Assembly (NCBI RefSeq): GCF_014696615.1
Contig: NZ_JACJQJ010000050.1
Coordinates: forward strand, 1-61,767
From: Nostoc linckia FACHB-104
GTDB lineage: Bacteria > Cyanobacteriota > Cyanobacteriia > Cyanobacteriales > Nostocaceae
Length of the DNA stretch: 61,767 nucleotides
Direction of reading: 5' to 3'
The notes under the pieces are model-generated. The model was not told where the DNA came from, searched no databases, and was given only the letters and a program-made list of their open reading frames with translations. This document shows, piece by piece, positions 1 through 61,767 of the stretch. The position numbers and the translations under genes were made by a program. Within the stretch, counting starts at the first letter, position 1, and every line of letters begins with the position of its first letter.

Positions 1-2
1 AT

Positions 3-212
3 CTGGAGCTACCAATTTTGGAATCGCCAGGGCAAAGATGGTGGAATACCGCAGCATCCATATGGGGATATGATGTGCGTAATCAAATTGTTGCTGACAT
101 ATGCTATGAAGACGGTAGAGAATTCATCAAATTTACCAATGGCAAAGAAATAAAGGTAGAGACTGCTTGGCGCTGGGAATGGGAACGAGTTTTCAAATAT
201 GCAACAAGCTGA
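3..212 (+). CDS. C-terminal end of a hypothetical protein cut by the window start
   Basis: The reading frame is open to the left edge, so the true start probably lies upstream; a TTG at 18 is only the first possible start inside the window. About 70 residues are visible, rich in Trp and charged residues (WRWEWERVFKY near the end), and the frame ends in TGA at 210-212. I do not recognise the family. It ends only 18 bases before the convergent remnant of the winged-helix gene, so it may be a broken gene at the edge of an insertion. Confidence 0.4.
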   Translation: MELPILESPGQRWWNTAASIWGYDVRNQIVADICYEDGREFIKFTNGKEIKVETAWRWEWERVFKYATS

Positions 213-229
213 AAGTGTTGGCTTACTGC

Positions 230-481
230 TTACTCTCTTAGCTCATCCGGGAACCGCCGCATCATCTCCCCAATTTCTACCGCATCCCAATCCGGTGTAT
301 AAACCACACCAGAAGACATTGCGAGCGCAATCCTCTGTTTCTTAGCCCACTCGAACCAAGTACTCACATCGCTCGTTACTGTATTCTTGCTCTTAGCCCC
401 ACTTTTGCAGATGTTGATAAACAACCCAGTCGGATTATCACACCAGCCTTCATGAATCCCTTCCTTCACTCGTGCGATCGC
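230..481 (-). pseudogene. C-terminal remnant of a plasmid winged-helix protein
   Basis: The 79 encoded residues match the last 79 residues of the 331-residue protein at 56321-57316 at about 65 positions, including the shared stretches EGWCDNPTGLFIN and SDVSTWFEWA. DNA similarity begins near 226 and stops abruptly near 482, right after a HIP1 site (GCGATCGC). There is no matching upstream part and no winged-helix domain, so this is a truncated duplicate and not a gene. It lies in the same orientation as the intact copy, 56 kb away, and the two bracket the cargo of this window. Confidence 0.8.
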
Positions 482-589
482 TTTGCCTTGTTCTTCAATT
501 ACCCTTTATTTCTTAAAGTTGTGCAAACATTGATGTGGCAATAGTCCCAGTTCTCTACCTAATCAGCCCTGGAACATTACCACTTATCC

Positions 590-2752
590 CTACCTGTTCT
601 TTACAGCTTGCACCGCAGCATCAGCATTAACTAAACCACGACCGAAGAAATACTCTTGGGCGGAAACAGGTTTCGCCTTAGGGAAAATACCAGAAGGTCT
701 TGACACTGGAGCATCTACAACAGTTCCAAAACCGACTTCCTTCTGCAACCTATAGCGATTAGCATCCGCTTTAGAAAGGTTGAGTCCATCATAAGTAGCA
801 GTCTGATTGAGAATTGAGACAATTTCATCGCGGCTCAAACGCCGTTTTGGGTCTTCTCCCTTCATCAGGGCCACTACTCCTGAAACAATGGGAGCAGAAA
901 AAGAAGTACCTTGTACCTGGACATACTTACCTAAAGGGTCTAAAGCCAAACCCCAAGCGTAATCTGGTACAGACATTCCCTGCCAAAAACCATCCAGCCA
1001 AGTACCACCTGTCGTTAAAATTCCACCACTGAGACTATTTTGGATTTCGCCACCGGGTGCGACTAAATCTAATCCACCGCCATAACTGCTGTAGAAGGTG
1101 CGATTACCCGTCATATTTGTAGCACCTACTGATACAACACCAGGAATACCAGCCGGGAATCCGACCCCATCTAAATTTTCATTACCAGCAGAAGCAACTA
1201 TTACCAAATTACGATGAGCATCCAACACATCAAAAATTTGCTCGGTTAATCCCTCATCAGGAAGCAAACCACCCAAACTCATATTGATCACATCAACATT
1301 TCTACTGGCTGCATAACCAATAGCTTCGGATAAACTTGCCATATTAATTGCACCACGTAAGCCAAACACCCTAACTGGCAAGATTTGGGTATGAGGAGCA
1401 ACGCCCAGAATACCTGCTTTATCTTCCGAATTGGCAGCAATCACACCCGCAGCCCAAGTACCGTGAAACTCACTCCCAATTTCCGCACGAATCAGATTGC
1501 GAATGCGAGAAGCAATTTCACTGTCTGAAGCTTTAGGGTAACGCTGTTTTAAGATGCCCGACAGTTGTTGATATTTCTTTAATAATTGGTCAGATGGTAA
1601 TTTAAAAGTGTCTTGAAATTCTGCTTGAATCTGTGACATTTCTTGGGAACTCAAGCGTGTATCAGCGTCACCTTCACCTTGGCTAGAAAAGTCCCAGCCA
1701 TATTCCTCACCAGGTAATTTATCAGAGCGATCGCCAGATTTATAGGTCTTCTTCACCAAGTCGGGATGATCCCATTGAATCAAGCTATCAATTACCGCCA
1801 CGACAACCCCACGTCCACCATTGCTGTTGCGCCAGGCTTCCGTAGCGCGAATATCCGTCCGAGCTAATAGCTGGCCCCGCCGAGGAGTACTATTTAAATG
1901 CCATTGCAAAGGTAGTAAGTTGGAAGAAATCGGAGTATCTTTTGGTTGGGGTAACTGTGCCAACTGCTGTTGTAAGCGTTCGGCGGCGTGAGGAGTTTCT
2001 GGTAAATTGGCTGCTGTTGCCAGCAATTGGGACATATGATCGGAAGTCGCTTGAATAAAATTCGGTGTTGCTGATTGCACTCCTGGTACTTGAGTCAGTT
2101 GATTAGCCACATGTAAAATTTCAGTTCCAGATACTGACTTAGAACGTACTAAGTAGCGGTTTTTACTAAATCTCAGAGGACGAAGTACTTCTAAATTGTG
2201 GCGCAGCAGGATAATTTGCCTTTGGCTCTCTGACATCTCGCCCTCAAAACTTATGACAATCTCGTTGGGTAGTACAATAACTGACTCAGATTTTGTTTCT
2301 GGAGATGCTGACTGTGATTTACGGGATAAGATAGGTAATATTTCTTGTACGTAAGGCTGTTTTTGAATCTGCTGTTGAACTGTATTCAAGGAAGCACGAG
2401 TGCCCGAAGGTAGGTTAACTAGGGCGATGTTTTCTCCCAAAGGTTTAACATCCACATCAGAGCGATGATTACTACCAATGCTGCGAGTATTACCGCCACC
2501 ACGTCGTAAATCTTGTTGCAACTGTAAGTATAAAGGTTGGATAGAGCGAGAGCGTGTATTCCTGGGTTTAAAGCTCACAGCCACCGTATCACGGCGCAAA
2601 TCCAGGGGAATTTTTTGTCCGTAAAATGTATAAAACAATTCATCTGCTGTTTGTGCCTGCGCGAACTCACGGTGTTGCTGAGGAAGCAGAGAAAAACTGG
2701 TAGCACTGAAAAAACAACCTGCCAAAATCAGACTGGAAATCAAACGTCTCAT
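590..2752 (-). CDS. Secreted subtilisin-like serine protease (peptidase S8)
   Basis: This 720-residue protein has a hydrophobic N-terminal signal sequence (about residues 1-25), so it should act in the periplasm or outside the cell. Residues 50-240 look like a long propeptide. The S8 triad is visible: Asp322 in VAVIDSLIQWDHPDL, His430 in SEFHGTWAAGV and Ser617 in VQGTSFSAPIVSG, with the oxyanion Asn in ASAGNEN near 524. An unusual insertion of about 100 residues separates Asp and His. The triad is intact, so activity is likely. The gene diverges from the sigma-like gene at 3002, and its start lies 36 bases below a copy of the shared promoter motif (2789-2816). Substrates are unknown; processing of the neighbouring secreted CHAT or caspase proteins is an inference from context. 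Confidence 0.9.
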   Translation of the reverse strand: MRRLISSLILAGCFFSATSFSLLPQQHREFAQAQTADELFYTFYGQKIPLDLRRDTVAVSFKPRNTRSRSIQPLYLQLQQDLRRGGGNTRSIGSNHRSDVDVKPLGENIALVNLPSGTRASLNTVQQQIQKQPYVQEILPILSRKSQSASPETKSESVIVLPNEIVISFEGEMSESQRQIILLRHNLEVLRPLRFSKNRYLVRSKSVSGTEILHVANQLTQVPGVQSATPNFIQATSDHMSQLLATAANLPETPHAAERLQQQLAQLPQPKDTPISSNLLPLQWHLNSTPRRGQLLARTDIRATEAWRNSNGGRGVVVAVIDSLIQWDHPDLVKKTYKSGDRSDKLPGEEYGWDFSSQGEGDADTRLSSQEMSQIQAEFQDTFKLPSDQLLKKYQQLSGILKQRYPKASDSEIASRIRNLIRAEIGSEFHGTWAAGVIAANSEDKAGILGVAPHTQILPVRVFGLRGAINMASLSEAIGYAASRNVDVINMSLGGLLPDEGLTEQIFDVLDAHRNLVIVASAGNENLDGVGFPAGIPGVVSVGATNMTGNRTFYSSYGGGLDLVAPGGEIQNSLSGGILTTGGTWLDGFWQGMSVPDYAWGLALDPLGKYVQVQGTSFSAPIVSGVVALMKGEDPKRRLSRDEIVSILNQTATYDGLNLSKADANRYRLQKEVGFGTVVDAPVSRPSGIFPKAKPVSAQEYFFGRGLVNADAAVQAVKNR

Positions 2753-2788
2753 AAGTGCGAACTGAGGATTAATTTTGCCAGATATGTG

Positions 2789-2816
2789 TATTTCTGATGA
2801 TTTGGAGGATATGCAA
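2789..2816 (-). promoter_or_regulatory. Shared promoter-like motif, copy A (protease promoter)
   Basis: On the minus strand this reads GCATATCCT, nine bases, then CAGAAATA, and ends 36 bases before the protease start codon. The same two half-sites with the same spacing occur upstream of several other genes of this block. Taking TTGCAT and GAAATA as the -35 and -10 boxes gives a 16-bp spacer, so it resembles a promoter with unusually conserved flanks. Confidence 0.65.
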
Positions 2817-2844
2817 TTTTTCAGCAGTCAAGACTGGCGCAAAA

Positions 2845-2872
2845 TTGCATAAGGTCGATTTCCTCAGAAGTA
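2845..2872 (+). promoter_or_regulatory. Shared promoter-like motif, copy B (sigma-like gene promoter)
   Basis: The sequence is GCATAAGGT, nine bases, then CAGAAGTA: a degenerate copy with spacing identical to copy A, which lies back to back with it in the same divergent intergenic region. It is about 130 bases before the start at 3002, farther than the other copies, which leaves a long leader. Copy B would let the sigma-like gene be controlled with the protease. Confidence 0.5.
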
Positions 2873-3001
2873 CTAAAAAATGAAGGCTCAAAATAACTGT
2901 TAAATCAGGTACTCAGTATGGAATCTCAAAAAATGGTTGGACTTGCGTTGAGGAGCATCGGCAATGTGACAATTAACAATGACCAATAAATACAAATACT
3001 T

Positions 3002-4408
3002 ATGAGAGAGGCTTCAAGATATTGGCAATTGATGAGGATTGATGCGGGAGGGAACCGGAGAATTCAACAGATACCTGCGGCGAAGTCGTTTTACGCACAA
3101 GTATTTGAGCAGTTGACACCAGATGCGGACATCCAGCGTCAATTGCTAGATTTATATCGCCATAGTTCTGGCGAGACTGCTTTGCTCGCAGAACGTTGTT
3201 TGCTGTGTTTTCTATCTTGGATTCTCGAACAAGGATGTCTGCAATTAGAAAGGAAATTTGGTCAAAACCATAATTTTACTGCTAGCAATTTGTTCCCTTA
3301 TGTCTTGGATGATGATGGTAAATTATCAGCAGTAAGTTCCTATAAATGCTTCGCGCAAAAAATTCTCCAGAGTTTTGATCCGCAACAAAGTAGTCTGACT
3401 ACTTGGGCGATAATGAAATTAAAGCAACAGCCTGAATTGAATAAGTTTTTATTAGAATGTGGTGTTTATTTAATTAGTAATTGGGCGATTTTAAATGATA
3501 CTCAACCTAAACAGTTAGAACGCATTTTCAAAGAATTTCATATTTTTAAGCAGGGTGGTTTTAGCGACGCAGCAATTAAAGAAGCGCAATCTATTTTAGA
3601 AAGCTATCATACTGTCTACCGTTTGCAAAGGCTGCAACAACGAAGAAAAGGTCTCAGGAGTAAATGTATTGCACCTGATACTCAACAATTACAAGATATT
3701 GCCCAAGATATTCAAAAGCATACAGGTCAAATTTTTGAGATTGAAGTTTTGAGTCAGAAACTACAAAAGCTAGCTGCTCAATTGCGTGAGTACCGAATTT
3801 ATGTTCGAGGTGGTTCTGTACAGATAAGTTCTCTAGACGCTGTGTATGGAAGCAAGTATAATTCTTTGATAGAAGAAATCCCGGCGACTGAAACTAATAA
3901 TATTGTAGAAGAAAACGACGAAGAAACCGAATTTTTGCAGTTTTATCGCCATCAATTTCAACTTTGCTTACAACAAGCTTTAGCTCAAGTTACAGAATCG
4001 CGAGTTAGATATTTAGAACGCAAGAAAGGCGATAAATCACAGATTTTTTTAATTGCTCTGGAGCTATCTCAATGTCAAAAATTGGCAATGAAGGAAATTG
4101 CTGAATTTCTGGGATTGAGAGCGCAAGATTCGGTAACCAAGTTATTAAAGTTAAAAGACTTGCGGACTGATGTCCAACAGGAAATGTTGGTAATTTTAAA
4201 GGAGTCTCTCAAGGAGAAAGCTAAAGTATATGTTGATATCCAAGCTTTGAAAAACCTGGACGAGCGATTGACAAGCTTTCTGTTTGCAGAAATTAGCCAG
4301 ATGCTGGAAAATTCCGAGATTCAATCAAGAACAATGAAAGCTCACCTAAAAGCTGATATTTTCGCCGAACGATTATGTGAATATCTCCAGAATAGAAAAA
4401 CAAATTAA
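3002..4408 (+). CDS. Sigma-70-like regulator of cyanobacterial type
   Basis: This 468-residue soluble protein resembles the divergent sigma-70 family proteins that precede DUF1822 genes in filamentous cyanobacteria. A stretch near 120-165 (SFDPQQSSLTTWAIMKLKQ) resembles sigma region 2, and residues 357-392 (MKEIAEFLGLRAQDSVTKLL) look like the region 4 helix-turn-helix. The middle is helical and charged. It is the first gene of a pair with DUF1822, nine bases downstream. A copy of the shared motif lies upstream, so autoregulation is possible. The family call rests on motif resemblance and context; a non-sigma HTH regulator remains possible. Confidence 0.6.
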   Translation: MREASRYWQLMRIDAGGNRRIQQIPAAKSFYAQVFEQLTPDADIQRQLLDLYRHSSGETALLAERCLLCFLSWILEQGCLQLERKFGQNHNFTASNLFPYVLDDDGKLSAVSSYKCFAQKILQSFDPQQSSLTTWAIMKLKQQPELNKFLLECGVYLISNWAILNDTQPKQLERIFKEFHIFKQGGFSDAAIKEAQSILESYHTVYRLQRLQQRRKGLRSKCIAPDTQQLQDIAQDIQKHTGQIFEIEVLSQKLQKLAAQLREYRIYVRGGSVQISSLDAVYGSKYNSLIEEIPATETNNIVEENDEETEFLQFYRHQFQLCLQQALAQVTESRVRYLERKKGDKSQIFLIALELSQCQKLAMKEIAEFLGLRAQDSVTKLLKLKDLRTDVQQEMLVILKESLKEKAKVYVDIQALKNLDERLTSFLFAEISQMLENSEIQSRTMKAHLKADIFAERLCEYLQNRKTN

Positions 4409-4417
4409 ACCAAAATT

Positions 4418-5812
4418 ATGACAAATTTATTAAGTAATCTTCCTTCCATGTCTTACCTAGATTTTGATGCTTTACCAACTTCAGCCGTTATTCTCTCACC
4501 TGATGAGATTGACCAAGCCGCAATCCTCAGTAATCAAATTATCAATGAATCCAAGCAATGGCAAGCTTACCTTCATTATTTAGCTTTATCAGCTTTTGAG
4601 CAATGGTTAGAGGAAAGAGCAGAATCTTTAACTATTAATCGCGAGCAATGTACAATTTTACAACCAGGTTTAGCAAATTTTATTAGTGGTGTTGCTAATT
4701 TACAAGTAGGAGCATTCAAAGTCTGTTTAATTGCTACTGGTAGCTTGAGCGATGAAATGGTGAATATTCCCAGAGTAGTTGTAGATTTACCAGAGTTTAT
4801 TCCCCACTTTTATGTTTTAGTGGAGGTGTTGGAAGAAGAAGAAGCAGCGAATATTTATGCTTTTTTAAGCTATGCAGAATTACACAATAATTTACAAATA
4901 AATTCTTTACAGTCAGATTGGAATTATCAACTTCCAATATCCTGTTTTGATAGTAATCCAGACCGTCTCTTGCTGTATCTAAGATGTTTGGAATCATCAG
5001 CAATATCTTTACCTGTAATTCCTACAAATCGTAGTGCGATTTTAGCAAACATACAAAATCAGTTGGTGGAATTATTACCTCAGTTACAATCAACGAAACG
5101 GGAATTGTCTGAAGTTTTAACTTGGGAACAAGCTGCTGCTGTTTTAACTAGTCCAGAATTAATCAATTGGGTTTACACATTACAAACACAAGCAGCTACA
5201 GAGAATTTAGAGATGGATAGCGCCAAGCCAGAATCAGCAGATGCTTTTACGTCTCTACAAGATGTAATTAAATTAGTTACCCAACCTGCTTTAAATGCTG
5301 GACGTTGGTTGTGGGACGAGTTGGATGATTTAGCTGCTTCACTTTCTTGGGTGCTGTTACCCAGTTTTGCAGATGCTTCCCAAATGCGCCCAATACGTAG
5401 TCCAGAGGAAGAATTTGAGGTAATAGCTACTCAATTACGACAGAGGGGTTTAGAAATTCCAGTACAAGCGCGGGGTGCGTATCAAGATTTGCTTTTAGCT
5501 GGGATACCTTTACGGTTGTATGCTGTGACTTGGCATTTATTATCGGAATCACAGGAACCAGAGTGGAGTTTGTTACTAATTTTAGGCGCACCTGCTTTAA
5601 GTAGTTTACCGTCTGGGATTAAACTTAGGGTCAGTGACCAAACAGGTATTTTGGATGAACCGGGATTAAATGCAGAGAGTGAAGATTCTTATATATTTAC
5701 CCGTGTGGTTGGTAATTGGGATGAGAAGTTTTTGGTGAGTGTGAGTTTGATGGATGGGGTTGAGGTGACTTTACCGCCTTTTGCTTTTAATTTGGAGCGG
5801 TTACGGAATTGA
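4418..5812 (+). CDS. DUF1822 family protein
   Basis: The 464-residue protein has the N-terminal pattern of DUF1822, a family nearly restricted to cyanobacteria: a start like LPTSAVILSPDEIDQA, then a helical part with WLEERA. No signal peptide or membrane segment is visible. The C-terminal third (LELQ-type region, AVTWHLL, LLILGAPAL) is beta-rich. Its biochemical role is unknown. It follows the sigma-like gene by nine bases, so the two are almost certainly co-transcribed; this gene pair next to CHAT genes recurs in cyanobacteria. A role as a partner or anti-sigma-like controller of the upstream protein is only inferred from the pairing. Confidence 0.75.
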   Translation: MTNLLSNLPSMSYLDFDALPTSAVILSPDEIDQAAILSNQIINESKQWQAYLHYLALSAFEQWLEERAESLTINREQCTILQPGLANFISGVANLQVGAFKVCLIATGSLSDEMVNIPRVVVDLPEFIPHFYVLVEVLEEEEAANIYAFLSYAELHNNLQINSLQSDWNYQLPISCFDSNPDRLLLYLRCLESSAISLPVIPTNRSAILANIQNQLVELLPQLQSTKRELSEVLTWEQAAAVLTSPELINWVYTLQTQAATENLEMDSAKPESADAFTSLQDVIKLVTQPALNAGRWLWDELDDLAASLSWVLLPSFADASQMRPIRSPEEEFEVIATQLRQRGLEIPVQARGAYQDLLLAGIPLRLYAVTWHLLSESQEPEWSLLLILGAPALSSLPSGIKLRVSDQTGILDEPGLNAESEDSYIFTRVVGNWDEKFLVSVSLMDGVEVTLPPFAFNLERLRN

Positions 5813-6017
5813 CTTTGGGATTGGATACCAGAAATTGAGCGATCGCTTTCACAATACTACTCTTCACTGGATAATTGCAATAAGCGGGTAATTATTGCAA
5901 ATGTCTGGTATGCTTTGGTTTTTTCTTCACAATATCTTTAAATAGCTTGTGATATTCAGTATTTATACGGTCTACCACATCAAGGTATCGTAATTATGCT
6001 GAGGTCATTTTTAAATT

Positions 6018-6047
6018 TTGGCATAACCTGGTTTGCCCTCAGAAATA
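6018..6047 (+). promoter_or_regulatory. Shared promoter-like motif, copy C
   Basis: GCATAACCT, ten bases (one more than the other copies), then CAGAAATA, ending 50 bases before the start of the giant TPR-CHAT gene. The surrounding 285-base gap (5813-6097) also contains a HIP1 site at about 5838 and no other feature I can see. Confidence 0.6.
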
Positions 6048-6097
6048 TAAGAGATTGAGCAATCAATCTTATGTAGCCATATTAAGAGGAATAACCA

Positions 6098-9000
6098 ATG
6101 TCTAAGCGTTTGAAGAGTTTCGCCCTAGTTAGTTTAGTGTTTTCACTGACTTGTGGTGTTGGGTTAGCGGCGAATGATGTGATTAATCATACTTTGGCAC
6201 AAACTACAACAAGTTCGGATACTAAAGCAGATGCAGATAAGTTGTTTGAGGAAGGGGTGCAGCAGTTTCGTCGTGGGGAATATCCCAAAGCATTGCAGAC
6301 TTATCAACGGGTGTTGGAAATACGGCGAAAACTGGGGGATAAAGCGGGAATTGGTCAAACGCTGAATAATATAGGACAGGTTTATAATGGGTTGCAGCAA
6401 AACGACAAAGCGTTAGAAATTTTACAACAAGCTTTAACAATTCGTAGAGAAATTAAAGACCGTGCTGGAGAAGGAGAAACTTTAGATATTCTGGGTGCAG
6501 TTTATCTCAGTTTGCAACAAGACGAAAAATCACTCGAAACTTTACAACAAGCCTTAGCAATTCGTCGTGAGGTCAAAGATAAAAATGGGGAAGCTGCAAC
6601 TCTTAGTAAGATCGGATTTACTTATGTTTTCTTGAAAAAGCAAGAACAGGGCTTAAAACTTTTACAGGAAGCACTGGCGCTACACCAAGAGCTAAAAGAC
6701 AAGTTTCAAGAAGGTTTTACCTTATTTAGAATAGGGAACGTTTATTGGAATACAGATGACTATCCTCGTGCTTTGGAATGGTACAAGAAGTCACTGATAA
6801 CAAATCAAGAGGTAGGAAACCGTGCTTTTGAGGGTAGAAGTTTGCAGCAGATAGGATTGATGCATTTTAATCAACAGGAATATAACCAAGCAATTAAGTT
6901 TTATCAACAAGCTTTACCTTTAATTCGAGAATCAGGAATTAGCCAAGCAGAAGCAAATATTTTAGCTTCAATAGGAGATGCTTTTAACAGTCTCAAACAA
7001 TATGACCAAGCAATTAAGTTTTATCAACAAGCAATAACTATAGCGCAAGAATCAAAAAATAAACCACTAGAAGCTAGCCTACTTGTAAAATTAGCAAATA
7101 CTTATTTTACGCTCAATCAATATGAAAAAGCAATTGATAATTATCAACAATCGTTATCGATTGCACGAGAAATACCCAATAATAAATCACAAACATCCGC
7201 CCTTCTATATTTATTAGGGGATACTTATTTTGAGATAAAACAATATCAGCAGTCCTTGAGCTTTTACCAACAAGCACTACCTATTGCCAAAGAAATTACC
7301 AATAAATCACTAGAAGCACAGATTCTCGACAGAATTGGTGATAGTTACTTCAAATTGCAGCAGTATGACCAAGCTATAGCAGCTTACCAACAAGCTTTAA
7401 CAGTTGCTCAAGAAGCAAAAAATCAGGGACTCACAGCAAATATCCTCATTGGTATTGGATCAGGTTATAAATTCCAAGATAATAAAGAAAAATACATAGA
7501 ATACGTTCAGCAAGCATTAAAGATACAAAGAGAAATCAAAGATAAGCCCGCTATCTTAAAAAGTCTATTATTAGTATCTTCACATTATGGTTCAAAAGCT
7601 GTTAATTTCTACACCAGAGGCTTAATCGCTCAAGCGAAAGCAGAATTACCACGTCGCATTGAGTTTGCAGAGGAAGCCTTAAAGCTTGCTCAAGAACTCA
7701 AGCAAGAATCATCAGAAGCTACAGCTTTATACGCATTAGGTCAAAGCTACTTGATTTTAGGAGATAATCAGAAGGCGCTAGAATTCTCACAGCAAGCTGT
7801 CAAAATTTCGCGAAATATTAAAGACATTGAAATCGAAAATAGTGCCCTCAATAACCTTGCTCAAATTTATTCTTCTCAAGGTAACACCATCAAAAAAATC
7901 GAAGTTGGAGAACGACAAGTTGCAATTAAAAGAGAACAAAATGACTCATTAGGTTTAGCTTATGCACTAGTTACTCTTGCTTCTGATTATGCAATTGTAG
8001 GGAAACATCAACAAGCCCTTGAAACCAATGAGGAAGTTTTAGCAATAACACAGAAAATTGACATTAGTAAACTACCTTCATATTTACAAGAAGATGCCCA
8101 GCAAGTACAACTCTTTGCTTTAGATGGATTGAGCAGTAGTTACGAAAGTATAGGGCAACTTGATAAAGCATTAGAGTTTGCTAATGAACACCTAAAAACA
8201 GCCCAAAGCTTCGGCAAACCAAAGTTTGAAGCAGCAGCACTACTTAACTTAGCTTCTTTATATACCAATTCTTTTAGAGATAACCTCAAAAGCATTGATG
8301 CCGCACAAAAAGCATTAAAAATTGCACGACAAATTCAAGAACCAAGAATAGAAGCACAAGCACTACAACAATTAGGTGGAAATTATAATGAGCTTGGCGA
8401 TTTTAGTAATGCCTTACAAACCGCAGAGCAATTATTAAATATTGCCAAGTATTTAGAAAACCCTCGTTTAGAGCGAGATGCTTTAGTAATTTTTATAAAT
8501 GTTTATTACGCTCAGGGTGAATTTCAAAAAGCCCTATCTATGGCACAGGAAGTTGTAGCCATCACACAGCAAAAGAATCTTGGATCTGAAGTAACTGCTT
8601 TAGCTGCATTAAGTTCAAGTTACTTATCAGTGGGAGATACATCTAAAGCTGTAGATGCAGCCCAACAAATTTTAACTATAGCTAAACAACAAAATAATCC
8701 CAATTATGAAATACTTGGTTTAATGTATATGGGACGTGCCCACAAATTGCGGGGAGAATATCAGCAAGGTGTTACTGTTCTAGAAAAAGCTTTGGAAATA
8801 ACACCTAACAATAAGTTTTTTGCAGGAGAAATAGCAGCAGTTGGAGAACTTGCTACTCTCTATGAAGCATTAGGAGAATATCAAAAACTTATTGCATTAG
8901 CAGAACCGCGTTTACCACAAGTAAAGCAACTAAAAAACCGTCCTGTTGAAGCAGGTATACTGATTGTTTTAGGCTACTCTTACAGCAGTATTGGTGAATA

Positions 9001-11446
9001 TCAAAAAGGTACAGGGCTTGTTGAACAAGGTTTAGCAATTGCACGGGAACTTAAAAATCCTGCTCTTGAATCAATGGGACTAGCGAAATTAGGCAGTATT
9101 TATAACTCTCGCAATGAGTATCAAAAAGCCTTAGAATTAACACAACAAAGTTTAAAAATTGCTCAAGAAATTAAAAGTCCACCTTTAATGCTAGAACCTC
9201 AAGCAACTCTAGGAGATATTTATCATAATTTAGGAGACTATACAAGAAGCCAGGATTATTATCAACAAGTATTGACAATAGCTCAACAACTCAAAAATAG
9301 ACGAATTGAAGGTACTTCCTTATTAATTCTCAGTCAAATTAATTTTAAGCAGAATGAATCACAAAAATCTGTAGATTTAGCCCAAAAGGCATTAAAAATA
9401 TTTCAAGAAATTAAAGAACCTCGGTTAGAAGCACTTGCTAATTCAATAGTGAGTATTGGTTACGCTGATTTAGGAAATGAGCAAAAAGCTATAGAGTCAG
9501 CAAAAATATCTTTAGCGTTTGCTAGAAAAGTAAAAAATACAGGTTGGGAAAAAAATGCATTAGCCTTAATTGGACACATACATCGCAAGTTTGGCAGGAC
9601 AGAACAAGCAATAGTTTCCTACCAACAAGCTTTAGCAATTAAAACAGATAATCAAGTTAAAGGTGCAGACGCAGGTATTTATGCTGGTTTAGCAAAAGTT
9701 TATCAGAATTTAAATCAACCTAATGTTGCCATCACCTACTACAAGGAATCTGTTAATAGACTTGAAGCAATTCGTAGCGGTATCGAAGGTTTACCCAAAG
9801 AATTACAAAATTCATTCTTGAATTCAACTGTTGATTTCGACAAAATGAAAGTTTCAGATATATATGCTCAACTCGCCGGTTTGTTAAACTCCCAAGGAAG
9901 AGAAAAAGAAGCTTTTCAAATTCGGTTACTTATCGAAAAACAAGAAATTCGAGAAGCAAGTGGTTCTGGAGGTAGTAACGAAGGTAAATTAAACATCCCG
10001 CTCACTCCTACAGAAGCAAAAATTCCTGAAAAAGCTAAAATCACACTTGCTTTAGCCACTCAGATAAGCGAATGTGAAAAAACTCAATGTAGCCAACTCA
10101 CTGAGCTTATTAATAAAAGAGCCGCTTCCATTCAAGAATTTAGCGCTGAATTGACCAAAATTGAGGAAGAAATTGCAGAGAATCGTGGTAGAGACGCACA
10201 ATTTTTTAACCCAACAGGATTAGCAGAAGCTCAAGCGATTGTTGAAGCACAAGCAAGGGAAACAGGAAAGAATACAGTAATGATTTATCCCTTGGTGTTA
10301 GAGAATGAACTATGGCTACAAGTATATGGACAAAAGGATTTAGTCAAAACCGAGAAAGTCCCAGTATCACGGAAGCAATTAAGAAATGCAGTCGCAAAAT
10401 TTCGTCAGTTAATGGAAAAATGCGAACAAGTTGGTTATAAGTGTGATGCAAAAGATATTGCAGAAATCCAACCCGTCAGCAAGCAACTATACGAATGGCT
10501 GATTGAACCTTTAGAGAAAGAATTACAGGATAATCAGGTAGAAAACTTGATTTTCGCTCTCCATCGAGAAATTCGCTATATTCCCATGAGTACACTTTTT
10601 GATGGCAAGCAATATTTAATTGAAAAATACACAGTTCATAATGTAACCACAGCGAACTTTGAAGAGAAAGAGAAGTTAACCACTAATATTCAAAATAATC
10701 CCATTTTGGGAGTGGGATTATCTAAATCTGCTGCCGATCCAAATCCTAATTCAAATCAAAGTTTTCCAGCTTTAGTCAACGTACCAAAAGAATTAAAAGC
10801 TATTGTGAGTGAAAATTCTAGAGGACAACAAGGTGTTTATCCAGGAAAAATATATTTAGATGAATTGTTCAATTTTGAAACCTTGCTACATAATTTGAAC
10901 AAATATAAGATTCTGCATATTGCTAGTCACGGTTTGTTCGATCCAACAAGCCCAGAACAATCTTATATCTTAATGGGAGATGGGAACCCATTGACACCTG
11001 TAAAAATTTCCAGCTTGACAGAATTAGATAATATTCATTTAGTTGTTTTGTCTGCTTGTCAGACTGCTTTTGCGGCTTCTAAAAATAAAAATCAACCTCA
11101 AGATGGTGTGGAAATTAATACCCTGGCTTTTGCATTTATGCAGCGTGGTGCTGATGCAGTTATGGCTTCTCTGTGGAAAGTCGATGACCCTAGTACTGCT
11201 CAACTAATGCAAGGTTTTTATAAACATTTATCCACTGGAAGAATGACGAAATCTCAAGCATTACGTCAAGCTCAATTAACTTTACTCAAAAGTCAAAAAA
11301 ATCGCTCAACAGATGAAGTAAAACGCGCTCCAGGTGCTTTAGTACCAGTTGCAGACCCAGAAAAATCTCCTCAAAATCTAGAAAATAAAAGCTATGCCCA
11401 TCCCTATTATTGGGCACCATTTATTCTAATTGGTAATGGATTATAA
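6098..11446 (+). CDS. Giant secreted TPR-CHAT protease
   Basis: The 1782-residue protein starts with a signal peptide (about residues 1-35, AANDVINHTLAQ near the end), so it is exported. Residues 45-1330 are a very long array of about 40-residue TPR units (YQQALxIxxEIxxxx pattern) for protein binding. A linker (about 1330-1450) leads to a C-terminal CHAT domain, a caspase-fold cysteine protease domain. The catalytic pair is intact: His1611 in ILHIASHGLFD and Cys1654 in LVVLSACQTAF, and the C-terminus FILIGNG is typical for CHAT. The start has an AGAGGA ribosome site. Copy C of the shared motif lies upstream and the CHAT-CHASE2 gene follows by 62 bases. Its target is unknown; TPR-gated CHAT proteolysis is known from other systems. 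Confidence 0.9.
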   Translation: MSKRLKSFALVSLVFSLTCGVGLAANDVINHTLAQTTTSSDTKADADKLFEEGVQQFRRGEYPKALQTYQRVLEIRRKLGDKAGIGQTLNNIGQVYNGLQQNDKALEILQQALTIRREIKDRAGEGETLDILGAVYLSLQQDEKSLETLQQALAIRREVKDKNGEAATLSKIGFTYVFLKKQEQGLKLLQEALALHQELKDKFQEGFTLFRIGNVYWNTDDYPRALEWYKKSLITNQEVGNRAFEGRSLQQIGLMHFNQQEYNQAIKFYQQALPLIRESGISQAEANILASIGDAFNSLKQYDQAIKFYQQAITIAQESKNKPLEASLLVKLANTYFTLNQYEKAIDNYQQSLSIAREIPNNKSQTSALLYLLGDTYFEIKQYQQSLSFYQQALPIAKEITNKSLEAQILDRIGDSYFKLQQYDQAIAAYQQALTVAQEAKNQGLTANILIGIGSGYKFQDNKEKYIEYVQQALKIQREIKDKPAILKSLLLVSSHYGSKAVNFYTRGLIAQAKAELPRRIEFAEEALKLAQELKQESSEATALYALGQSYLILGDNQKALEFSQQAVKISRNIKDIEIENSALNNLAQIYSSQGNTIKKIEVGERQVAIKREQNDSLGLAYALVTLASDYAIVGKHQQALETNEEVLAITQKIDISKLPSYLQEDAQQVQLFALDGLSSSYESIGQLDKALEFANEHLKTAQSFGKPKFEAAALLNLASLYTNSFRDNLKSIDAAQKALKIARQIQEPRIEAQALQQLGGNYNELGDFSNALQTAEQLLNIAKYLENPRLERDALVIFINVYYAQGEFQKALSMAQEVVAITQQKNLGSEVTALAALSSSYLSVGDTSKAVDAAQQILTIAKQQNNPNYEILGLMYMGRAHKLRGEYQQGVTVLEKALEITPNNKFFAGEIAAVGELATLYEALGEYQKLIALAEPRLPQVKQLKNRPVEAGILIVLGYSYSSIGEYQKGTGLVEQGLAIARELKNPALESMGLAKLGSIYNSRNEYQKALELTQQSLKIAQEIKSPPLMLEPQATLGDIYHNLGDYTRSQDYYQQVLTIAQQLKNRRIEGTSLLILSQINFKQNESQKSVDLAQKALKIFQEIKEPRLEALANSIVSIGYADLGNEQKAIESAKISLAFARKVKNTGWEKNALALIGHIHRKFGRTEQAIVSYQQALAIKTDNQVKGADAGIYAGLAKVYQNLNQPNVAITYYKESVNRLEAIRSGIEGLPKELQNSFLNSTVDFDKMKVSDIYAQLAGLLNSQGREKEAFQIRLLIEKQEIREASGSGGSNEGKLNIPLTPTEAKIPEKAKITLALATQISECEKTQCSQLTELINKRAASIQEFSAELTKIEEEIAENRGRDAQFFNPTGLAEAQAIVEAQARETGKNTVMIYPLVLENELWLQVYGQKDLVKTEKVPVSRKQLRNAVAKFRQLMEKCEQVGYKCDAKDIAEIQPVSKQLYEWLIEPLEKELQDNQVENLIFALHREIRYIPMSTLFDGKQYLIEKYTVHNVTTANFEEKEKLTTNIQNNPILGVGLSKSAADPNPNSNQSFPALVNVPKELKAIVSENSRGQQGVYPGKIYLDELFNFETLLHNLNKYKILHIASHGLFDPTSPEQSYILMGDGNPLTPVKISSLTELDNIHLVVLSACQTAFAASKNKNQPQDGVEINTLAFAFMQRGADAVMASLWKVDDPSTAQLMQGFYKHLSTGRMTKSQALRQAQLTLLKSQKNRSTDEVKRAPGALVPVADPEKSPQNLENKSYAHPYYWAPFILIGNGL

Positions 11447-11508
11447 TTAACAAAAATAAGCATTGGTAATTAATATTACAAACCCAATTTCCAAGTAAAT
11501 TCCCAACA

Positions 11509-13977
11509 ATGCCTAACTTATATCTGCAAATTCAACGCATCGACCAAATTTGCTCTTTCCAGCTATCTTGGGGTCAGGGACAACAGTTAAATGTAACAAT
11601 TCCCTATCCTCAAAATCTCAATTTTCTCTACCAAGATTGGCAACGTGCTTATCTAAACTACTACAAACAATATCCTGATAAAACACAACTCAGAGGACGG
11701 GTTGCGGATAGCGGTATAATCAAAACACCTACTGTTGATTTACACGCTAAATTAGTACAGGCTGAAGCTAAATTATTGTCAGAATTTCATAATTGGTTAC
11801 GTAGTCGTGAGTTATATGAAATTCGCAGCGCGATCGCAACCGCTAATCCTAGGGAAAATAAGAGAAATATTTCTCAGTCATCTGCCAGTGATGAAAGTAA
11901 AATTGACTTGTTTTTTACTTGTAATACCCCTGACTTAGAACGTTTACCTTGGGAAGCTTGGGAAATTGGTCAAGAGTTTTCTTTATCTCAAACTAAAATC
12001 CGCTTTGTTCGTAAACCTTTAAACATTCATCATGGCACAAAAATCATTAAGCGTCGTCCAGGAAGGATGAAAATACTATTGATTTTAGGTGATGAAACTG
12101 GTTTAAATTTTGATTCGGAAAAAAAAGCGCTCGCGAGTTTTCGGAACATAGCAGATGTGACATTTATTGCTCGTCAAGCTGATACAAATATTCAGGATTG
12201 GAAAGTCAAAATAAAAGAGACAATAGAATCCAAACGAGGGTGGGATATCTTATTTTTTATCGGACATTCCCAAGAAACAGATTTGACAGGTGGAGAAATA
12301 AAGATTGCTCCCCATACGGCTTTATCTTTGAGCGAAATAGCACCCGCTTTAAGTAATGCGATCGCAAATGGCTTACAATTTGCACTATTTAATTCTTGCA
12401 ATGGTTTAAGTATCGCTAACAATCTCACTGACTTGGGATTAAGTCAAGTTGCTATCATGCGAGAACCAATTCACAATGAAGTTGCAGGAGAATTTTTCTT
12501 ACGCTTTTTAAAAGCATTAGCAGAATTGCAAGATGTCCATGAAGCTTTAATTTCAGTTTCCCAATATCTCAAGCAAGAAAAAAACCTCACTTATCCTAGC
12601 ACCTACTTAATCCCTTCCTTATTTCGTCATCCAGATGCACCGCTATTTCGTCTGGAACCATTTGGAATTAAGCAAAGGTTGAAGAAAATAATCCCAAATC
12701 GGCAAGAAGCTGTTGCATTACTAGCTTTATTAATAGCTTCTTCTCCTACGTTACCAATCCAGAATTTTTTATTAGAAAAACGTCTCTGGACGCAAGCTGT
12801 ATACCGTCATGCAACAGAACAATTTCCATCACAGCAAGAACCTCAAGTTGTTTTGCTGCAAATAGATAATGAGTTTATTAGAGAAAAAGAAAAACTCACT
12901 AATTATAAGCCTATCAATTATGCATCTCTCTCAAAAATAATCAATAGACTGCGAGCAAAAAATGCCGATGTCATCGGGATTGATTATTTACTAGACTTAA
13001 CTCAAAAAGAACGCGATCGCATTCTTGCTAAATCACTTGAAAATGCTGTAAATTCTTCTCTCCAACCAACATGGTTTGTTTTCCCTAGAACCAAAGATAA
13101 AAATGATGCGTGGTTGTACGTGCTGCCAAAAATTGCAAGTCCAAATTGGAGTTTACAAGGCGAAATCAAATTCCATTCTGGATATATGCAGCTATTGCAA
13201 TCCTCAAAACCTTCTCTAGAAGGTATGCATTTTACTTATTTGCTCACCCTCGCTCATCAATTACAGCAACTTCCCAATCCACCACAACCCCAACTCAGCA
13301 GCGATAAACATTTTTGGGAAATATTAGACGATCGCATTCAACAGGAAAATCTTCAAAAACAAACAATCCTGAAACCTGGAAGAACTCACCCACAAATTTT
13401 GACAAAAATCAGCTATTTACTCCAGCAGATGTGGTTGCACCCAATTGTGGATTTTTCCATTCCTCCCAATCAAATATATCAACGTATTTCTGCTTCCGAA
13501 TTAATCGAAGATAAAAATATCCCCAATAATTTACAACAAAGGATTGTCATTGTGGGAGCGGGAGGATATCGGGAGGCAGGAATCGAAGACGGAGGAGACA
13601 ACTTTCCCTTACCCTCTGCGGTTGCATATTGGAGACAACAAGAAAATAATTCCTCCAGCGTATTAACAGGTAGCGAAGCTCATGCATATATGGTGCATCA
13701 TTTACTCAACCAAAGATTAGTAATACCCATTCCTGACCTATTGATGGCAGCATTAGCCATATTCTTAGGAAAATATTTGCTGTATTTAATCCAAGTATTT
13801 CCCAATCACAAGTGGGTATGGTTAGTAATTCTCAGTCTATCTACCACCATTTATGGAATATTGAGTTTACAAATTTATCTATCATCCATTGCCATACTAT
13901 TACCTTGGTTTTTCCCCTCTTTAACAGTTTGGCTATATGTTACACCATTACTAATTAAGAGAAAAGCCCATGAATAA
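11509..13977 (+). CDS. CHAT-CHASE2 transmembrane protein
   Basis: This 822-residue protein joins an N-terminal CHAT caspase-fold domain (about 100-385) to a CHASE2 extracellular sensor domain (about 415-715). CHAT residues are intact: His253 in FFIGHSQ and Cys297 in LFNSCNG. A membrane segment (VALLALLIASSPTLPI, about 403-420) precedes CHASE2, and three further hydrophobic helices close the protein (about 740-818). The predicted topology puts CHAT in the cytoplasm and CHASE2 in the periplasm. In the best-known CHASE2 proteins the output is a kinase or cyclase; here it is a protease-like domain. It overlaps the DUF928 gene by 8 bases, so the two are coupled. It may sense a periplasmic signal and cut an intracellular target (inference). 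Confidence 0.85.
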   Translation: MPNLYLQIQRIDQICSFQLSWGQGQQLNVTIPYPQNLNFLYQDWQRAYLNYYKQYPDKTQLRGRVADSGIIKTPTVDLHAKLVQAEAKLLSEFHNWLRSRELYEIRSAIATANPRENKRNISQSSASDESKIDLFFTCNTPDLERLPWEAWEIGQEFSLSQTKIRFVRKPLNIHHGTKIIKRRPGRMKILLILGDETGLNFDSEKKALASFRNIADVTFIARQADTNIQDWKVKIKETIESKRGWDILFFIGHSQETDLTGGEIKIAPHTALSLSEIAPALSNAIANGLQFALFNSCNGLSIANNLTDLGLSQVAIMREPIHNEVAGEFFLRFLKALAELQDVHEALISVSQYLKQEKNLTYPSTYLIPSLFRHPDAPLFRLEPFGIKQRLKKIIPNRQEAVALLALLIASSPTLPIQNFLLEKRLWTQAVYRHATEQFPSQQEPQVVLLQIDNEFIREKEKLTNYKPINYASLSKIINRLRAKNADVIGIDYLLDLTQKERDRILAKSLENAVNSSLQPTWFVFPRTKDKNDAWLYVLPKIASPNWSLQGEIKFHSGYMQLLQSSKPSLEGMHFTYLLTLAHQLQQLPNPPQPQLSSDKHFWEILDDRIQQENLQKQTILKPGRTHPQILTKISYLLQQMWLHPIVDFSIPPNQIYQRISASELIEDKNIPNNLQQRIVIVGAGGYREAGIEDGGDNFPLPSAVAYWRQQENNSSSVLTGSEAHAYMVHHLLNQRLVIPIPDLLMAALAIFLGKYLLYLIQVFPNHKWVWLVILSLSTTIYGILSLQIYLSSIAILLPWFFPSLTVWLYVTPLLIKRKAHE

Positions 13978-14665
13978 ATTTATTTGGATTTTACCAGCTT
14001 TAGCATTATCAACTATAGCAATTGATAGCTTACCCGTATTATCAAAACCAGCAGCGAATCCCAATAATCAACCCAGGCGATCGCAACCCAAACAATCACC
14101 TTTTTCCTGGTTGAAAATATTTGCTCCCCTCTCTAATCCACAACCCCCAGTTAAAGCACAAACAGGTGTTTCTCGTGGCAGGATATGTATGTTCTCCCCA
14201 GATTCTCCAGATGGAACAATTCGAGTTGTTTGGAACACCCAACCTCTGTTTTTATGGAAAGTATCGGAAGGTGCAGTAATTACTAAAATGAAACTGCATC
14301 CAGAAAATGATAGAAACAATAATCTATGGAATCAAGCATTTAAAGGTCAAAATAGCGCTATTTATCAAGGTAGTCCGTTACAACCAGGCAAAATATATCA
14401 TTGGGTAATTGATGGTATGTTTGTTCCTTTTCAAATCATGGAAGAAGGACAGAGAAATAAAATTACTCAAGAATTAAAAGCTTTAGAAAATCAATACCAA
14501 GCGCAAGGTGCAACCCCAGAGGAGATTGCATCTGCAAAAGCTAATTACTTTGTTGAGCGTAACTTATGGTCAGATGCTTTGCAACAAGCTTATGTAGTCG
14601 AGAATCCATCACCTGAGCTAGTGAAGATTCGTCAAGAAATACGTCAAAAGCTGTGCAATATTTAA
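13970..14665 (+). CDS. DUF928 family exported protein
   Basis: The 231-residue protein has a signal peptide (about 1-25, IWILPALALSTIAI) and the DUF928 pattern, with a beta-rich core (FLWKVSEGA, LQPGKIYHWVIDG) and a helical tail. DUF928 is common in cyanobacteria and has no proven function; it often follows CHAT-CHASE2 genes, as here. Its ATG lies inside the last codons of the upstream gene (ATGAATAA overlap), which points to translational coupling. It is likely periplasmic, where it could meet the CHASE2 domain encoded next door; that contact is inferred. A terminator-like hairpin follows. Confidence 0.8.
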   Translation: MNKFIWILPALALSTIAIDSLPVLSKPAANPNNQPRRSQPKQSPFSWLKIFAPLSNPQPPVKAQTGVSRGRICMFSPDSPDGTIRVVWNTQPLFLWKVSEGAVITKMKLHPENDRNNNLWNQAFKGQNSAIYQGSPLQPGKIYHWVIDGMFVPFQIMEEGQRNKITQELKALENQYQAQGATPEEIASAKANYFVERNLWSDALQQAYVVENPSPELVKIRQEIRQKLCNI

Positions 14666-14706
14666 GATTTGGCAAGATAATTATCTAATTTTTTCATAGA
14701 TATTTC

Positions 14707-14733
14707 AGGGTGGGTAAGATGCTCACCCTTTTG
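14707..14733 (+). terminator. Rho-independent terminator after DUF928
   Basis: AGGGTG and CACCCT form a short stem with an 11-base loop, followed by TTTTG, 42 bases after the DUF928 stop. It would end the CHAT operon before the separately promoted TPR gene. Confidence 0.55.
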
Positions 14734-14815
14734 TTATTTATACTTAATGATTTTTCTTTACAAAAATAAAAAAACTAGAAAATAAAAAATATTTTTTTGA
14801 AAAAATCGCTCAATT

Positions 14816-14844
14816 TTGGCATAACCTCCTCAGAGCCAGAAATA
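14816..14844 (+). promoter_or_regulatory. Shared promoter-like motif, copy D
   Basis: GCATAACCT, nine bases, CAGAAATA. It lies exactly 100 bases upstream of copy E, both in the 323-base gap before the TPR gene at 14989. The gap is otherwise A/T-rich, with no other feature seen. Confidence 0.55.
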
Positions 14845-14915
14845 CATATAGGTGGCAGGGGTAAAAATCAGATGAGTTCCTTTAATTCAGCGAAACACAA
14901 CAACATCTCAAAATT

Positions 14916-14944
14916 TTGGCATATCCTTCTAACTCTCAGAAATA
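14916..14944 (+). promoter_or_regulatory. Shared promoter-like motif, copy E
   Basis: GCATATCCT, nine bases, CAGAAATA, ending 44 bases before the ATG at 14989, a promoter-like distance similar to copies A, C and F. Copy D repeats it 100 bases upstream. Confidence 0.65.
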
Positions 14945-14988
14945 CACCCCCTTAACACAGCAACAAGTTTGTAAACACCACAGGAGAC

Positions 14989-15561
14989 ATGACAATGAAA
15001 GCATTGAAATTAGCAGCTACAGTTACTTTGGTTGTATTAGGAGCAAGCTTCTACAGCGCAAAAGCTGACGCTAAAGATATCCACAACTCAAATCAATTAA
15101 TTGCACAAGCTTCACCATTGCAAGTAAAACCACAGCTAAGAGATTCCCAAATAAAACCAGCCAACACAAACGGCAATAACTCTACCGTTGAAACTCAATT
15201 ATCACAAGCTTATGAACTCTTAAAGAAAGATGATTACAAAGGTGCGATCGCACTATTTAACAAAGTATTGCAGACTGAACAGAACAATGAAAGTGCTACC
15301 TATGCTTACTTTGGTCGAGGAATCGCATATTTATCTATAGATAAATATGCGGCAGCAAAATCTGACTTTGACCAAGTAATTACCTTAGATGCAAAATTTG
15401 CCCATGCTTATTTCTTCCGTGCTGGTACTCAATATCAACTAGGTAATAAAAACGAGGCGATTTCTGACTTAAATCAAGCAGTTAGCCTTTTTAAAGCCCA
15501 AGGAGAAACAGAACTGGCGAAAAAAGCAGAAGACATGATTGAAAAAATTCAAACCAGCTAG
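14989..15561 (+). CDS. Secreted TPR-repeat protein
   Basis: The 190-residue protein has a signal peptide (about 1-28, LAATVTLVVLGASFYSAKADA) and three TPR-like units in the second half (YELLKKDDYKGAIALFNKVL, then ATYAYFGRGIAYLSIDKYAAAK and AHAYFFRAGTQYQLGNKNEAI). The start is set by CAGGAGAC just before the ATG. It carries no enzyme domain and is likely a periplasmic adaptor, perhaps for the TPR-CHAT proteins beside it (inference). Two copies of the shared motif lie upstream. A paired-hairpin repeat lies directly after the stop. Confidence 0.85.
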   Translation: MTMKALKLAATVTLVVLGASFYSAKADAKDIHNSNQLIAQASPLQVKPQLRDSQIKPANTNGNNSTVETQLSQAYELLKKDDYKGAIALFNKVLQTEQNNESATYAYFGRGIAYLSIDKYAAAKSDFDQVITLDAKFAHAYFFRAGTQYQLGNKNEAISDLNQAVSLFKAQGETELAKKAEDMIEKIQTS

Positions 15562-15564
15562 GAA

Positions 15565-15620
15565 GTAGTGCGAGCATCTTGCTCGCTGCTTAACAATTGG
15601 GAGCGTCTCGCTCCCACTAC
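15565..15620. repeat. Paired-hairpin repeat element between TPR and CHAT genes
   Basis: GTAGTG at 15565-15570 and CACTAC at 15615-15620 form an outer inverted repeat. Inside are two hairpins: GCGAGC/GCTCGC with a 5-base loop, and GGGAGCG/CGCTCCC with a 3-base loop. This is the layout of small intergenic repeats common in Nostoc-type genomes, and it could also act as a terminator. A TTG at 15597 lies inside it, so I reject that as a start for the next gene. Confidence 0.65.
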
Positions 15621-15638
15621 ATAATTATCAAGATAAGC

Positions 15639-16676
15639 ATGATGAAAAAATCAAGAAATAAGTTCCCTTACTTCATTGCTAAACTTGTTCCTACATTTCT
15701 AATTTTGACAACTATTACAGCTAATTATAATAGCGCGATCGCAACAGATACAGAGAATATCGCAAATTATAAATCATCCGTCTTATGGTCAAATAAAATT
15801 AGTTTTAAGAAAACGAAAACTCAGCCAATTGCGGAACCGTTAAGCAAACAACTTGATAAATCTCCAGAAGCAACAAATACCGAACTAATCAGGCAGGTTG
15901 CAAAAAAACAAAATGCTACGATTGTTCAATACTCAGTTATTACCGATGAATCTAAGGTTAATGGAAAAAGAGAAATACAAGAATCTGAATTATATATTTG
16001 GGTAATCAAGCCTACTGGTGATATGCAATTTCGTCGAGTTGACTTAAAAGCTTGGGAAAAGATAGAAAAGAATTCATTTCTTAATTTATTTAGAAGAACT
16101 CGACGTAATCTTGGTGCAAGAAGCGTAAACTTAAAAGGTTCTGGGCTGAAAATTAAACCAGAAGATAAAACCTTGCAATTTGATTTAAAAAAGCTACATC
16201 AAGTATTAATTGAACCAATTGCCGATTTACTACCACAAAAGCCAGAGGAACGGGTGATTTTTATTCCTCAAGGTGAATTATTTACCGTTCCCTTTGCCGC
16301 GTTACAAGATGCGAATGGTAAATATTTGATTGAGAAACATACAATTTCCACGTCACCTTCAATTCAAGTATTAGATTTACTTTACCAGCGAAAAAAAGGA
16401 CGTAAGGACGAAAAACCTTTTGTTCCCAAAAATATCACGGGTGATGAATTATTAATAGTCGGCAACCCCACTGCACCAAAAACACCCCTCACAGCAGGAA
16501 GTGATAACTGTAAAGCATCACGTTTACCGGGTGCGGAAAAGGAAGCCAAAACTATTGCAGAGATGTTCCAAACTCAACCATTGATAGGTGATGCGGCAAC
16601 AGAAACTGCAATTGTGGAGAAAATGCCCCAAGCGAGAATTATTCACCTCGCAACTTATACCTTTGCTGATAATTGA
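15639..16676 (+). pseudogene. Truncated secreted CHAT-domain gene
   Basis: I start it at the ATG-ATG pair at 15639, which begins a normal signal peptide (MMKKSRNKF...LVPTFLILTTITANY). About 345 residues follow, homologous to the CHAT part of the next gene (ESELYIWVIKPTG, VIFIPQGELFTVPFAALQD, KYLIEKHTIST, LIGDAATETAIVEKM). Homology ends at IHLAT, exactly where the catalytic His is expected: the protein reads LATYTFADN and stops, so both His and Cys are missing. It has no TPR units. The stop overlaps the next ORF, which starts inside a TPR. The simplest reading is a deletion that fused two CHAT genes out of frame. The product could still be made and exported but cannot be an active protease. 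Confidence 0.75.
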
Positions 16677-18934
16677 GGGAAGTTAAAGACCGTAATGGTG
16701 AGGGTACTGCACTGGTAAATCTCGGTAATACCTACGATTCCTTGGGAGATTACCCCAAAGCCATTGACTACTACCAGCAAAGCTTGGCTATATTAAGGGA
16801 AATCAAAGACCGTCAAGGTGAGGCTGCTGCACTGGTAAATCTCGGTAATGCCTACGATTCCTTGGGAGATTACCCCAAAGCCATTGACTACCACCAACAA
16901 AGCTTGGCTATATCAAGGGAAATCAAAGACCGTCAAGGTGAGGCTGCTGCACTGGGAAATTTTGGTAATATCTACTTGTATTTGGGAGACTACCCCAAAG
17001 CGATTGACTACCATCAACAAAGCTTGATGATCGCACGGGAAATTAAAAACCGTCTTGGAGAGAGTCAATCACTGGGTAGTCTTGGTGTTGTCTACAATTC
17101 CTTGGGAGACTACCCTAAAGTTATTGACTACTATCAACAAAGCTTGGCTATATTAAGGGAAATTAAAAACCGCCTTGGAGAGGGTCAATTACTGGCTAAT
17201 CTCGGTCTTGCCTACTATTCCGTGGGAGACTACCCTAAAGCGATTGACTACCATCAACAAAGCTTGACGATCACACGGGAAATTAAAAATCGTCTTGGAG
17301 AGGGTAATGCACTGGGAAATTTTGGTAATGTCTACAATTCCTTGGGAGACTATCCCAAAGCGATTGACTACTATCAACAACACTTGGCTCTAGCAAGAGA
17401 AATTAAAGACCGTAAAGGAGAGGGTAATTCACTAAACAATCTAGGATTAACTTACTACAAACAAGCAAAACTTACCTTAGCAGAGAAGACTCTAATCGAA
17501 GGCATAAAAGTTTACGAATCTCTCCGAGGACGAAGATTAAAGGATAATGAGAAAGTCTCTTTTTTCGATACTCAAAGTAATATATATAACGTTCTACAGG
17601 GAGTCCTGATTGCTCAAAATAAAACTGATGCTGCTTTAGAAATCTCCGAACGTGGAAGAGGAAGGGCATTTGTGGAACTACTTGCTTCCCGTTTATCAAC
17701 TAACTCCCAAGAAAAATTTCCAACCCCACCCAATATTACTGAAATTAAAAAAACTGCCAAATTACAAAATGCGACCCTCGTTCAATATTCAATTATTACT
17801 GATGAATTTAAAATCAATGGTAAACAAGAAATCAAAGAATCAGAACTATACATTTGGGTCATCAAACCCACCGGAGAAATCATCTTTCATAAATCCGACC
17901 TCAAACCCTTATGGCAAAAAGAAAACACAACCTTAACTCAATTAGTTAATAAAACTCGTGACTCAATGGGTATAGAAGACATCATCACCCGTCATGGTGG
18001 TCTATTACCTCAAAAACCAGAAAGCAATAATCAAACAAACCAAACCCAAAACTTAAAACAACTCTATAAATTATTAATTCAACCCATCGCCAAATATCTC
18101 CCCAATAACCCAAACGAAAAGGTTATCTTTATTCCTCAAAATTCATTATTCCTTGCACCCTTCCCAGCGCTACAAGATGACAAAGGCAAATATTTAATTG
18201 AAAAACATACTATCCTCACCGCACCATCAACTCAGGTTTTAGATTTAACCCGTCAGCAAAAATTAGGAAGTAAAAAACAAAGAGAAATTGCTGCGGTCAA
18301 ATCTCTCATAGTCGGCAACCCGACAATGCCAAGTGTATCTTTAAAACCAGGAGATGAAAAAACAAAATTACGTCCTTTAAACGGAGCAGAAAACGAAGCG
18401 AAAGTCATCGCTTCTCTACCTTTACTTAATAGCAAACCCCTAATTGGTGATGCAGCGACAGAAACAGCAGTAGTCGCAAAAATGTTCCAAGCAAAATATA
18501 TTCATTTGGCAACACATGGATTATTCGATGATTTACGGGGTTTAGGAAGTGCCATAGCGTTAGCACCTTCTAATCAAGATGATGGTTTACTAACTGCGGA
18601 AGAAATCTTTAACTTTCAACAAAAATTCAACCAAAAACTCAACGCAGATTTAGTAGTTCTCAGTGCTTGCGATACAGGTAGAGGAAGAATTACAGGAGAT
18701 GGGGTAATTGGGTTATCTCGCTCGTTTATTTCTGCTGGTGTACCCAGTGTCATCGTCTCTTTATGGTCTGTAGATGACGGTTCCACAGCCTTTCTCATGA
18801 CCAAATTTTATCAAAATTTAGAACGCAACCCAGACAAAGCTAAGGCTTTACGAGAAGCAATGCTGGAAACCAAAAAACAATATTCCCAACCATTACAATG
18901 GGCTGCATTTACCCTCATTGGGGAATCAGAATGA
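16673..18934 (+). CDS. TPR-CHAT protease lacking its N-terminus
   Basis: The 753-residue frame holds about seven near-identical 40-residue TPR units (residues 1-260), a helical linker, and a full CHAT domain with His615 (HLATHGLFDD) and Cys666 (VLSACDTGRG). The only start is a TTG at 16673 that immediately follows an in-frame TAA. That TTG corresponds to a Leu codon inside a TPR unit (compare LREIKDR further on), and there is no signal peptide, although related proteins have one. The gene has therefore lost its 5' end at the junction with the truncated CHAT gene. It may be silent, or expressed through the 4-base stop/start overlap. The catalytic domain itself looks intact. Confidence 0.75.
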   Translation: MREVKDRNGEGTALVNLGNTYDSLGDYPKAIDYYQQSLAILREIKDRQGEAAALVNLGNAYDSLGDYPKAIDYHQQSLAISREIKDRQGEAAALGNFGNIYLYLGDYPKAIDYHQQSLMIAREIKNRLGESQSLGSLGVVYNSLGDYPKVIDYYQQSLAILREIKNRLGEGQLLANLGLAYYSVGDYPKAIDYHQQSLTITREIKNRLGEGNALGNFGNVYNSLGDYPKAIDYYQQHLALAREIKDRKGEGNSLNNLGLTYYKQAKLTLAEKTLIEGIKVYESLRGRRLKDNEKVSFFDTQSNIYNVLQGVLIAQNKTDAALEISERGRGRAFVELLASRLSTNSQEKFPTPPNITEIKKTAKLQNATLVQYSIITDEFKINGKQEIKESELYIWVIKPTGEIIFHKSDLKPLWQKENTTLTQLVNKTRDSMGIEDIITRHGGLLPQKPESNNQTNQTQNLKQLYKLLIQPIAKYLPNNPNEKVIFIPQNSLFLAPFPALQDDKGKYLIEKHTILTAPSTQVLDLTRQQKLGSKKQREIAAVKSLIVGNPTMPSVSLKPGDEKTKLRPLNGAENEAKVIASLPLLNSKPLIGDAATETAVVAKMFQAKYIHLATHGLFDDLRGLGSAIALAPSNQDDGLLTAEEIFNFQQKFNQKLNADLVVLSACDTGRGRITGDGVIGLSRSFISAGVPSVIVSLWSVDDGSTAFLMTKFYQNLERNPDKAKALREAMLETKKQYSQPLQWAAFTLIGESE
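16681..17460 (+). repeat. Tandem 120-bp repeats encoding TPR units
   Basis: Six full units begin at 16681, 16801, 16921, 17041, 17161 and 17281, with a partial seventh from 17401. Each carries the same TTGGGAGAYTAYCCYAAAG core in register. The DNA identity is far higher than in the TPRs of the gene at 6098, so the array expanded recently and is prone to unit gain or loss. Confidence 0.9.
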
Positions 18935-18946
18935 CCCCTCTCCAAA

Positions 18947-18970
18947 CCTCTCCCCGCTCGCGGAGAGAGG
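18947..18970 (+). terminator. Hairpin after the TPR-CHAT gene
   Basis: CTCTCC and GGAGAG form a stem around CCGCTCGC, 16 bases after the stop, followed by an A/T-rich stretch. It could be a terminator; similar CTCTCC...GGAGAGAGG hairpins are also common cyanobacterial intergenic repeats. No copy of the shared motif is visible in the 152-base gap before the caspase gene. Confidence 0.4.
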
Positions 18971-19086
18971 CTTTAAAACCTATAAGTCGGGGAGTTGATT
19001 GAGCGAAGTCAAAAGCAATTTCCTTATATCCATCGAGCAGACATTAAAACAAACTCAAAATCTTAAACCCAAAATCTCAAATCACC

Positions 19087-21330
19087 ATGTCTAACATCAA
19101 ACGTCGTCAATTTCTACAATTCGCTAGTTCAACATTAGCAACAATCGGTTTAAGCCAGCTAGATTTTATGCAACAGGGAGAACGCTATGGTCAAGTTTTA
19201 GCACAAAATACACCACGTAAATTAGCCTTACTTGTTGGCATTAATGATTATCCTGACAATATTGGTGCATTGGCAGGTTGTGTCAATGATATCGATATGC
19301 AAAGAGAACTACTTATTAATCGTTTTGGATTTAATTCCAACGATATCCTGACATTAACTGACGGACAAGCAACACGCCAAAATATTCTCACTTCTTTTGA
19401 AGAACATTTAATTAACCAAGCCAAACCTGGGGATGTGGTGGTGTTTCACTTTTCCGGACATGGTTCACGAATTAGCGATAAACCAAGCTGCGATGAAATA
19501 GTCCGAAAAGTTAGCACAGAATGCGCTAACTCAACGATAATACCAATTGATGCTCGCAATCAACCAGGTTCAGCTTGCGACATTATGGGACATACAATCT
19601 TTTTACTCATGTCTGCCCTCAAAACTGAAAATGTTACCGTCATCTTAGATAGCTGCCATTCTGGAGGTGGAAAACGAGGAAATTTCGTCATCCGCTCTTT
19701 TGAAGATAGCTATTTACTTCCACCTTGTTCAGAAGAAATCAAATATCAAAATCAGTGGTTAGAAAAACTGTCCCTTTCACCACAAAAATTTGTCGAACTA
19801 CGCAGAAAGTCTGTTGCCAAAGGAGTAGTAATTGCCTCTGCAAAAAGCGACCAAAAAGCCCTAGATGCTAATTTTAACGGTTTTCGAGCCGGAGCCTTTA
19901 GCTATTTTTTTACTCAATATCTCTGGCAACAATATAGTTCTCAAAGTTTAAATACAACAATCATTAATGTTAGCCGAAGTACGAAAAATAGAGCATTACA
20001 AGAAAGATTCTATCAAGACCCAGAAGTGGAAAAAAATCCTCAAAATATCAATCCACCAATTTACTTTCTACCTATCCAATCACTCCCAGCAGAAGCAGTT
20101 ATTACCAAAATCAATGGTGATGAGGTGGAATTTTGGTTAGGAGGAGTAGATTCTCAAAGTTTAGAAACATTTAACAAAAATGCTTCCTTGAGCATATTAG
20201 ATAGTAATGGTAAGGAAAAAGGATTAGTTACACTTCAATCCCGTCGGGGATTAATTGGACGAGGTAAACTAGAAGGAAATATCGCCTCAACAATAAAACC
20301 AGGTACCTTATTACAAGAACGTCTTCGTAGCATCCCCAGCGATTTAACCTTAAAAATTGGGCTTGACGACGAACTAGATGCAAATAGCAAAGCACAGATA
20401 AAACAAGCACTTCAAGCAATTCCCCGCATGGAAGCGCTGCCACTAGGAGAACAAGAATTACAATATATTTTCGGTCGCATGACTCAAACTCGATACCGAG
20501 AATTACAGAAAAATAAAGTATCTAATTTACCATCTGTCGGTAGCTGGGGTTTATTTATGCCATCCCTTGATGATATTATCCCTGCATCCTTCGGCGATAC
20601 AAAAGAAAATCCTGATGCTGCGATCGGTCGATTAAAACCCCGGTTAAAATCTCTACTTGCCACCAAATTTATCAAATGTATCACTGGAAACACCAACACA
20701 TCCCGTATTGCCATCAGCGCATCATTTAAAATAGCCAAGACAAAACAGCCAATTAGTGAAGCCGTCACCCTGCGTGGTTTAGGTAAACCCCCAAAAAATC
20801 CACCTTCCTCCCCAACCTCAATCCAATATTCGAGTTATGGAGTACCACAATTAAAAGTGGGAACAGAGGTTGTACTGGAAGTCAAAAATAATGAATCACG
20901 TCCCCTTTACATCAGTATTTTAGTTGTAGATGCTCAAGGAGAAATGGGTCTTATTTTTCCTGTCAAATGGTCTGATGGTGAAAACTCAGCCTTAGTCAAA
21001 GCTGGAGAACCAATCAGCACAGGTACCTTAGAAGTCCAAAAACCTTTTGGAACGTCAGAAGTATTAATTATTGCCAGCACCACACCCTTACGGGAATCCC
21101 TGAAGATATTAGGGAAAATTGCGGAAATTCAAGCAAACCCAAGTAGCAAACGTAGCGCAGAATCCCAAAGCGACGACTTCCTTAATTTGACCAACAGTTT
21201 ACGAGATGACCTCGAAACTACGACCCGTAGCACAACAACAACCGAAGGTATAGCACTTCCAGCAGGAACCTCCGGTGTTGACACTAAGAAATTGGCAGCA
21301 ATGGCGATCGCATTTGAGGTAATTGCATAG
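19087..21330 (+). CDS. Tat-exported caspase-like protease (orthocaspase) with DUF4384
   Basis: The 747-residue protein starts with a twin-arginine signal (KRRQFLQFASSTLATIGLSQ), which predicts folded export. Residues 45-300 form a peptidase C14 caspase domain: His125 in VVFHFSGHGSR and Cys190 in VILDSCHSGG are both present, so it should be active against basic residues, as known prokaryotic metacaspases are. The part near 595-680 (VGTEVVLEVKNNESRPLYI, GLIFPVKWSDGEN) matches DUF4384. A low-complexity Thr/Ser stretch precedes the C-terminus. It sits downstream of the CHAT genes and convergent to a pseudo-caspase. Without a copy of the shared motif directly upstream, it may depend on read-through or a different promoter. 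Confidence 0.88.
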   Translation: MSNIKRRQFLQFASSTLATIGLSQLDFMQQGERYGQVLAQNTPRKLALLVGINDYPDNIGALAGCVNDIDMQRELLINRFGFNSNDILTLTDGQATRQNILTSFEEHLINQAKPGDVVVFHFSGHGSRISDKPSCDEIVRKVSTECANSTIIPIDARNQPGSACDIMGHTIFLLMSALKTENVTVILDSCHSGGGKRGNFVIRSFEDSYLLPPCSEEIKYQNQWLEKLSLSPQKFVELRRKSVAKGVVIASAKSDQKALDANFNGFRAGAFSYFFTQYLWQQYSSQSLNTTIINVSRSTKNRALQERFYQDPEVEKNPQNINPPIYFLPIQSLPAEAVITKINGDEVEFWLGGVDSQSLETFNKNASLSILDSNGKEKGLVTLQSRRGLIGRGKLEGNIASTIKPGTLLQERLRSIPSDLTLKIGLDDELDANSKAQIKQALQAIPRMEALPLGEQELQYIFGRMTQTRYRELQKNKVSNLPSVGSWGLFMPSLDDIIPASFGDTKENPDAAIGRLKPRLKSLLATKFIKCITGNTNTSRIAISASFKIAKTKQPISEAVTLRGLGKPPKNPPSSPTSIQYSSYGVPQLKVGTEVVLEVKNNESRPLYISILVVDAQGEMGLIFPVKWSDGENSALVKAGEPISTGTLEVQKPFGTSEVLIIASTTPLRESLKILGKIAEIQANPSSKRSAESQSDDFLNLTNSLRDDLETTTRSTTTTEGIALPAGTSGVDTKKLAAMAIAFEVIA

Positions 21331-21562
21331 TGGTACAAAGAATGATCAGATAACATCGCTTGACGTTGAAATATCGCCACCCCGCAGCCGTTGCGCGAAC
21401 GGAACGTGACACCAATCCAGCTACAAGATCTACCTTAGCTAAACTGTCTTTACTTTTGGCATTGCGAATAATAAGGTCAGGTATTTTACCTAACCTCATT
21501 TGTTCCAATTCACATTTAGGAAACAACCGTTCATCTAGAAGGAGTGGCTCGAACTCTCTCAC
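21284..21562 (-). other. Possible gene fragment in the gap between the two caspase genes
   Basis: The 371-base gap 21331-21701 has a minus-strand frame whose start (REFEPLLLDERLFPK, LEQMRLGKIPDLIIRNAK) looks protein-like but matches no family I recognise. It runs into the end of the caspase gene on the other strand, so the 3' part is surely not coding. It may be the 5' remnant of a lost gene. The gap also holds the GGGAACA tandem repeats listed separately. Confidence 0.2.
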
Positions 21563-21627
21563 GTAATAAAAGTCCAGGTTTTAGTGATATAAACCTCATC
21601 CAAGTTGAGAACTGTAGTTTTTCACAA

Positions 21628-21655
21628 GGGAACAGGGAACAGGGAACAGGGAAGA
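21628..21655. repeat. GGGAACA tandem heptamer repeats
   Basis: Three perfect GGGAACA units are followed by GGGAAGA. Short heptamer arrays of this kind are characteristic of intergenic DNA in heterocystous cyanobacteria. Confidence 0.85.
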
Positions 21656-21701
21656 GAATAGAATTTTATTTCCAAATTCTATTCGGAAAAAACTAGGGGT
21701 T

Positions 21702-22910
21702 TCAAAGTAGACGGGGTTTAGATGTTGGAGATTCTAGCAATTTTGCATATCCCACCAATCCTTTACGGCTTTCAAGCTTAACTATTCCTTGCTGCTGACC
21801 TTCAGCATTGATGATGTGAAAAACAGCACTTTTATTCAAGTTCTCCAAATTTTTTGGATTAACACCACCAAGCCAAGTTTCTATTTGATTTTCTTTAACT
21901 TGAGTAATTACCCCTTCTGCGCTCGGTGTTTGTACTCCAATAAAATATATGGGACGCTGCTGATAATTGCTGTTGGGTTTAACAAAAAGTACAGGCTCTT
22001 GAAGATTACCTTGCTCAAAACTTAAAGCATTGACATTGCGAGCAATATTCACAAATGATTCACCCAAAGTTAGATTTCCACTTTGCTGCCAGAGATACTG
22101 TGTCAAAGTATAAGTAAATAGTCCTGCATTAAAGTCATTAAAGCTGGCATCGATGGCAAATTGATCGCGCCTTGCACTTGCAAGCACAACTCCTTTAGGT
22201 ATTCCGTTTCTCCGTTGTTTTATAAATTCCTCTGCTGACAAACCTAAACGTTGTAACCAACTTGCTTGGTAAGCCTTTTCTTCGGGACTAACTTGAAATT
22301 TCTGCTTTAACTGAGATGATTTCAATGCGCTACTGACTAAACCACCAGAATAGATAGTATCGATGACAAAAGTCACATTTTCCGTCTTCAATGCTGCCAT
22401 CAACAACCAAAGTGTGTGTCCTGTAACCTCTTTGGTGCTAGAAGAATTTTCCGATGCTAATTGACTATCGACAGCAACCAAGCTACTAACAAGACCATCT
22501 GGATGATCCCGATCCGCATCAATTACTCGTGAACCATGTCCAGAAAAGTGAAATACTACCACATCCCCTGGTTTGGCTTGCTTAATCAAATGCTCCTCAA
22601 AGGCTTGTAATATGCCTTTACGTGTGGCTTGTTTATCAGTCAGAGTCACAATATCTTGAGGATTAAAACCAAAACGGTGAATTAATAACTCACGTTGCAA
22701 TAAAACGTCATTAACACAACCCGATAACTGAGCCACACCATCAGAGTATTCATTAATTCCCACCAATAATGCTAATTTTCGCGGTGTGTTTTGGGCATAA
22801 GCTTTAGTATCAAAGATTCCCTGTTGACTTACACCCAACTGCCCTAACCCAAATGTTGCTAAGGTCGAGCTTGCGAGTAGCAGAAAATGACGGCGTTTAA
22901 ATGAAGACAT
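21702..22910 (-). CDS. Catalytically dead caspase paralogue (pseudo-orthocaspase)
   Basis: The 402-residue protein is a clear paralogue of the caspase at 19087: same Tat signal pattern (KRRHFLLLASSTLATFGL), same RKLALLVGIN start, and His125 in HFSGHGSR. The Cys loop reads VIDTIYSGG where the active paralogue has DSCHSGG, so Ile186 replaces the Cys and Tyr187 the following His. It ends after residue 402 and lacks the 345-residue tail with DUF4384; I found no frameshifted continuation. The frame is otherwise clean and has its own copy of the shared promoter motif, so it is likely expressed. Pseudo-orthocaspases are known in cyanobacteria; this one could be a decoy or regulator of the active enzyme (inference). 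Confidence 0.85.
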   Translation of the reverse strand: MSSFKRRHFLLLASSTLATFGLGQLGVSQQGIFDTKAYAQNTPRKLALLVGINEYSDGVAQLSGCVNDVLLQRELLIHRFGFNPQDIVTLTDKQATRKGILQAFEEHLIKQAKPGDVVVFHFSGHGSRVIDADRDHPDGLVSSLVAVDSQLASENSSSTKEVTGHTLWLLMAALKTENVTFVIDTIYSGGLVSSALKSSQLKQKFQVSPEEKAYQASWLQRLGLSAEEFIKQRRNGIPKGVVLASARRDQFAIDASFNDFNAGLFTYTLTQYLWQQSGNLTLGESFVNIARNVNALSFEQGNLQEPVLFVKPNSNYQQRPIYFIGVQTPSAEGVITQVKENQIETWLGGVNPKNLENLNKSAVFHIINAEGQQQGIVKLESRKGLVGYAKLLESPTSKPRLL

Positions 22911-22965
22911 GATTATCCCTTAGTCTAAGTATGAGACACTAAACAATTAGCTGTCACAATTACTG

Positions 22966-22994
22966 TATTTCTCAGTGAGTCAAGGATATGCAAA
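22966..22994 (-). promoter_or_regulatory. Shared promoter-like motif, copy F (pseudo-caspase promoter)
   Basis: On the minus strand: GCATATCCT, nine bases, GAGAAATA, ending 55 bases before the start codon at 22910. One mismatch to the consensus. Confidence 0.6.
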
Positions 22995-23036
22995 TCCTGT
23001 AAGAGCAATTTCGGCAAGAACAAGCTCATTTTATTG

Positions 23037-23070
23037 GCGGTAAGCGTAGCCATACCGTAGGCTTATCGCC
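23037..23070. repeat. Hairpin repeat in the 418-base gap before the GNAT gene
   Basis: GGCGGTAAGC and GCTTATCGCC form a 10-bp stem with one mismatch around GTAGCCATACCGTAG, a form common in Nostoc-type intergenic DNA. The gap 22911-23328 also holds promoter copy F and the palindrome at 23181; I see no gene in it. Confidence 0.5.
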
Positions 23071-23180
23071 TTGGTAGTCTCGACTTAGGCGGTATATTTA
23101 TCACTGCGATAACGCAGCCACACCTACAACACTTGCGGTATCTGCTGTTTTTGCTCATTGGTTAATGTGTTGTAAAGGGT

Positions 23181-23200
23181 CAATGCGCGATCGCGCATTG
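23181..23200. repeat. 20-bp perfect palindrome around a HIP1 site
   Basis: CAATGCGCGATCGCGCATTG is its own reverse complement and has GCGATCGC at its centre. HIP1 is the highly iterated octamer of cyanobacteria; extended palindromes like this are rarer. Confidence 0.9.
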
Positions 23201-23328
23201 GCTCGCGTCCGATTCTCATACCCAAACTTGATGCTCCATACCGAGGTCGCATTGGTAGATGTTAATAGTTAGAGGATTTTAAATAATACCAGTTAAAACT
23301 TTGTTAATAATAGGTATTCTGCTAGATA

Positions 23329-23910
23329 TTAGAAAGTTGCAACCAAAAGATTCAATACCATAATAGCCATATTTTGATTGTATATTGGATGCTGAACTAT
23401 TGCTATACGTGTAAATCCATATCTTTGATAATAACTTTCTAAAGTTGGATTATCCATAACACAGTCTAGATATATCTGAGAGATCTGATGATTAATGGCA
23501 GTTTTAATGATTTGAGAAATAACTTTTTTCCCAATCAATTTATTTTGTCTTAAATTTGTACAAAAACTTTTAATCAGCCAAATATTATCATCTGTTGTCA
23601 GTGAATGAGGATAATAATCTGGCAGGAATTTAGCGACAGAAAAAGTACATAACAAAACTCCACTTTCATTTCTAATTACAAAAGCCTCTCCTTTGAGAAT
23701 ATTGTGGGAGATTTTTTCTAAATCGTACCCTTTGTCCCATTGCTTTATTCCTTTGTTTTTATAATACGTAGTAGCGAATTCAAAAAGTTGACATATCTCA
23801 TAAAAATCAGAAAACATTGCTTGACATGCGAACTCTGCAAAGAGATTTGAAAGATTATAATTTTTTGTAAAATCTTCACGCTCGCTGTATATGTTTATTT
23901 CTCTCAACAT
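23329..23910 (-). CDS. GNAT family N-acetyltransferase
   Basis: The 193-residue protein follows the GNAT layout: FVIRNESGVLLCTFSVAKF as the central strands, an acetyl-CoA-loop region near NLRQNKLIGKKVISQII, and a C-terminal DNPTLESYYQRYGFTRI, a typical GNAT ending. It would transfer an acetyl group to a small molecule or protein; the substrate cannot be told. The Q-x-x-G-x-G/A loop is weak here. It is last in the minus-strand direction after the DUF262 gene, separated from it by a hairpin. A/T-rich DNA suggests transfer. Confidence 0.65.
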   Translation of the reverse strand: MLREINIYSEREDFTKNYNLSNLFAEFACQAMFSDFYEICQLFEFATTYYKNKGIKQWDKGYDLEKISHNILKGEAFVIRNESGVLLCTFSVAKFLPDYYPHSLTTDDNIWLIKSFCTNLRQNKLIGKKVISQIIKTAINHQISQIYLDCVMDNPTLESYYQRYGFTRIAIVQHPIYNQNMAIMVLNLLVATF

Positions 23911-23960
23911 TAGAGTGTGCTGAAATTTTTCTATGATAGTTTTTACATAACTTGCTTTTT

Positions 23961-23997
23961 AAGTAGCTATTGAGAAATATTCTCGCAATAGCTACTT
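23961..23997 (-). terminator. Hairpin after the DUF262 gene
   Basis: AAGTAGCTATTG and CAATAGCTACTT form a perfect 12-bp stem around a 13-base loop, 34 bases beyond the DUF262 stop. There is no strong T-run on either side, so it may be a processing site and not a true terminator. Confidence 0.5.
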
Positions 23998-24030
23998 ATT
24001 TAAGCGATAGCTGAAGGATTTATATTTGAT

Positions 24031-26349
24031 TTATATCCAACCTAAATCTTCTAAAGCTTGAGCAACCTGGGGACTTAACTGCCAGTGCCATTCTCGTTGG
24101 CTAATAGTTTCACTATCATCTCGTGTTTTCCAATATCCAGAAGCTAACATTAATGACCAAAATGGTTGACCATTGTCATCTCGTTCAGGTGGCAAATAAT
24201 TTAAGTGATTTGCAATTAATTGGCCAATTCTTGCATATTGAAGGTTTGCACCATTATAGTTTTCATATCCAGCTGCCTTTGCTAACTCAGTTGCAGTAAT
24301 AGTTTGTGCAGATGTATGGTAGTGCGCTTTCAGCATAAGTTTATGGCTATTGGTCATTTGACTACTGATAGCTATAAAAGCTTGTTTATAGTCCTGTGTT
24401 GACGGAAACTCAATAGATAGAACCTCTTGGACAACATAGCTTTTGAACTTGTCTATGTCAGTGAAGTAAAGATAACCAAGGCGATTAGCAATTGATTCTA
24501 TTTCCTGATCTGCATCAATTAGTAACGCAATTGGTTGACTTTTGCCCTCTTGCAAACCATTAGGCCACGCTAAATCCAAAACAGCGATCGCCGTGCCTGC
24601 GGAATCAATCAGTTCATACATCAATTCACCAATCGGTAATCCCTGCTCTTGCACCCATGCATTACATTCTTCTAAAACTCTCTCTTCAGCCACTGGCATA
24701 ACCGTAGTAGAGCTTTCGATGTCTTGATGCTCCATCATAGGAGAAGTCGCTTTTGCTTCGGGAATATCTCCAGCAAGTAAGCTATTCAAAAAGCTATTAG
24801 CAGCTTGAGCTAGAAGTTCACGGCGTGCGGCTAAGAAATCACGATAGTTTTCAATTTGCCACAAACTGCGTTCCATCGGTATCCAGTGGGTTGCGATCGC
24901 TCCGGGTTGAGTATACTCGAATGCCTCAAAATACTCCGAAGGATGACGGTTTGAGACTTTGAGATTGGTGTGCTGCGTTAAGAAGGTGAGGTTAGCGATC
25001 GCATTAACTTCTGATTTTGGGTATCCAGCTTTGTAAAGTAGTGATTTGGGAAAAATATGATGAACTTCTAAATAGTTGTGCTTACCTAGAAGATGTTTAG
25101 ACAGTTCAATGCCACTATCCCAATCTTTTGCTTGATGCACACGGGTGAGCATGTAAACCAACGGATAAAATCTTGCTCCCATACCCCAGCCCTGAAAATC
25201 AATAGCTTTGATTTCCAAGTCCCCGCGATTCTGCCTTAAGTTGGTGATCAGTTGGTCAAGTGGCTTATCCGAAGATTGCAATACGTGTAAATCTTGGGTT
25301 AAAACGCTCTCAGTTGAACCGGCGTACCGTCCCCACAATAAAGTATGCACGTACCAATACAATAGTTTGTCACGTTCTTTGTAATCACTCAGATACCCAC
25401 CACACCCCACAAGATAACGCACCATTACGGGGAATGCATAAATGCCACCAAGTACGCGATTGTGGTCGAGTCCAAGTCGGCCGGAAATCAGGTTGAGCAG
25501 TGTATCAATCGCTTTTTCTGCCTTGTATAACCCGTCTTTAAATGTGGCAGTATCAACATCTTTGAGTGCGGAGAACATAGCCTCTCCGGTAATCACTGCA
25601 TTAATGCATCGGAGTAACCACTCCAAACGAAAGTCAAATCCTGCCTTATTCCATTTCGTCAGACGTGCTTTAAGTTCAGTGCGGGCATCAGGCCATTGGG
25701 CACAAATTTTTGCTAGTGCTAAATCACCCTTAGATAATTTGGTTCCCCCACTATTAACAGTGTTGAAAATTTCGACAACGACATCAACAGTTTTATCTTC
25801 ACCGCTAACTTCTTCAATATGAAGGTTAATATTTTTAGCGCCTTCAAGTTTATTCAAGCGATTGATGTACGTAGTTAATTGAGATCCAATCTCTGGAATT
25901 GTTAGTAAATGACTAATGAAAACTCCTACACCTTGCTGCATCAATTCAGTAACATTTACCCACAAGGGGTTATCCTTCATTTTGACAGGAGCATAAAATT
26001 CAAATATTTCTTCTTCTAAGTTGAAGTACAATCCAGTGAAAGCTTGAGGATTACCATCAAAAAACTGAGGTGGTCTACCCCGGACAATGCCGTAGAAAGA
26101 AGTAATACGCTGTTGTCCGTCAAGCAATAGTTTAACTGTACCTGTAGACAGCTTGCCATCACCACGAGCATGGTCAATTGCTTGTTCTGTTTTGGTTTCC
26201 CATACTAATAAACTACCAATAGGATGCTTACGGTAAAGTGAATTCATCAATCCACGAACTTGATCACGATTCCAAACATAACCTCGTTGGAACTCCGGTA
26301 AGGCAATACTGCCCATGTCAATTTGGTCTAGGATTGTAGTAATATTCAT
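24031..26349 (-). CDS. DUF262/HNH GmrSD-type restriction protein with extra C-terminal module
   Basis: The 772-residue protein opens with DUF262: LPEFQRGYVW (17-26) and the LLDGQQR motif (D77-R81), the DNA/NTP-using half of type IV GmrSD enzymes. Near residue 426 it has EVHHIFPKS followed by NLTFLTQHTN, the HNH part of DUF1524. GmrSD systems cut glucosylated or otherwise modified phage DNA. An added C-terminal part (about 545-772) contains YELIDSAGTAIAVLDLAW, which resembles the end of the 2108-residue helicase at 37951, and then a helical domain (TITATELAKAAGYENYNGANLQY) seen in other HNH-type restriction proteins. It is alone in its transcription direction between GNAT and the ABC gene, with 257 featureless bases upstream. 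Confidence 0.85.
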   Translation of the reverse strand: MNITTILDQIDMGSIALPEFQRGYVWNRDQVRGLMNSLYRKHPIGSLLVWETKTEQAIDHARGDGKLSTGTVKLLLDGQQRITSFYGIVRGRPPQFFDGNPQAFTGLYFNLEEEIFEFYAPVKMKDNPLWVNVTELMQQGVGVFISHLLTIPEIGSQLTTYINRLNKLEGAKNINLHIEEVSGEDKTVDVVVEIFNTVNSGGTKLSKGDLALAKICAQWPDARTELKARLTKWNKAGFDFRLEWLLRCINAVITGEAMFSALKDVDTATFKDGLYKAEKAIDTLLNLISGRLGLDHNRVLGGIYAFPVMVRYLVGCGGYLSDYKERDKLLYWYVHTLLWGRYAGSTESVLTQDLHVLQSSDKPLDQLITNLRQNRGDLEIKAIDFQGWGMGARFYPLVYMLTRVHQAKDWDSGIELSKHLLGKHNYLEVHHIFPKSLLYKAGYPKSEVNAIANLTFLTQHTNLKVSNRHPSEYFEAFEYTQPGAIATHWIPMERSLWQIENYRDFLAARRELLAQAANSFLNSLLAGDIPEAKATSPMMEHQDIESSTTVMPVAEERVLEECNAWVQEQGLPIGELMYELIDSAGTAIAVLDLAWPNGLQEGKSQPIALLIDADQEIESIANRLGYLYFTDIDKFKSYVVQEVLSIEFPSTQDYKQAFIAISSQMTNSHKLMLKAHYHTSAQTITATELAKAAGYENYNGANLQYARIGQLIANHLNYLPPERDDNGQPFWSLMLASGYWKTRDDSETISQREWHWQLSPQVAQALEDLGWI

Positions 26350-26606
26350 GAGTCATCTTTCCTTTTTTAAATGAATTAGAAAGTAATCAACTTATAGTTA
26401 AATAGAAGTAAAATTTCTTAAATCTAATGATATAAACTAAAGAGCCAAGAAAGATAGATTTGAGCGCTACCTAAAGTAAATTATAGTTAAGTAAGTGACA
26501 AAATAAAAATATTTGCACACATAGCTTACTTGGTAGCACTTGGTTAAATTGTTATGTTCAAATCATCTACTGTAGTCTATCAGGCAGACAGTCTATTGAT
26601 GCTGCA

Positions 26607-28082
26607 TTAACTGATTGCACGATTGCGCTGATATGCCCAGATTGCTAGAAAACTAGCAGCACAGGTAGTCCAGACTAACCATTCTAAATGTATAGCTAGA
26701 TAGCTATTGTAAAATTCAGCTATCTGTATATGTCCTGCCCACATTACAATTTGAGCGTAGTGGTAAAACGGTGAGAAGGGAATTAAATTTTGCAACCACT
26801 CTGGCATTCCAGGTAATGGAATACTACCAGAACTGAACACAGCCAGACCAATAAGAAATGCACTTACTAGAGAAATACTATTTGCATCCATTACATAACC
26901 AATAACAAAACCAAAGATTGCAAAAGGAACAATCCCTAAAATTAGGCTGAAGAAAAGTATTACCCAGTCAAAAAAAGGTTGGCTCATGCCAACTTTGAAT
27001 ATTCCTAAGCTAAACATTAAAATTATGCCTGCAACAGAGACTATAAAAGCGATAATCACCTTTGAGGTTAGGTATATCCAAGCTGGTAAAGGAGTAACTC
27101 GGAGTAATTTTACCCACCCTTGTTTTCGCTCAGTTGCAATTTGTATACTAAGTGTCTGAATTGCAACTATCAGTAGATTGATAGTTGCAAGACCTATCAT
27201 ATAAAGTAGAGCATTTGGATCATTTCTTGGAAAAAGTGCCACAACACTATATAATGCCAACATACTTAGCAGAACTACAGGTTGCCGAATTAATTTCAAT
27301 AACTCTACCTTTGTCTGTCCAAGCAACATAGAAAACAAATTCTTTAGTTTGACGACTGGTTGTTCAGAGCGACTGTGGTCGCCTCCAAACCTTGAAATTG
27401 ATTGTTGAAGCTGTTCAAAATTGTCAGTACGAACTTCCTGAATTTTTCCATGACTAAGTGTTAGCGTTCGAGTTGCTAAGTCCGATATTGCATCTGCATC
27501 TGACTCAATATGGCTAACTAGGAGAATAGTTTTTCCTTCATTCGCAAAATTGCGAATTTGTTGTAAGACCCGACTTCTTGCATGAGGATCTAGACCTGTA
27601 GTTGGTTCGTCTAAAATCAAAAATTCAGGGTTCCCTGCAATTGCTAACGCAAAATATAGTGATCGTTCCTCTCCTCCGCTTAACTCATCAGAAGAAGCCC
27701 AGCTATAGCGTTTCTGCTCTAACTTGCTTCTAGTTAATAATTCTGCTGTAGAATATGATTCTGGATAGAAACTGCGAATAAGATTTATCGTTTCCTCAAC
27801 TTTTAGATTTCCTGGCGCTCTAGTTTTCTGCAACATCAAACCGAGCTTAAGCTTGGATTCTGGTTGTTCTGGAGCATAACCGAAAACTCTAACTGTACCT
27901 GATTCAGGTATTTGTAAACCTAATATCAAGTTGATTAAAGTGGTTTTTCCAGATCCCATTTCACCTTTGAGGATAATAAATTCACCCGCTTGGATAGCCA
28001 GGTTAACATTATCTAGAATTTTGCGTTTCTGCCCACTTTCCTCAAAAGACTTAGTAACATTCTTAAGTTCAACAATATTCAT
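26607..28082 (-). CDS. ABC transporter, ATPase fused to ABC-2 permease
   Basis: The 491-residue protein has an N-terminal ABC ATPase: Walker A GEMGSGKTT (about 41-49), signature LSGGEERS, Walker B FLILDEPTTGLD and the switch His in LLVSHIES. From about residue 265 an ABC-2-type permease follows with about six hydrophobic helices. The fusion makes a half-exporter that likely dimerises in the inner membrane. It follows the genes for a 100-residue membrane protein (21 bases) and the Ig-like protein, so the three are likely one operon. Export of a lipid, antibiotic or small peptide is possible; the substrate is unknown. Confidence 0.85.
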   Translation of the reverse strand: MNIVELKNVTKSFEESGQKRKILDNVNLAIQAGEFIILKGEMGSGKTTLINLILGLQIPESGTVRVFGYAPEQPESKLKLGLMLQKTRAPGNLKVEETINLIRSFYPESYSTAELLTRSKLEQKRYSWASSDELSGGEERSLYFALAIAGNPEFLILDEPTTGLDPHARSRVLQQIRNFANEGKTILLVSHIESDADAISDLATRTLTLSHGKIQEVRTDNFEQLQQSISRFGGDHSRSEQPVVKLKNLFSMLLGQTKVELLKLIRQPVVLLSMLALYSVVALFPRNDPNALLYMIGLATINLLIVAIQTLSIQIATERKQGWVKLLRVTPLPAWIYLTSKVIIAFIVSVAGIILMFSLGIFKVGMSQPFFDWVILFFSLILGIVPFAIFGFVIGYVMDANSISLVSAFLIGLAVFSSGSIPLPGMPEWLQNLIPFSPFYHYAQIVMWAGHIQIAEFYNSYLAIHLEWLVWTTCAASFLAIWAYQRNRAIS

Positions 28083-28103
28083 GAGTAATTATCCTTAAAG
28101 CTT

Positions 28104-28406
28104 TTAAAGCCAAAATCTCAGAGCAAACCAGGCAAGTACGCCTACAACTGCTGCTGGAGCTAAAGGAGTACCAAAGACTGCTGTCAAAGAAATAGTTGTT
28201 AGAAATCCAACAAGAATTGTTGAAAGTTCGTACCCAGTTTTATGAATGTCAGGTTGGCAAGAAATACTAAACCAGCAATCAGAATGGGAGCTAAGTAAAT
28301 AGATAACACTAGCTGCAAAAGCTAAAATCACAATAATTCTGATTAAATCTGTTGAGACAAAAGAACTTAATTGTGAGTTCTGATTGGAATTATTTTGAGA
28401 GTTCAT
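28104..28406 (-). CDS. Small membrane protein with a two-Cys loop
   Basis: The 100-residue protein has a polar Asn/Gln-rich N-terminus, a membrane helix (about 22-42), a short loop with two Cys (SDCWFSISCQPD), and one long or two short hydrophobic segments (about 60-100) ending in FALRFWL. I do not recognise the family. Its layout (helix, Cys pair, then a hydrophobic tail with GTPLAPAA) copies the ends of the Ig-like protein encoded 60 bases upstream, without the Ig domains. It sits between that gene and the ABC exporter gene, so it is probably part of the same membrane assembly or its cargo. Confidence 0.6.
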   Translation of the reverse strand: MNSQNNSNQNSQLSSFVSTDLIRIIVILAFAASVIYLLSSHSDCWFSISCQPDIHKTGYELSTILVGFLTTISLTAVFGTPLAPAAVVGVLAWFALRFWL

Positions 28407-28465
28407 AAGTGCGCCTCTAGATTACACAAAATTTTAGAAATCTGAAAAAGGTTAGTGCTCATGCT

Positions 28466-29869
28466 TTAACTACAAGAAAATGGAATTACTGCTTGCCAAT
28501 TATGTATTCCTGTCGCTGTTGCTGAACCTAAAGCTAAGGCAGCTGGTAAGGGTACGCCAATAACAGTTGCTCCAGCTGCAACAATTGAGCCAGATCCAAT
28601 AGCAAACCAGTTTATTCCTCTAGGAATTTTCACTTTAGTAGTTGCACGTTGGTTAAAGTTCTGTTTTGAAGTAGCAGTGATTTGTACTTCGCCTTTCGAT
28701 ATCGCAGTTACCAAGCCATCGCTATTAACAGTTGCAATTTGGTCATTGCTAGAAGACCAATATATAGTCTTATCAATCGAGCCTATACCTTTAACTGTCG
28801 AACACAATTTAGCTGTACTATTAATGTCAAGCTCAAGTTGTTGAGGTTGAACAGTAATGTAATTAACGATAGCTGGTAAAACCTCTAACTGGATCAGTGC
28901 TTTTTTAGTTTTATCTTGGTTAGATGTCGCTGTAATAGTTACACTACCAGGTGACATTGCCTCTAATTGTGCTGTATGCCCGTGTCCTAGAACAATTGTG
29001 ACATCTGAATTACTAGAAGACCAAGTAATATCTTCACTATTGCTTCCTAAGCCTTCAACTATTGCTGTTATTGTTTTAATTTCTCCCACTCTCAGGTTAG
29101 TGATCGGCTCATTATTATTTATAATGACTCGTTCAATAATGACATTATGAGAAACAGTAAGTCTAGCATTTACATTTTTGTTGGTATCTTGTTTAGAAAT
29201 TGCTTGAATAGTAGTTTCACCTTGTGCAATAGCTGTAACTAAACCACTATTATCAATAGTTGCAATATCTTTGTTAGCTGATAACCAATTAACAGCAGTG
29301 TCAAAGTTGCCAAAACCTTTAACTTTGGGTATTAATGTTCGAGATTCTCCTATTTCAATTACAAGACTCTTAGGTTGAATTTCAACATGAGTTATGCCTT
29401 CTACCAATAAGTCAACAGTATCACTTTTACGTTTGTCTTTTTTAGAAACTCCTGTAATCTTTACTACACCAGGGGCAACTGCAAAAACTTGACCTTGAAC
29501 ATTAACTGTAGCAATCTTTTCATTACTTGAAATCCATCTTACTTCTCGGTCTACTGATCTGGTGTTAGTAAGGTTAGTTTTGACTACAACATCAGCTTTA
29601 AGTTGTCGCGACTTCCCTAATTTAAGCTTTAGCTCTTTAGGGCTGATAGTTACTCTTTCAATCGGGCAGCGATCACCTGCCCAATTTACTAAGGGAAAAC
29701 AAGAATGCTGCACATTCCAAGTCTGCATTAGGATTAAGGGTGTCCACAGCAAAACTACAATTAGCAATAGATGCTGTGATAAAAATTTAAGAATACTTTT
29801 AGCAGTCGTTTTCGTATCCTGTTGCTTGACCAGTTCTATTAAGTTGGTATGGAAAGCATTCATGAACAT
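28466..29869 (-). CDS. Membrane-anchored Ig-like (Big_2) repeat protein
   Basis: The 467-residue protein has an N-terminal membrane helix (about 27-47, LLLIVVLLWTPLILMQ), a loop with two Cys (SCFPLVNWAGDRC), then four Big_2 bacterial Ig-like domains (about 73-415). Each carries the W(I/L)SS/AN..IATV and G.V.A...G...I.A.S patterns. A C-terminal hydrophobic region (AIGSGSIVAAGATVIGVPLPAALALG) closes it. The Ig-like part should stand outside the inner membrane, where such folds bind surfaces or partners. It is the first gene of a likely operon with the 100-residue protein and the ABC exporter. No catalytic domain is visible. Confidence 0.75.
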   Translation of the reverse strand: MFMNAFHTNLIELVKQQDTKTTAKSILKFLSQHLLLIVVLLWTPLILMQTWNVQHSCFPLVNWAGDRCPIERVTISPKELKLKLGKSRQLKADVVVKTNLTNTRSVDREVRWISSNEKIATVNVQGQVFAVAPGVVKITGVSKKDKRKSDTVDLLVEGITHVEIQPKSLVIEIGESRTLIPKVKGFGNFDTAVNWLSANKDIATIDNSGLVTAIAQGETTIQAISKQDTNKNVNARLTVSHNVIIERVIINNNEPITNLRVGEIKTITAIVEGLGSNSEDITWSSSNSDVTIVLGHGHTAQLEAMSPGSVTITATSNQDKTKKALIQLEVLPAIVNYITVQPQQLELDINSTAKLCSTVKGIGSIDKTIYWSSSNDQIATVNSDGLVTAISKGEVQITATSKQNFNQRATTKVKIPRGINWFAIGSGSIVAAGATVIGVPLPAALALGSATATGIHNWQAVIPFSCS

Positions 29870-30257
29870 TCCAATAGTAAGGTGGTTGATGCTTGCTCTC
29901 TTATACTGCCCAGTTTGGAGCTATCGTTAACACAGGCATGAGGTTATTGAAGCTTCTCTAAAAGTCTGCTGATAAGTTGATGTGAGCTTCCGCAGATAGT
30001 TGTATTTCATCTACTTCTGGAAATTTTCTGTTACCAAAAATTACAGATTTTATATTTCTCAATACTTAAGTAAACAATTGTAATATATTCAACAGTTTGT
30101 GTCTATAATATTACGCAGTCAAAACTTCTTTTAATCTCATGCACCACAGCAATCTCCGTAAAAAGAAATTTCCTGTTCAAGATAGTCAGCAGAACAAGAA
30201 GTATAGGACTGTGGTATACAATCACTTCGACTTTTAGGTTAAATAAACTAGGCTGAT
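29870..30257. other. Divergent intergenic region, Ig-like gene / DISARM-like array
   Basis: The 388 bases separate two divergent units and must hold both promoters. I see A/T-rich DNA, no copy of the GCATA...CAGAAATA motif, no clear hairpin and no convincing small gene. Confidence 0.5.
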
Positions 30258-33125
30258 ATGGAAACGCTTGCTCCTGGTGCGCGGATTGTTGCTAGAGATG
30301 CTGAATGGCTTGTAAAATCCACTTTAAGAACACCTAATGGTTCTGTGGTAATCGAAGTTGTAGGTGTAAGTGATTTTATTAAAGGTCGCACTGCACGGTT
30401 TGTCAAAGAATTAGAACAAGACCTAGAGGTTTTAGACCCGGAAAACACTAATTTAGTACCAGATAATACTTCTGGCTATAGGAATTCGCTACTTTTTCTC
30501 GAAGCTCATCTCCGGCAAACTGCCCCCACTGATACTAATCTTTACATTGGTCATGAAGCAGCAATGGATGTGCTGCCTTACCAATTAGACCCAACGCTCA
30601 AAGCCCTTTCGATGCCGCGACAACGTTTGTTAATTGCAGATGCTGTTGGCTTGGGGAAAACTTTGGAAGCAGGAATTTTGGTTGCTGAGTTGATGCGTCG
30701 GGGACGAGCAAAACGCATTTTGGTTGTAACAACCAAAAGTATGCTGACTCAGTTCCAGAAAGAATTTTGGGTGCGTTTTACTATACCTCTGGTACGCCTT
30801 GATTCTGTCGGTATCCAACGCATTCGCTCTCGTATCCCCACAAACCATAATCCTTTCCACTATTACGATAAAGCCATTGTCTCTGTTGATACCCTCAAAC
30901 AAGACCGGGAGTATCGTACTTACATCGAGCAAGCTGAATGGGATGTAATAGTCATCGATGAGGCACACAACGTTGCTCGTCGGGGACGTGGTACCAGTGC
31001 TTCGTTGCGTTCTAAGTTGGCTGACCGTTTAGCAAGCCGTTCCGATAGTTTAATTATGCTATCAGCGACACCCCATGATGGACGTGCGGAAAGTTTTGCT
31101 AGCTTGATGAATATGCTCGACCCAACAGCGATCGCTAACGAGTCGAACTACACTAAGGAAGATATTCGAGATTTGTACGTCCGGCGGTTTAAGAAAGATG
31201 TTGTTGGGCAACTTCTCAAAAAATTCCCTGAACGTCAGGTTTTAGCACTGGAAACTAATGCTTCTGTAGAAGAAGAGGAAGCATTTGAAATTCTTAATAA
31301 CTTAAAGCTGGCTGGGATTGACGCGAAAGCTTCCACAGGTAAGTTGTTTAAAACTACTTTGTTAAAAGCGATGCTGTCCAGCCCGATGGCTTGTTTGGAG
31401 ACAGTACGTAATCGCATCAAGCGAGTAAAAAACACTGATGATCAGCATTTAAATACTGATGTTGCCGAGTTAAGGGCTTTAGAATCAGCTTTGGAAACTA
31501 TTGATGATAGAAATTTTTCAAAGTATCAAAAATTATTACAACTAATCAGTACAACCGAAGCTGGGGGGTTTGCTTGGAAGGGTACAGACCCAAAAGACCG
31601 AATTGTAATCTTTACCGAACGTTTAGAGACGATGCGCTTTCTTAGGGAGAGTTTAAAGCGCGACTTAAAGCTGAAAGAAGAAGCGATCGCTACTCTTGAT
31701 GGGGGAATGCCAGATGTTGAGTTGATGGAAATTATCGAAAAATTTGGTAATGAAAAATCTCCGCTGCGGTTGGTGGTTGCTACGGATGTGGCATCGGAAG
31801 GGATTAATTTACATTATTTTTCGCACCGTCTCATACATTTTGATATTCCTTGGTCTTTAATGGCTTTGCAGCAGCGTAATGGACGGGTTGACCGTTACGG
31901 ACAAGGGCAACAACCGCAAATTCGTTATCTTTTGACTCGCTCGAATAATAAAAAAGTGGATGAAGCAGAGCGTATTGTTAGCGTTTTAGTTAGGAAAGAC
32001 GAGCAAGCAATTAAAAATATTGGCGACCCTTCTGTTTTTATGGGGGTGTTTGATGTCGATAAAGAGGTGGAAGTGACATCAGCCGCCATAGAAGCAATTG
32101 ACCAGGGGGAAACAGCAGAAAGCTTTGATGCACGGCTACAACCGGATGAGAAGAGCGAGAATGAGGATAACTGGTTTGCCAATGTGTTTGAGGATGAGCC
32201 AGAGGTAAGCTCGGAACCCCAAGCACAAGCTGCTATGCAGAAAATGCCAAGTTTATTTCCCGATGACTATCATTACACGTTAGAGGCATTGAAGGCAGTT
32301 AATGAGGAAAATCCTTTGCAGTTGCGTAGTTTTGAGGAAGAGTTGTTAATCGAGTTAACAATGCCTAACGAGCTGCGATCGCGTTTTGAGCGTTTACCAA
32401 GAGAAATTCAACCTGCGTCGAATCAGGCATTGCGTTTGTCTGGCGATCGCAACAAAGTGATGCGCGAACTAGAGGAATCACGAAAATCTGAGGAACGCTG
32501 GCCCTCTATTCAGTATCTTTGGGAACTGCATCCGATAGTTGATTGGTTAAATGACCGTGGTATAACGCTTTTCGGTAGACATCAAGCACCCGTTATTGTT
32601 TTACCCCAACTACTGGCAAATGAGGTTGTATTTGTTATGTTAGGTATAATTCCTAACCGTCGTGGGCAACCTCTAGTCAACAAGTGGGTAAGTGTAGTGT
32701 TTCAAAATCAAAAAGTTAAGCATATAGAAGACTTTGAGGAAACGCTGCGCCGTACCGAATTTGATCGGGAGTCGATTCCCAATCAAATGTTGCCTGTTGA
32801 TGAAAAACTTTTGAATTTGCGCGGGTTGGCAGTCACCGAAGCAGAAAAGAAAATGCTGGAGGAACTGAAGAAATTTGAGCATGAAATTGACATCCAATTA
32901 CAGGAACAATTAAATCGTTTAGATAAGCTCAAAGGTCAACATTATCAACAATTAAAATTGCGCTTTGCAGATGGTACTCCTTTAGTTGAACAGAAAAAAT
33001 CAAAAGAGGAACGCAGGATTGAGCAAATTTTTAATGAATATTGGCATTGGGTGGAGGATAGCATGACTACCGAACCTGCTCCATATATCAAAATTATTGC
33101 TGTGTTGCAGGGGGGTACTGTATGA
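30258..33125 (+). CDS. drmD: SNF2/RapA-like helicase, DrmD-like
   Basis: The 955-residue protein is an SF2 SNF2-family ATPase: motif I DAVGLGKT (128-135), motif II DEAH (234-237), motif III LSATPHDG, and the C-terminal lobe VVATDVASEGINL with motif VI QQRNGRVDRYGQG. Length and layout fit DrmD, the SNF2-like component of class 1 DISARM anti-phage systems, and it is directly followed by the matching methylase and helicase genes. It ends in an ATGA overlap with the methylase gene, so translation is coupled. The charged C-terminal 350 residues have no motif I recognise. Homologous SNF2 proteins occur in other defence systems, so the symbol rests on gene order as much as on sequence. Confidence 0.75.
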   Translation: METLAPGARIVARDAEWLVKSTLRTPNGSVVIEVVGVSDFIKGRTARFVKELEQDLEVLDPENTNLVPDNTSGYRNSLLFLEAHLRQTAPTDTNLYIGHEAAMDVLPYQLDPTLKALSMPRQRLLIADAVGLGKTLEAGILVAELMRRGRAKRILVVTTKSMLTQFQKEFWVRFTIPLVRLDSVGIQRIRSRIPTNHNPFHYYDKAIVSVDTLKQDREYRTYIEQAEWDVIVIDEAHNVARRGRGTSASLRSKLADRLASRSDSLIMLSATPHDGRAESFASLMNMLDPTAIANESNYTKEDIRDLYVRRFKKDVVGQLLKKFPERQVLALETNASVEEEEAFEILNNLKLAGIDAKASTGKLFKTTLLKAMLSSPMACLETVRNRIKRVKNTDDQHLNTDVAELRALESALETIDDRNFSKYQKLLQLISTTEAGGFAWKGTDPKDRIVIFTERLETMRFLRESLKRDLKLKEEAIATLDGGMPDVELMEIIEKFGNEKSPLRLVVATDVASEGINLHYFSHRLIHFDIPWSLMALQQRNGRVDRYGQGQQPQIRYLLTRSNNKKVDEAERIVSVLVRKDEQAIKNIGDPSVFMGVFDVDKEVEVTSAAIEAIDQGETAESFDARLQPDEKSENEDNWFANVFEDEPEVSSEPQAQAAMQKMPSLFPDDYHYTLEALKAVNEENPLQLRSFEEELLIELTMPNELRSRFERLPREIQPASNQALRLSGDRNKVMRELEESRKSEERWPSIQYLWELHPIVDWLNDRGITLFGRHQAPVIVLPQLLANEVVFVMLGIIPNRRGQPLVNKWVSVVFQNQKVKHIEDFEETLRRTEFDRESIPNQMLPVDEKLLNLRGLAVTEAEKKMLEELKKFEHEIDIQLQEQLNRLDKLKGQHYQQLKLRFADGTPLVEQKKSKEERRIEQIFNEYWHWVEDSMTTEPAPYIKIIAVLQGGTV

Positions 33126-36100
33126 GCCAATTAATAGGAATTACTAACGAAAATGAGTTTTATTCCAATCACTATATTGATGCTATTCTCAAAGATGATA
33201 TTAAAGGAATTGCTCAACGCTGGCGAGAAGCTGCGGCTGAAAATGAAACAAAATCTCCCCCCGAATTATTGGGAAGTTTAGCTGCATCTTATTTTAGATT
33301 TATAAATAATTTTAGCAAAGAAAAGGATATTGCGGAACGTCTAACTTTTCAACAGCAATGGTTTTCGGAAATTTTTGGTGCTTTAGGTTATCAGATTGAA
33401 CCTACTCAACGCATTCTTGATGAAGGGCAACTACTCCCGATACTGTGTGAAGTCAAAAAAAGTAATGGAGTGCCGTTGCTTTGGATTATAGAAGCTTTAC
33501 CAGAAGGCGATGAAGTCATTGATATTTTAGATTTAAATTTAAATCAAGCACAAATTACTGAAAAAGAAAATAATCAAAATAATACAAGTGCGGAATTAGT
33601 TTCGTCTGACTTTACTATAGAAGATATTGTTTCTGATTATATTTTCGCTCAAGATGAGCCACCCCGGTGGTTATTACTTGCTAGCATTCATCAAATTATT
33701 TTAATCGACCGTTTTAAGTGGAATGCATCACGGTTGTTGCGGTTTGATTTATTAGAAATTTTATCGCGCAAGGAATCGGATACAATACTTGCAACTGCGA
33801 CATTACTGCATAAAGAAAATACCTGTCCTAGCGAAGGTACAGCCTTACTTGATGAATTAGATGAAAATTCTCACCGTCATGCTTTTTCTGTTTCCGATGA
33901 TTTGAAATATGCCCTCAGAAAGTCAATTGAAATTTTGGGTAACGAAGCAGTTTGGTATGTACGAAATAAGCTGAAAACCGGGGTATTTTCTGGGCAATTA
34001 GATGCCGGACAATTATCAATTGAATGTCTGCGTTATATGTACCGCTTGCTGTTTCTTTTTTACATCGAAGCACGACGGGATCTGGGTTATGCGCCGATGA
34101 ATGCTGATATTTATCGAGAAGGTTACAGTTTAGAATCGCTGCGGGAATTAGAGCAAGTAGAATTGCGGACAGAAGAAGATAAAAATGGTTATTTTATTAA
34201 TGCTTCTCTTACCAAACTATTTGAAATAATTTGGCAAGGGTATGTACCAAGTAATGTGGGAACTCTATATTTACCTGAAGAGAAAATTTATGATAACACT
34301 TTTGAACTTGCACCATTAAAAAGTCATTTATTTGACCCAGAACGCACTAAGCTACTGAATCGTGTCAAGTTCCGCAATAGTGTACTGCGAGACGTGATTG
34401 AATTAATGTCCCTGTCGCGGGAGGGTAAAGGTAAGCGTCGGGGACGCATTTCTTATGCACAATTGGGAATTATCCAGTTAGGTGCTGTGTATGAATCTTT
34501 ACTTTGCTTTCAGGGCTTTTTTGCTGAGACTGATTTGTATGAGGTGCAGCGTGCAGCGAAAAACAGTAAAGGATCATCTGGGGAAGATGACGAGGAGGAA
34601 GTAGAAGAGGAAACCCCCAAACGTGGAAAAAACAACTATGACGAATTGGATGTTGCTTACTTCGTTAAGTTGGAAAATTTAGAAAATTATACGACGGCGG
34701 AGCGGGTATTTAATGCTGACGGTACGGCGAAAATGCACCCCAAGGGTGAGTTTATCTATCGGTTAGCAGGAAGAGATCGCCAAAATTCTGCTTCTTATTA
34801 TACCCCGGAATCCTTAACGCGCTGTTTGGTTAAGTATGCGTTGAAAGAATTGCTCAAGGACAAAACAGCAGATGATATTCTCAAGCTGAAAATTTGCGAA
34901 CCTGCGATGGGGAGTGCAGCGTTTTTGAACGAAGCTGTTAACCAATTAGCAGAAAAATACTTGGAGTTAAAGCAGGACGAGTTAGAGAAACGCATTCCCC
35001 ACGACGAGTATTTGCAGGAAAAGCAGAAAGTTAAGATGTTTTTGGCTGACCGTAACGTGTTTGGAATTGACTTAAACCCGGTTGCTGTAGAGTTAGCAGA
35101 AGTGTCCTTGTGGTTGAATTGTATTTACAAACCCGAAAATAGAAAGGCTTTTGTACCTTGGTTTGGAATACAACTGCACTGCGGTAATTCGCTTATTGGT
35201 GCGCGTCGTCAGGTTTACAGCACCACGTTAATTCCGCGTGAGAAGAAACAACCATATTGGTTTGACCACGAACCCCAACGGGTGATGGTAGCGGAAAAGT
35301 TACCTGATGGGGTGGTGTTTCATTTTTTGTTGCCTGACCCAGGAATGGCGAATTATACAGATAAAGTTATCAAGTCTCTAGCACCAAACGAAATTGAAAC
35401 TATAAATAATTGGCGTAAGGAATTTTGTAAAGCAACCTACGACGATTTTGATGTTGACCGTTTAGTGGTATTATCTCAACGCATAGATGAACTTTGGCAG
35501 CGTCACACCGAGGAACTGCGGGTGATGCGACAACGCACTACTGACCCTTTGAGTATCTTTGGTTATGAAGAAGATACACATCAAAGTAGCAGTTTGGAAA
35601 TTAAAGATAAGATTTTAGCACAAGAAAAATTATCTGAAGGTGTGGGTAATTCTAGCTCTTACCGACGGTTGAAATTTGTCATGGACTATTGGTGTGCGCT
35701 GTGGTTTTGGCAGATTGAAAAAGCAGATTTATTACCGTCAAGATATGAGTATTTTATGGAATTAGCGGTAATTTTGGGTGAAACAGAAATGACGTTTGAA
35801 ACTGAACCAGAGTTACCATTATTTCCTGAGACTGCACTCGAAAATGAAGTGCAAAAGTTTGTTGATGATTATAAGTTTGTCAATGTTGCAAAGTTGGCGG
35901 AACGTTTTCCCAGGTTGGGGTTAGTTGCGAAAATTGCGGAGGAGAAGCACTTTTTTCATTGGGAGTTGGAGTTTGCAGATATTTTTGCTGATAATAAAGG
36001 GTTTGATTTTATTTTAGGAAATCCTCCTTGGATAAAAGTTGAGTGGGAAGAGGGAAATGTATTAGGTGATGCAGAGCCATTGTTTGAATTGCGTAAATTT

Positions 36101-37954
36101 TCGGCAGTTCAAATGACGAGATTACGCAAAGAAACATTTGATAAATATCCATATTTACGACAAGATTACTTTCAATCATATGTGAATTTTGATGGTAATC
36201 AAAATTTTTTAAACGGATTTCAGAATTATCCAATTTTAAAGGGGGTACAAACAAATTTATTTAAGTGCTTTTTACCTCAAAGTTGGCAGTATAGTAATCA
36301 GAAATCAATACAAAGTTTTTTACACCCAGAAGGTGTGTATGATGATCCAAAAGGAGGCAAGTTAAGAACTCAGTTGTATCATCGTCTTAGATATCATTTT
36401 CAATTTCAGAATGCCTATATTTTATTTCCTATTGCTCATAGGGCTAAATATAGCATCAATATTTTTGGGCAACATCAAGAGCAACCTTATTTTGATAATA
36501 TAGCTAATCTCTTTTTAACCAAAACTATTGATGCTTCTTACGAACACAATGGACAAGGAGATGTAGGAGGTATCAAAACTGATTATAATCAATGGAACTT
36601 AGTAGGGCATCAAAAAAGGATTATAAATATTAACCAAAAAGCCTTATTTTTGTTTGCTCTACTTTATGATGATGAAGGAACACCAGCGACACAAGCACGT
36701 CTCCCTGCCGTTCATTCTCAGCAATTACTAAATGTATTAGAAAAATTTGCTACTCAACCAAACCGTTTAATTAATTTAGAAGGACAATACTTACCTACAG
36801 TGATGTTTGATGAGAGTAAATCTCAGGAAATTGGGGTAATTAAGCAAAATACTGATTTTCCAGAAACTACAGAACAATGGATATTATCAGGCCCACACTT
36901 TTACGTTGGTCAACCATTCTATAAAACCCCTAGAGCAGTTTGTAAAGAAAAAGGACATTATGACGTTTTAGATTTAAAAACCTTACCTGATAATTATTTA
37001 CCTCGTACCAATTATTTCCCAGCTTTCAAAGAGAATGAATACCAAAAACGTATTCCTATTGTTTCTTGGATTGAAAACGAAGAAAATAGACCAAAAAAGA
37101 TTACAGAGTACTATCGGTTACTTTTTAGAAGAAGATTACCTTCTGCGAATGAAAGAACCTTAATTGCTACAATTATTCCCAAAAATTCTACTCATGTTGA
37201 TCAAAACTTTAGTATTTGTTTTAAAAATTTACAAAATACAATCAACCTTTTATCACAGTATATTTCTATTCCTTTTGATTTTTTGATCAAATCAACAGGT
37301 AAAGCAGATTTTCGTAATGATTTAGCAAAACAACTTCCTATTTTAAAAATTAATAATCAAATGCAAGTTCGTGCTTTAACGTTAACTTGCCTTACTACTC
37401 ACTACGCCGAACTTTGGGAAAATATCTATATTTCAGGCTTCAACCAAGATAATTGGACAAAAACCGACCCTCACCTCAACAATAACTTCTTCAAAAACCT
37501 AACCCCTAATTGGCAACGCAACATTGCCCTCCGCACCGACTACGAACGCCGCCAAGCCCTAGTAGAAATTGATGTACTTGCAGCAATGGCATTAGGGCTA
37601 ACCTTAGATGAACTGATCACAATTTACCGCGTCCAATTCCCCGTCATGCGCCAATATGAAAAAGATACTTGGTACGACCAAAACGGACGCATTGTATTTA
37701 CCATCAGCAAAGGACTTGTAGGTGTTGGCTTCCCCCGCAAAGGTAAAAAAGGCGAACAGGGATGGGAAGACATCAAAGACATGAAAACAGGTACAGTCGA
37801 ACGCACAATCATCGACGACACCATGCCAGGTGGCCCCATCGAACGCACCATCATCTACCAAGCCCCCTTCGACCGTTGCGACAGAGAAGAAGACTACCAC
37901 ACCGCCTGGGAAGCCTTTGAAAAACGCTTTGCCGAACAGGAGGTTAAATCATGA
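33122..37954 (+). CDS. drmMI: N6-adenine DNA methyltransferase, PglX/DrmMI-like
   Basis: The 1610-residue protein has the class gamma amino-methylase motifs: the SAM-binding EPAMGSAAF at 593-601 and the catalytic NPPW at 967-970 (FILGNPPWIKVEW). The long spacing, and the YYTPESLTRCLVKYAL lead-in, are typical of the PglX/BREX/DISARM methylases. The first 500 residues are a regulatory or DNA-recognition part and the end is a likely target recognition region. In DISARM this enzyme marks host DNA as self. The gene overlaps both neighbours by 4 bases (ATGA). An acidic low-complexity patch (DDEEEVEEE) lies near residue 490. It is larger than most class 1 DISARM methylases. Confidence 0.8.
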   Translation: MSQLIGITNENEFYSNHYIDAILKDDIKGIAQRWREAAAENETKSPPELLGSLAASYFRFINNFSKEKDIAERLTFQQQWFSEIFGALGYQIEPTQRILDEGQLLPILCEVKKSNGVPLLWIIEALPEGDEVIDILDLNLNQAQITEKENNQNNTSAELVSSDFTIEDIVSDYIFAQDEPPRWLLLASIHQIILIDRFKWNASRLLRFDLLEILSRKESDTILATATLLHKENTCPSEGTALLDELDENSHRHAFSVSDDLKYALRKSIEILGNEAVWYVRNKLKTGVFSGQLDAGQLSIECLRYMYRLLFLFYIEARRDLGYAPMNADIYREGYSLESLRELEQVELRTEEDKNGYFINASLTKLFEIIWQGYVPSNVGTLYLPEEKIYDNTFELAPLKSHLFDPERTKLLNRVKFRNSVLRDVIELMSLSREGKGKRRGRISYAQLGIIQLGAVYESLLCFQGFFAETDLYEVQRAAKNSKGSSGEDDEEEVEEETPKRGKNNYDELDVAYFVKLENLENYTTAERVFNADGTAKMHPKGEFIYRLAGRDRQNSASYYTPESLTRCLVKYALKELLKDKTADDILKLKICEPAMGSAAFLNEAVNQLAEKYLELKQDELEKRIPHDEYLQEKQKVKMFLADRNVFGIDLNPVAVELAEVSLWLNCIYKPENRKAFVPWFGIQLHCGNSLIGARRQVYSTTLIPREKKQPYWFDHEPQRVMVAEKLPDGVVFHFLLPDPGMANYTDKVIKSLAPNEIETINNWRKEFCKATYDDFDVDRLVVLSQRIDELWQRHTEELRVMRQRTTDPLSIFGYEEDTHQSSSLEIKDKILAQEKLSEGVGNSSSYRRLKFVMDYWCALWFWQIEKADLLPSRYEYFMELAVILGETEMTFETEPELPLFPETALENEVQKFVDDYKFVNVAKLAERFPRLGLVAKIAEEKHFFHWELEFADIFADNKGFDFILGNPPWIKVEWEEGNVLGDAEPLFELRKFSAVQMTRLRKETFDKYPYLRQDYFQSYVNFDGNQNFLNGFQNYPILKGVQTNLFKCFLPQSWQYSNQKSIQSFLHPEGVYDDPKGGKLRTQLYHRLRYHFQFQNAYILFPIAHRAKYSINIFGQHQEQPYFDNIANLFLTKTIDASYEHNGQGDVGGIKTDYNQWNLVGHQKRIININQKALFLFALLYDDEGTPATQARLPAVHSQQLLNVLEKFATQPNRLINLEGQYLPTVMFDESKSQEIGVIKQNTDFPETTEQWILSGPHFYVGQPFYKTPRAVCKEKGHYDVLDLKTLPDNYLPRTNYFPAFKENEYQKRIPIVSWIENEENRPKKITEYYRLLFRRRLPSANERTLIATIIPKNSTHVDQNFSICFKNLQNTINLLSQYISIPFDFLIKSTGKADFRNDLAKQLPILKINNQMQVRALTLTCLTTHYAELWENIYISGFNQDNWTKTDPHLNNNFFKNLTPNWQRNIALRTDYERRQALVEIDVLAAMALGLTLDELITIYRVQFPVMRQYEKDTWYDQNGRIVFTISKGLVGVGFPRKGKKGEQGWEDIKDMKTGTVERTIIDDTMPGGPIERTIIYQAPFDRCDREEDYHTAWEAFEKRFAEQEVKS

Positions 37955-40900
37955 TACCGTCAGTAGTCGCCTCAGAAGTTCGCGCCAGTATTGAAGATTT
38001 CCTCAAAACCGAATTTCGCCCTGCCTCCCCAGGATTTGAAGGGCTGATGCAACGCTTCTTAGCAACACCGGAAGCTGTATTTAAAGGCCCTTACCTCTCT
38101 GTTGGTTTACCATTTCGCCCCGGTTCTACAGGTGCAGACTATTTCCCCGATGTGCCAATGGCATTTCCCCCACACCGCCATCAGGAACAAGCCTTCGCCC
38201 GATTAAAATCACCCTACTATCAATCAACCCTCGTCGCTACGGGAACCGGTTCGGGTAAAACAGAGTGTTTTATGTTACCAATTCTCAACCACTGCTATCA
38301 GCATGAGAGCGAACCGGGTATTAAAGCACTGCTAATTTACCCCATGAACGCCCTCGCTACCGACCAAGCAAAGCGGTTAGCAAGTCTCATTTGGCACAAC
38401 CCAAAATTAAAAGGTAAGGTAACTGCTGGGTTATTTGTAGGCGAGTCGGAACGAGATCCAAAGGCGATGATGGGTGAAGACCATATCATCACCGACAAAA
38501 ATATTCTGCGCCAATGTCCCCCCGACATCTTGCTAACTAACTATAAAATGCTGGACTATCTGCTGATTCGTCCTGGCGACCAACCATTATGGGTAGGAAA
38601 TGCACCAGAAACCCTACGTTATTTAATAGTTGACGAAATCCACACCTTTGATGGCGCACAGGGAACCGATTTAGCTTGTTTAATCCGCCGCCTCAAAGCT
38701 AGGTTGCAAACTCCCAAACGTCATTTAGCCTGTGTTGGTACATCAGCAACTTTGGGTGGTAGCGGTAACAAAGGGGATATGTTGAATTATGCAACTACGG
38801 TTTTTGACGAACCCTTTGACGAAAATGCCCTAGTTGAAGAAGATAGACTTGCTTGCGGGGAATTTCTCTTTGATGCTTACATCAACCCCCTCCCCATTCC
38901 CGAACCCGATAAATTAGAAATTCTTAAAGCTGCTAACTACCAAACTATTGAGGAATATATTCGCGCCCAATATCAACTATGGTTTGAGGAAGCAATTAGC
39001 GAACCATTTAATAATAACGAATGGCGGGTTGAACTAGGCGATCGCTTAAAATCTCTACCTATTGTCCACAACCTACTCAAAGTTTTAGACCAAGGAGCAA
39101 TTTCCCTAACTGAACTCTGGCAGAAACTCAGCCGGAAAATGCGCTTGCCAGATAGCGATGACCCAATTTATCAAGCGTCCTTATTTGATAGTTTAATCGC
39201 TTTGTGCGCCACTGCCCGCCGTCAATTGCACACTGCCCTTGCCCCTTGGGTTAATATTCGTTTGCAATTTTGGTTGCGAGAACTACGCCGCATGGTGGGG
39301 ACTGTAGAGCAAGAACCCCAATTAGTATTTGCTGACGACCAAGCATCAGAAGAAAAAGGGCGTGTCCTGCCAGTGATACACTGTCGGGACTGTGGTAGTA
39401 CAGGATGGGGAGGATTAAGGCAGCAAGCAACGAACCATAAAATAGCTTGCGACCTGCGGGACTTTTATAAAGCTTACTTCTCAAACGACCCATTAATTAC
39501 CTATGTTTTTCCCAACCAAGATAAAAATAATGATAGAGGTTGGTTATCTTGGCAACTTTGTACCGAATGTCTAACCCTTAACCGCACGGATGTCCCTAGT
39601 TGTTATAGGTGCGCTAGCCAGGAATTTATTCCAGTTATCGAACCAGACCAAGATACGATTGTTCGCACGATAAAAACCAAAAACGGCAATTCCCGGCGCA
39701 TTTCTAACCATGATTGCCCCTTCTGTGGTAGTAAAAATGGTTTAGCAATTCTTGGTTCTCGTGCTGCAAGTTTAGCTAGTGCCGCAATTGGTACTTTGTT
39801 TTCATCAGCTTACAACGACGATCGCAAACTAATTACTTTTTCCGACTCTGTACAAGACGCAGCACACCGTGCAGGCTTTTTTGAAACTCGCACCTTCCGC
39901 ACTACCTTGAGAACCGCCCTACGCCAGCACCTTGATAATAAAGCAACAGCATGGAATTTAGCGGATATTCGGGCTGACTTTTATCAATATTGGCGGAATC
40001 AAATTGGTAACGATGGTGATTATATTGCCACCTTTATGCCCTCAGATTTGCAATGGCTGCGGGAATGGGAAGAATTACAACAAGCAGGAACAGCAAAACC
40101 CAGCCTTGTTGACCTAATTAATAGACGACTGGATTGGGAAGTAGTTGCAGAAATTGGTTTGCGGACAAATTTGGGAGCTTCGCTAGAACGCACAGATACT
40201 TGTGCAGTTTTTCTCGATAGTAATTTGCTTAACCCTGCCTGCCTAAGCTTACTCGAACAACTTCGCAACGAAATCGGCGGGCTGGAAAACCTTGATCAAG
40301 ACACCCTACACCGTTTCCTTTTGGGTTTAATTTCCCATCTACGGCTACAAGGCGGTATTTTGCATTCGATGGCAGAAAACTATATTGAAAGTGGCGGTCA
40401 AACCTTCCGATTGCAGCAACCATTATTTATGCCTGGTTTTGGCCCTTCTTCCCTTGCACCCGTTTATTTTGTCCAAAATGGTAGTGTTCCCCGCTTTGAA
40501 ACCTTAGTCCGACCATCAGGAAAAGCAACTTGGTGTGACAATTGGGCTTATAAGCTATTTTTTAGCTACACGCCATTGATTGTCGCCCAGGTAGAAAACC
40601 TCTACAACCTAGTTTTAAATCAACTGGTGGCTCATCAGATTTTTGGAGTGAGGGAAACACGTAATAACGCAAAAGTCTGGGGTATTGAACAAACAGCATT
40701 ATACTTAGATACTACAGCCCATCACCTCGAATGTGACAAATGCGGTCACAGTATTACCGCTTCCCCTGAAGAGTTAAGGCTATGGACGGATACACCATGT
40801 ATGCGTCCCAAGTGTACCGGGAAATATCAACCATCTGAACGAAAAACCCGCGATTTTTACCGCAATTTATATTCTAAAGGTCGAGTGTGGCGCATCTTTG

Positions 40901-43900
40901 CTAGAGAACACACCGGGCTATTAGAAAGAGATGTCCGCGAAGAATTAGAAAATCGCTTTATCACAGGTCGCCACCGCTACGACCCAAATCTTCTTTCTGC
41001 TACTTCAACGCTGGAAATGGGGATTGATATTGGTACGCTTTCCTCAGTTTTATTATGTTCCGTTCCTCCCGCCCAAGCAAACTACCAGCAGCGTATTGGT
41101 CGTGCAGGTCGTCGAGATGGGAATGCTTTTATCGCCGCGATCGCCAACGGTACTCCCCATGACTTGTATTTTTGGGCTGATCCAATGTTGATGATTGCAG
41201 GTGGGGTGGATACTCCCGGTTCTTACCTCGATGCTTCAGCAATTTTACAACGCCAACTCACTGCTTACTGTCTCGACCGTTGGGTGTCCCAAGGTGTTAC
41301 TCCAGAGCAACTCCCCGAACGATTTGGGACTGTTTTAGATAGCGTCCAGCAACGTGATTTAACTCGCTTTCCTTATACATGGCTGAGTTTTATTGAAAAC
41401 CAACAGTTAGAACTGCTGCAAGATTTTCTCGACCTCTTCCAAAATCAAATATCCACCCGCAGCGCCGAACAGTTAAAAATATTTATTGAGAAAGGCGAGA
41501 ACGATGAAGGGGGACTGCGTTGGCACATTGTCAACCGCTTGCAGGAAGTAGTGGAAGAACGCCGTCGCTTGAAAAACCAGAGTGATACTTTACGGCGACG
41601 GATCAAAGATAAAGAAAAAGCTGCCAAGAGTGAAAATCATGAAGAAGAACTAGCCGAACTCCACCGCGAACGAGGGGGGTTGATGGAGTTAGCCAAAAAT
41701 ATCAGCGATAAAAACACCTTCAACTTTTTTACTGATGAAGGGTTGCTACCCAATTATGCCTTCCCCGAACCCGGCGTAATCCTGAAGTCAATTATTTGGC
41801 GACAAAAAAATATTAAAGGGGATGGTGCATCTGGGAAGTACGAAACCTTTACCTTTGAGTACGAACGTCCTAGTGCGATCGCGTTGCGAGAACTTGCTCC
41901 TTCTGGTGTATTTTACGCTGAGGGGAACCGTGTAAAAATTGACCAAATCGACTTAAACATTTCCAAAATTGAAGAGTGGCGGTTGTGTAGAAACTGTTCT
42001 TACGCTGCTGCCACTATTTTAGATGCAGCCAAAGAACCCGCTTGTCCGCGCTGTGGGGACAGAATGTGGTTGGATGCAGGACGCAAGCGCAAAATGATTC
42101 GTCTGCGCCAAGTTATAGCGACCACTAACGCCAGAGAAAGCCGTATTGGTGATGATAAAGATGAGCGCCAACCAGCATTTTTCACTCAACAGATGCTGGT
42201 AGATTTTGAACCAGAAGCACGGGAAAAAACCTTTGTAATTAAAAATGATGAATTTCCCTTTGGTTTTGAATTTATTTCACGAGTCACCTTCCGAGAAGTA
42301 AATTTTGGGGAGGGTAATTCCCAATCTGAAAACTTTGAAGTCGCTGGTGTTAACCGTCCCCGTCCTGGTTTTCGGATTTGTCGCCATTGCGGTAAAGTTC
42401 AAACTGACCCGGAAAAACCAGAACACGCCTTGACTTGTTCCCGCCGTGAAAGTAGCAATGAAAACGATTTTACCGCTATTTTATACTTGTTTAGACAATT
42501 TGAATCAGAAGCAATCAGGATATTGCTACCTGTAGATACTTTAACTTCTGATAAAAAATTACATTCATTTATTGCAGCCCTGCAACTAGGGTTAAAACAA
42601 TACTTTAAGGGGAAAGTAGACCACCTCAGAACCCTTATTAGTCACGAACCGCAAGAAAATACACCTAGCTTGTTACGCAAACCCTTTCTATTTTTATATG
42701 ACACCATTCCTGGTGGTACCGGATATCTACGCGAATTACTACGAGATCCAAATAACTTTTTCTCTGTGTTTGAAAAAGCACTAATTATTTTACGTGCTTG
42801 CGATTGCAATGATGGCTGTTATAACTGCTTATACGGTTATCGTAATAGTTTTGACCAAGACCAAACCAGCCGCAGGACAGCAATTGATTTACTTAATACT
42901 ATTGTTAGCCATCGTCATCAATTAACTGAAACTCAAGGAGCGCTTTCTCAAGTTAAGCTTAATGCCTTATTTGACAGCATCCTTGAGCTACGTTTGATTG
43001 AAGCATTACGACGCTACCGCCATAATAACGAACCGACCATTGTTCGCAAAGAAATAGTTAACGGAAAAGCTGGTTATTTTATTAGAATTGGTAATCAAGA
43101 TTGGAATGTTGAACCACAGGTAGAACTTGGCAGAAATGAAGGGGTTGAAGTTCGTAGTCTAGCCGATTTTGTCTTTTATCCTGCTAAAAATACAACAGCA
43201 ATTAAACCAATAGTCGTATTTACCGATGGCTGGCAATACCATGCACACCGCATTGCTGAAGATTTCCTCCAACGTATGGCGATTGCCAAAAGTAATAGAT
43301 ATCACGTTTGGTCTTTAACTTGGGGAGATGTAGAATCGCAGTTTTCTAATAAGCAAGCTGATTTTTATATTGACCTTTTAGAAGTCGGTGTTAGTCAGCA
43401 GTTTAAGGCTAAAGAAAGCACGCTATATGAAAAATATCGATGCAGTGAATTACGGCTTGTTGCTCAGAAAAATAGTTTTATTTGGTTAACTAATTTTCTA
43501 GTTAACCCAAATAGAGATTTATGGAAAAACTTTGCTCTGATGAGAACATCGGCTCAATTTGATAATGTTCGTTTCAGTCAGCAAGATGCTCGTCAATCTT
43601 GGGCAGAAGCAGTATTAAGTAAAAGTAATGTCTCAGTTATAGATGCATTTAAACCAATAGAAAATGGCAAAATGTTAGGCTTAGTTGAGTTGATTATAAA
43701 TAGCGACAATATCTGGGCAAGTATTTACCTTTCTGTAGATGGTAAACGTCATTCATCTTTCGATAGTGCTGGTTCATTTGTCGTTATTTATTTGGATGAT
43801 AAAACAACAGAAGCTGAAAAAGAATTACAAAAAACTTGGGGAGGAGTTTTACGGTATTTCAATATTTTACAATTTCTTGACCATAGTTACGTTGTGACTG

Positions 43901-44277
43901 CTCTAGGTAATGACAATGGTTTAAATTCTGCATTAGTACCTCCCAAAGGAAACCAGAATCAATCTCAACCAACAGTTCAATATAATGTAGCAGCTTGGCA
44001 AAAGCTAGAGGAACTAGTTTTTGATGAGACAACATTAGAATTGTTGCGCTATATGCAAGAGCATAACTGGGATTTACCAGAGGTCGGTTATGAGTTAATG
44101 GATAGTAATGAAGTTATTATTGCTGAAGCTGAATTAGCTTGGTCGAGTTATAAATGTGCTGTTTTAATTGAAGGAGATAATAGTTTAAAGCTATTTAAAT
44201 CAGCAGGATGGCAGGTAGCTACTATTGCCGAAGTTATGGCAAATCCAGAAACATTTCGCAGTCAATATATCAATTAA
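37951..44277 (+). CDS. Giant DEAD/H helicase with DUF1998 (DrmA-DrmB-like fusion)
   Basis: The 2108-residue protein has an SF2 helicase core: GTGSGKT (98-104), DEIH (228-231), GTSATLGG, SATSTLEMGID and QQRIGRAGRRDG. Several Cys pairs (CRDCGSTGW, CTECLTLN...CYRC, CRNCSY...CPRCGD, CRHCGK) suggest zinc binding. DUF1998 follows near 1580-1640 (YDTIPGGTGYLREL, CDCNDGCYNCLYGYRN). The last 450 residues have a nuclease-like stretch (VVFTDGWQYHAHRIAEDFLQRM) and an end module YELMDSNEVIIAEAELAWSSYK. In DISARM the helicase (DrmA) and DUF1998 (DrmB) are separate genes; here they are one. Druantia DruE is the main alternative, being similar in size and domains. A strong AGGAGGT ribosome site sits 7 bases before the ATG. 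Confidence 0.8.
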   Translation: MIPSVVASEVRASIEDFLKTEFRPASPGFEGLMQRFLATPEAVFKGPYLSVGLPFRPGSTGADYFPDVPMAFPPHRHQEQAFARLKSPYYQSTLVATGTGSGKTECFMLPILNHCYQHESEPGIKALLIYPMNALATDQAKRLASLIWHNPKLKGKVTAGLFVGESERDPKAMMGEDHIITDKNILRQCPPDILLTNYKMLDYLLIRPGDQPLWVGNAPETLRYLIVDEIHTFDGAQGTDLACLIRRLKARLQTPKRHLACVGTSATLGGSGNKGDMLNYATTVFDEPFDENALVEEDRLACGEFLFDAYINPLPIPEPDKLEILKAANYQTIEEYIRAQYQLWFEEAISEPFNNNEWRVELGDRLKSLPIVHNLLKVLDQGAISLTELWQKLSRKMRLPDSDDPIYQASLFDSLIALCATARRQLHTALAPWVNIRLQFWLRELRRMVGTVEQEPQLVFADDQASEEKGRVLPVIHCRDCGSTGWGGLRQQATNHKIACDLRDFYKAYFSNDPLITYVFPNQDKNNDRGWLSWQLCTECLTLNRTDVPSCYRCASQEFIPVIEPDQDTIVRTIKTKNGNSRRISNHDCPFCGSKNGLAILGSRAASLASAAIGTLFSSAYNDDRKLITFSDSVQDAAHRAGFFETRTFRTTLRTALRQHLDNKATAWNLADIRADFYQYWRNQIGNDGDYIATFMPSDLQWLREWEELQQAGTAKPSLVDLINRRLDWEVVAEIGLRTNLGASLERTDTCAVFLDSNLLNPACLSLLEQLRNEIGGLENLDQDTLHRFLLGLISHLRLQGGILHSMAENYIESGGQTFRLQQPLFMPGFGPSSLAPVYFVQNGSVPRFETLVRPSGKATWCDNWAYKLFFSYTPLIVAQVENLYNLVLNQLVAHQIFGVRETRNNAKVWGIEQTALYLDTTAHHLECDKCGHSITASPEELRLWTDTPCMRPKCTGKYQPSERKTRDFYRNLYSKGRVWRIFAREHTGLLERDVREELENRFITGRHRYDPNLLSATSTLEMGIDIGTLSSVLLCSVPPAQANYQQRIGRAGRRDGNAFIAAIANGTPHDLYFWADPMLMIAGGVDTPGSYLDASAILQRQLTAYCLDRWVSQGVTPEQLPERFGTVLDSVQQRDLTRFPYTWLSFIENQQLELLQDFLDLFQNQISTRSAEQLKIFIEKGENDEGGLRWHIVNRLQEVVEERRRLKNQSDTLRRRIKDKEKAAKSENHEEELAELHRERGGLMELAKNISDKNTFNFFTDEGLLPNYAFPEPGVILKSIIWRQKNIKGDGASGKYETFTFEYERPSAIALRELAPSGVFYAEGNRVKIDQIDLNISKIEEWRLCRNCSYAAATILDAAKEPACPRCGDRMWLDAGRKRKMIRLRQVIATTNARESRIGDDKDERQPAFFTQQMLVDFEPEAREKTFVIKNDEFPFGFEFISRVTFREVNFGEGNSQSENFEVAGVNRPRPGFRICRHCGKVQTDPEKPEHALTCSRRESSNENDFTAILYLFRQFESEAIRILLPVDTLTSDKKLHSFIAALQLGLKQYFKGKVDHLRTLISHEPQENTPSLLRKPFLFLYDTIPGGTGYLRELLRDPNNFFSVFEKALIILRACDCNDGCYNCLYGYRNSFDQDQTSRRTAIDLLNTIVSHRHQLTETQGALSQVKLNALFDSILELRLIEALRRYRHNNEPTIVRKEIVNGKAGYFIRIGNQDWNVEPQVELGRNEGVEVRSLADFVFYPAKNTTAIKPIVVFTDGWQYHAHRIAEDFLQRMAIAKSNRYHVWSLTWGDVESQFSNKQADFYIDLLEVGVSQQFKAKESTLYEKYRCSELRLVAQKNSFIWLTNFLVNPNRDLWKNFALMRTSAQFDNVRFSQQDARQSWAEAVLSKSNVSVIDAFKPIENGKMLGLVELIINSDNIWASIYLSVDGKRHSSFDSAGSFVVIYLDDKTTEAEKELQKTWGGVLRYFNILQFLDHSYVVTALGNDNGLNSALVPPKGNQNQSQPTVQYNVAAWQKLEELVFDETTLELLRYMQEHNWDLPEVGYELMDSNEVIIAEAELAWSSYKCAVLIEGDNSLKLFKSAGWQVATIAEVMANPETFRSQYIN

Positions 44278-44315
44278 TGATTAACTAAATAAAAAAGCAT
44301 AAAGGAAGTAATTAT

Positions 44316-46472
44316 ATGTTAAATCATCAACCAAAACTAGCAATATCCGCAGATTTCCTTGACGCTTTTAGTAGGCTACCCCGTCAAATTCAGGGTAAAA
44401 CAAATGTATTTTTGGAGAAGTTCAAGAAAGACCCAACTAGTTCTAGTATTAATTATGAGTCAATTAGCGGCAGAGATTCTCGATTAAAATCTGTCCGCAT
44501 TGACTTGTCGTATAGAGCTATTGTTTTCAAACCTGATAAAGGCAATACCTATATTCTTCTGTGGGTTGATAGCCATGATGATGCTTATAATTGGGCGCAA
44601 CGCCGAGTGTGTAAAATCAACCCAGAATCCGGTGCATTGCAGATTATAGACATTGAAGAAGCAAGCGCAATTGAAGCAGAAATTTCTAGTCGTAAAGTAC
44701 CAGAAATTCCCGGTCGATTTGATAACATATCAGATAAATATTTACTACGGCTTGGCGTTCCCAATGAATTATTGGGTGCAATTCGCGCAGTTGTAACCGA
44801 CGAAGATATCGATCAATTAGTCTCTAAGCTACCCGAAGAAGCTGCTGATGCTGTACTGATGTTAGGCGCTGGGTACTCCATCGAAGAAATCCTCGCAGCA
44901 CAAGATAAAAACCGCGAACAGACTATCGACACAGATAACATTGATGCCGCTCTAGAAAAAGACGATAGCAAACGCCGCTTCCGAGTTGTTGAAAACGAAG
45001 CAGAACTGTTAGAAATTCTGGCTGCACCGCTAGAAAAATGGCGCGTATTTCTCCACCCCAGCCAAAGACGTTTGGTTGAACGCGACTGGAAAGGGCCAGT
45101 ACGAGTATTAGGTGGTGCAGGAACTGGGAAGACAGTTGTAGCAATGCACCGTGCTAAATGGCTGGCAGAAAATCGGTTTACAAATTCAGGCGATCGCATT
45201 TTATTTACGACCTTTACCCGCAACCTTGCAGTCGATATTGAGGCTAACTTACGTAAAATTTGCTCTCCTGAAACCATGCGCCGTATACGAGTTGAAAATA
45301 TTGACGCTTGGGTAACATCATTTCTAAAAAGTGAAGGAGTCAGCGCTAAAATTGTTTACGATGACCAAGTGGCAGAACTTTGGGACAAAGCTTACGAATG
45401 TAAACCTGAATCTCCATCGCTAACCCTTGCTTTTTATAAAGACGAATGGCGTGAGGTAATTCAAGCTAATAAAATTACAAACTTCAAGCAATACCTAACA
45501 GCTACCCGAACTGGACGCGGTACAAGACTTAACCGAGCCGAACGAGCCGCTATTTGGGTTGTTTTTGAAGAATATCGCTCTTTACTTCAGCAAAAAGGAT
45601 GGAAAGAAAGCGAAGATGCAATGCGTGATGTTTGTAGTTTACTACAAAATAAACCAGGGGAAACCTTACCTTTCAAAGCTGTAATCGTGGATGAAGCTCA
45701 AGATATGAGCGATGCAGTTTTCTCACTAATTAGGGCAATAGTTCCACCTAAAGATGATGGCAATGATATTTTTCTAGTTGGCGACCCTCACCAACGCATT
45801 TACGGTCGTAAAGTTGTTCTTAGTCGCTGCGGTATTGATATTCGTGGTCGCTCCCACAAATTAAGAATTAACTACCGTACAACCGATGAAACCCGCAAGT
45901 GGGCAACAATGGTGCTGGATGGAGTTACTTTTGATGACTTAGACGGGGAACAAGATGACCTTAAAGGATACCGTTCTTTACTTCATGGAGATCAACCTGT
46001 AGTTAAAGGATTTTCTAGTTTCGAGGATGAAATGAAGTTCATCAGCACGTATCTTCAGCAGCTAGAAAGTAGTGGTACTCCTTTAAGCAATGTTTGTATT
46101 GTGGTTCGCACTAATTCTTTGGTAAAACAATATGCTTCTGCTATTGAAAATCTTAATGTCAAAGTGCGAGAAATTAAACGTACTCAGCCCGATAATTTAT
46201 CTGAACAAGGTGTTCGCATTGCAACAATTCACCGAGTAAAGGGTTTGCAATTTGACTATGTGGTGTTAGCCAGTATGAATGATGGTATTGTACCGTTAAA
46301 GTCTGCATTATCTAATACTGCTGATAAAGCAGCATATAATTCACTAATTAATTCAGAGCGTTCTTTAATCCATGTAGCTGCTACTCGCGCTAAACGTTGC
46401 GTTACGCTTACTTACTATGGACAATCAAGTTCTCTCATTCCAGCAACAAAAGCTATACCTTTACAAAAATAG
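44316..46472 (+). CDS. UvrD/Rep-type SF1 helicase with N-terminal RelE-like domain
   Basis: Residues 1-105 look like a RelE/ParE-superfamily fold: DFLDAFSRLPRQIQ, then SRLKSVRIDLSYRAIVFK and ILLWVDSHDDAYNWA, the pattern of RelE-type toxins. An acidic helical linker leads to a UvrD-type helicase: GGAGTGKT (near 265), VDEAQD (near 457), FLVGDPHQRIYG, IATIHRVKGLQFDYVVLAS and HVAATRAKR. The end is a plain helicase with no nuclease domain. The gene follows the DUF1998 helicase by 38 bases with an AAGGAAG ribosome site, so it probably belongs to the same operon. Whether the RelE-like part still cuts mRNA or only binds ribosomes or nucleic acid cannot be told. Confidence 0.8.
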   Translation: MLNHQPKLAISADFLDAFSRLPRQIQGKTNVFLEKFKKDPTSSSINYESISGRDSRLKSVRIDLSYRAIVFKPDKGNTYILLWVDSHDDAYNWAQRRVCKINPESGALQIIDIEEASAIEAEISSRKVPEIPGRFDNISDKYLLRLGVPNELLGAIRAVVTDEDIDQLVSKLPEEAADAVLMLGAGYSIEEILAAQDKNREQTIDTDNIDAALEKDDSKRRFRVVENEAELLEILAAPLEKWRVFLHPSQRRLVERDWKGPVRVLGGAGTGKTVVAMHRAKWLAENRFTNSGDRILFTTFTRNLAVDIEANLRKICSPETMRRIRVENIDAWVTSFLKSEGVSAKIVYDDQVAELWDKAYECKPESPSLTLAFYKDEWREVIQANKITNFKQYLTATRTGRGTRLNRAERAAIWVVFEEYRSLLQQKGWKESEDAMRDVCSLLQNKPGETLPFKAVIVDEAQDMSDAVFSLIRAIVPPKDDGNDIFLVGDPHQRIYGRKVVLSRCGIDIRGRSHKLRINYRTTDETRKWATMVLDGVTFDDLDGEQDDLKGYRSLLHGDQPVVKGFSSFEDEMKFISTYLQQLESSGTPLSNVCIVVRTNSLVKQYASAIENLNVKVREIKRTQPDNLSEQGVRIATIHRVKGLQFDYVVLASMNDGIVPLKSALSNTADKAAYNSLINSERSLIHVAATRAKRCVTLTYYGQSSSLIPATKAIPLQK

Positions 46473-46533
46473 AGTTTGTTTAGCTTTTGTGGTAATAGTC
46501 AAACTTTATTATAAACATGAATCAACTTTAAAT

Positions 46534-49164
46534 TTAGATTAGTGATTCTAAAGATGTTGACCAGTTACAGTTTCGTTGTGAGCATCCTATATAAATACCC
46601 TTATAACTTTTGTAAGCAATTGCTTGTTGCTTACAAACTGAACAGTTAATGTTCATAAATCTCATCAAAAGGGTCGTATCTTTCTCGTTCATTTTTCTAC
46701 GAGAATGGTTAGGCTGTTTAGAACAAGTAATATAAGCCCCATATTCAGTACGGCTATACCAGCGAGGTTGCCCACAATCAGGACATTGACCAAACGGATT
46801 TTCACCCTGAGTAATTTTAGCTGTTATGGAACCTGGATCTTGTTCAGGTATTAAGCGTAAAAAACTATATAGCAATTTTGTAGTTTGTGCTAAGTCTATC
46901 CGAATAACTGGGACTAATGATGAATTAGGATTTAAATATATCCACAAACACTTGCGGTCAATACCAACTAGCTCAATATTAGTATCAGCTTTATTATTCC
47001 AAAGATGAGTATTTTGTAGCCCAGTAGCTATAAAATTGCGATTTTTACCTGTAATAAAAAATCGAATATTACGAGAACTACACCGCTTAAATGTGGATAA
47101 AGGAAGCTGATTACTATTTGAATTTGACCAAGCTATGGCTATTTCTTCCTTAGTTGCCAGTAAATCTAACTTTATTTGTTGTAAAGCATCTTGTCCGTGA
47201 GAAAAGTAAGTTACTCCTGGTAAATTGCTGAGTGGTTGTAAAGCCCATGTAAGTGATTGAATATTAGCTTGAGCGTATATACGATCAACAAATTTCCGAA
47301 AAATATTAAAAGAGCTAAGAGTTTGCTGAATATATTGATAATTAAATAAACCAATGAATTTACCCTGCGCTCTACTGACAGCAACATTTGCCAGCTGCAT
47401 AGCTGTACTTTGCGTTCCACCTGTAACTAGTTTTCCTGCCTTAGCTTGTGGTGAACCTTCAACAGCATCAAAAATAATGAGATTCTGTTCTGCTCCTTGG
47501 AAGCGATGAACTGTAGCGACTCTTACTGACTTGTCCGTAATATCTAAATCTTGCAGCAAACGTTGTATTAAACGTGCTTGGGCATTGTAAGGCGCAATAA
47601 TACCGACGCTGGAATTATTCGTCTGGGTACTTTGGTAAGCTAGATTGACTGCTACTAAAGCTGAGATGATATTAAAACGGCTGTGAGACTGCTGTTCTTT
47701 AAAACAAAAAGCTGAGAGTTGGCTCAAGTCATACAAGATTAAAGCAGATCCTGGATGTGGCTGACTTTGGACAATCGGCATCGTCCTTTGCTCTACACCA
47801 GAGCCATCTTGCAGTTGCCCATTGTAAAAAAGCTGATTTGGTATTTTAGAAATAGCTGGATTCATCCGGTACTGTGTTTTTAACAGCACCATACGTGAGT
47901 CAATTTGACCCTGATTTACCTTTTGAGTAATACCCGCTTCGTCAAAGATATCTCGTTGTAGCCATTCCTGCGCTGCTTCTGTCTGGGCTTGGGAAATTGG
48001 CCCTAACTGACGAAAATCACCAAAAATAGCAATACGACGATTAGCAAGGGTACTGACATAAGCGCAGTGGGGAATATAAGCCATACTCGCCTCGTCCACT
48101 ACTATGGCATCAAAACGGCGTTGATAGATTTCTTTGGCGATTGCCGCTTTAGATAAGGTGCAGCCAACTACTGTTGCTTGTTTAATCAGTTCAACTTCTT
48201 TCTGCTTTAACTGTTCTTTGAGTGGTTGCAAAGCTTGTTTGACAGTGGCAATCTCATTTTGAATATTTTGACGTTGCACTTCGGTTAGCTTTTCAATACG
48301 CGATCGCTTGACTAAATCTCTGCGTTGTCTTTCTAAACGTTCAATTTGCTCTATTAATTTTGGATTCTGCTGACGTGCTACTCCTCTAACGTGTAACTGC
48401 GGAAATTCTTCTAAACTACCAGGAGTTGCAACTCCATAGCGCAACACTAGCCCATTTTCATAAATAGGCGCACCTTGCAAATACTGGGCTACACTTTTCA
48501 TAGCTGTATCAACAGCAGTGTTGCTATGAGCTACTACCAAAACTGACTCACCAGCTTGAACCAAAGCAGCTACGGTGATTCCCAGAGTTTTCGTTTTCCC
48601 TGTTCCTGGCGGCCCCCAAATAAAACTGACTTGGCGATTAAGTACCTTGTCAACAGCAGATTTCTGATATTCATTACAACCTATTGGTTTTTGTAATCGC
48701 TGCTCAATTTGGTTTAACAGTTTTTGGCTATTGCTGGTTGAAGAGTTAGTTTCACTTTTATCACCTAGTAATATTTCCGCTAGGTTTCTATTAGATAACT
48801 TTAAATTAGAGCTTTCTAGCAAACGCTTTTTCAATTCTTCCAATAAAAACCAGGGTGAAGTATAAAGTATAGCTGTAGGAATTAAATCTCCTAAATTTTT
48901 CTGTAATGCCAAAATAATGTCAAAGCCTTCAAGGGAAACTAAAATTCCGCTATATCTTTTGCTTTTATACTCTAAATCTACTGGAGTATCGTCAGGGAAA
49001 CGTAGCTCAGTATCGGTTGTAAATGAATATATATATTGACCGCCGCGTTTACCTAACAATGAACCATCACTCAAAAATGTTTTTTGTCCGCCACTTTTTC
49101 GTAATGCTTTAATTTCGTCATCAAGCGCTTTGTGAAATTGTTTTTGATATTCTGTGTAACCCAT
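46534..49164 (-). CDS. SF1 (Upf1/DNA2-type) helicase with C-terminal zinc ribbons
   Basis: The 876-residue protein has GPPGTGKT (184-191), DEAS (357-360), FGDFRQLGPIS, QYRMNPAI and ATVHRFQGAEQ with NVAVSRAQGKF: a UPF1-like SF1B helicase. Between motif I and II lies a charged coiled coil (about 265-325). After residue 640 comes a region (EEIAIAWSNS, NIRFFITGKN, IELVGIDRKCLWIYL) that resembles a PLD phosphodiesterase fold without the HxK motif. The end has two Cys4-like ribbons (CPDCGQPRWY...CSK and CSVCKQ...CSQRNC), as in topoisomerase tails. It is the only minus-strand gene within the helicase array, convergent with the UvrD gene, so it has its own promoter. Anti-phage function is inferred from neighbours. 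Confidence 0.78.
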   Translation of the reverse strand: MGYTEYQKQFHKALDDEIKALRKSGGQKTFLSDGSLLGKRGGQYIYSFTTDTELRFPDDTPVDLEYKSKRYSGILVSLEGFDIILALQKNLGDLIPTAILYTSPWFLLEELKKRLLESSNLKLSNRNLAEILLGDKSETNSSTSNSQKLLNQIEQRLQKPIGCNEYQKSAVDKVLNRQVSFIWGPPGTGKTKTLGITVAALVQAGESVLVVAHSNTAVDTAMKSVAQYLQGAPIYENGLVLRYGVATPGSLEEFPQLHVRGVARQQNPKLIEQIERLERQRRDLVKRSRIEKLTEVQRQNIQNEIATVKQALQPLKEQLKQKEVELIKQATVVGCTLSKAAIAKEIYQRRFDAIVVDEASMAYIPHCAYVSTLANRRIAIFGDFRQLGPISQAQTEAAQEWLQRDIFDEAGITQKVNQGQIDSRMVLLKTQYRMNPAISKIPNQLFYNGQLQDGSGVEQRTMPIVQSQPHPGSALILYDLSQLSAFCFKEQQSHSRFNIISALVAVNLAYQSTQTNNSSVGIIAPYNAQARLIQRLLQDLDITDKSVRVATVHRFQGAEQNLIIFDAVEGSPQAKAGKLVTGGTQSTAMQLANVAVSRAQGKFIGLFNYQYIQQTLSSFNIFRKFVDRIYAQANIQSLTWALQPLSNLPGVTYFSHGQDALQQIKLDLLATKEEIAIAWSNSNSNQLPLSTFKRCSSRNIRFFITGKNRNFIATGLQNTHLWNNKADTNIELVGIDRKCLWIYLNPNSSLVPVIRIDLAQTTKLLYSFLRLIPEQDPGSITAKITQGENPFGQCPDCGQPRWYSRTEYGAYITCSKQPNHSRRKMNEKDTTLLMRFMNINCSVCKQQAIAYKSYKGIYIGCSQRNCNWSTSLESLI

Positions 49165-49540
49165 CGGGGCACCCCTTAAAAAATTCTATTTCCAATTTGG
49201 TCAAAATTTTTTCCAATAGCTACGGTGTAAACCGTATTCTTTGATGTACAGTATGGTGGTTTTTTCAAGCAGATTGGGGAATCAACAATCCGGATGAACT
49301 TGCTACTATCTCGCAATAAAAGTCTGAAATTCAACAAGCAATTGCAATCGCGGCGATACTTAAGTACTTTGAAAATTAGTCTCACCAGTGACAAGCCAGC
49401 GCAGACAGCTTTCTAGAGATTTGAGTCATTGAGCCAATCTCACAGTTGCAGCAAGCTAAATCAGTATATTTACTATTTGTTAGTAATAGGTAATACAAAA
49501 TATAATAAGTATAGTTTATGTTTCCTTAATAAATTTATTT
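49165..49540. other. 376-base divergent gap between two SF1 helicase genes
   Basis: It separates the minus-strand SF1 helicase gene from the plus-strand one and must contain both promoters. It holds a decayed coding trace (49239-49379) and an A/T-rich stretch before 49541. I see no motif shared with the protease block and no clear hairpin. Confidence 0.5.
49239..49379 (+). pseudogene. Decayed ORF remnant
   Basis: One frame reads WWFFQADWGINNPDELATISQ, stop, KSEIQQAIAIAAILKYFEN, stop. Its composition is protein-like, and a single in-frame TAA splits it. I do not recognise the family. It may be the 3' end of a gene lost when the helicase genes were assembled; chance is not excluded. Confidence 0.25.
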
Positions 49541-52500
49541 ATGTCAAATAGCTTGCCACCATTACCTACAAAAGCAGGAAAGATAGATGAAATAAATGCT
49601 GAAGATTGGGGTTACAAGTTTTTTGGCAGGTCAATTGACAACTTTATTAGGGATATAGAAGGAGAAGCAGCTTTAATAGCCAATTTAGATTTTCGCGATC
49701 GCCGTGCCCATGCTGAAGATTTAATGTTTAATTTGGTTGGTCTAGATCCTTGTCTATTTTATGTGCGTCGCAAAGAACAAGGACAACAACCAGACGAAGA
49801 GAAATGGGAACTGACAATAGCTACAGACTTAGATAATGTCGAACTACCACCAATACTGCGTGAGCGTAGTAAAACTTTGGGATTAGTGGCTATAGTCAGT
49901 CAAGGTGGTTATGGTGGTTTAAAAGTACTGTCAGCCAGATTGCTACCTGTTAATAGAGGACAAGCAGATAGTTTTGCTGTACCTTGTCGGCTAAGTTTGC
50001 GCTCCAGCCATAGATATCACATTGGAGTACCCTCTTCTGCATGGGCGCGTATAGTAACCATGCCTTTACTCAGTGATTCTAAACCCACAGAAGAGCAATT
50101 ACAGGCTTGGAAAGTATTTGAAAATATTGAAGAGCGCCTTGCCAAAACACGTCAATTTTGTGTGCCTTTTGTAAATCATAACTATGGTGAAGCAACAAGA
50201 AATATTACATTTATCATTGATGCTAATTCCGCCACTGTAGATGGAACTCTAGAATCTTTAATAGATGTAGATGATTTTTGGCAAAGAGCAAAACGGGCAC
50301 GCAATCAAAATCTCAAAGCATTAGAAACAATTTATAGTAAAGGAAAAAGTGACGGACGTGAATTAGGAACAATTGAATCAATAGAAGTAGAAAGCAGCAG
50401 AATTAGAGTTAGGTTAGATTCTGAAATTTTCGACTTGATATCTGAAGGTCTTTATCGGCTACCAGATACAGGATTTCTATCTTTTGAAGCTGCTGGTGAT
50501 ATTGTTCAAATAAAACGCAAGAAAAAAGCATTACAAGATTTAGAATATGGGCGGACGCAAAATCCTTATTTAAGCCAATTTTTATTCGACGCATCCCAAG
50601 CAAGGCTTCCTCAAGAAATTATTACAATTCAACAACAAAATTTATTACTTAAAACCGCAAATTATCTTCAGAAATCAGCTGTAGAGATAGTATTAGCTGC
50701 ACCAGACTTAGCCTTGATTCAAGGGCCACCAGGAACAGGTAAAACTACAGTAATAGCAGAGATTTGCTATCAAGTTGCATTGCGGGGAGGACGTACACTC
50801 ATTGCATCACAAGCAAATTTAGCAGTAGATAATGCCCTTAGTCGTTTAGAACATAATCCAGTTATCCGTGCTGTACGTAAAGGCAAGCGTGGTTCTGTTG
50901 CTCCGGAGGGTGAGCAATTTCTTGAAGACAGGGTTATTGGGAGATGGTTGCAAAATACTGCGGCTGACTGTGAAAAAAATTTATCTATACATATTGATAA
51001 TGTAGAAATTCTCCCACAATTACTAGCATCATCTCAAAAATTTGAAGCTTATTTAAATTTAGAAAAAACATTTGAGTTTAATCAGAGAAGATTACAAGAA
51101 TATGAAAATAATTTAAAATCAAATAAGCAAATAATAGAAAATCAGCATAATCTAGCTAAAACTAAACAAACAGAATTAGAGTTTCTGCTTTCTGGCTTAA
51201 ATGATTTACTTGTTTCCTTCCCTCAAATAAATTGGACAGAATCAAAAGTTAGCCATTTATTTGTCCGTCTCCAGCCATATATCAATAATCATAGCGCGGC
51301 ACAAAATCTAGCTGCAAATTTACATATAGTGATTGAGAAAATGAATCTTAATCCTACAGAGCAAAATTTATTTGGCAAAGCTGCTTGGGTAAACAATAAA
51401 GTCAACAATGTGTTACCTGAAGTGAAAACAGCATTAGATGAAGCAAATAATACGGTTAGAAAAATGCGTGAAGCTGATGCAGAAAATCAGGTTTTACAGC
51501 AGCACCATAGAGATTTACTTTACTTAAGACAAAATTACAACAACAGTTTTTCTATCCAAAATAGTCAACACAAAGAAATCGCGAATCTGCAAAATCGTAT
51601 CTCAGAAATTGGTTTAGCAGTAATTGAGTTAGATAGATGGACATCTAATAATCAAAATCTGCGTCAATTTTTGTATAAAGCTTTGCAAGAGCGCCAGCTA
51701 TTGACTAAGAATTCAATTGAATTATCTCCTAGATTATTAGCGTTATTTGCTGAGATTAAATCTAATCCTTGTGAAGGAGATTTACAGGATTTTGCAGAAA
51801 AATTCAATAATTTAATTGGAATATATCGTCAATGGGATCAAGCTTACATTATTGCTAGTAAACTTGATGCGTCAATCTCTCCTTTATTGAAAGGATTATC
51901 TACAAAAACTCCTAGTGAGGAAGCCGTTTCCAAAGCTACTAAGGCACTAGCGCTTAAGGGACTAACTCCTTTATCAGCTTTACAAAAACTACGCCAATTA
52001 ACGCATTCTTGTATAACAGAATTAGAAAAACCATTAGGGTTTTTGGCACAAATTATGGAATTTATTTTAGCTGTTGCATCTCAGATAAAGCTATGCAAGC
52101 CTAGTCGCCGTACCACTGCTATGGCAACTCTAGAAGCGGTAAAAAGGTTAGCTCCTATTATTATCCAAAAATCTCAACCCAGTAATATTGATACTGTTAT
52201 TAATACCTTTACTGATGAACTTGTTAATACTATAGTCTTCAATGCTCGTACCTGGCTCAATCAGCTGCAAGCAGATACACAATACAGGATGGAACTGCTG
52301 CAAGAACAATTCAATAACCAAAGGGCTTTGGTTTTAAACCTTGAAGAGCAAATATCTCGAACGGAAGAGCTTATAGCAACAGCCAGTACTAATATTGACT
52401 CTCAATTACATCAAGTTACCTTGCTTTGGCAAAGGCTCTCAAATTTACAATATATACCAACTAGATTACGTATTTTAATTGAAAATTCTCAACATAATCC

Positions 52501-53977
52501 TAAGGCTAGTTTAGTTCAATTAGCAGAGTTTGCTGCACAGTTAGATTCTTGGGAACATTATATTAACGAAATAGAACAATTAATCCCATCATTAAATCCT
52601 TTCAGTGTACTTGAGAATATAAAAAATGAAATAGCAGTTGAGCATACTCAGCAAGAAACAAATACCAAAAATTTATTAGAGAAACTTCAAGAGAGCAAAC
52701 AAAAGCTTTCTAACATTGATAGACAGTTACAGCAACAACAAGAAAATTTACAAAAAGAAAGAAATTGGTGGGAACAATATTGGCAAGAAATTCCTAAAAA
52801 ATTTAAGCCGAGTATTCCATCAAATGAGTTATTCAATATAATATTTTTACAAAATTTTCAAGCTCAATTTCCTGCTTGGCAACATGAATTAGAGAACTCA
52901 CAAGCTTATCTCCAGCGATACCAAATTTTAGTGTCTGATTGGATTACTAAGTTACATAATCCTACAGAACAAGATCGGAAAGAGTTACAACGGATTTATT
53001 TAGATAATGCCAATGTTATTGGTATAACTTGTAGTCAATCAGCTAGCAGAGATTTTTCTGAAGAATTTAAATCCTTTGATGTCGTTATTGTTGACGAAGT
53101 TAGTAAATGTACTCCTCCAGAGTTGCTAATACCCGCTTTAAAAGCTAAAAAATTAGTTTTAGTTGGGGATCATCGTCAGTTACCGCCTATGTTAGATAGT
53201 GATACTTTGGAAGAAATTGCTGAGGAATTAGGGAGTACAAGAGAAGAAATAAGCTATTTAGAAGAATCTTTGTTTAAAAGTTTATTTGAACAAGCACCAG
53301 AAAGTATTAAAGTAATGCTGAATACTCAATATCGTATGCATCCCATGATTATGGGGGCAATTAACCAATTTTATGATAATCAGCTAAAATGTGGTCTTGA
53401 AAATGCTGACAAGCAAAGGGCGCACAGTTTTACTGACTCAATAATTCAAGAGAATAAGCATATTGTTTGGGTTAAAACACCTATTCAGCAAGGTTTTAAA
53501 GAACAAGTAGATGGAACTTCATTTGTAAATATTAAGGAAGTTGATGCCATTGCAAAGTTATGCGAACACTTTGAGCAAGCTTGGTCTACCAAGATTAAGC
53601 AAGGTCAACCCAGAAAAGAAATTGGAATTATTACTTTCTACGGACGACAGCTAAAGTTAATTGAAGACCGTATAGATATTAGACGTTATCCTTCATTGCA
53701 TATCCGCACAGGTACGGTTGATAGATTTCAAGGTATGGAAAGACAGATCATCATAGTAAGTATGGTGCGGAATAATGACCAAGGAAAAGTTGGATTTGCA
53801 AAGAAACCAGAACGTGTAAATGTTGCTTTTTCTCGAGCTCAAGAATTGTTAGTAATTGTTGGTTGTCACTCGCTCTTTACACAGCAGCATGGTAGTGTCG
53901 GGGCTATATACTCCAATGTTTCAAATATTGTACGTATTAATGGAGGTTTTATAGATGTTTCTGACATCCTCTGCTAA
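49541..53977 (+). CDS. SF1 helicase with a 780-residue coiled-coil insertion
   Basis: The 1478-residue protein has GPPGTGKT at 395-402, but its Walker B (VDEVSK) only at about 1185. The 780 residues in between are rich in Gln, Leu, Glu and Asn and look like long coiled coils, giving an SMC-like arm inside a UPF1/DNA2-type helicase. Later motifs are normal: VGDHRQLPPML, NTQYRMHP, TVDRFQGMERQIIIVS and NVAFSRAQELL. The first 390 residues have no kinase signature. Its last 23 bases overlap the PLD gene. The helicase-plus-PLD pair recalls Mokosh type I, which however has a kinase domain in the helicase. Confidence 0.8.
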   Translation: MSNSLPPLPTKAGKIDEINAEDWGYKFFGRSIDNFIRDIEGEAALIANLDFRDRRAHAEDLMFNLVGLDPCLFYVRRKEQGQQPDEEKWELTIATDLDNVELPPILRERSKTLGLVAIVSQGGYGGLKVLSARLLPVNRGQADSFAVPCRLSLRSSHRYHIGVPSSAWARIVTMPLLSDSKPTEEQLQAWKVFENIEERLAKTRQFCVPFVNHNYGEATRNITFIIDANSATVDGTLESLIDVDDFWQRAKRARNQNLKALETIYSKGKSDGRELGTIESIEVESSRIRVRLDSEIFDLISEGLYRLPDTGFLSFEAAGDIVQIKRKKKALQDLEYGRTQNPYLSQFLFDASQARLPQEIITIQQQNLLLKTANYLQKSAVEIVLAAPDLALIQGPPGTGKTTVIAEICYQVALRGGRTLIASQANLAVDNALSRLEHNPVIRAVRKGKRGSVAPEGEQFLEDRVIGRWLQNTAADCEKNLSIHIDNVEILPQLLASSQKFEAYLNLEKTFEFNQRRLQEYENNLKSNKQIIENQHNLAKTKQTELEFLLSGLNDLLVSFPQINWTESKVSHLFVRLQPYINNHSAAQNLAANLHIVIEKMNLNPTEQNLFGKAAWVNNKVNNVLPEVKTALDEANNTVRKMREADAENQVLQQHHRDLLYLRQNYNNSFSIQNSQHKEIANLQNRISEIGLAVIELDRWTSNNQNLRQFLYKALQERQLLTKNSIELSPRLLALFAEIKSNPCEGDLQDFAEKFNNLIGIYRQWDQAYIIASKLDASISPLLKGLSTKTPSEEAVSKATKALALKGLTPLSALQKLRQLTHSCITELEKPLGFLAQIMEFILAVASQIKLCKPSRRTTAMATLEAVKRLAPIIIQKSQPSNIDTVINTFTDELVNTIVFNARTWLNQLQADTQYRMELLQEQFNNQRALVLNLEEQISRTEELIATASTNIDSQLHQVTLLWQRLSNLQYIPTRLRILIENSQHNPKASLVQLAEFAAQLDSWEHYINEIEQLIPSLNPFSVLENIKNEIAVEHTQQETNTKNLLEKLQESKQKLSNIDRQLQQQQENLQKERNWWEQYWQEIPKKFKPSIPSNELFNIIFLQNFQAQFPAWQHELENSQAYLQRYQILVSDWITKLHNPTEQDRKELQRIYLDNANVIGITCSQSASRDFSEEFKSFDVVIVDEVSKCTPPELLIPALKAKKLVLVGDHRQLPPMLDSDTLEEIAEELGSTREEISYLEESLFKSLFEQAPESIKVMLNTQYRMHPMIMGAINQFYDNQLKCGLENADKQRAHSFTDSIIQENKHIVWVKTPIQQGFKEQVDGTSFVNIKEVDAIAKLCEHFEQAWSTKIKQGQPRKEIGIITFYGRQLKLIEDRIDIRRYPSLHIRTGTVDRFQGMERQIIIVSMVRNNDQGKVGFAKKPERVNVAFSRAQELLVIVGCHSLFTQQHGSVGAIYSNVSNIVRINGGFIDVSDILC

Positions 53978-55820
53978 ACCAATTGACCAAGAACTGCGTG
54001 AATCAGTAGATAAGATTGAAAGGCAAAGTCCTAGTTTATCAGTTTTAGCAGCTCGTAGTTTCCGCTATAGGGTTACACAAGCTGTCGTCCAAGTTACTAT
54101 CAGCGAGTCTCGCAAATTTAATATCCTAGAAGAGTTTTTACTTCGTGCAGGTATAGAACTTCAACCGCCATCGACTGAAGATGAATTAGCTGCTATTTTA
54201 GGTTTAGACTCTATATTTATTCGCAGCACTACAGCAAATCTTCAAGGGTTAAACATACTAACTACAGCATCTAACTACCAGATTCAAATAACTGCCCAAG
54301 GACGAGAGTTTTATAATATAGGTTCCCTACCACAAGAACCAAAGACTAAAGAAATTTTTGCTATATTTGACCCATTAACAGAAAATATTTTATTTGATTA
54401 TTCACCTTTAAGTAACTTGAAGATAGATAATATACCTGATTTATCAGAAGCTATAAACATAAATAATATTTTCGATTTTTCTTCAGTATCTATAGAGGAA
54501 TTACAGCAATTAGTCAAAAAATCAAATTTAGGACTACATGTTCCTGATGAAGGTAACCTAGTTATCTCCTGCGGTGTGGTTGCTTCTAAGATACTTTACC
54601 AAAAAATTTCAATATTTATCATTTTCGATAGTATCGAAAATCAAATAAAGCTAGAAGCAAGACGTGGCAATAAAATTATCCAAGATGCATCAAGTGTATT
54701 GAATAGAATTGTTGGTAAATCTCAGGTATTGTTGCAATCTTTATTTGAGTTGACCGACGAAGAAATTAGATATCAATGTGAGGAAATACTTAAGTACAAA
54801 AACGCTGAAGTTGAGAATCGAATTGAAAATATTCGTAAACAGGCGCGAGAAAATGCTTTACTAGCATCGCAAAAACAGCAGAGTTCTGATTCTGAGACTA
54901 AAATTTTTGAATCTGGCACAGCTGTGCAGCTACGTGGCAGCAAAATATCTCAAGAACTAGAAAAAATATTAGATTCCGCAAATAGGCAAATTCTCATTTA
55001 TTCTCCTTGGATAAGTAGGAAAGTCGTAAACAATGAATTTATTAAACGACTTCAGAAGTTAGCTGAAAAAGGGGTTTGGATTATTATTGGACATGGCATT
55101 TCTAAGAGTGAAGAAGCCGAAGAAAGACCTATTCCACCACAAGTTGAAGAGCAACTACGTGCTATTTGTACTCGTGAGGGATTACCAGCAGTACAAATAT
55201 TCTGGCTAGGGGGTTCTCATGCCAAAGAAGTGATCGTTGACCAAAAAGTTCATCTTTTGGGTTCCAATAACCTTCTTTCCTATCGTGCTGATTGGCGATT
55301 ATGGGATGAATCTGTATATAAAGTTACACTTCCTGAGCAAGTCAAGGAAGCTTACGAATTTTATGCAAAGCGGTTTCAAGCTAAAGCAAAGGAATTATGG
55401 AGTCAAGCCATACAAAACCGTGATACTACTCTCGCTACAGAGGCCATTTGTTTGTGCGGTTCTCTATCCCTAGAAGAATCTGCTTTAAAGATAATCCAAC
55501 AATATTCTTGGTTGGAACTTTATCCTATATGGTTACATATGGTATGTCAGGGTTTGAGATCTAAACAAATATCACCATCATCAGCTTATTTTCCAGTTGC
55601 GCTTTCCTTGTTAAGTCAGATTTCACCGGATGCTGCTTATATAGAGTCGGTGCGTGAAGCTTGGAAAAAAGTAATAGGCAGGATTGCATATTTAAGCCAA
55701 GATACTGCTCTGAAATTATTGAATGATTCATGGGCTGAATTTACCCGTCTTAGTATTACTCAAGGATCTATTAACTCACCCGCAAAGTTTATATCTAAAC
55801 ACGCAATGGCGCGACAATAA
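53955..55820 (+). CDS. PLD-superfamily nuclease paired with the SF1 helicase
   Basis: The 621-residue protein has one clear HxKxxxxD motif, H422-K424-D429 (GGSHAKEVIVDQKVHLLGSNN region), preceded by ILIYSPWISRKVV and WIIIGHG, the standard PLD layout. One HKD motif per chain implies a dimer, as in Nuc-type nucleases and DrmC. The N-terminal 200 residues look like a winged-helix or helicase-binding part (EDELAAILGLDSIFIRSTTANLQ), and residues 260-320 form a charged helix. A GGAGG ribosome site lies 9 bases before the ATG, inside the upstream gene. It could serve as the DrmC-like nuclease of the array, or as the effector of a Mokosh-like pair. Confidence 0.8.
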   Translation: MFLTSSAKPIDQELRESVDKIERQSPSLSVLAARSFRYRVTQAVVQVTISESRKFNILEEFLLRAGIELQPPSTEDELAAILGLDSIFIRSTTANLQGLNILTTASNYQIQITAQGREFYNIGSLPQEPKTKEIFAIFDPLTENILFDYSPLSNLKIDNIPDLSEAININNIFDFSSVSIEELQQLVKKSNLGLHVPDEGNLVISCGVVASKILYQKISIFIIFDSIENQIKLEARRGNKIIQDASSVLNRIVGKSQVLLQSLFELTDEEIRYQCEEILKYKNAEVENRIENIRKQARENALLASQKQQSSDSETKIFESGTAVQLRGSKISQELEKILDSANRQILIYSPWISRKVVNNEFIKRLQKLAEKGVWIIIGHGISKSEEAEERPIPPQVEEQLRAICTREGLPAVQIFWLGGSHAKEVIVDQKVHLLGSNNLLSYRADWRLWDESVYKVTLPEQVKEAYEFYAKRFQAKAKELWSQAIQNRDTTLATEAICLCGSLSLEESALKIIQQYSWLELYPIWLHMVCQGLRSKQISPSSAYFPVALSLLSQISPDAAYIESVREAWKKVIGRIAYLSQDTALKLLNDSWAEFTRLSITQGSINSPAKFISKHAMARQ

Positions 55821-56320
55821 CAATCAGTTAAGTATATCAACCTTAAAAAACTGAAAATAGATTTTGGAAATTACTTTGCTCCACTGTGTTACTTACTCTG
55901 GGGGAATGGGTTTCCCAACGTCATGCTATTAAATTAATCAAGACTATATGCTGACCATTCGCGTAATCCAAATCGGAAATAATTAATTCCCAAAAAACCA
56001 TGAAATCCCTACTATATATAGCTTTGGCATTGGTAATCAGAGTAGAAAGCTTACACTTACCCGATTTCTCTCAAAGATTTCAGTAGGAATCTGAATGTAT
56101 CGGTGCGATCGCACCGTCATCGCACTGTGGACTAACCACGCCTCTAAAGGGTATATGGATAAAAGTTTGATGCGATTAATCCTTTTGTTGTAAGCCTTTT
56201 AACCATTTTGATAAATTCTTTATTTTCAGAATCGATTACGCGAACGATGAGTATATGATATATATTTCCCATATTTCTACGTTGCTATCAAAATTCGGTA
56301 TGAGAGCTTTGGCTTGCCAT
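55821..56320. other. 500-base gap between the defence array and the plasmid genes
   Basis: No coding frame is convincing here. It is A/T-rich and contains one perfect HIP1 palindrome (56101-56116). It marks the right boundary of the cargo between the direct duplicates at 226-481 and 56317-56569. Confidence 0.5.
56101..56116. repeat. 16-bp HIP1 palindrome
   Basis: CGGTGCGATCGCACCG is a perfect palindrome centred on GCGATCGC, 200 bases after the end of the winged-helix gene. Confidence 0.9.
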
Positions 56321-57316
56321 TTACTCTTTTAGCTCATCCGGAAACCTCCGCATCATCTCCTGTACTTCCACCGCATCCCCATCCGGTGTAAAAACGACAC
56401 TACCAGACATCGCAATCACAATCCTCTGCTTCCTCGCCCACTCGAACCAAGTACTCACATCGCTCGTTACTGTATTCTTGCTCTTAGCCCCACTTTTGCA
56501 GCTGTTGATAAACAACCCAGTCGGATTATCACACCAGCCTTCATAAAGTCCTTCCTTCACTCGTGCGATCGCCCCCTGTACATTCGCCCAATATTTCTTC
56601 ACCACTCCCAAACAAGGTTCTGGGTTAATCCGCAACCGCCGCAACTCGGTACAAACCTCAGCAATCTCATATTTGCTAGGCTTATCCGTATTTGAACCGA
56701 CTTCAACTTCCGGCTCGGAAAACTGGTCTTTATGAGGGTCTATCTCGCTAGTTGAGTTATCTAGTTCTTGTTCATCAACAAAGTGAGTAATCTGGGGTTG
56801 CTCTGGTTTTGGAGCTTGGCGAACTGGTTCATATTCGCTTTGTTTTACGCCTTCATCCTTTTTTTCCTCAACAGCAGTGTTGTTGTTTTTTAAAAGGTTT
56901 AAAGTAGTTTCAAATGTTGGCGGATTATTCGCACATCTAGGAGAAATATCTGGCACATCTGTGTCAATTTTTTCGCATCGTTGAGAATTGAGTAATTCTG
57001 TGAGCTTTTCCTGATTCAATTGATACTCACAAGCTGTATCCTTGGGAAATTTTTGAGCAGCCTGTTCCTTAATTAAGTCATCGAAAACTAACTCCTTCAT
57101 ATGACGGCTGATAGTTTCCCGGCAGTAACCCAAAATATCAGCCAACTTCTCAAATGTTATTCTTACCCATTCGTGCCCATAGTAGTGCTTACCATCCAGC
57201 CAAGATAGTATTGCGGCTTTGCACTTCTGGCGACGGTTAAAAGTCGCGAGAAATTCAGAGAGAATATTGACGGGAGTGTGTATTTCTCCGAGTACTGCGG
57301 AGGTGAAGCTATTCAT
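56321..57316 (-). CDS. Plasmid-type winged-helix protein
   Basis: The 331-residue protein has an N-terminal winged-helix HTH (about 45-85, ITFEKLADILGYCRETISRHMKEL), a long acidic, Pro- and Glu-rich disordered middle (about 115-220), and a conserved C-terminal domain (about 225-331, EGWCDNPTGLFIN, TSDVSTWFEWA). The family is known to me as a cyanobacterial plasmid hypothetical protein; a role in replication or gene control is inferred from the HTH. It overlaps the AlkB-like gene by 4 bases (ATGA). A decayed copy of its C-terminus lies at 230-481. Confidence 0.65.
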   Translation of the reverse strand: MNSFTSAVLGEIHTPVNILSEFLATFNRRQKCKAAILSWLDGKHYYGHEWVRITFEKLADILGYCRETISRHMKELVFDDLIKEQAAQKFPKDTACEYQLNQEKLTELLNSQRCEKIDTDVPDISPRCANNPPTFETTLNLLKNNNTAVEEKKDEGVKQSEYEPVRQAPKPEQPQITHFVDEQELDNSTSEIDPHKDQFSEPEVEVGSNTDKPSKYEIAEVCTELRRLRINPEPCLGVVKKYWANVQGAIARVKEGLYEGWCDNPTGLFINSCKSGAKSKNTVTSDVSTWFEWARKQRIVIAMSGSVVFTPDGDAVEVQEMMRRFPDELKE

Positions 57317-57912
57317 TTTCTGCCTCCTACGTGTGGACGAAAAGTTAAGTTAATTCTCGTGCCAACCAATTTCTTGGTTTTGGGAACTTGATGAAGGTGT
57401 GTAGACTGACAACCTGGGTGCATTACCAGCAAACTCCCGTGTTCCAGCCAGAAATCAGTCGGCTTGTCTTTGATGGGCTTTATCTGAAACTTCCGCTCCG
57501 CTCCTAAACTTACAGATGCGATGGCTGGATTATGCCCCATTGATTGCTCATTATCTGCGTGCCAGCCAATAGAATCCTGGCCGCTCCTGTATTGATTGCC
57601 GATAACTATATTGAATTTGTAGCCAGTAACAGCAGTAATCCTGTCCCTCAACTGTGCCAGTGCTTCAGTCCAAGGCAGGGGTTTAAGTAAGACGCTTTTT
57701 GAGTACAGGTAATCACAACCTTCGTCACCGTAGATGCATTCCAGCCGGGGCACAAGTAAAGTTTTACCCACCATTTTGATTTGATTCTGCTGCCATTGCA
57801 GCTTTAGGCAGTGCTGATATAACACACCCGCTTCTTCTTGGCTGAGGAACTCTGGGTAATAAGTGACTGGTAAAACTGGGGTTAGTTCGCTAAAAAGGGA
57901 CATCTGTATCAT
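57313..57912 (-). CDS. alkB: AlkB-like 2-oxoglutarate/Fe(II) dioxygenase
   Basis: The 199-residue protein has the HxD motif H118-A-D120 (SIGWHADNE), a distal His in THLHQVPKT (H174), and the 2-oxoglutarate-binding arginines in GTRINLTFR, with PRLECIYGD upstream. This is the full metal and co-substrate set of AlkB-type enzymes, which reverse alkylation damage in DNA or RNA by oxidative demethylation. It lies in the middle of a plasmid-type operon with overlaps on both sides (23 bases with the gene before, 4 bases with the gene after). A role in repairing or de-modifying plasmid DNA is an inference. Confidence 0.88.
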   Translation of the reverse strand: MIQMSLFSELTPVLPVTYYPEFLSQEEAGVLYQHCLKLQWQQNQIKMVGKTLLVPRLECIYGDEGCDYLYSKSVLLKPLPWTEALAQLRDRITAVTGYKFNIVIGNQYRSGQDSIGWHADNEQSMGHNPAIASVSLGAERKFQIKPIKDKPTDFWLEHGSLLVMHPGCQSTHLHQVPKTKKLVGTRINLTFRPHVGGRK

Positions 57913-58870
57913 CTTGTTCTCCTTGTAACCAAAGTTGTTTGAGTGCTTCTTGTTTTGCTGCTTCTAACTGTTGTTTCTCCTGGGCTGAGGACTCACCGAC
58001 GAGCTGCTCAAATTCTGCCCGTTGTCGTTGCTTCAACTGCTCAGTAGTCACAGGAGGTAAAGCCAGTTGCTCATTTGTGCCTTGACCAGAAGGGCGAAAG
58101 CCACGACGGCGGAAGATATAGCGGAAGTGGCGCTTATCCTGTGAGGGGAGCTTTCGCCATACTTCCTCATTCCAGCCTGGCGGGATGAAGTCAGCTGATG
58201 GGGGCAGTAAGTTCTGGATTTGGGATTGCAGCTGGGCAATCTCCTGTTGCATGGTAGGGATGCAGTCAAGTAATGCCAACTGCTCACTACTAAAAGATTG
58301 AGGAGAGTAACCAGTTTGCGACCAGATGAATACCCGCAGCCCTGCTCTGGCAACCATGCGGTAATTTCTAATAGCGACCTGTTTCCCTTTGTATTTCCGG
58401 GCATCTATCGCGTAGTATTCCAGGATGGCGTGGCAAAGTTCGTCAATTACGTATAAGCTCCCGTGAGTATCGTTCGTGATGAGTCTCCATTCTTTACCAG
58501 CATAGGGTTCTAGCGATTGCGGCAGATCTTTCGTGATGGGGTCGCAATCACGAATCTTGTTGAGCAATTGAGTGATGGTGTGTTGTTCTGTACCACAAAA
58601 ATCAGCTAGGGCAGTGACTGTCATTCCACTTACCCCATCATTACGGGTACAAAATCCCAATTCATCCTTAATTTGAAATGTAATTGCGTCCATAGTTACT
58701 CCCAATTTTTGACGCATGAAACTGTTGCAGCATGATTGCAATACCAATCGAGCGATAACTTCTCTTAGTAGTGCGTCTGCTATGCCAACAAGACACACTT
58801 GCTCCCCTTCAGCTATGCTCACGCACTGTGTGGTGTCGGAAAATAAATTGGAGTGAGCAGCAATTTCCAC
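57890..58870 (-). CDS. Plasmid-type hypothetical protein with HTH-like segment
   Basis: The 326-residue protein is of a type seen on cyanobacterial plasmids, with no assigned function that I know. Residues near 83-105 (MTVTALADFCGTEQHTITQLLNKI) look like a helix-turn-helix, so DNA binding is likely. The middle has RNYRMVARAGLRVFIWSQTGYSP, the third quarter is a short coiled coil, and the end (about 270-326) is Gln/Glu-rich. It overlaps the AlkB-like gene by 23 bases and follows the next upstream gene by 18 bases, so the four minus-strand genes form one operon. A replication or partition role is possible. Confidence 0.6.
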   Translation of the reverse strand: MEIAAHSNLFSDTTQCVSIAEGEQVCLVGIADALLREVIARLVLQSCCNSFMRQKLGVTMDAITFQIKDELGFCTRNDGVSGMTVTALADFCGTEQHTITQLLNKIRDCDPITKDLPQSLEPYAGKEWRLITNDTHGSLYVIDELCHAILEYYAIDARKYKGKQVAIRNYRMVARAGLRVFIWSQTGYSPQSFSSEQLALLDCIPTMQQEIAQLQSQIQNLLPPSADFIPPGWNEEVWRKLPSQDKRHFRYIFRRRGFRPSGQGTNEQLALPPVTTEQLKQRQRAEFEQLVGESSAQEKQQLEAAKQEALKQLWLQGEQDDTDVPF

Positions 58871-58888
58871 TGCTGCCCACAGTTGGCT

Positions 58889-59908
58889 TTAAGCTGTTAC
58901 CAATTTTTGACCCTGGGCTGCGCCAGAAAGAAGCGATCGCCATTCTCTAGGGCTGAGGTGTTCAAGTAGTCGATATCCCAAAAATTCATCAGATGTGCTC
59001 TCTGACAACAACTGCACTGCATCTGATGCTGAGTTACATGGAATACGTTGATTATCCTGCGCTGCACGTACTACCCACCAGCGACCATCAGTGCATCCTA
59101 CTTCACCGAGCTTTACATCATTCTGGTAAATGCCATCGTCAAGCATTTCAAACCCATAGGTTTCACACGCGCTGAAAATTTCAGCCATGATTTCGTTACC
59201 AGTGGCCCAGGGTTCTTCCGGTTCTAACTGCTCTTGCAATGGAAGCTTGCTTTGCTGGTACTGTTGTTTGATGTAGCTGTGGCATCTAGCAGGACTGATG
59301 TCTCGGAAAATTTCCTGTCCATTAATCATTACCCGCCAGTATAAATTCTGGTAATTGCCGTGGTCGTAGCTAATGCTGGCTACAAGTTCGTCACCAACAA
59401 ATGCTTCTTGGTCATAAAACGAGATTTCTAAAATTGTTGGGGCTTCTGGAACTTCAGTTTCAATTTGTGCGTTGAGTGTTCCGTCTTGATGATGCCATTC
59501 AATGAATCGTTGGCATCGAGCGACTGTCGTATGGCGGAATTTTTCTTCGCCGTTGACCATCACAACCCACGGTTGCGTGACAAATTCGTCGTAGTCGTAG
59601 GCGATGTAAGCGACCAGTTGCTTGAGCGCGTAAACTTCGTAGTGATAGCAGTTGATTTCTACTGTGGTCAGTTGTGGGGCTATGGTTTCGGCTTGGTCTG
59701 CAATGTACTGGTCAAGTTCGGCTTGGGCTATTGCTTGTTCGTCAACTTCCTGAAGTTCGGCTGACTGGTGAGTGATGATTGCGTTGCTCCAGGTGTTGGA
59801 TGCTCTTTTATCTCCTGTGGGTTTTACGCCAAGGTCAGCAGCAATTCTTTTGAGCCGTGGCAGATTGTAATGGTAAAGCTCTTGCTGTGTATATTTGGCA
59901 TGGGTCAT
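58889..59908 (-). CDS. Plasmid-type protein with SAP-like start and two internal repeats
   Basis: I start it at 59908 (MTHAKYTQQELYHYNL), because GGAG lies 9 bases before that ATG; longer frames to 59923 or 59998 lack such a site and would run through the hairpin. Residues 5-35 (NLPRLKRIAADLGV) resemble a SAP DNA-binding helix pair. Two related units of about 65 residues follow: VEINCYHYEVYALKQLVAYIAYD and LEISFYDQEAFVGDELVASISYD, each ending with ARCxxxI. A third part (FEMLDDGIYQNDVKLGEVGC) precedes the C-terminus. It is the first gene of the minus-strand plasmid operon; its function is unknown. Confidence 0.65.
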   Translation of the reverse strand: MTHAKYTQQELYHYNLPRLKRIAADLGVKPTGDKRASNTWSNAIITHQSAELQEVDEQAIAQAELDQYIADQAETIAPQLTTVEINCYHYEVYALKQLVAYIAYDYDEFVTQPWVVMVNGEEKFRHTTVARCQRFIEWHHQDGTLNAQIETEVPEAPTILEISFYDQEAFVGDELVASISYDHGNYQNLYWRVMINGQEIFRDISPARCHSYIKQQYQQSKLPLQEQLEPEEPWATGNEIMAEIFSACETYGFEMLDDGIYQNDVKLGEVGCTDGRWWVVRAAQDNQRIPCNSASDAVQLLSESTSDEFLGYRLLEHLSPREWRSLLSGAAQGQKLVTA

Positions 59909-59933
59909 AATGATGATCTCCATAATTAAGTGG

Positions 59934-59984
59934 AACAAAAGGCGATCGCAGAAGTTTCTCAGGCTCAGTCGATCGCCTTTTGTT
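59934..59984. promoter_or_regulatory. 15-bp inverted repeat in the operon leader (terminator or attenuator)
   Basis: AACAAAAGGCGATCG (59934-59948) and CGATCGCCTTTTGTT (59970-59984) pair perfectly around a 21-base loop. T-rich flanks exist on both strands, so it can terminate in either direction. For the minus-strand operon it lies between the likely promoter and the start at 59908, where it would act as an attenuator. Confidence 0.6.
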
Positions 59985-59993
59985 TTTGTTATA

Positions 59994-60073
59994 TACAAGT
60001 CTAACTTGTATATTTATCTGTTGTCAACAATCCAAACCATTATTAATACAAGTTTAAATCATATTAATACAAG
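59994..60073. promoter_or_regulatory. TACAAG operator-like sites between divergent genes
   Basis: TACAAGT-CTA-ACTTGTA (59994-60010) is a perfect 7-3-7 palindrome. TATTAATACAAG occurs again at 60041-60052 and 60062-60073, 21 bases apart, which is two helical turns. The sites lie between the minus-strand plasmid operon and the XRE gene at 60132, where a repressor would control both. An origin-type iteron role is the alternative. Confidence 0.55.
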
Positions 60074-60131
60074 CCAAACTTTGATATTGTGATGTTATAC
60101 TAACAGAAGTAAAGTTAAAGAGTAGAGTTCT

Positions 60132-60521
60132 ATGCCTCAAACTTTGATTAGATGGAGATTACGAGAGATAATGGCAAGGTACAACATTAAATCAGTTGAC
60201 CTGGCAAAACAGTTAAATATCAGCGCTAATGCTGTTTCCAGCCTGCGAAAAGCGAAGACAATGCCGAGACTGGATGGTAACGCATTGAATAATCTCTGTA
60301 ATGCTTTAAACAGACTAGCTCAAGATTTAGACGAGGAAATTACTCCTGTTACTTTACTTAGCTATACTCGTGATCCTGAACCTGAGCAACCATATTCGCA
60401 ATCAGGAATTCAGTTAATGGATGAGCCATCAAATAAAGGTAAACGCTTGCAAGACTCTCACCAAGCAGACAAAGCAAGTTCTGAAGTATTGTGGTTAGTG
60501 CTTGACAAAGAAGCATCATGA
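60132..60521 (+). CDS. XRE family HTH regulator
   Basis: The 129-residue protein has a Cro/CI-type HTH in its first 70 residues (VDLAKQLNISANAVSSLRKAKTMPRL, then NNLCNALN), like small YozG-type repressors. The rest is polar and probably disordered. It diverges from the plasmid operon, and the TACAAG sites lie just upstream, so it probably represses itself and that operon. The call for the HTH is firm; the target sites are inferred from position and symmetry. Confidence 0.85.
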   Translation: MPQTLIRWRLREIMARYNIKSVDLAKQLNISANAVSSLRKAKTMPRLDGNALNNLCNALNRLAQDLDEEITPVTLLSYTRDPEPEQPYSQSGIQLMDEPSNKGKRLQDSHQADKASSEVLWLVLDKEAS

Positions 60522-60850
60522 ATCAAAACTTTAACAAAATTAAGAGTATGAGAGATATTCTTCTCAAATAGAAGAGTATAAGAGTGCATAGTTAGTAGGG
60601 GAATTGGGTGTTGCATAAATACAGGATCAATTGGTAGCTGAAACCAATGAAAATTCCTTTCATATTGGGCGAACTCATCCCCTGATCCAGCAACGCCTAA
60701 AGCTGACACTCTTGAAATTTCGTACAACAAAATAAATTGACTAAAAAAATGCAACTACGCTTTGTAAATCAACTACGGTGTTAGTCAAAACATCCACATC
60801 ATTGCACTATTTAATGCCTGCTCAAACCATGTCAGTATGAAGGTGGACGA
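60522..60850. other. 329-base gap after the XRE gene
   Basis: No convincing gene is visible on the plus strand. A minus-strand frame at about 60600-60740 has a stretch (DEFAQYERNFHWFQLP) that could be the eroded edge of a mobile element, but no ends or target duplications are visible. A GAAGGTGG ribosome site for the next gene closes the gap. Confidence 0.4.
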
Positions 60851-61767
60851 ATGAACAACCCACCCCCCAAGCGCAAAAAAGCCACCTCTGCCGCTTCTGG
60901 TGATTCAGAAACATCTTCTAAATCTGCAAATGAACATATCTCCTTGCAACACCATCAGGATGTAGTAACCATCAACGTTACTGCTGTTGAAGTTCCAGAA
61001 TTAACCCCAGAAGAACAAAGCGATCGCTTGCACCTCGAACGCAAAGTAGAACGGGCATTTTTTGAGGCAGGTAAGGCACTGGCGGAATTGCGCGACCGCA
61101 GACTCTATCGCTCCACCCATCGCACATTTGAGGAGTATTGTAAGGACAGATTTGGATTTGAGCGTCGTCATCCTTACAGATTGATTGAAGCTGCGGTTGT
61201 GGTTGATAATCTCATGCAAATGTGTCCCATTGGGACTCAAATAGAAGTTGACTCAAGTGATGGGCAACAGCAATCTGTTGGGACACAGATTGAAATTGAG
61301 TCGAGCGAACAGCAAATGTGTCCCAATGGGACACAAGTTCTGCCGACAAGTGAGCGTCAAGTCCGCCCACTCACTAAGCTAGAACCCCAGCAGCAACAGG
61401 AAGTTTGGCAACAAGCAGTACAGAAAGCTGGTGGTAAAGTGCCGACTGGTAAAATCGTCAAAGATATAGTGCAGCGCATCATGGAACGTACTCAAGTACC
61501 CAACACCTACCAGTTGGGTGAAGTCTGCCAAATCTTAGCAAAGGACAATCCCGAACTGAGGGGCAAAGGCGGTTGCTGGGCGATTGTCACTCAAGTAAAC
61601 GACTTCAGTTGCACCGTGAGGACTTGGGATGGCGAACTAACGGTTGGGCTTAAGTATCTCAAGTCTTACGAATACTTGCCTGAGGACTGTCAGCAGATGC
61701 AGGAGATATGGGAGCGTATTTCACGGGTGTACTCCAGTGGGCTGGAGGAATCGGTGCAGAAGTTTTT
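60851..61767 (+). CDS. Plasmid-type DNA-binding protein, KfrA/ParB-like in layout, incomplete at the right edge
   Basis: The frame opens with ATG at 60851 after GAAGGTGG and stays open to the window end, giving 305 visible residues. A Lys-rich, Ser/Thr-rich N-terminus leads to ERKVERAFFEAGKALAELRD and TFEEYCKDRFGFERRHPYRL, a helical DNA-binding region seen in cyanobacterial plasmid proteins. A repeated CPIGTQIE / CPNGTQV stretch and a C-terminal part (YQLGEVCQILAKDNPELRGKGGCWAIV) follow. I infer a role in plasmid maintenance; the exact family is not certain. Confidence 0.65.
   Translation, partial: MNNPPPKRKKATSAASGDSETSSKSANEHISLQHHQDVVTINVTAVEVPELTPEEQSDRLHLERKVERAFFEAGKALAELRDRRLYRSTHRTFEEYCKDRFGFERRHPYRLIEAAVVVDNLMQMCPIGTQIEVDSSDGQQQSVGTQIEIESSEQQMCPNGTQVLPTSERQVRPLTKLEPQQQQEVWQQAVQKAGGKVPTGKIVKDIVQRIMERTQVPNTYQLGEVCQILAKDNPELRGKGGCWAIVTQVNDFSCTVRTWDGELTVGLKYLKSYEYLPEDCQQMQEIWERISRVYSSGLEESVQKF

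Follow-up and report, generated by a model that had tools for sequence, protein, structure and literature searches.

The two-box motif that recurs in a protease/CHAT/caspase block of Nostoc linckia FACHB-104 is very probably, to judge from sequence comparison, the private on-switch of the cluster's own unusual sigma factor. The window, that is, the whole stretch of DNA analysed, is NZ_JACJQJ010000050.1 (61,767 nt). The explanation that best accounts for the whole, and which we consider quite likely, is that the motif is the -35/-10 promoter of a divergent DUF1822-linked sigma70-like family. Filamentous cyanobacteria carry many caspase-like proteins and, to our knowledge, their activating switch is largely unknown. 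A readable promoter code would make it testable which genes fire together, which sigma factor they obey, and how paralogous switches stay apart, and a predicted neighbourhood (sigma, DUF1822, caspase) would become a specific regulatory circuit in which the sites are named.

Two-box sites and genes of the block

An earlier note on this DNA had read six sites by eye, and all six proved to be real. Five were recovered by scanning the window for matches with at most 3 mismatches (0.49 expected; none of 100 dinucleotide shuffles of the window reached five, the largest having 3), and the remaining one, site C, has perfect boxes with a 10-base spacer. Site A (2789..2814, minus strand; GCATATCCT-N9-CAGAAATA, 0 mismatches) lies 36 bp 5' of the start of a subtilase gene (590..2752, minus strand), whose product matches Peptidase_S8 in Pfam and has a signal-like N-terminus. 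This site occupies the same position in related loci and is missing in L064. In a further locus, L065, site A is retained and followed by a short ORF without a Pfam match. Divergent from A, site B (2847..2872, plus strand; GCATAAGGT-N9-CAGAAGTA) is found 129 bp 5' of the gene for the sigma-like protein P0001 (3002..4408, plus strand; 468 aa), the proposed reader of the motif. Site B had been counted as a good copy, which did not hold: it is a variant with 3 mismatches, and its box 1 is the same variant in 13/13 B sites compared across related loci. The next gene (4418..5812, plus strand) encodes a DUF1822 protein, a putative inhibitor or partner of the sigma, in which a hydropathy scan detected no membrane segment.

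Site C (6021..6047, plus strand; GCATAACCT-N10-CAGAAATA) is located 50 bp 5' of the gene for a large TPR-CHAT protein with a signal-like N-terminus (6098..11446, plus strand), and its spacer is 10 bases long in all 12 of the 12 loci having this site. Downstream are genes for a CHAT-CHASE2 membrane protein (11509..13977, plus strand), which keeps the CHAT His and Cys and may be a sensor-protease, and for a DUF928-like protein with a signal-like N-terminus (13970..14665, plus strand; Pfam score under the cut-off). The tandem sites D (14819..14844, plus strand, distal) and E (14919..14944, plus strand, proximal), both with 0 mismatches, precede by 144 and 44 bp, respectively, the gene for a small exported TPR protein (14989..15561, plus strand), whose N-terminus resembles a signal by eye but was not flagged by the hydropathy scan. 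Since D and E are spaced 100 bases before one shared gene, and a relative, L257, has three sites of this kind 81 bases apart, they look like a local duplication. Two CHAT ORFs follow (15597-16676 and 16673-18934, spanning 15597..18934, plus strand) and probably share the transcript of the TPR gene as an operon.

Further on, a caspase gene (C14; 19087..21330, plus strand), whose product has both catalytic residues, His and Cys, as well as a twin-arginine-like N-terminus (by eye), has no site of its own. Site F (22966..22991, minus strand; 1 mismatch), which is kept in L248, lies 55 bp 5' of a gene (21702..22910, minus strand) whose product also has a twin-arginine-like N-terminus by eye. The reading of this product as a pseudo-caspase was correct, given that the catalytic cysteine is gone (DTIYSGG instead of DSCHSGG), and the start-codon distances of A, C, E and F are those reported previously. 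The Pfam matches obtained for the block include no Cas family.

It is very improbable that the sites have no part in regulation and are copies of one duplicated upstream stretch or of a small mobile repeat. The pair D/E and the triple sites of L257 do look tandemly duplicated, as such an origin would suggest, but the flanking sequences of A, B, C and F are unlike, bearing out for these four the claim that the surrounding DNA differs between sites. Besides, L066 and L067 keep both boxes while the DNA between A and B has been gained or lost, similar start-codon distances are kept, and sites stand before unrelated genes in other genera. Related loci also keep the motif ahead of the same genes, as expected earlier for a promoter class (L068, the fifth of 5 loci, with 30% identity over a short stretch, was left out of the comparison). 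Among close relatives the flanks of B and C are well conserved too, which counts against the promoter reading.

Placement of the sites and distribution across genomes

In the own genome, the motif was counted 96 times versus 29 for the reversed control. Placement was assessed in three genomes of another genus, where 30 of 38 sites fall outside predicted genes and at most 250 bp ahead of a gene start on their own strand, a placement shared by 8% of random positions. Thus, the random scatter relative to gene starts that had been named as evidence against the motif is absent. Three of the eight exceptions lie inside another predicted ORF, yet the starts of sigma, kinase and exporter genes are found 32-84 bases downstream; they were kept as exceptions.

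The predicted targets include subtilase, caspase, TPR-CHAT, two-partner-secretion (TPS), trypsin-like and bacteriocin-export genes. The limitation of the motif to one functional theme was upheld in part. The GCATAWCCT version is confined to the block, with 4/4 matches of the own genome here at no more than 1 mismatch and spacer 9, and weaker look-alikes (2 mismatches) upstream of other TPR-CHAT genes. The theme is nevertheless wider than protease/CHAT/caspase, because the sister motif GCATAAGTT-N9-CAGAAATA ("AAGTT") also precedes genes for TPS exoproteins, a C39-ABC exporter, a double-glycine-like peptide, a histidine kinase and others. Very probably, as far as sequence can tell, switches related to this one govern surface and secreted proteins in many cyanobacteria.

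The survey comprised 217 genomes of Nostocaceae, 102 with a relative of P0001 and 115 without; the sigma search tabulated all 102 positive genomes, with 95 negatives unlisted, and the tables of motif counts per genome were complete. At no more than 1 mismatch, the AAGTT motif had 171 matches in the sigma-positive genomes versus 11 in the sigma-negative ones, the latter being at the level of the reversed control (3 and 9 matches, respectively). The association with the sigma is significant by genus (p 6e-5) and by within-genus permutation (p 0.007). Against it, AAGTT sites at this threshold are absent from 57 of the 102 sigma-positive genomes. Among the first 150 matches listed, the spacer is of 9 bases in 95/134 and of 10 bases in 25 of those from sigma-positive genomes, versus 9 bases in 1/16 from sigma-negative genomes; the preference for 9 bases exists only where the sigma is present.

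The GCATAWCCT version, in turn, tracks the window-type sigma, with exceptions. Its sites number 6.0 per genome in 10 genomes with a window-type sigma (chosen from the best sigma scores, leaving out matches of the type of a paralogue on contig C179), 0.98 in the 92 other sigma-positive genomes and 0.37 in the 115 sigma-negative ones, and the split by sigma type has a within-genus p of 5e-5. Scores alone do not part the two types (715-737 bits for the C179 type, 670-680 for some of the window type), and the region-4 sequences agree with the choice of the ten; one genome, G015, has two sigma matches, one of them among the matches listed. Three congeners without a window-type sigma among the matches listed have no CCT sites and 4, 8 and 9 AAGTT sites. 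The sigma-negative genomes contain 42 CCT matches versus 3 in the reversed control, recurring identical sequences included; many of the 42 are a few such sequences, probably coding. In addition, G028 and G037 present the site-C sequence with no window-type sigma assigned.

Known types of sigma factor would be expected in sigma-negative genomes as well, and these hold AAGTT sites at background only. This makes it very doubtful that the motif belongs to a known cyanobacterial sigma class such as that of SigJ and its J-Box. Both are candidate promoters of alternative sigmas in filamentous cyanobacteria, and the J-Box of Nostoc punctiforme was likewise found by motif across cyanobacteria (PMC6495340). 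However, the available text of that study gives a different sequence and architecture, GGGaAtacT with an extended -10 and a weak -35 (PMC6495340), whereas here both boxes are strong and different. Identity with the J-Box was rejected on the consensus GCATAWCCT-N9-CAGAAATA, with its two strong boxes.

The motif could also be the operator of an ordinary transcription factor, for instance a response regulator, acting jointly on the sigma operon and on its targets while the sigma uses another element, which we regard as improbable. Boxes about two helical turns apart could bind such a factor, and several genera have a histidine kinase among the targets. By eye, however, the motif presents no inverted or direct repeat, the kinase (E <= 1e-70) is found in only 26 of the 217 genomes, and kinase-less genomes have sites (6 in G178, 5 in G081 and 4 in G024); from this distribution, the kinase was judged unlikely as the motif's regulator. 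Moreover, the variant of box 1 goes with the sigma paralogue and CAGAAATA is constant, a pattern that recognition by sigma regions 4 and 2 would predict. The promoter reading, on the other hand, is backed by placement, conservation and co-distribution with the sigma, in agreement with the dedicated class of candidate promoters put forward in the earlier note.

Sigma-like protein P0001 and its own candidate promoter

The motif is present upstream of the sigma gene itself in 29/38 distinct sigma genes versus 0/190 shuffles, so that a candidate promoter with two boxes at fixed spacing precedes the gene in these cases. The 9/38 without it include the paralogue C167 and L250, which scored 5 mismatches and was counted as a miss because its site B lies over 300 bases ahead of the start as called (350-base window). 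Co-distribution across genomes, spacer preference and this position before the sigma gene independently back the sigma link proposed earlier, and the link between sigma and promoter is strong on computational grounds. The distance between GCATAA and GAAATA is 14 bp, shorter than the usual sigma70 or ECF spacing.

P0001 itself gave no match to any sigma family, Pfam included, and its homology to sigma factors appears to be remote. A family profile built from P0001 and 21 of 24 non-redundant relatives was aligned by hhalign to two DUF1822-linked proteins with a probability of 97.1 (E 5.5e-11; DUF1822 control, 0.1). Both of these match Sigma70_r4, and one also matches r2 just under the cut-off. 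Among 22 relatives, weak matches were found to TIGR02937 in four (best E 0.083) and to Sigma70_r4 in one (0.075). Against seven longer sigma proteins encoded by the same genome the profile gave no match (probability 0.9), a PDB sequence search with it found no sigma, and the AlphaFold model of P0001 (mean pLDDT 42.7) was too poor for use. In the available text of PMC11119718, ECF sigmas are defined by a gap of less than 50 aa between regions 2 and 4. P0001 was not filed as a canonical ECF because it has 468 aa and its r2-like and r4-like parts are about 200 aa apart in the hhalign alignment.

DUF1822 is encoded directly 3' of the sigma in 37/38 loci, and CHAT-CHASE2 is then present in 5 of the 7 loci with room. 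The catalytic GH and NSC of CHAT are retained in 5/5 proteins compared, namely CHAT-CHASE2-like proteins beside DUF1822 genes (window, C179, C163 and C48) and an opposite-strand CHAT near the C167 pair.

Possible mechanism and closest known systems

The sigma of the window (3002-4408) would serve the GCATAWCCT-N9/10-CAGAAATA promoters of its own block, and the paralogue on contig C179 the genome-wide GCATAAGTT-N9-CAGAAATA promoters, each also driving its own gene. The targets would include exported proteases, CHAT/caspase-like proteins and surface exoproteins. For the control of the sigma, we infer a gating by proteolysis: the membrane CHAT-CHASE2 protein would sense an extracellular cue via CHASE2, its caspase-like CHAT domain would act on DUF1822, and this would free the sigma, which would activate itself and the genes for exported proteins. 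It is possible, if rather unlikely in the full form, that a family of such switches exists, in which a CHASE2 cue leads CHAT to cleave the DUF1822 inhibitor and the sigma then launches a burst of exported caspases, subtilases, TPS exoproteins and bacteriocins. Its paralogues would be insulated from each other through two bases in the -35 box and would move as self-contained, partly plasmid-borne islands.

Neighbourhoods of an ECF sigma, a DUF1822 TPR protein and a caspase-domain protein with a variable C-terminus, which can be CHASE2, were predicted by Kaur et al. 2021 (PMC8195603). The window operon fits this EACC2-caspase/ECF/DUF1822 plan (PMC8195603), with a caspase-fold protein with a CHASE2 C-terminus adjoining the sigma and DUF1822. 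The available text of PMC8195603 gives no promoter, regulon, autoregulation or paralogue specificity. No mention of the two-box motif was found in full-text searches of partly open literature.

The CASP system of type III-E CRISPR, formed by Csx29 (a TPR-CHAT protease), Csx30 and CASP-sigma (PMC10028731), is similar in that a caspase-like CHAT protease acts on the inhibitor of an ECF-like sigma, as proposed here, and in that motif matches occur in promoters of the same locus (PMC10028731). Here, too, a CHAT protease with catalytic His and Cys is encoded with the sigma. The trigger in CASP is target RNA bound by Cas7-11 (PMC10028731), whereas in the window CHAT is fused to a membrane CHASE2. 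Searching PDB sequences with the DUF1822 profile returned no Csx30 chain at the sequence level, and such searches with this profile and with CHAT-CHASE2 gave nothing useful.

DegS-RseA-RpoE and other protease-released ECF sigmas resemble the circuit proposed here in being autoregulated, in having envelope or exported targets, and in being encoded with a partner. They differ in that the DUF1822 protein of the window has no membrane segment by the hydropathy scan; ECF sigmas have about 200 aa and the sigma of the window about 470 aa, and the candidate promoter is unlike the RpoE type.

Motif sites in the window and in related loci

Comparative sequence evidence strongly supports the proposal of the earlier note that the two-box motif is a dedicated promoter class; it appears to be real, conserved and tied to a divergent sigma family. 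GCATAWCCT-N9-CAGAAATA gave five matches in the window at ≤3 mismatches, against 0.49 expected, and none of 100 shuffles reached five; site C, with perfect boxes and a spacer of 10 bases, is the sixth, so the six reported copies are real. Site A (2789-2814, -) lies 36 bases before the start codon of a subtilase gene, and site B (2847-2872, +), a distinct variant of the motif, 129 bases before the pair encoding the sigma-like protein P0001 (468 aa; 3002-4408, +) and DUF1822 (4418-5812, +). Site C (6021-6047, +) precedes by 50 bases a TPR-CHAT gene, followed by CHAT-CHASE2 and a weakly DUF928-like protein. Sites D (14819-14844, +) and E (14919-14944, +) stand 144 and 44 bases before a small TPR protein gene, behind which CHAT proteins and a caspase are encoded, and site F (22966-22991, -) 55 bases before a caspase-fold protein gene whose product lacks the catalytic cysteine. 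Domains are from Pfam (for the pair behind site B, DUF1822). The distances claimed for A, C, E and F were reproduced.

Sites B and C are kept in all four related loci compared (Calothrix brevissima, Tolypothrix, Nostoc calcicola and Iningainema) and site A in three. In the subtilase-sigma intergenic alignment, N. calcicola and Iningainema retain the boxes despite growth or shrinkage of the DNA between A and B. Mean column identity was 80% in this region and 75% upstream of site C, but conservation alone is not box-specific, because other parts of both regions are also conserved. A wider survey covered 20 further stretches from nine genomes with the window-type (P0001-like) sigma, whose loci are not all independent because several genomes hold more than one copy. 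Site A was paired with the subtilase in 11 loci plus the window; counting the window, site B was GCATAAGGT upstream of the sigma gene in 13/13, and site C kept its 10-base spacer with TPR-CHAT in 12/12. Tandem sites accompanied a small exported TPR protein, and additional sites stood upstream of caspases and CHAT proteins. The motif is therefore present upstream of the same genes at homologous sigma-DUF1822 loci of other cyanobacteria.

It should be noted that TCTTCACAATATCTTTA and AAGGTATCGTAA(N)2ATGCTGAGGT, 5' of site C (window 5924-5940 and 5982-6005), are near-invariant in five related loci, and seem to exceed the apparent needs of a promoter. The TPR-CHAT ORF under this site (6098-11446) is very variable in length among relatives, some of them truncated by stretch ends, which suggests a changing repeat number.

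Extent of the proposed regulon

In the own genome (9.39 Mb), the GCATAWCCT-type (CCT) pattern gave 96 matches at ≤3 mismatches versus 29 for the reversed pattern, and a sister version (AAGTT), GCATAAGTT-N9-CAGAAATA, 71 versus 31. With spacer 9 and ≤1 mismatch, all four CCT matches fall in the window block. On contig C179, the sister motif lies 94 bases upstream of a sigma paralogue, the first gene of an operon continuing with DUF1822, CHAT-CHASE2 and a DUF928-like protein. Further good sites stand upstream of genes for TPS-domain exoproteins, TPR-CHAT proteins and a C39-peptidase/ABC exporter. Others precede a histidine kinase, a short peptide whose leader is double-glycine-like and, at a distance of 378 bases, a trypsin-like protein. 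The protease/CHAT/caspase theme of the earlier note was thus right in that such genes do carry sites, but too narrow; the evidence points strongly to a broader regulon in which exported proteins are frequent.

Across three genomes from a different genus, 30/38 sites were extragenic with respect to predicted genes and ≤250 bases from a same-strand start (random positions, 8%), which argues against random scatter. The genes behind them belonged to the TPS, CHAT, sigma, trypsin or C39 exporter classes in 15/30 cases versus 3/267 in the background, with reference classes taken from the own genome, and 18/30 versus 50/267 had a signal-like N-terminus by a simple hydropathy rule.

Furthermore, a HisKA_3-type histidine kinase lies directly 3' of AAGTT-type motifs in several genera (stretches L045, 15914-16843, L174, L182 and L161), and its relatives occur in 26/217 genomes. 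Short peptides with double-glycine-like leaders also lie directly 3' of the motif (L051, 15851-16147; L179, near 2020); together with the C39-peptidase ABC exporter under the motif, they make bacteriocins possible members of the regulon.

Motif, sigma presence and box 1

Of the family's 217 genomes, 102 have a gene for a P0001 relative (E ≤ 1e-20) and 56 contain the AAGTT version at ≤1 mismatch. The sigma-positive genomes had 171 such sites and the 115 sigma-negative ones 11 (reversed control, 3 and 9). The contrast is clear between genera (p 6e-5) and weaker under within-genus label permutation (observed 171, mean 160.6, p 0.007). With exact boxes and spacers of 4 to 14, among the first 150 matches listed, 95/134 sites in sigma-positive genomes had spacer 9 and 25 had spacer 10, versus 1/16 at spacer 9 and no spacer peak in sigma-negative ones. 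Abundance and spacer preference thus track sigma presence, in support of the suggested motif-sigma link. At this threshold of ≤1 mismatch, the site is missing in 57/102 sigma-positive genomes, so many members of the sigma family must recognise different sequences or control few genes.

The motif (≤2 mismatches, spacers 8-11) also lies upstream of the genes for 29 of 38 distinct sigma proteins, many of them close relatives, versus 0/190 shuffled upstream regions, and in 25/29 at 78-129 bases, a position that points to autoregulation. A recognisable motif was not found in the upstream region of a third sigma-DUF1822 paralogue (L046, 9083-10510; contig C167 of G000).

CCT sites averaged 6.0 per genome in ten genomes that we assigned the window-type sigma, 0.98 in 92 other sigma-positive and 0.37 in 115 sigma-negative genomes (within-genus permutation, p 5e-5). 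Among the matches listed, three genomes of the window's genus without this sigma had no CCT sites and 4, 8 and 9 AAGTT sites. On the other hand, sigma-negative genomes gave 42 CCT matches (reversed control, 3), of which many repeat a small set of identical, coding-like sequences that were left in the counts, and two genomes assigned no window-type sigma (G028 and G037) hold the exact site C sequence. Box 2 is identical in both classes, the chief difference being two bases of box 1, and the region-4 helix also differs between the two sigma types. This pattern would fit two sigma factors that differ in region 4 but resemble each other in region 2.

The sigma-like protein and its operon partners

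Pfam and NCBIfam searches gave no sigma match for P0001 itself, and 4/22 relatives matched TIGR02937 weakly. Two comparison proteins that also precede DUF1822 genes matched Sigma70_r4 (1e-7 and 6e-10), and one of them also came close to the r2 cut-off from below. Profile comparison of the P0001 family with these two gave probability 97.1 (E 5.5e-11, 291 columns including the HTH), versus 0.9 with seven longer sigmas from this genome and 0.1 with DUF1822. P0001 is therefore most likely a distant member of the sigma70 family, but its ~470 residues and long middle part set it apart from canonical ECF sigmas.

DUF1822 directly follows the sigma gene in 37/38 loci, the exception lying at a contig end. 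CHAT-CHASE2 or its N-terminal part occurs in 5 of 7 loci with >6 kb downstream, and DUF928 within 9 kb in three of them; it is also present in the C179 operon and the window. The CHAT His and Cys are kept in 5/5 proteins compared, three from sigma operons, and a hydropathy scan placed a membrane segment in CHAT-CHASE2 and none in sigma or DUF1822. CHASE2 could act as a sensor, upon which CHAT would cleave DUF1822 and set the sigma free, and the regulon products would be made and then exported. The best precedent for such a release is the CASP system of type III-E CRISPR, in which Csx30 inhibits an ECF-like sigma factor and is cut by Csx29, a CHAT protease (PMC10028731). The sigma/DUF1822/caspase neighbourhood plan was already predicted by Kaur et al., with ECF sigma, DUF1822 and caspase/CHASE2 as its members (PMC8195603). 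As far as a partial literature search can tell, what is new here is the promoter together with its regulon, its autoregulation and the specificity of the paralogues.

Moreover, the sigma locus is plasmid-borne in Calothrix brevissima NIES-22 (L064) and present in three copies in one congener (L250, L253 and L266); apparently it is mobilised or duplicated whole. Adjoining the block, window 24031-55820 resembles a defence island, with GmrSD-like, DrmD-like helicase and PLD-like genes as well as further helicases.
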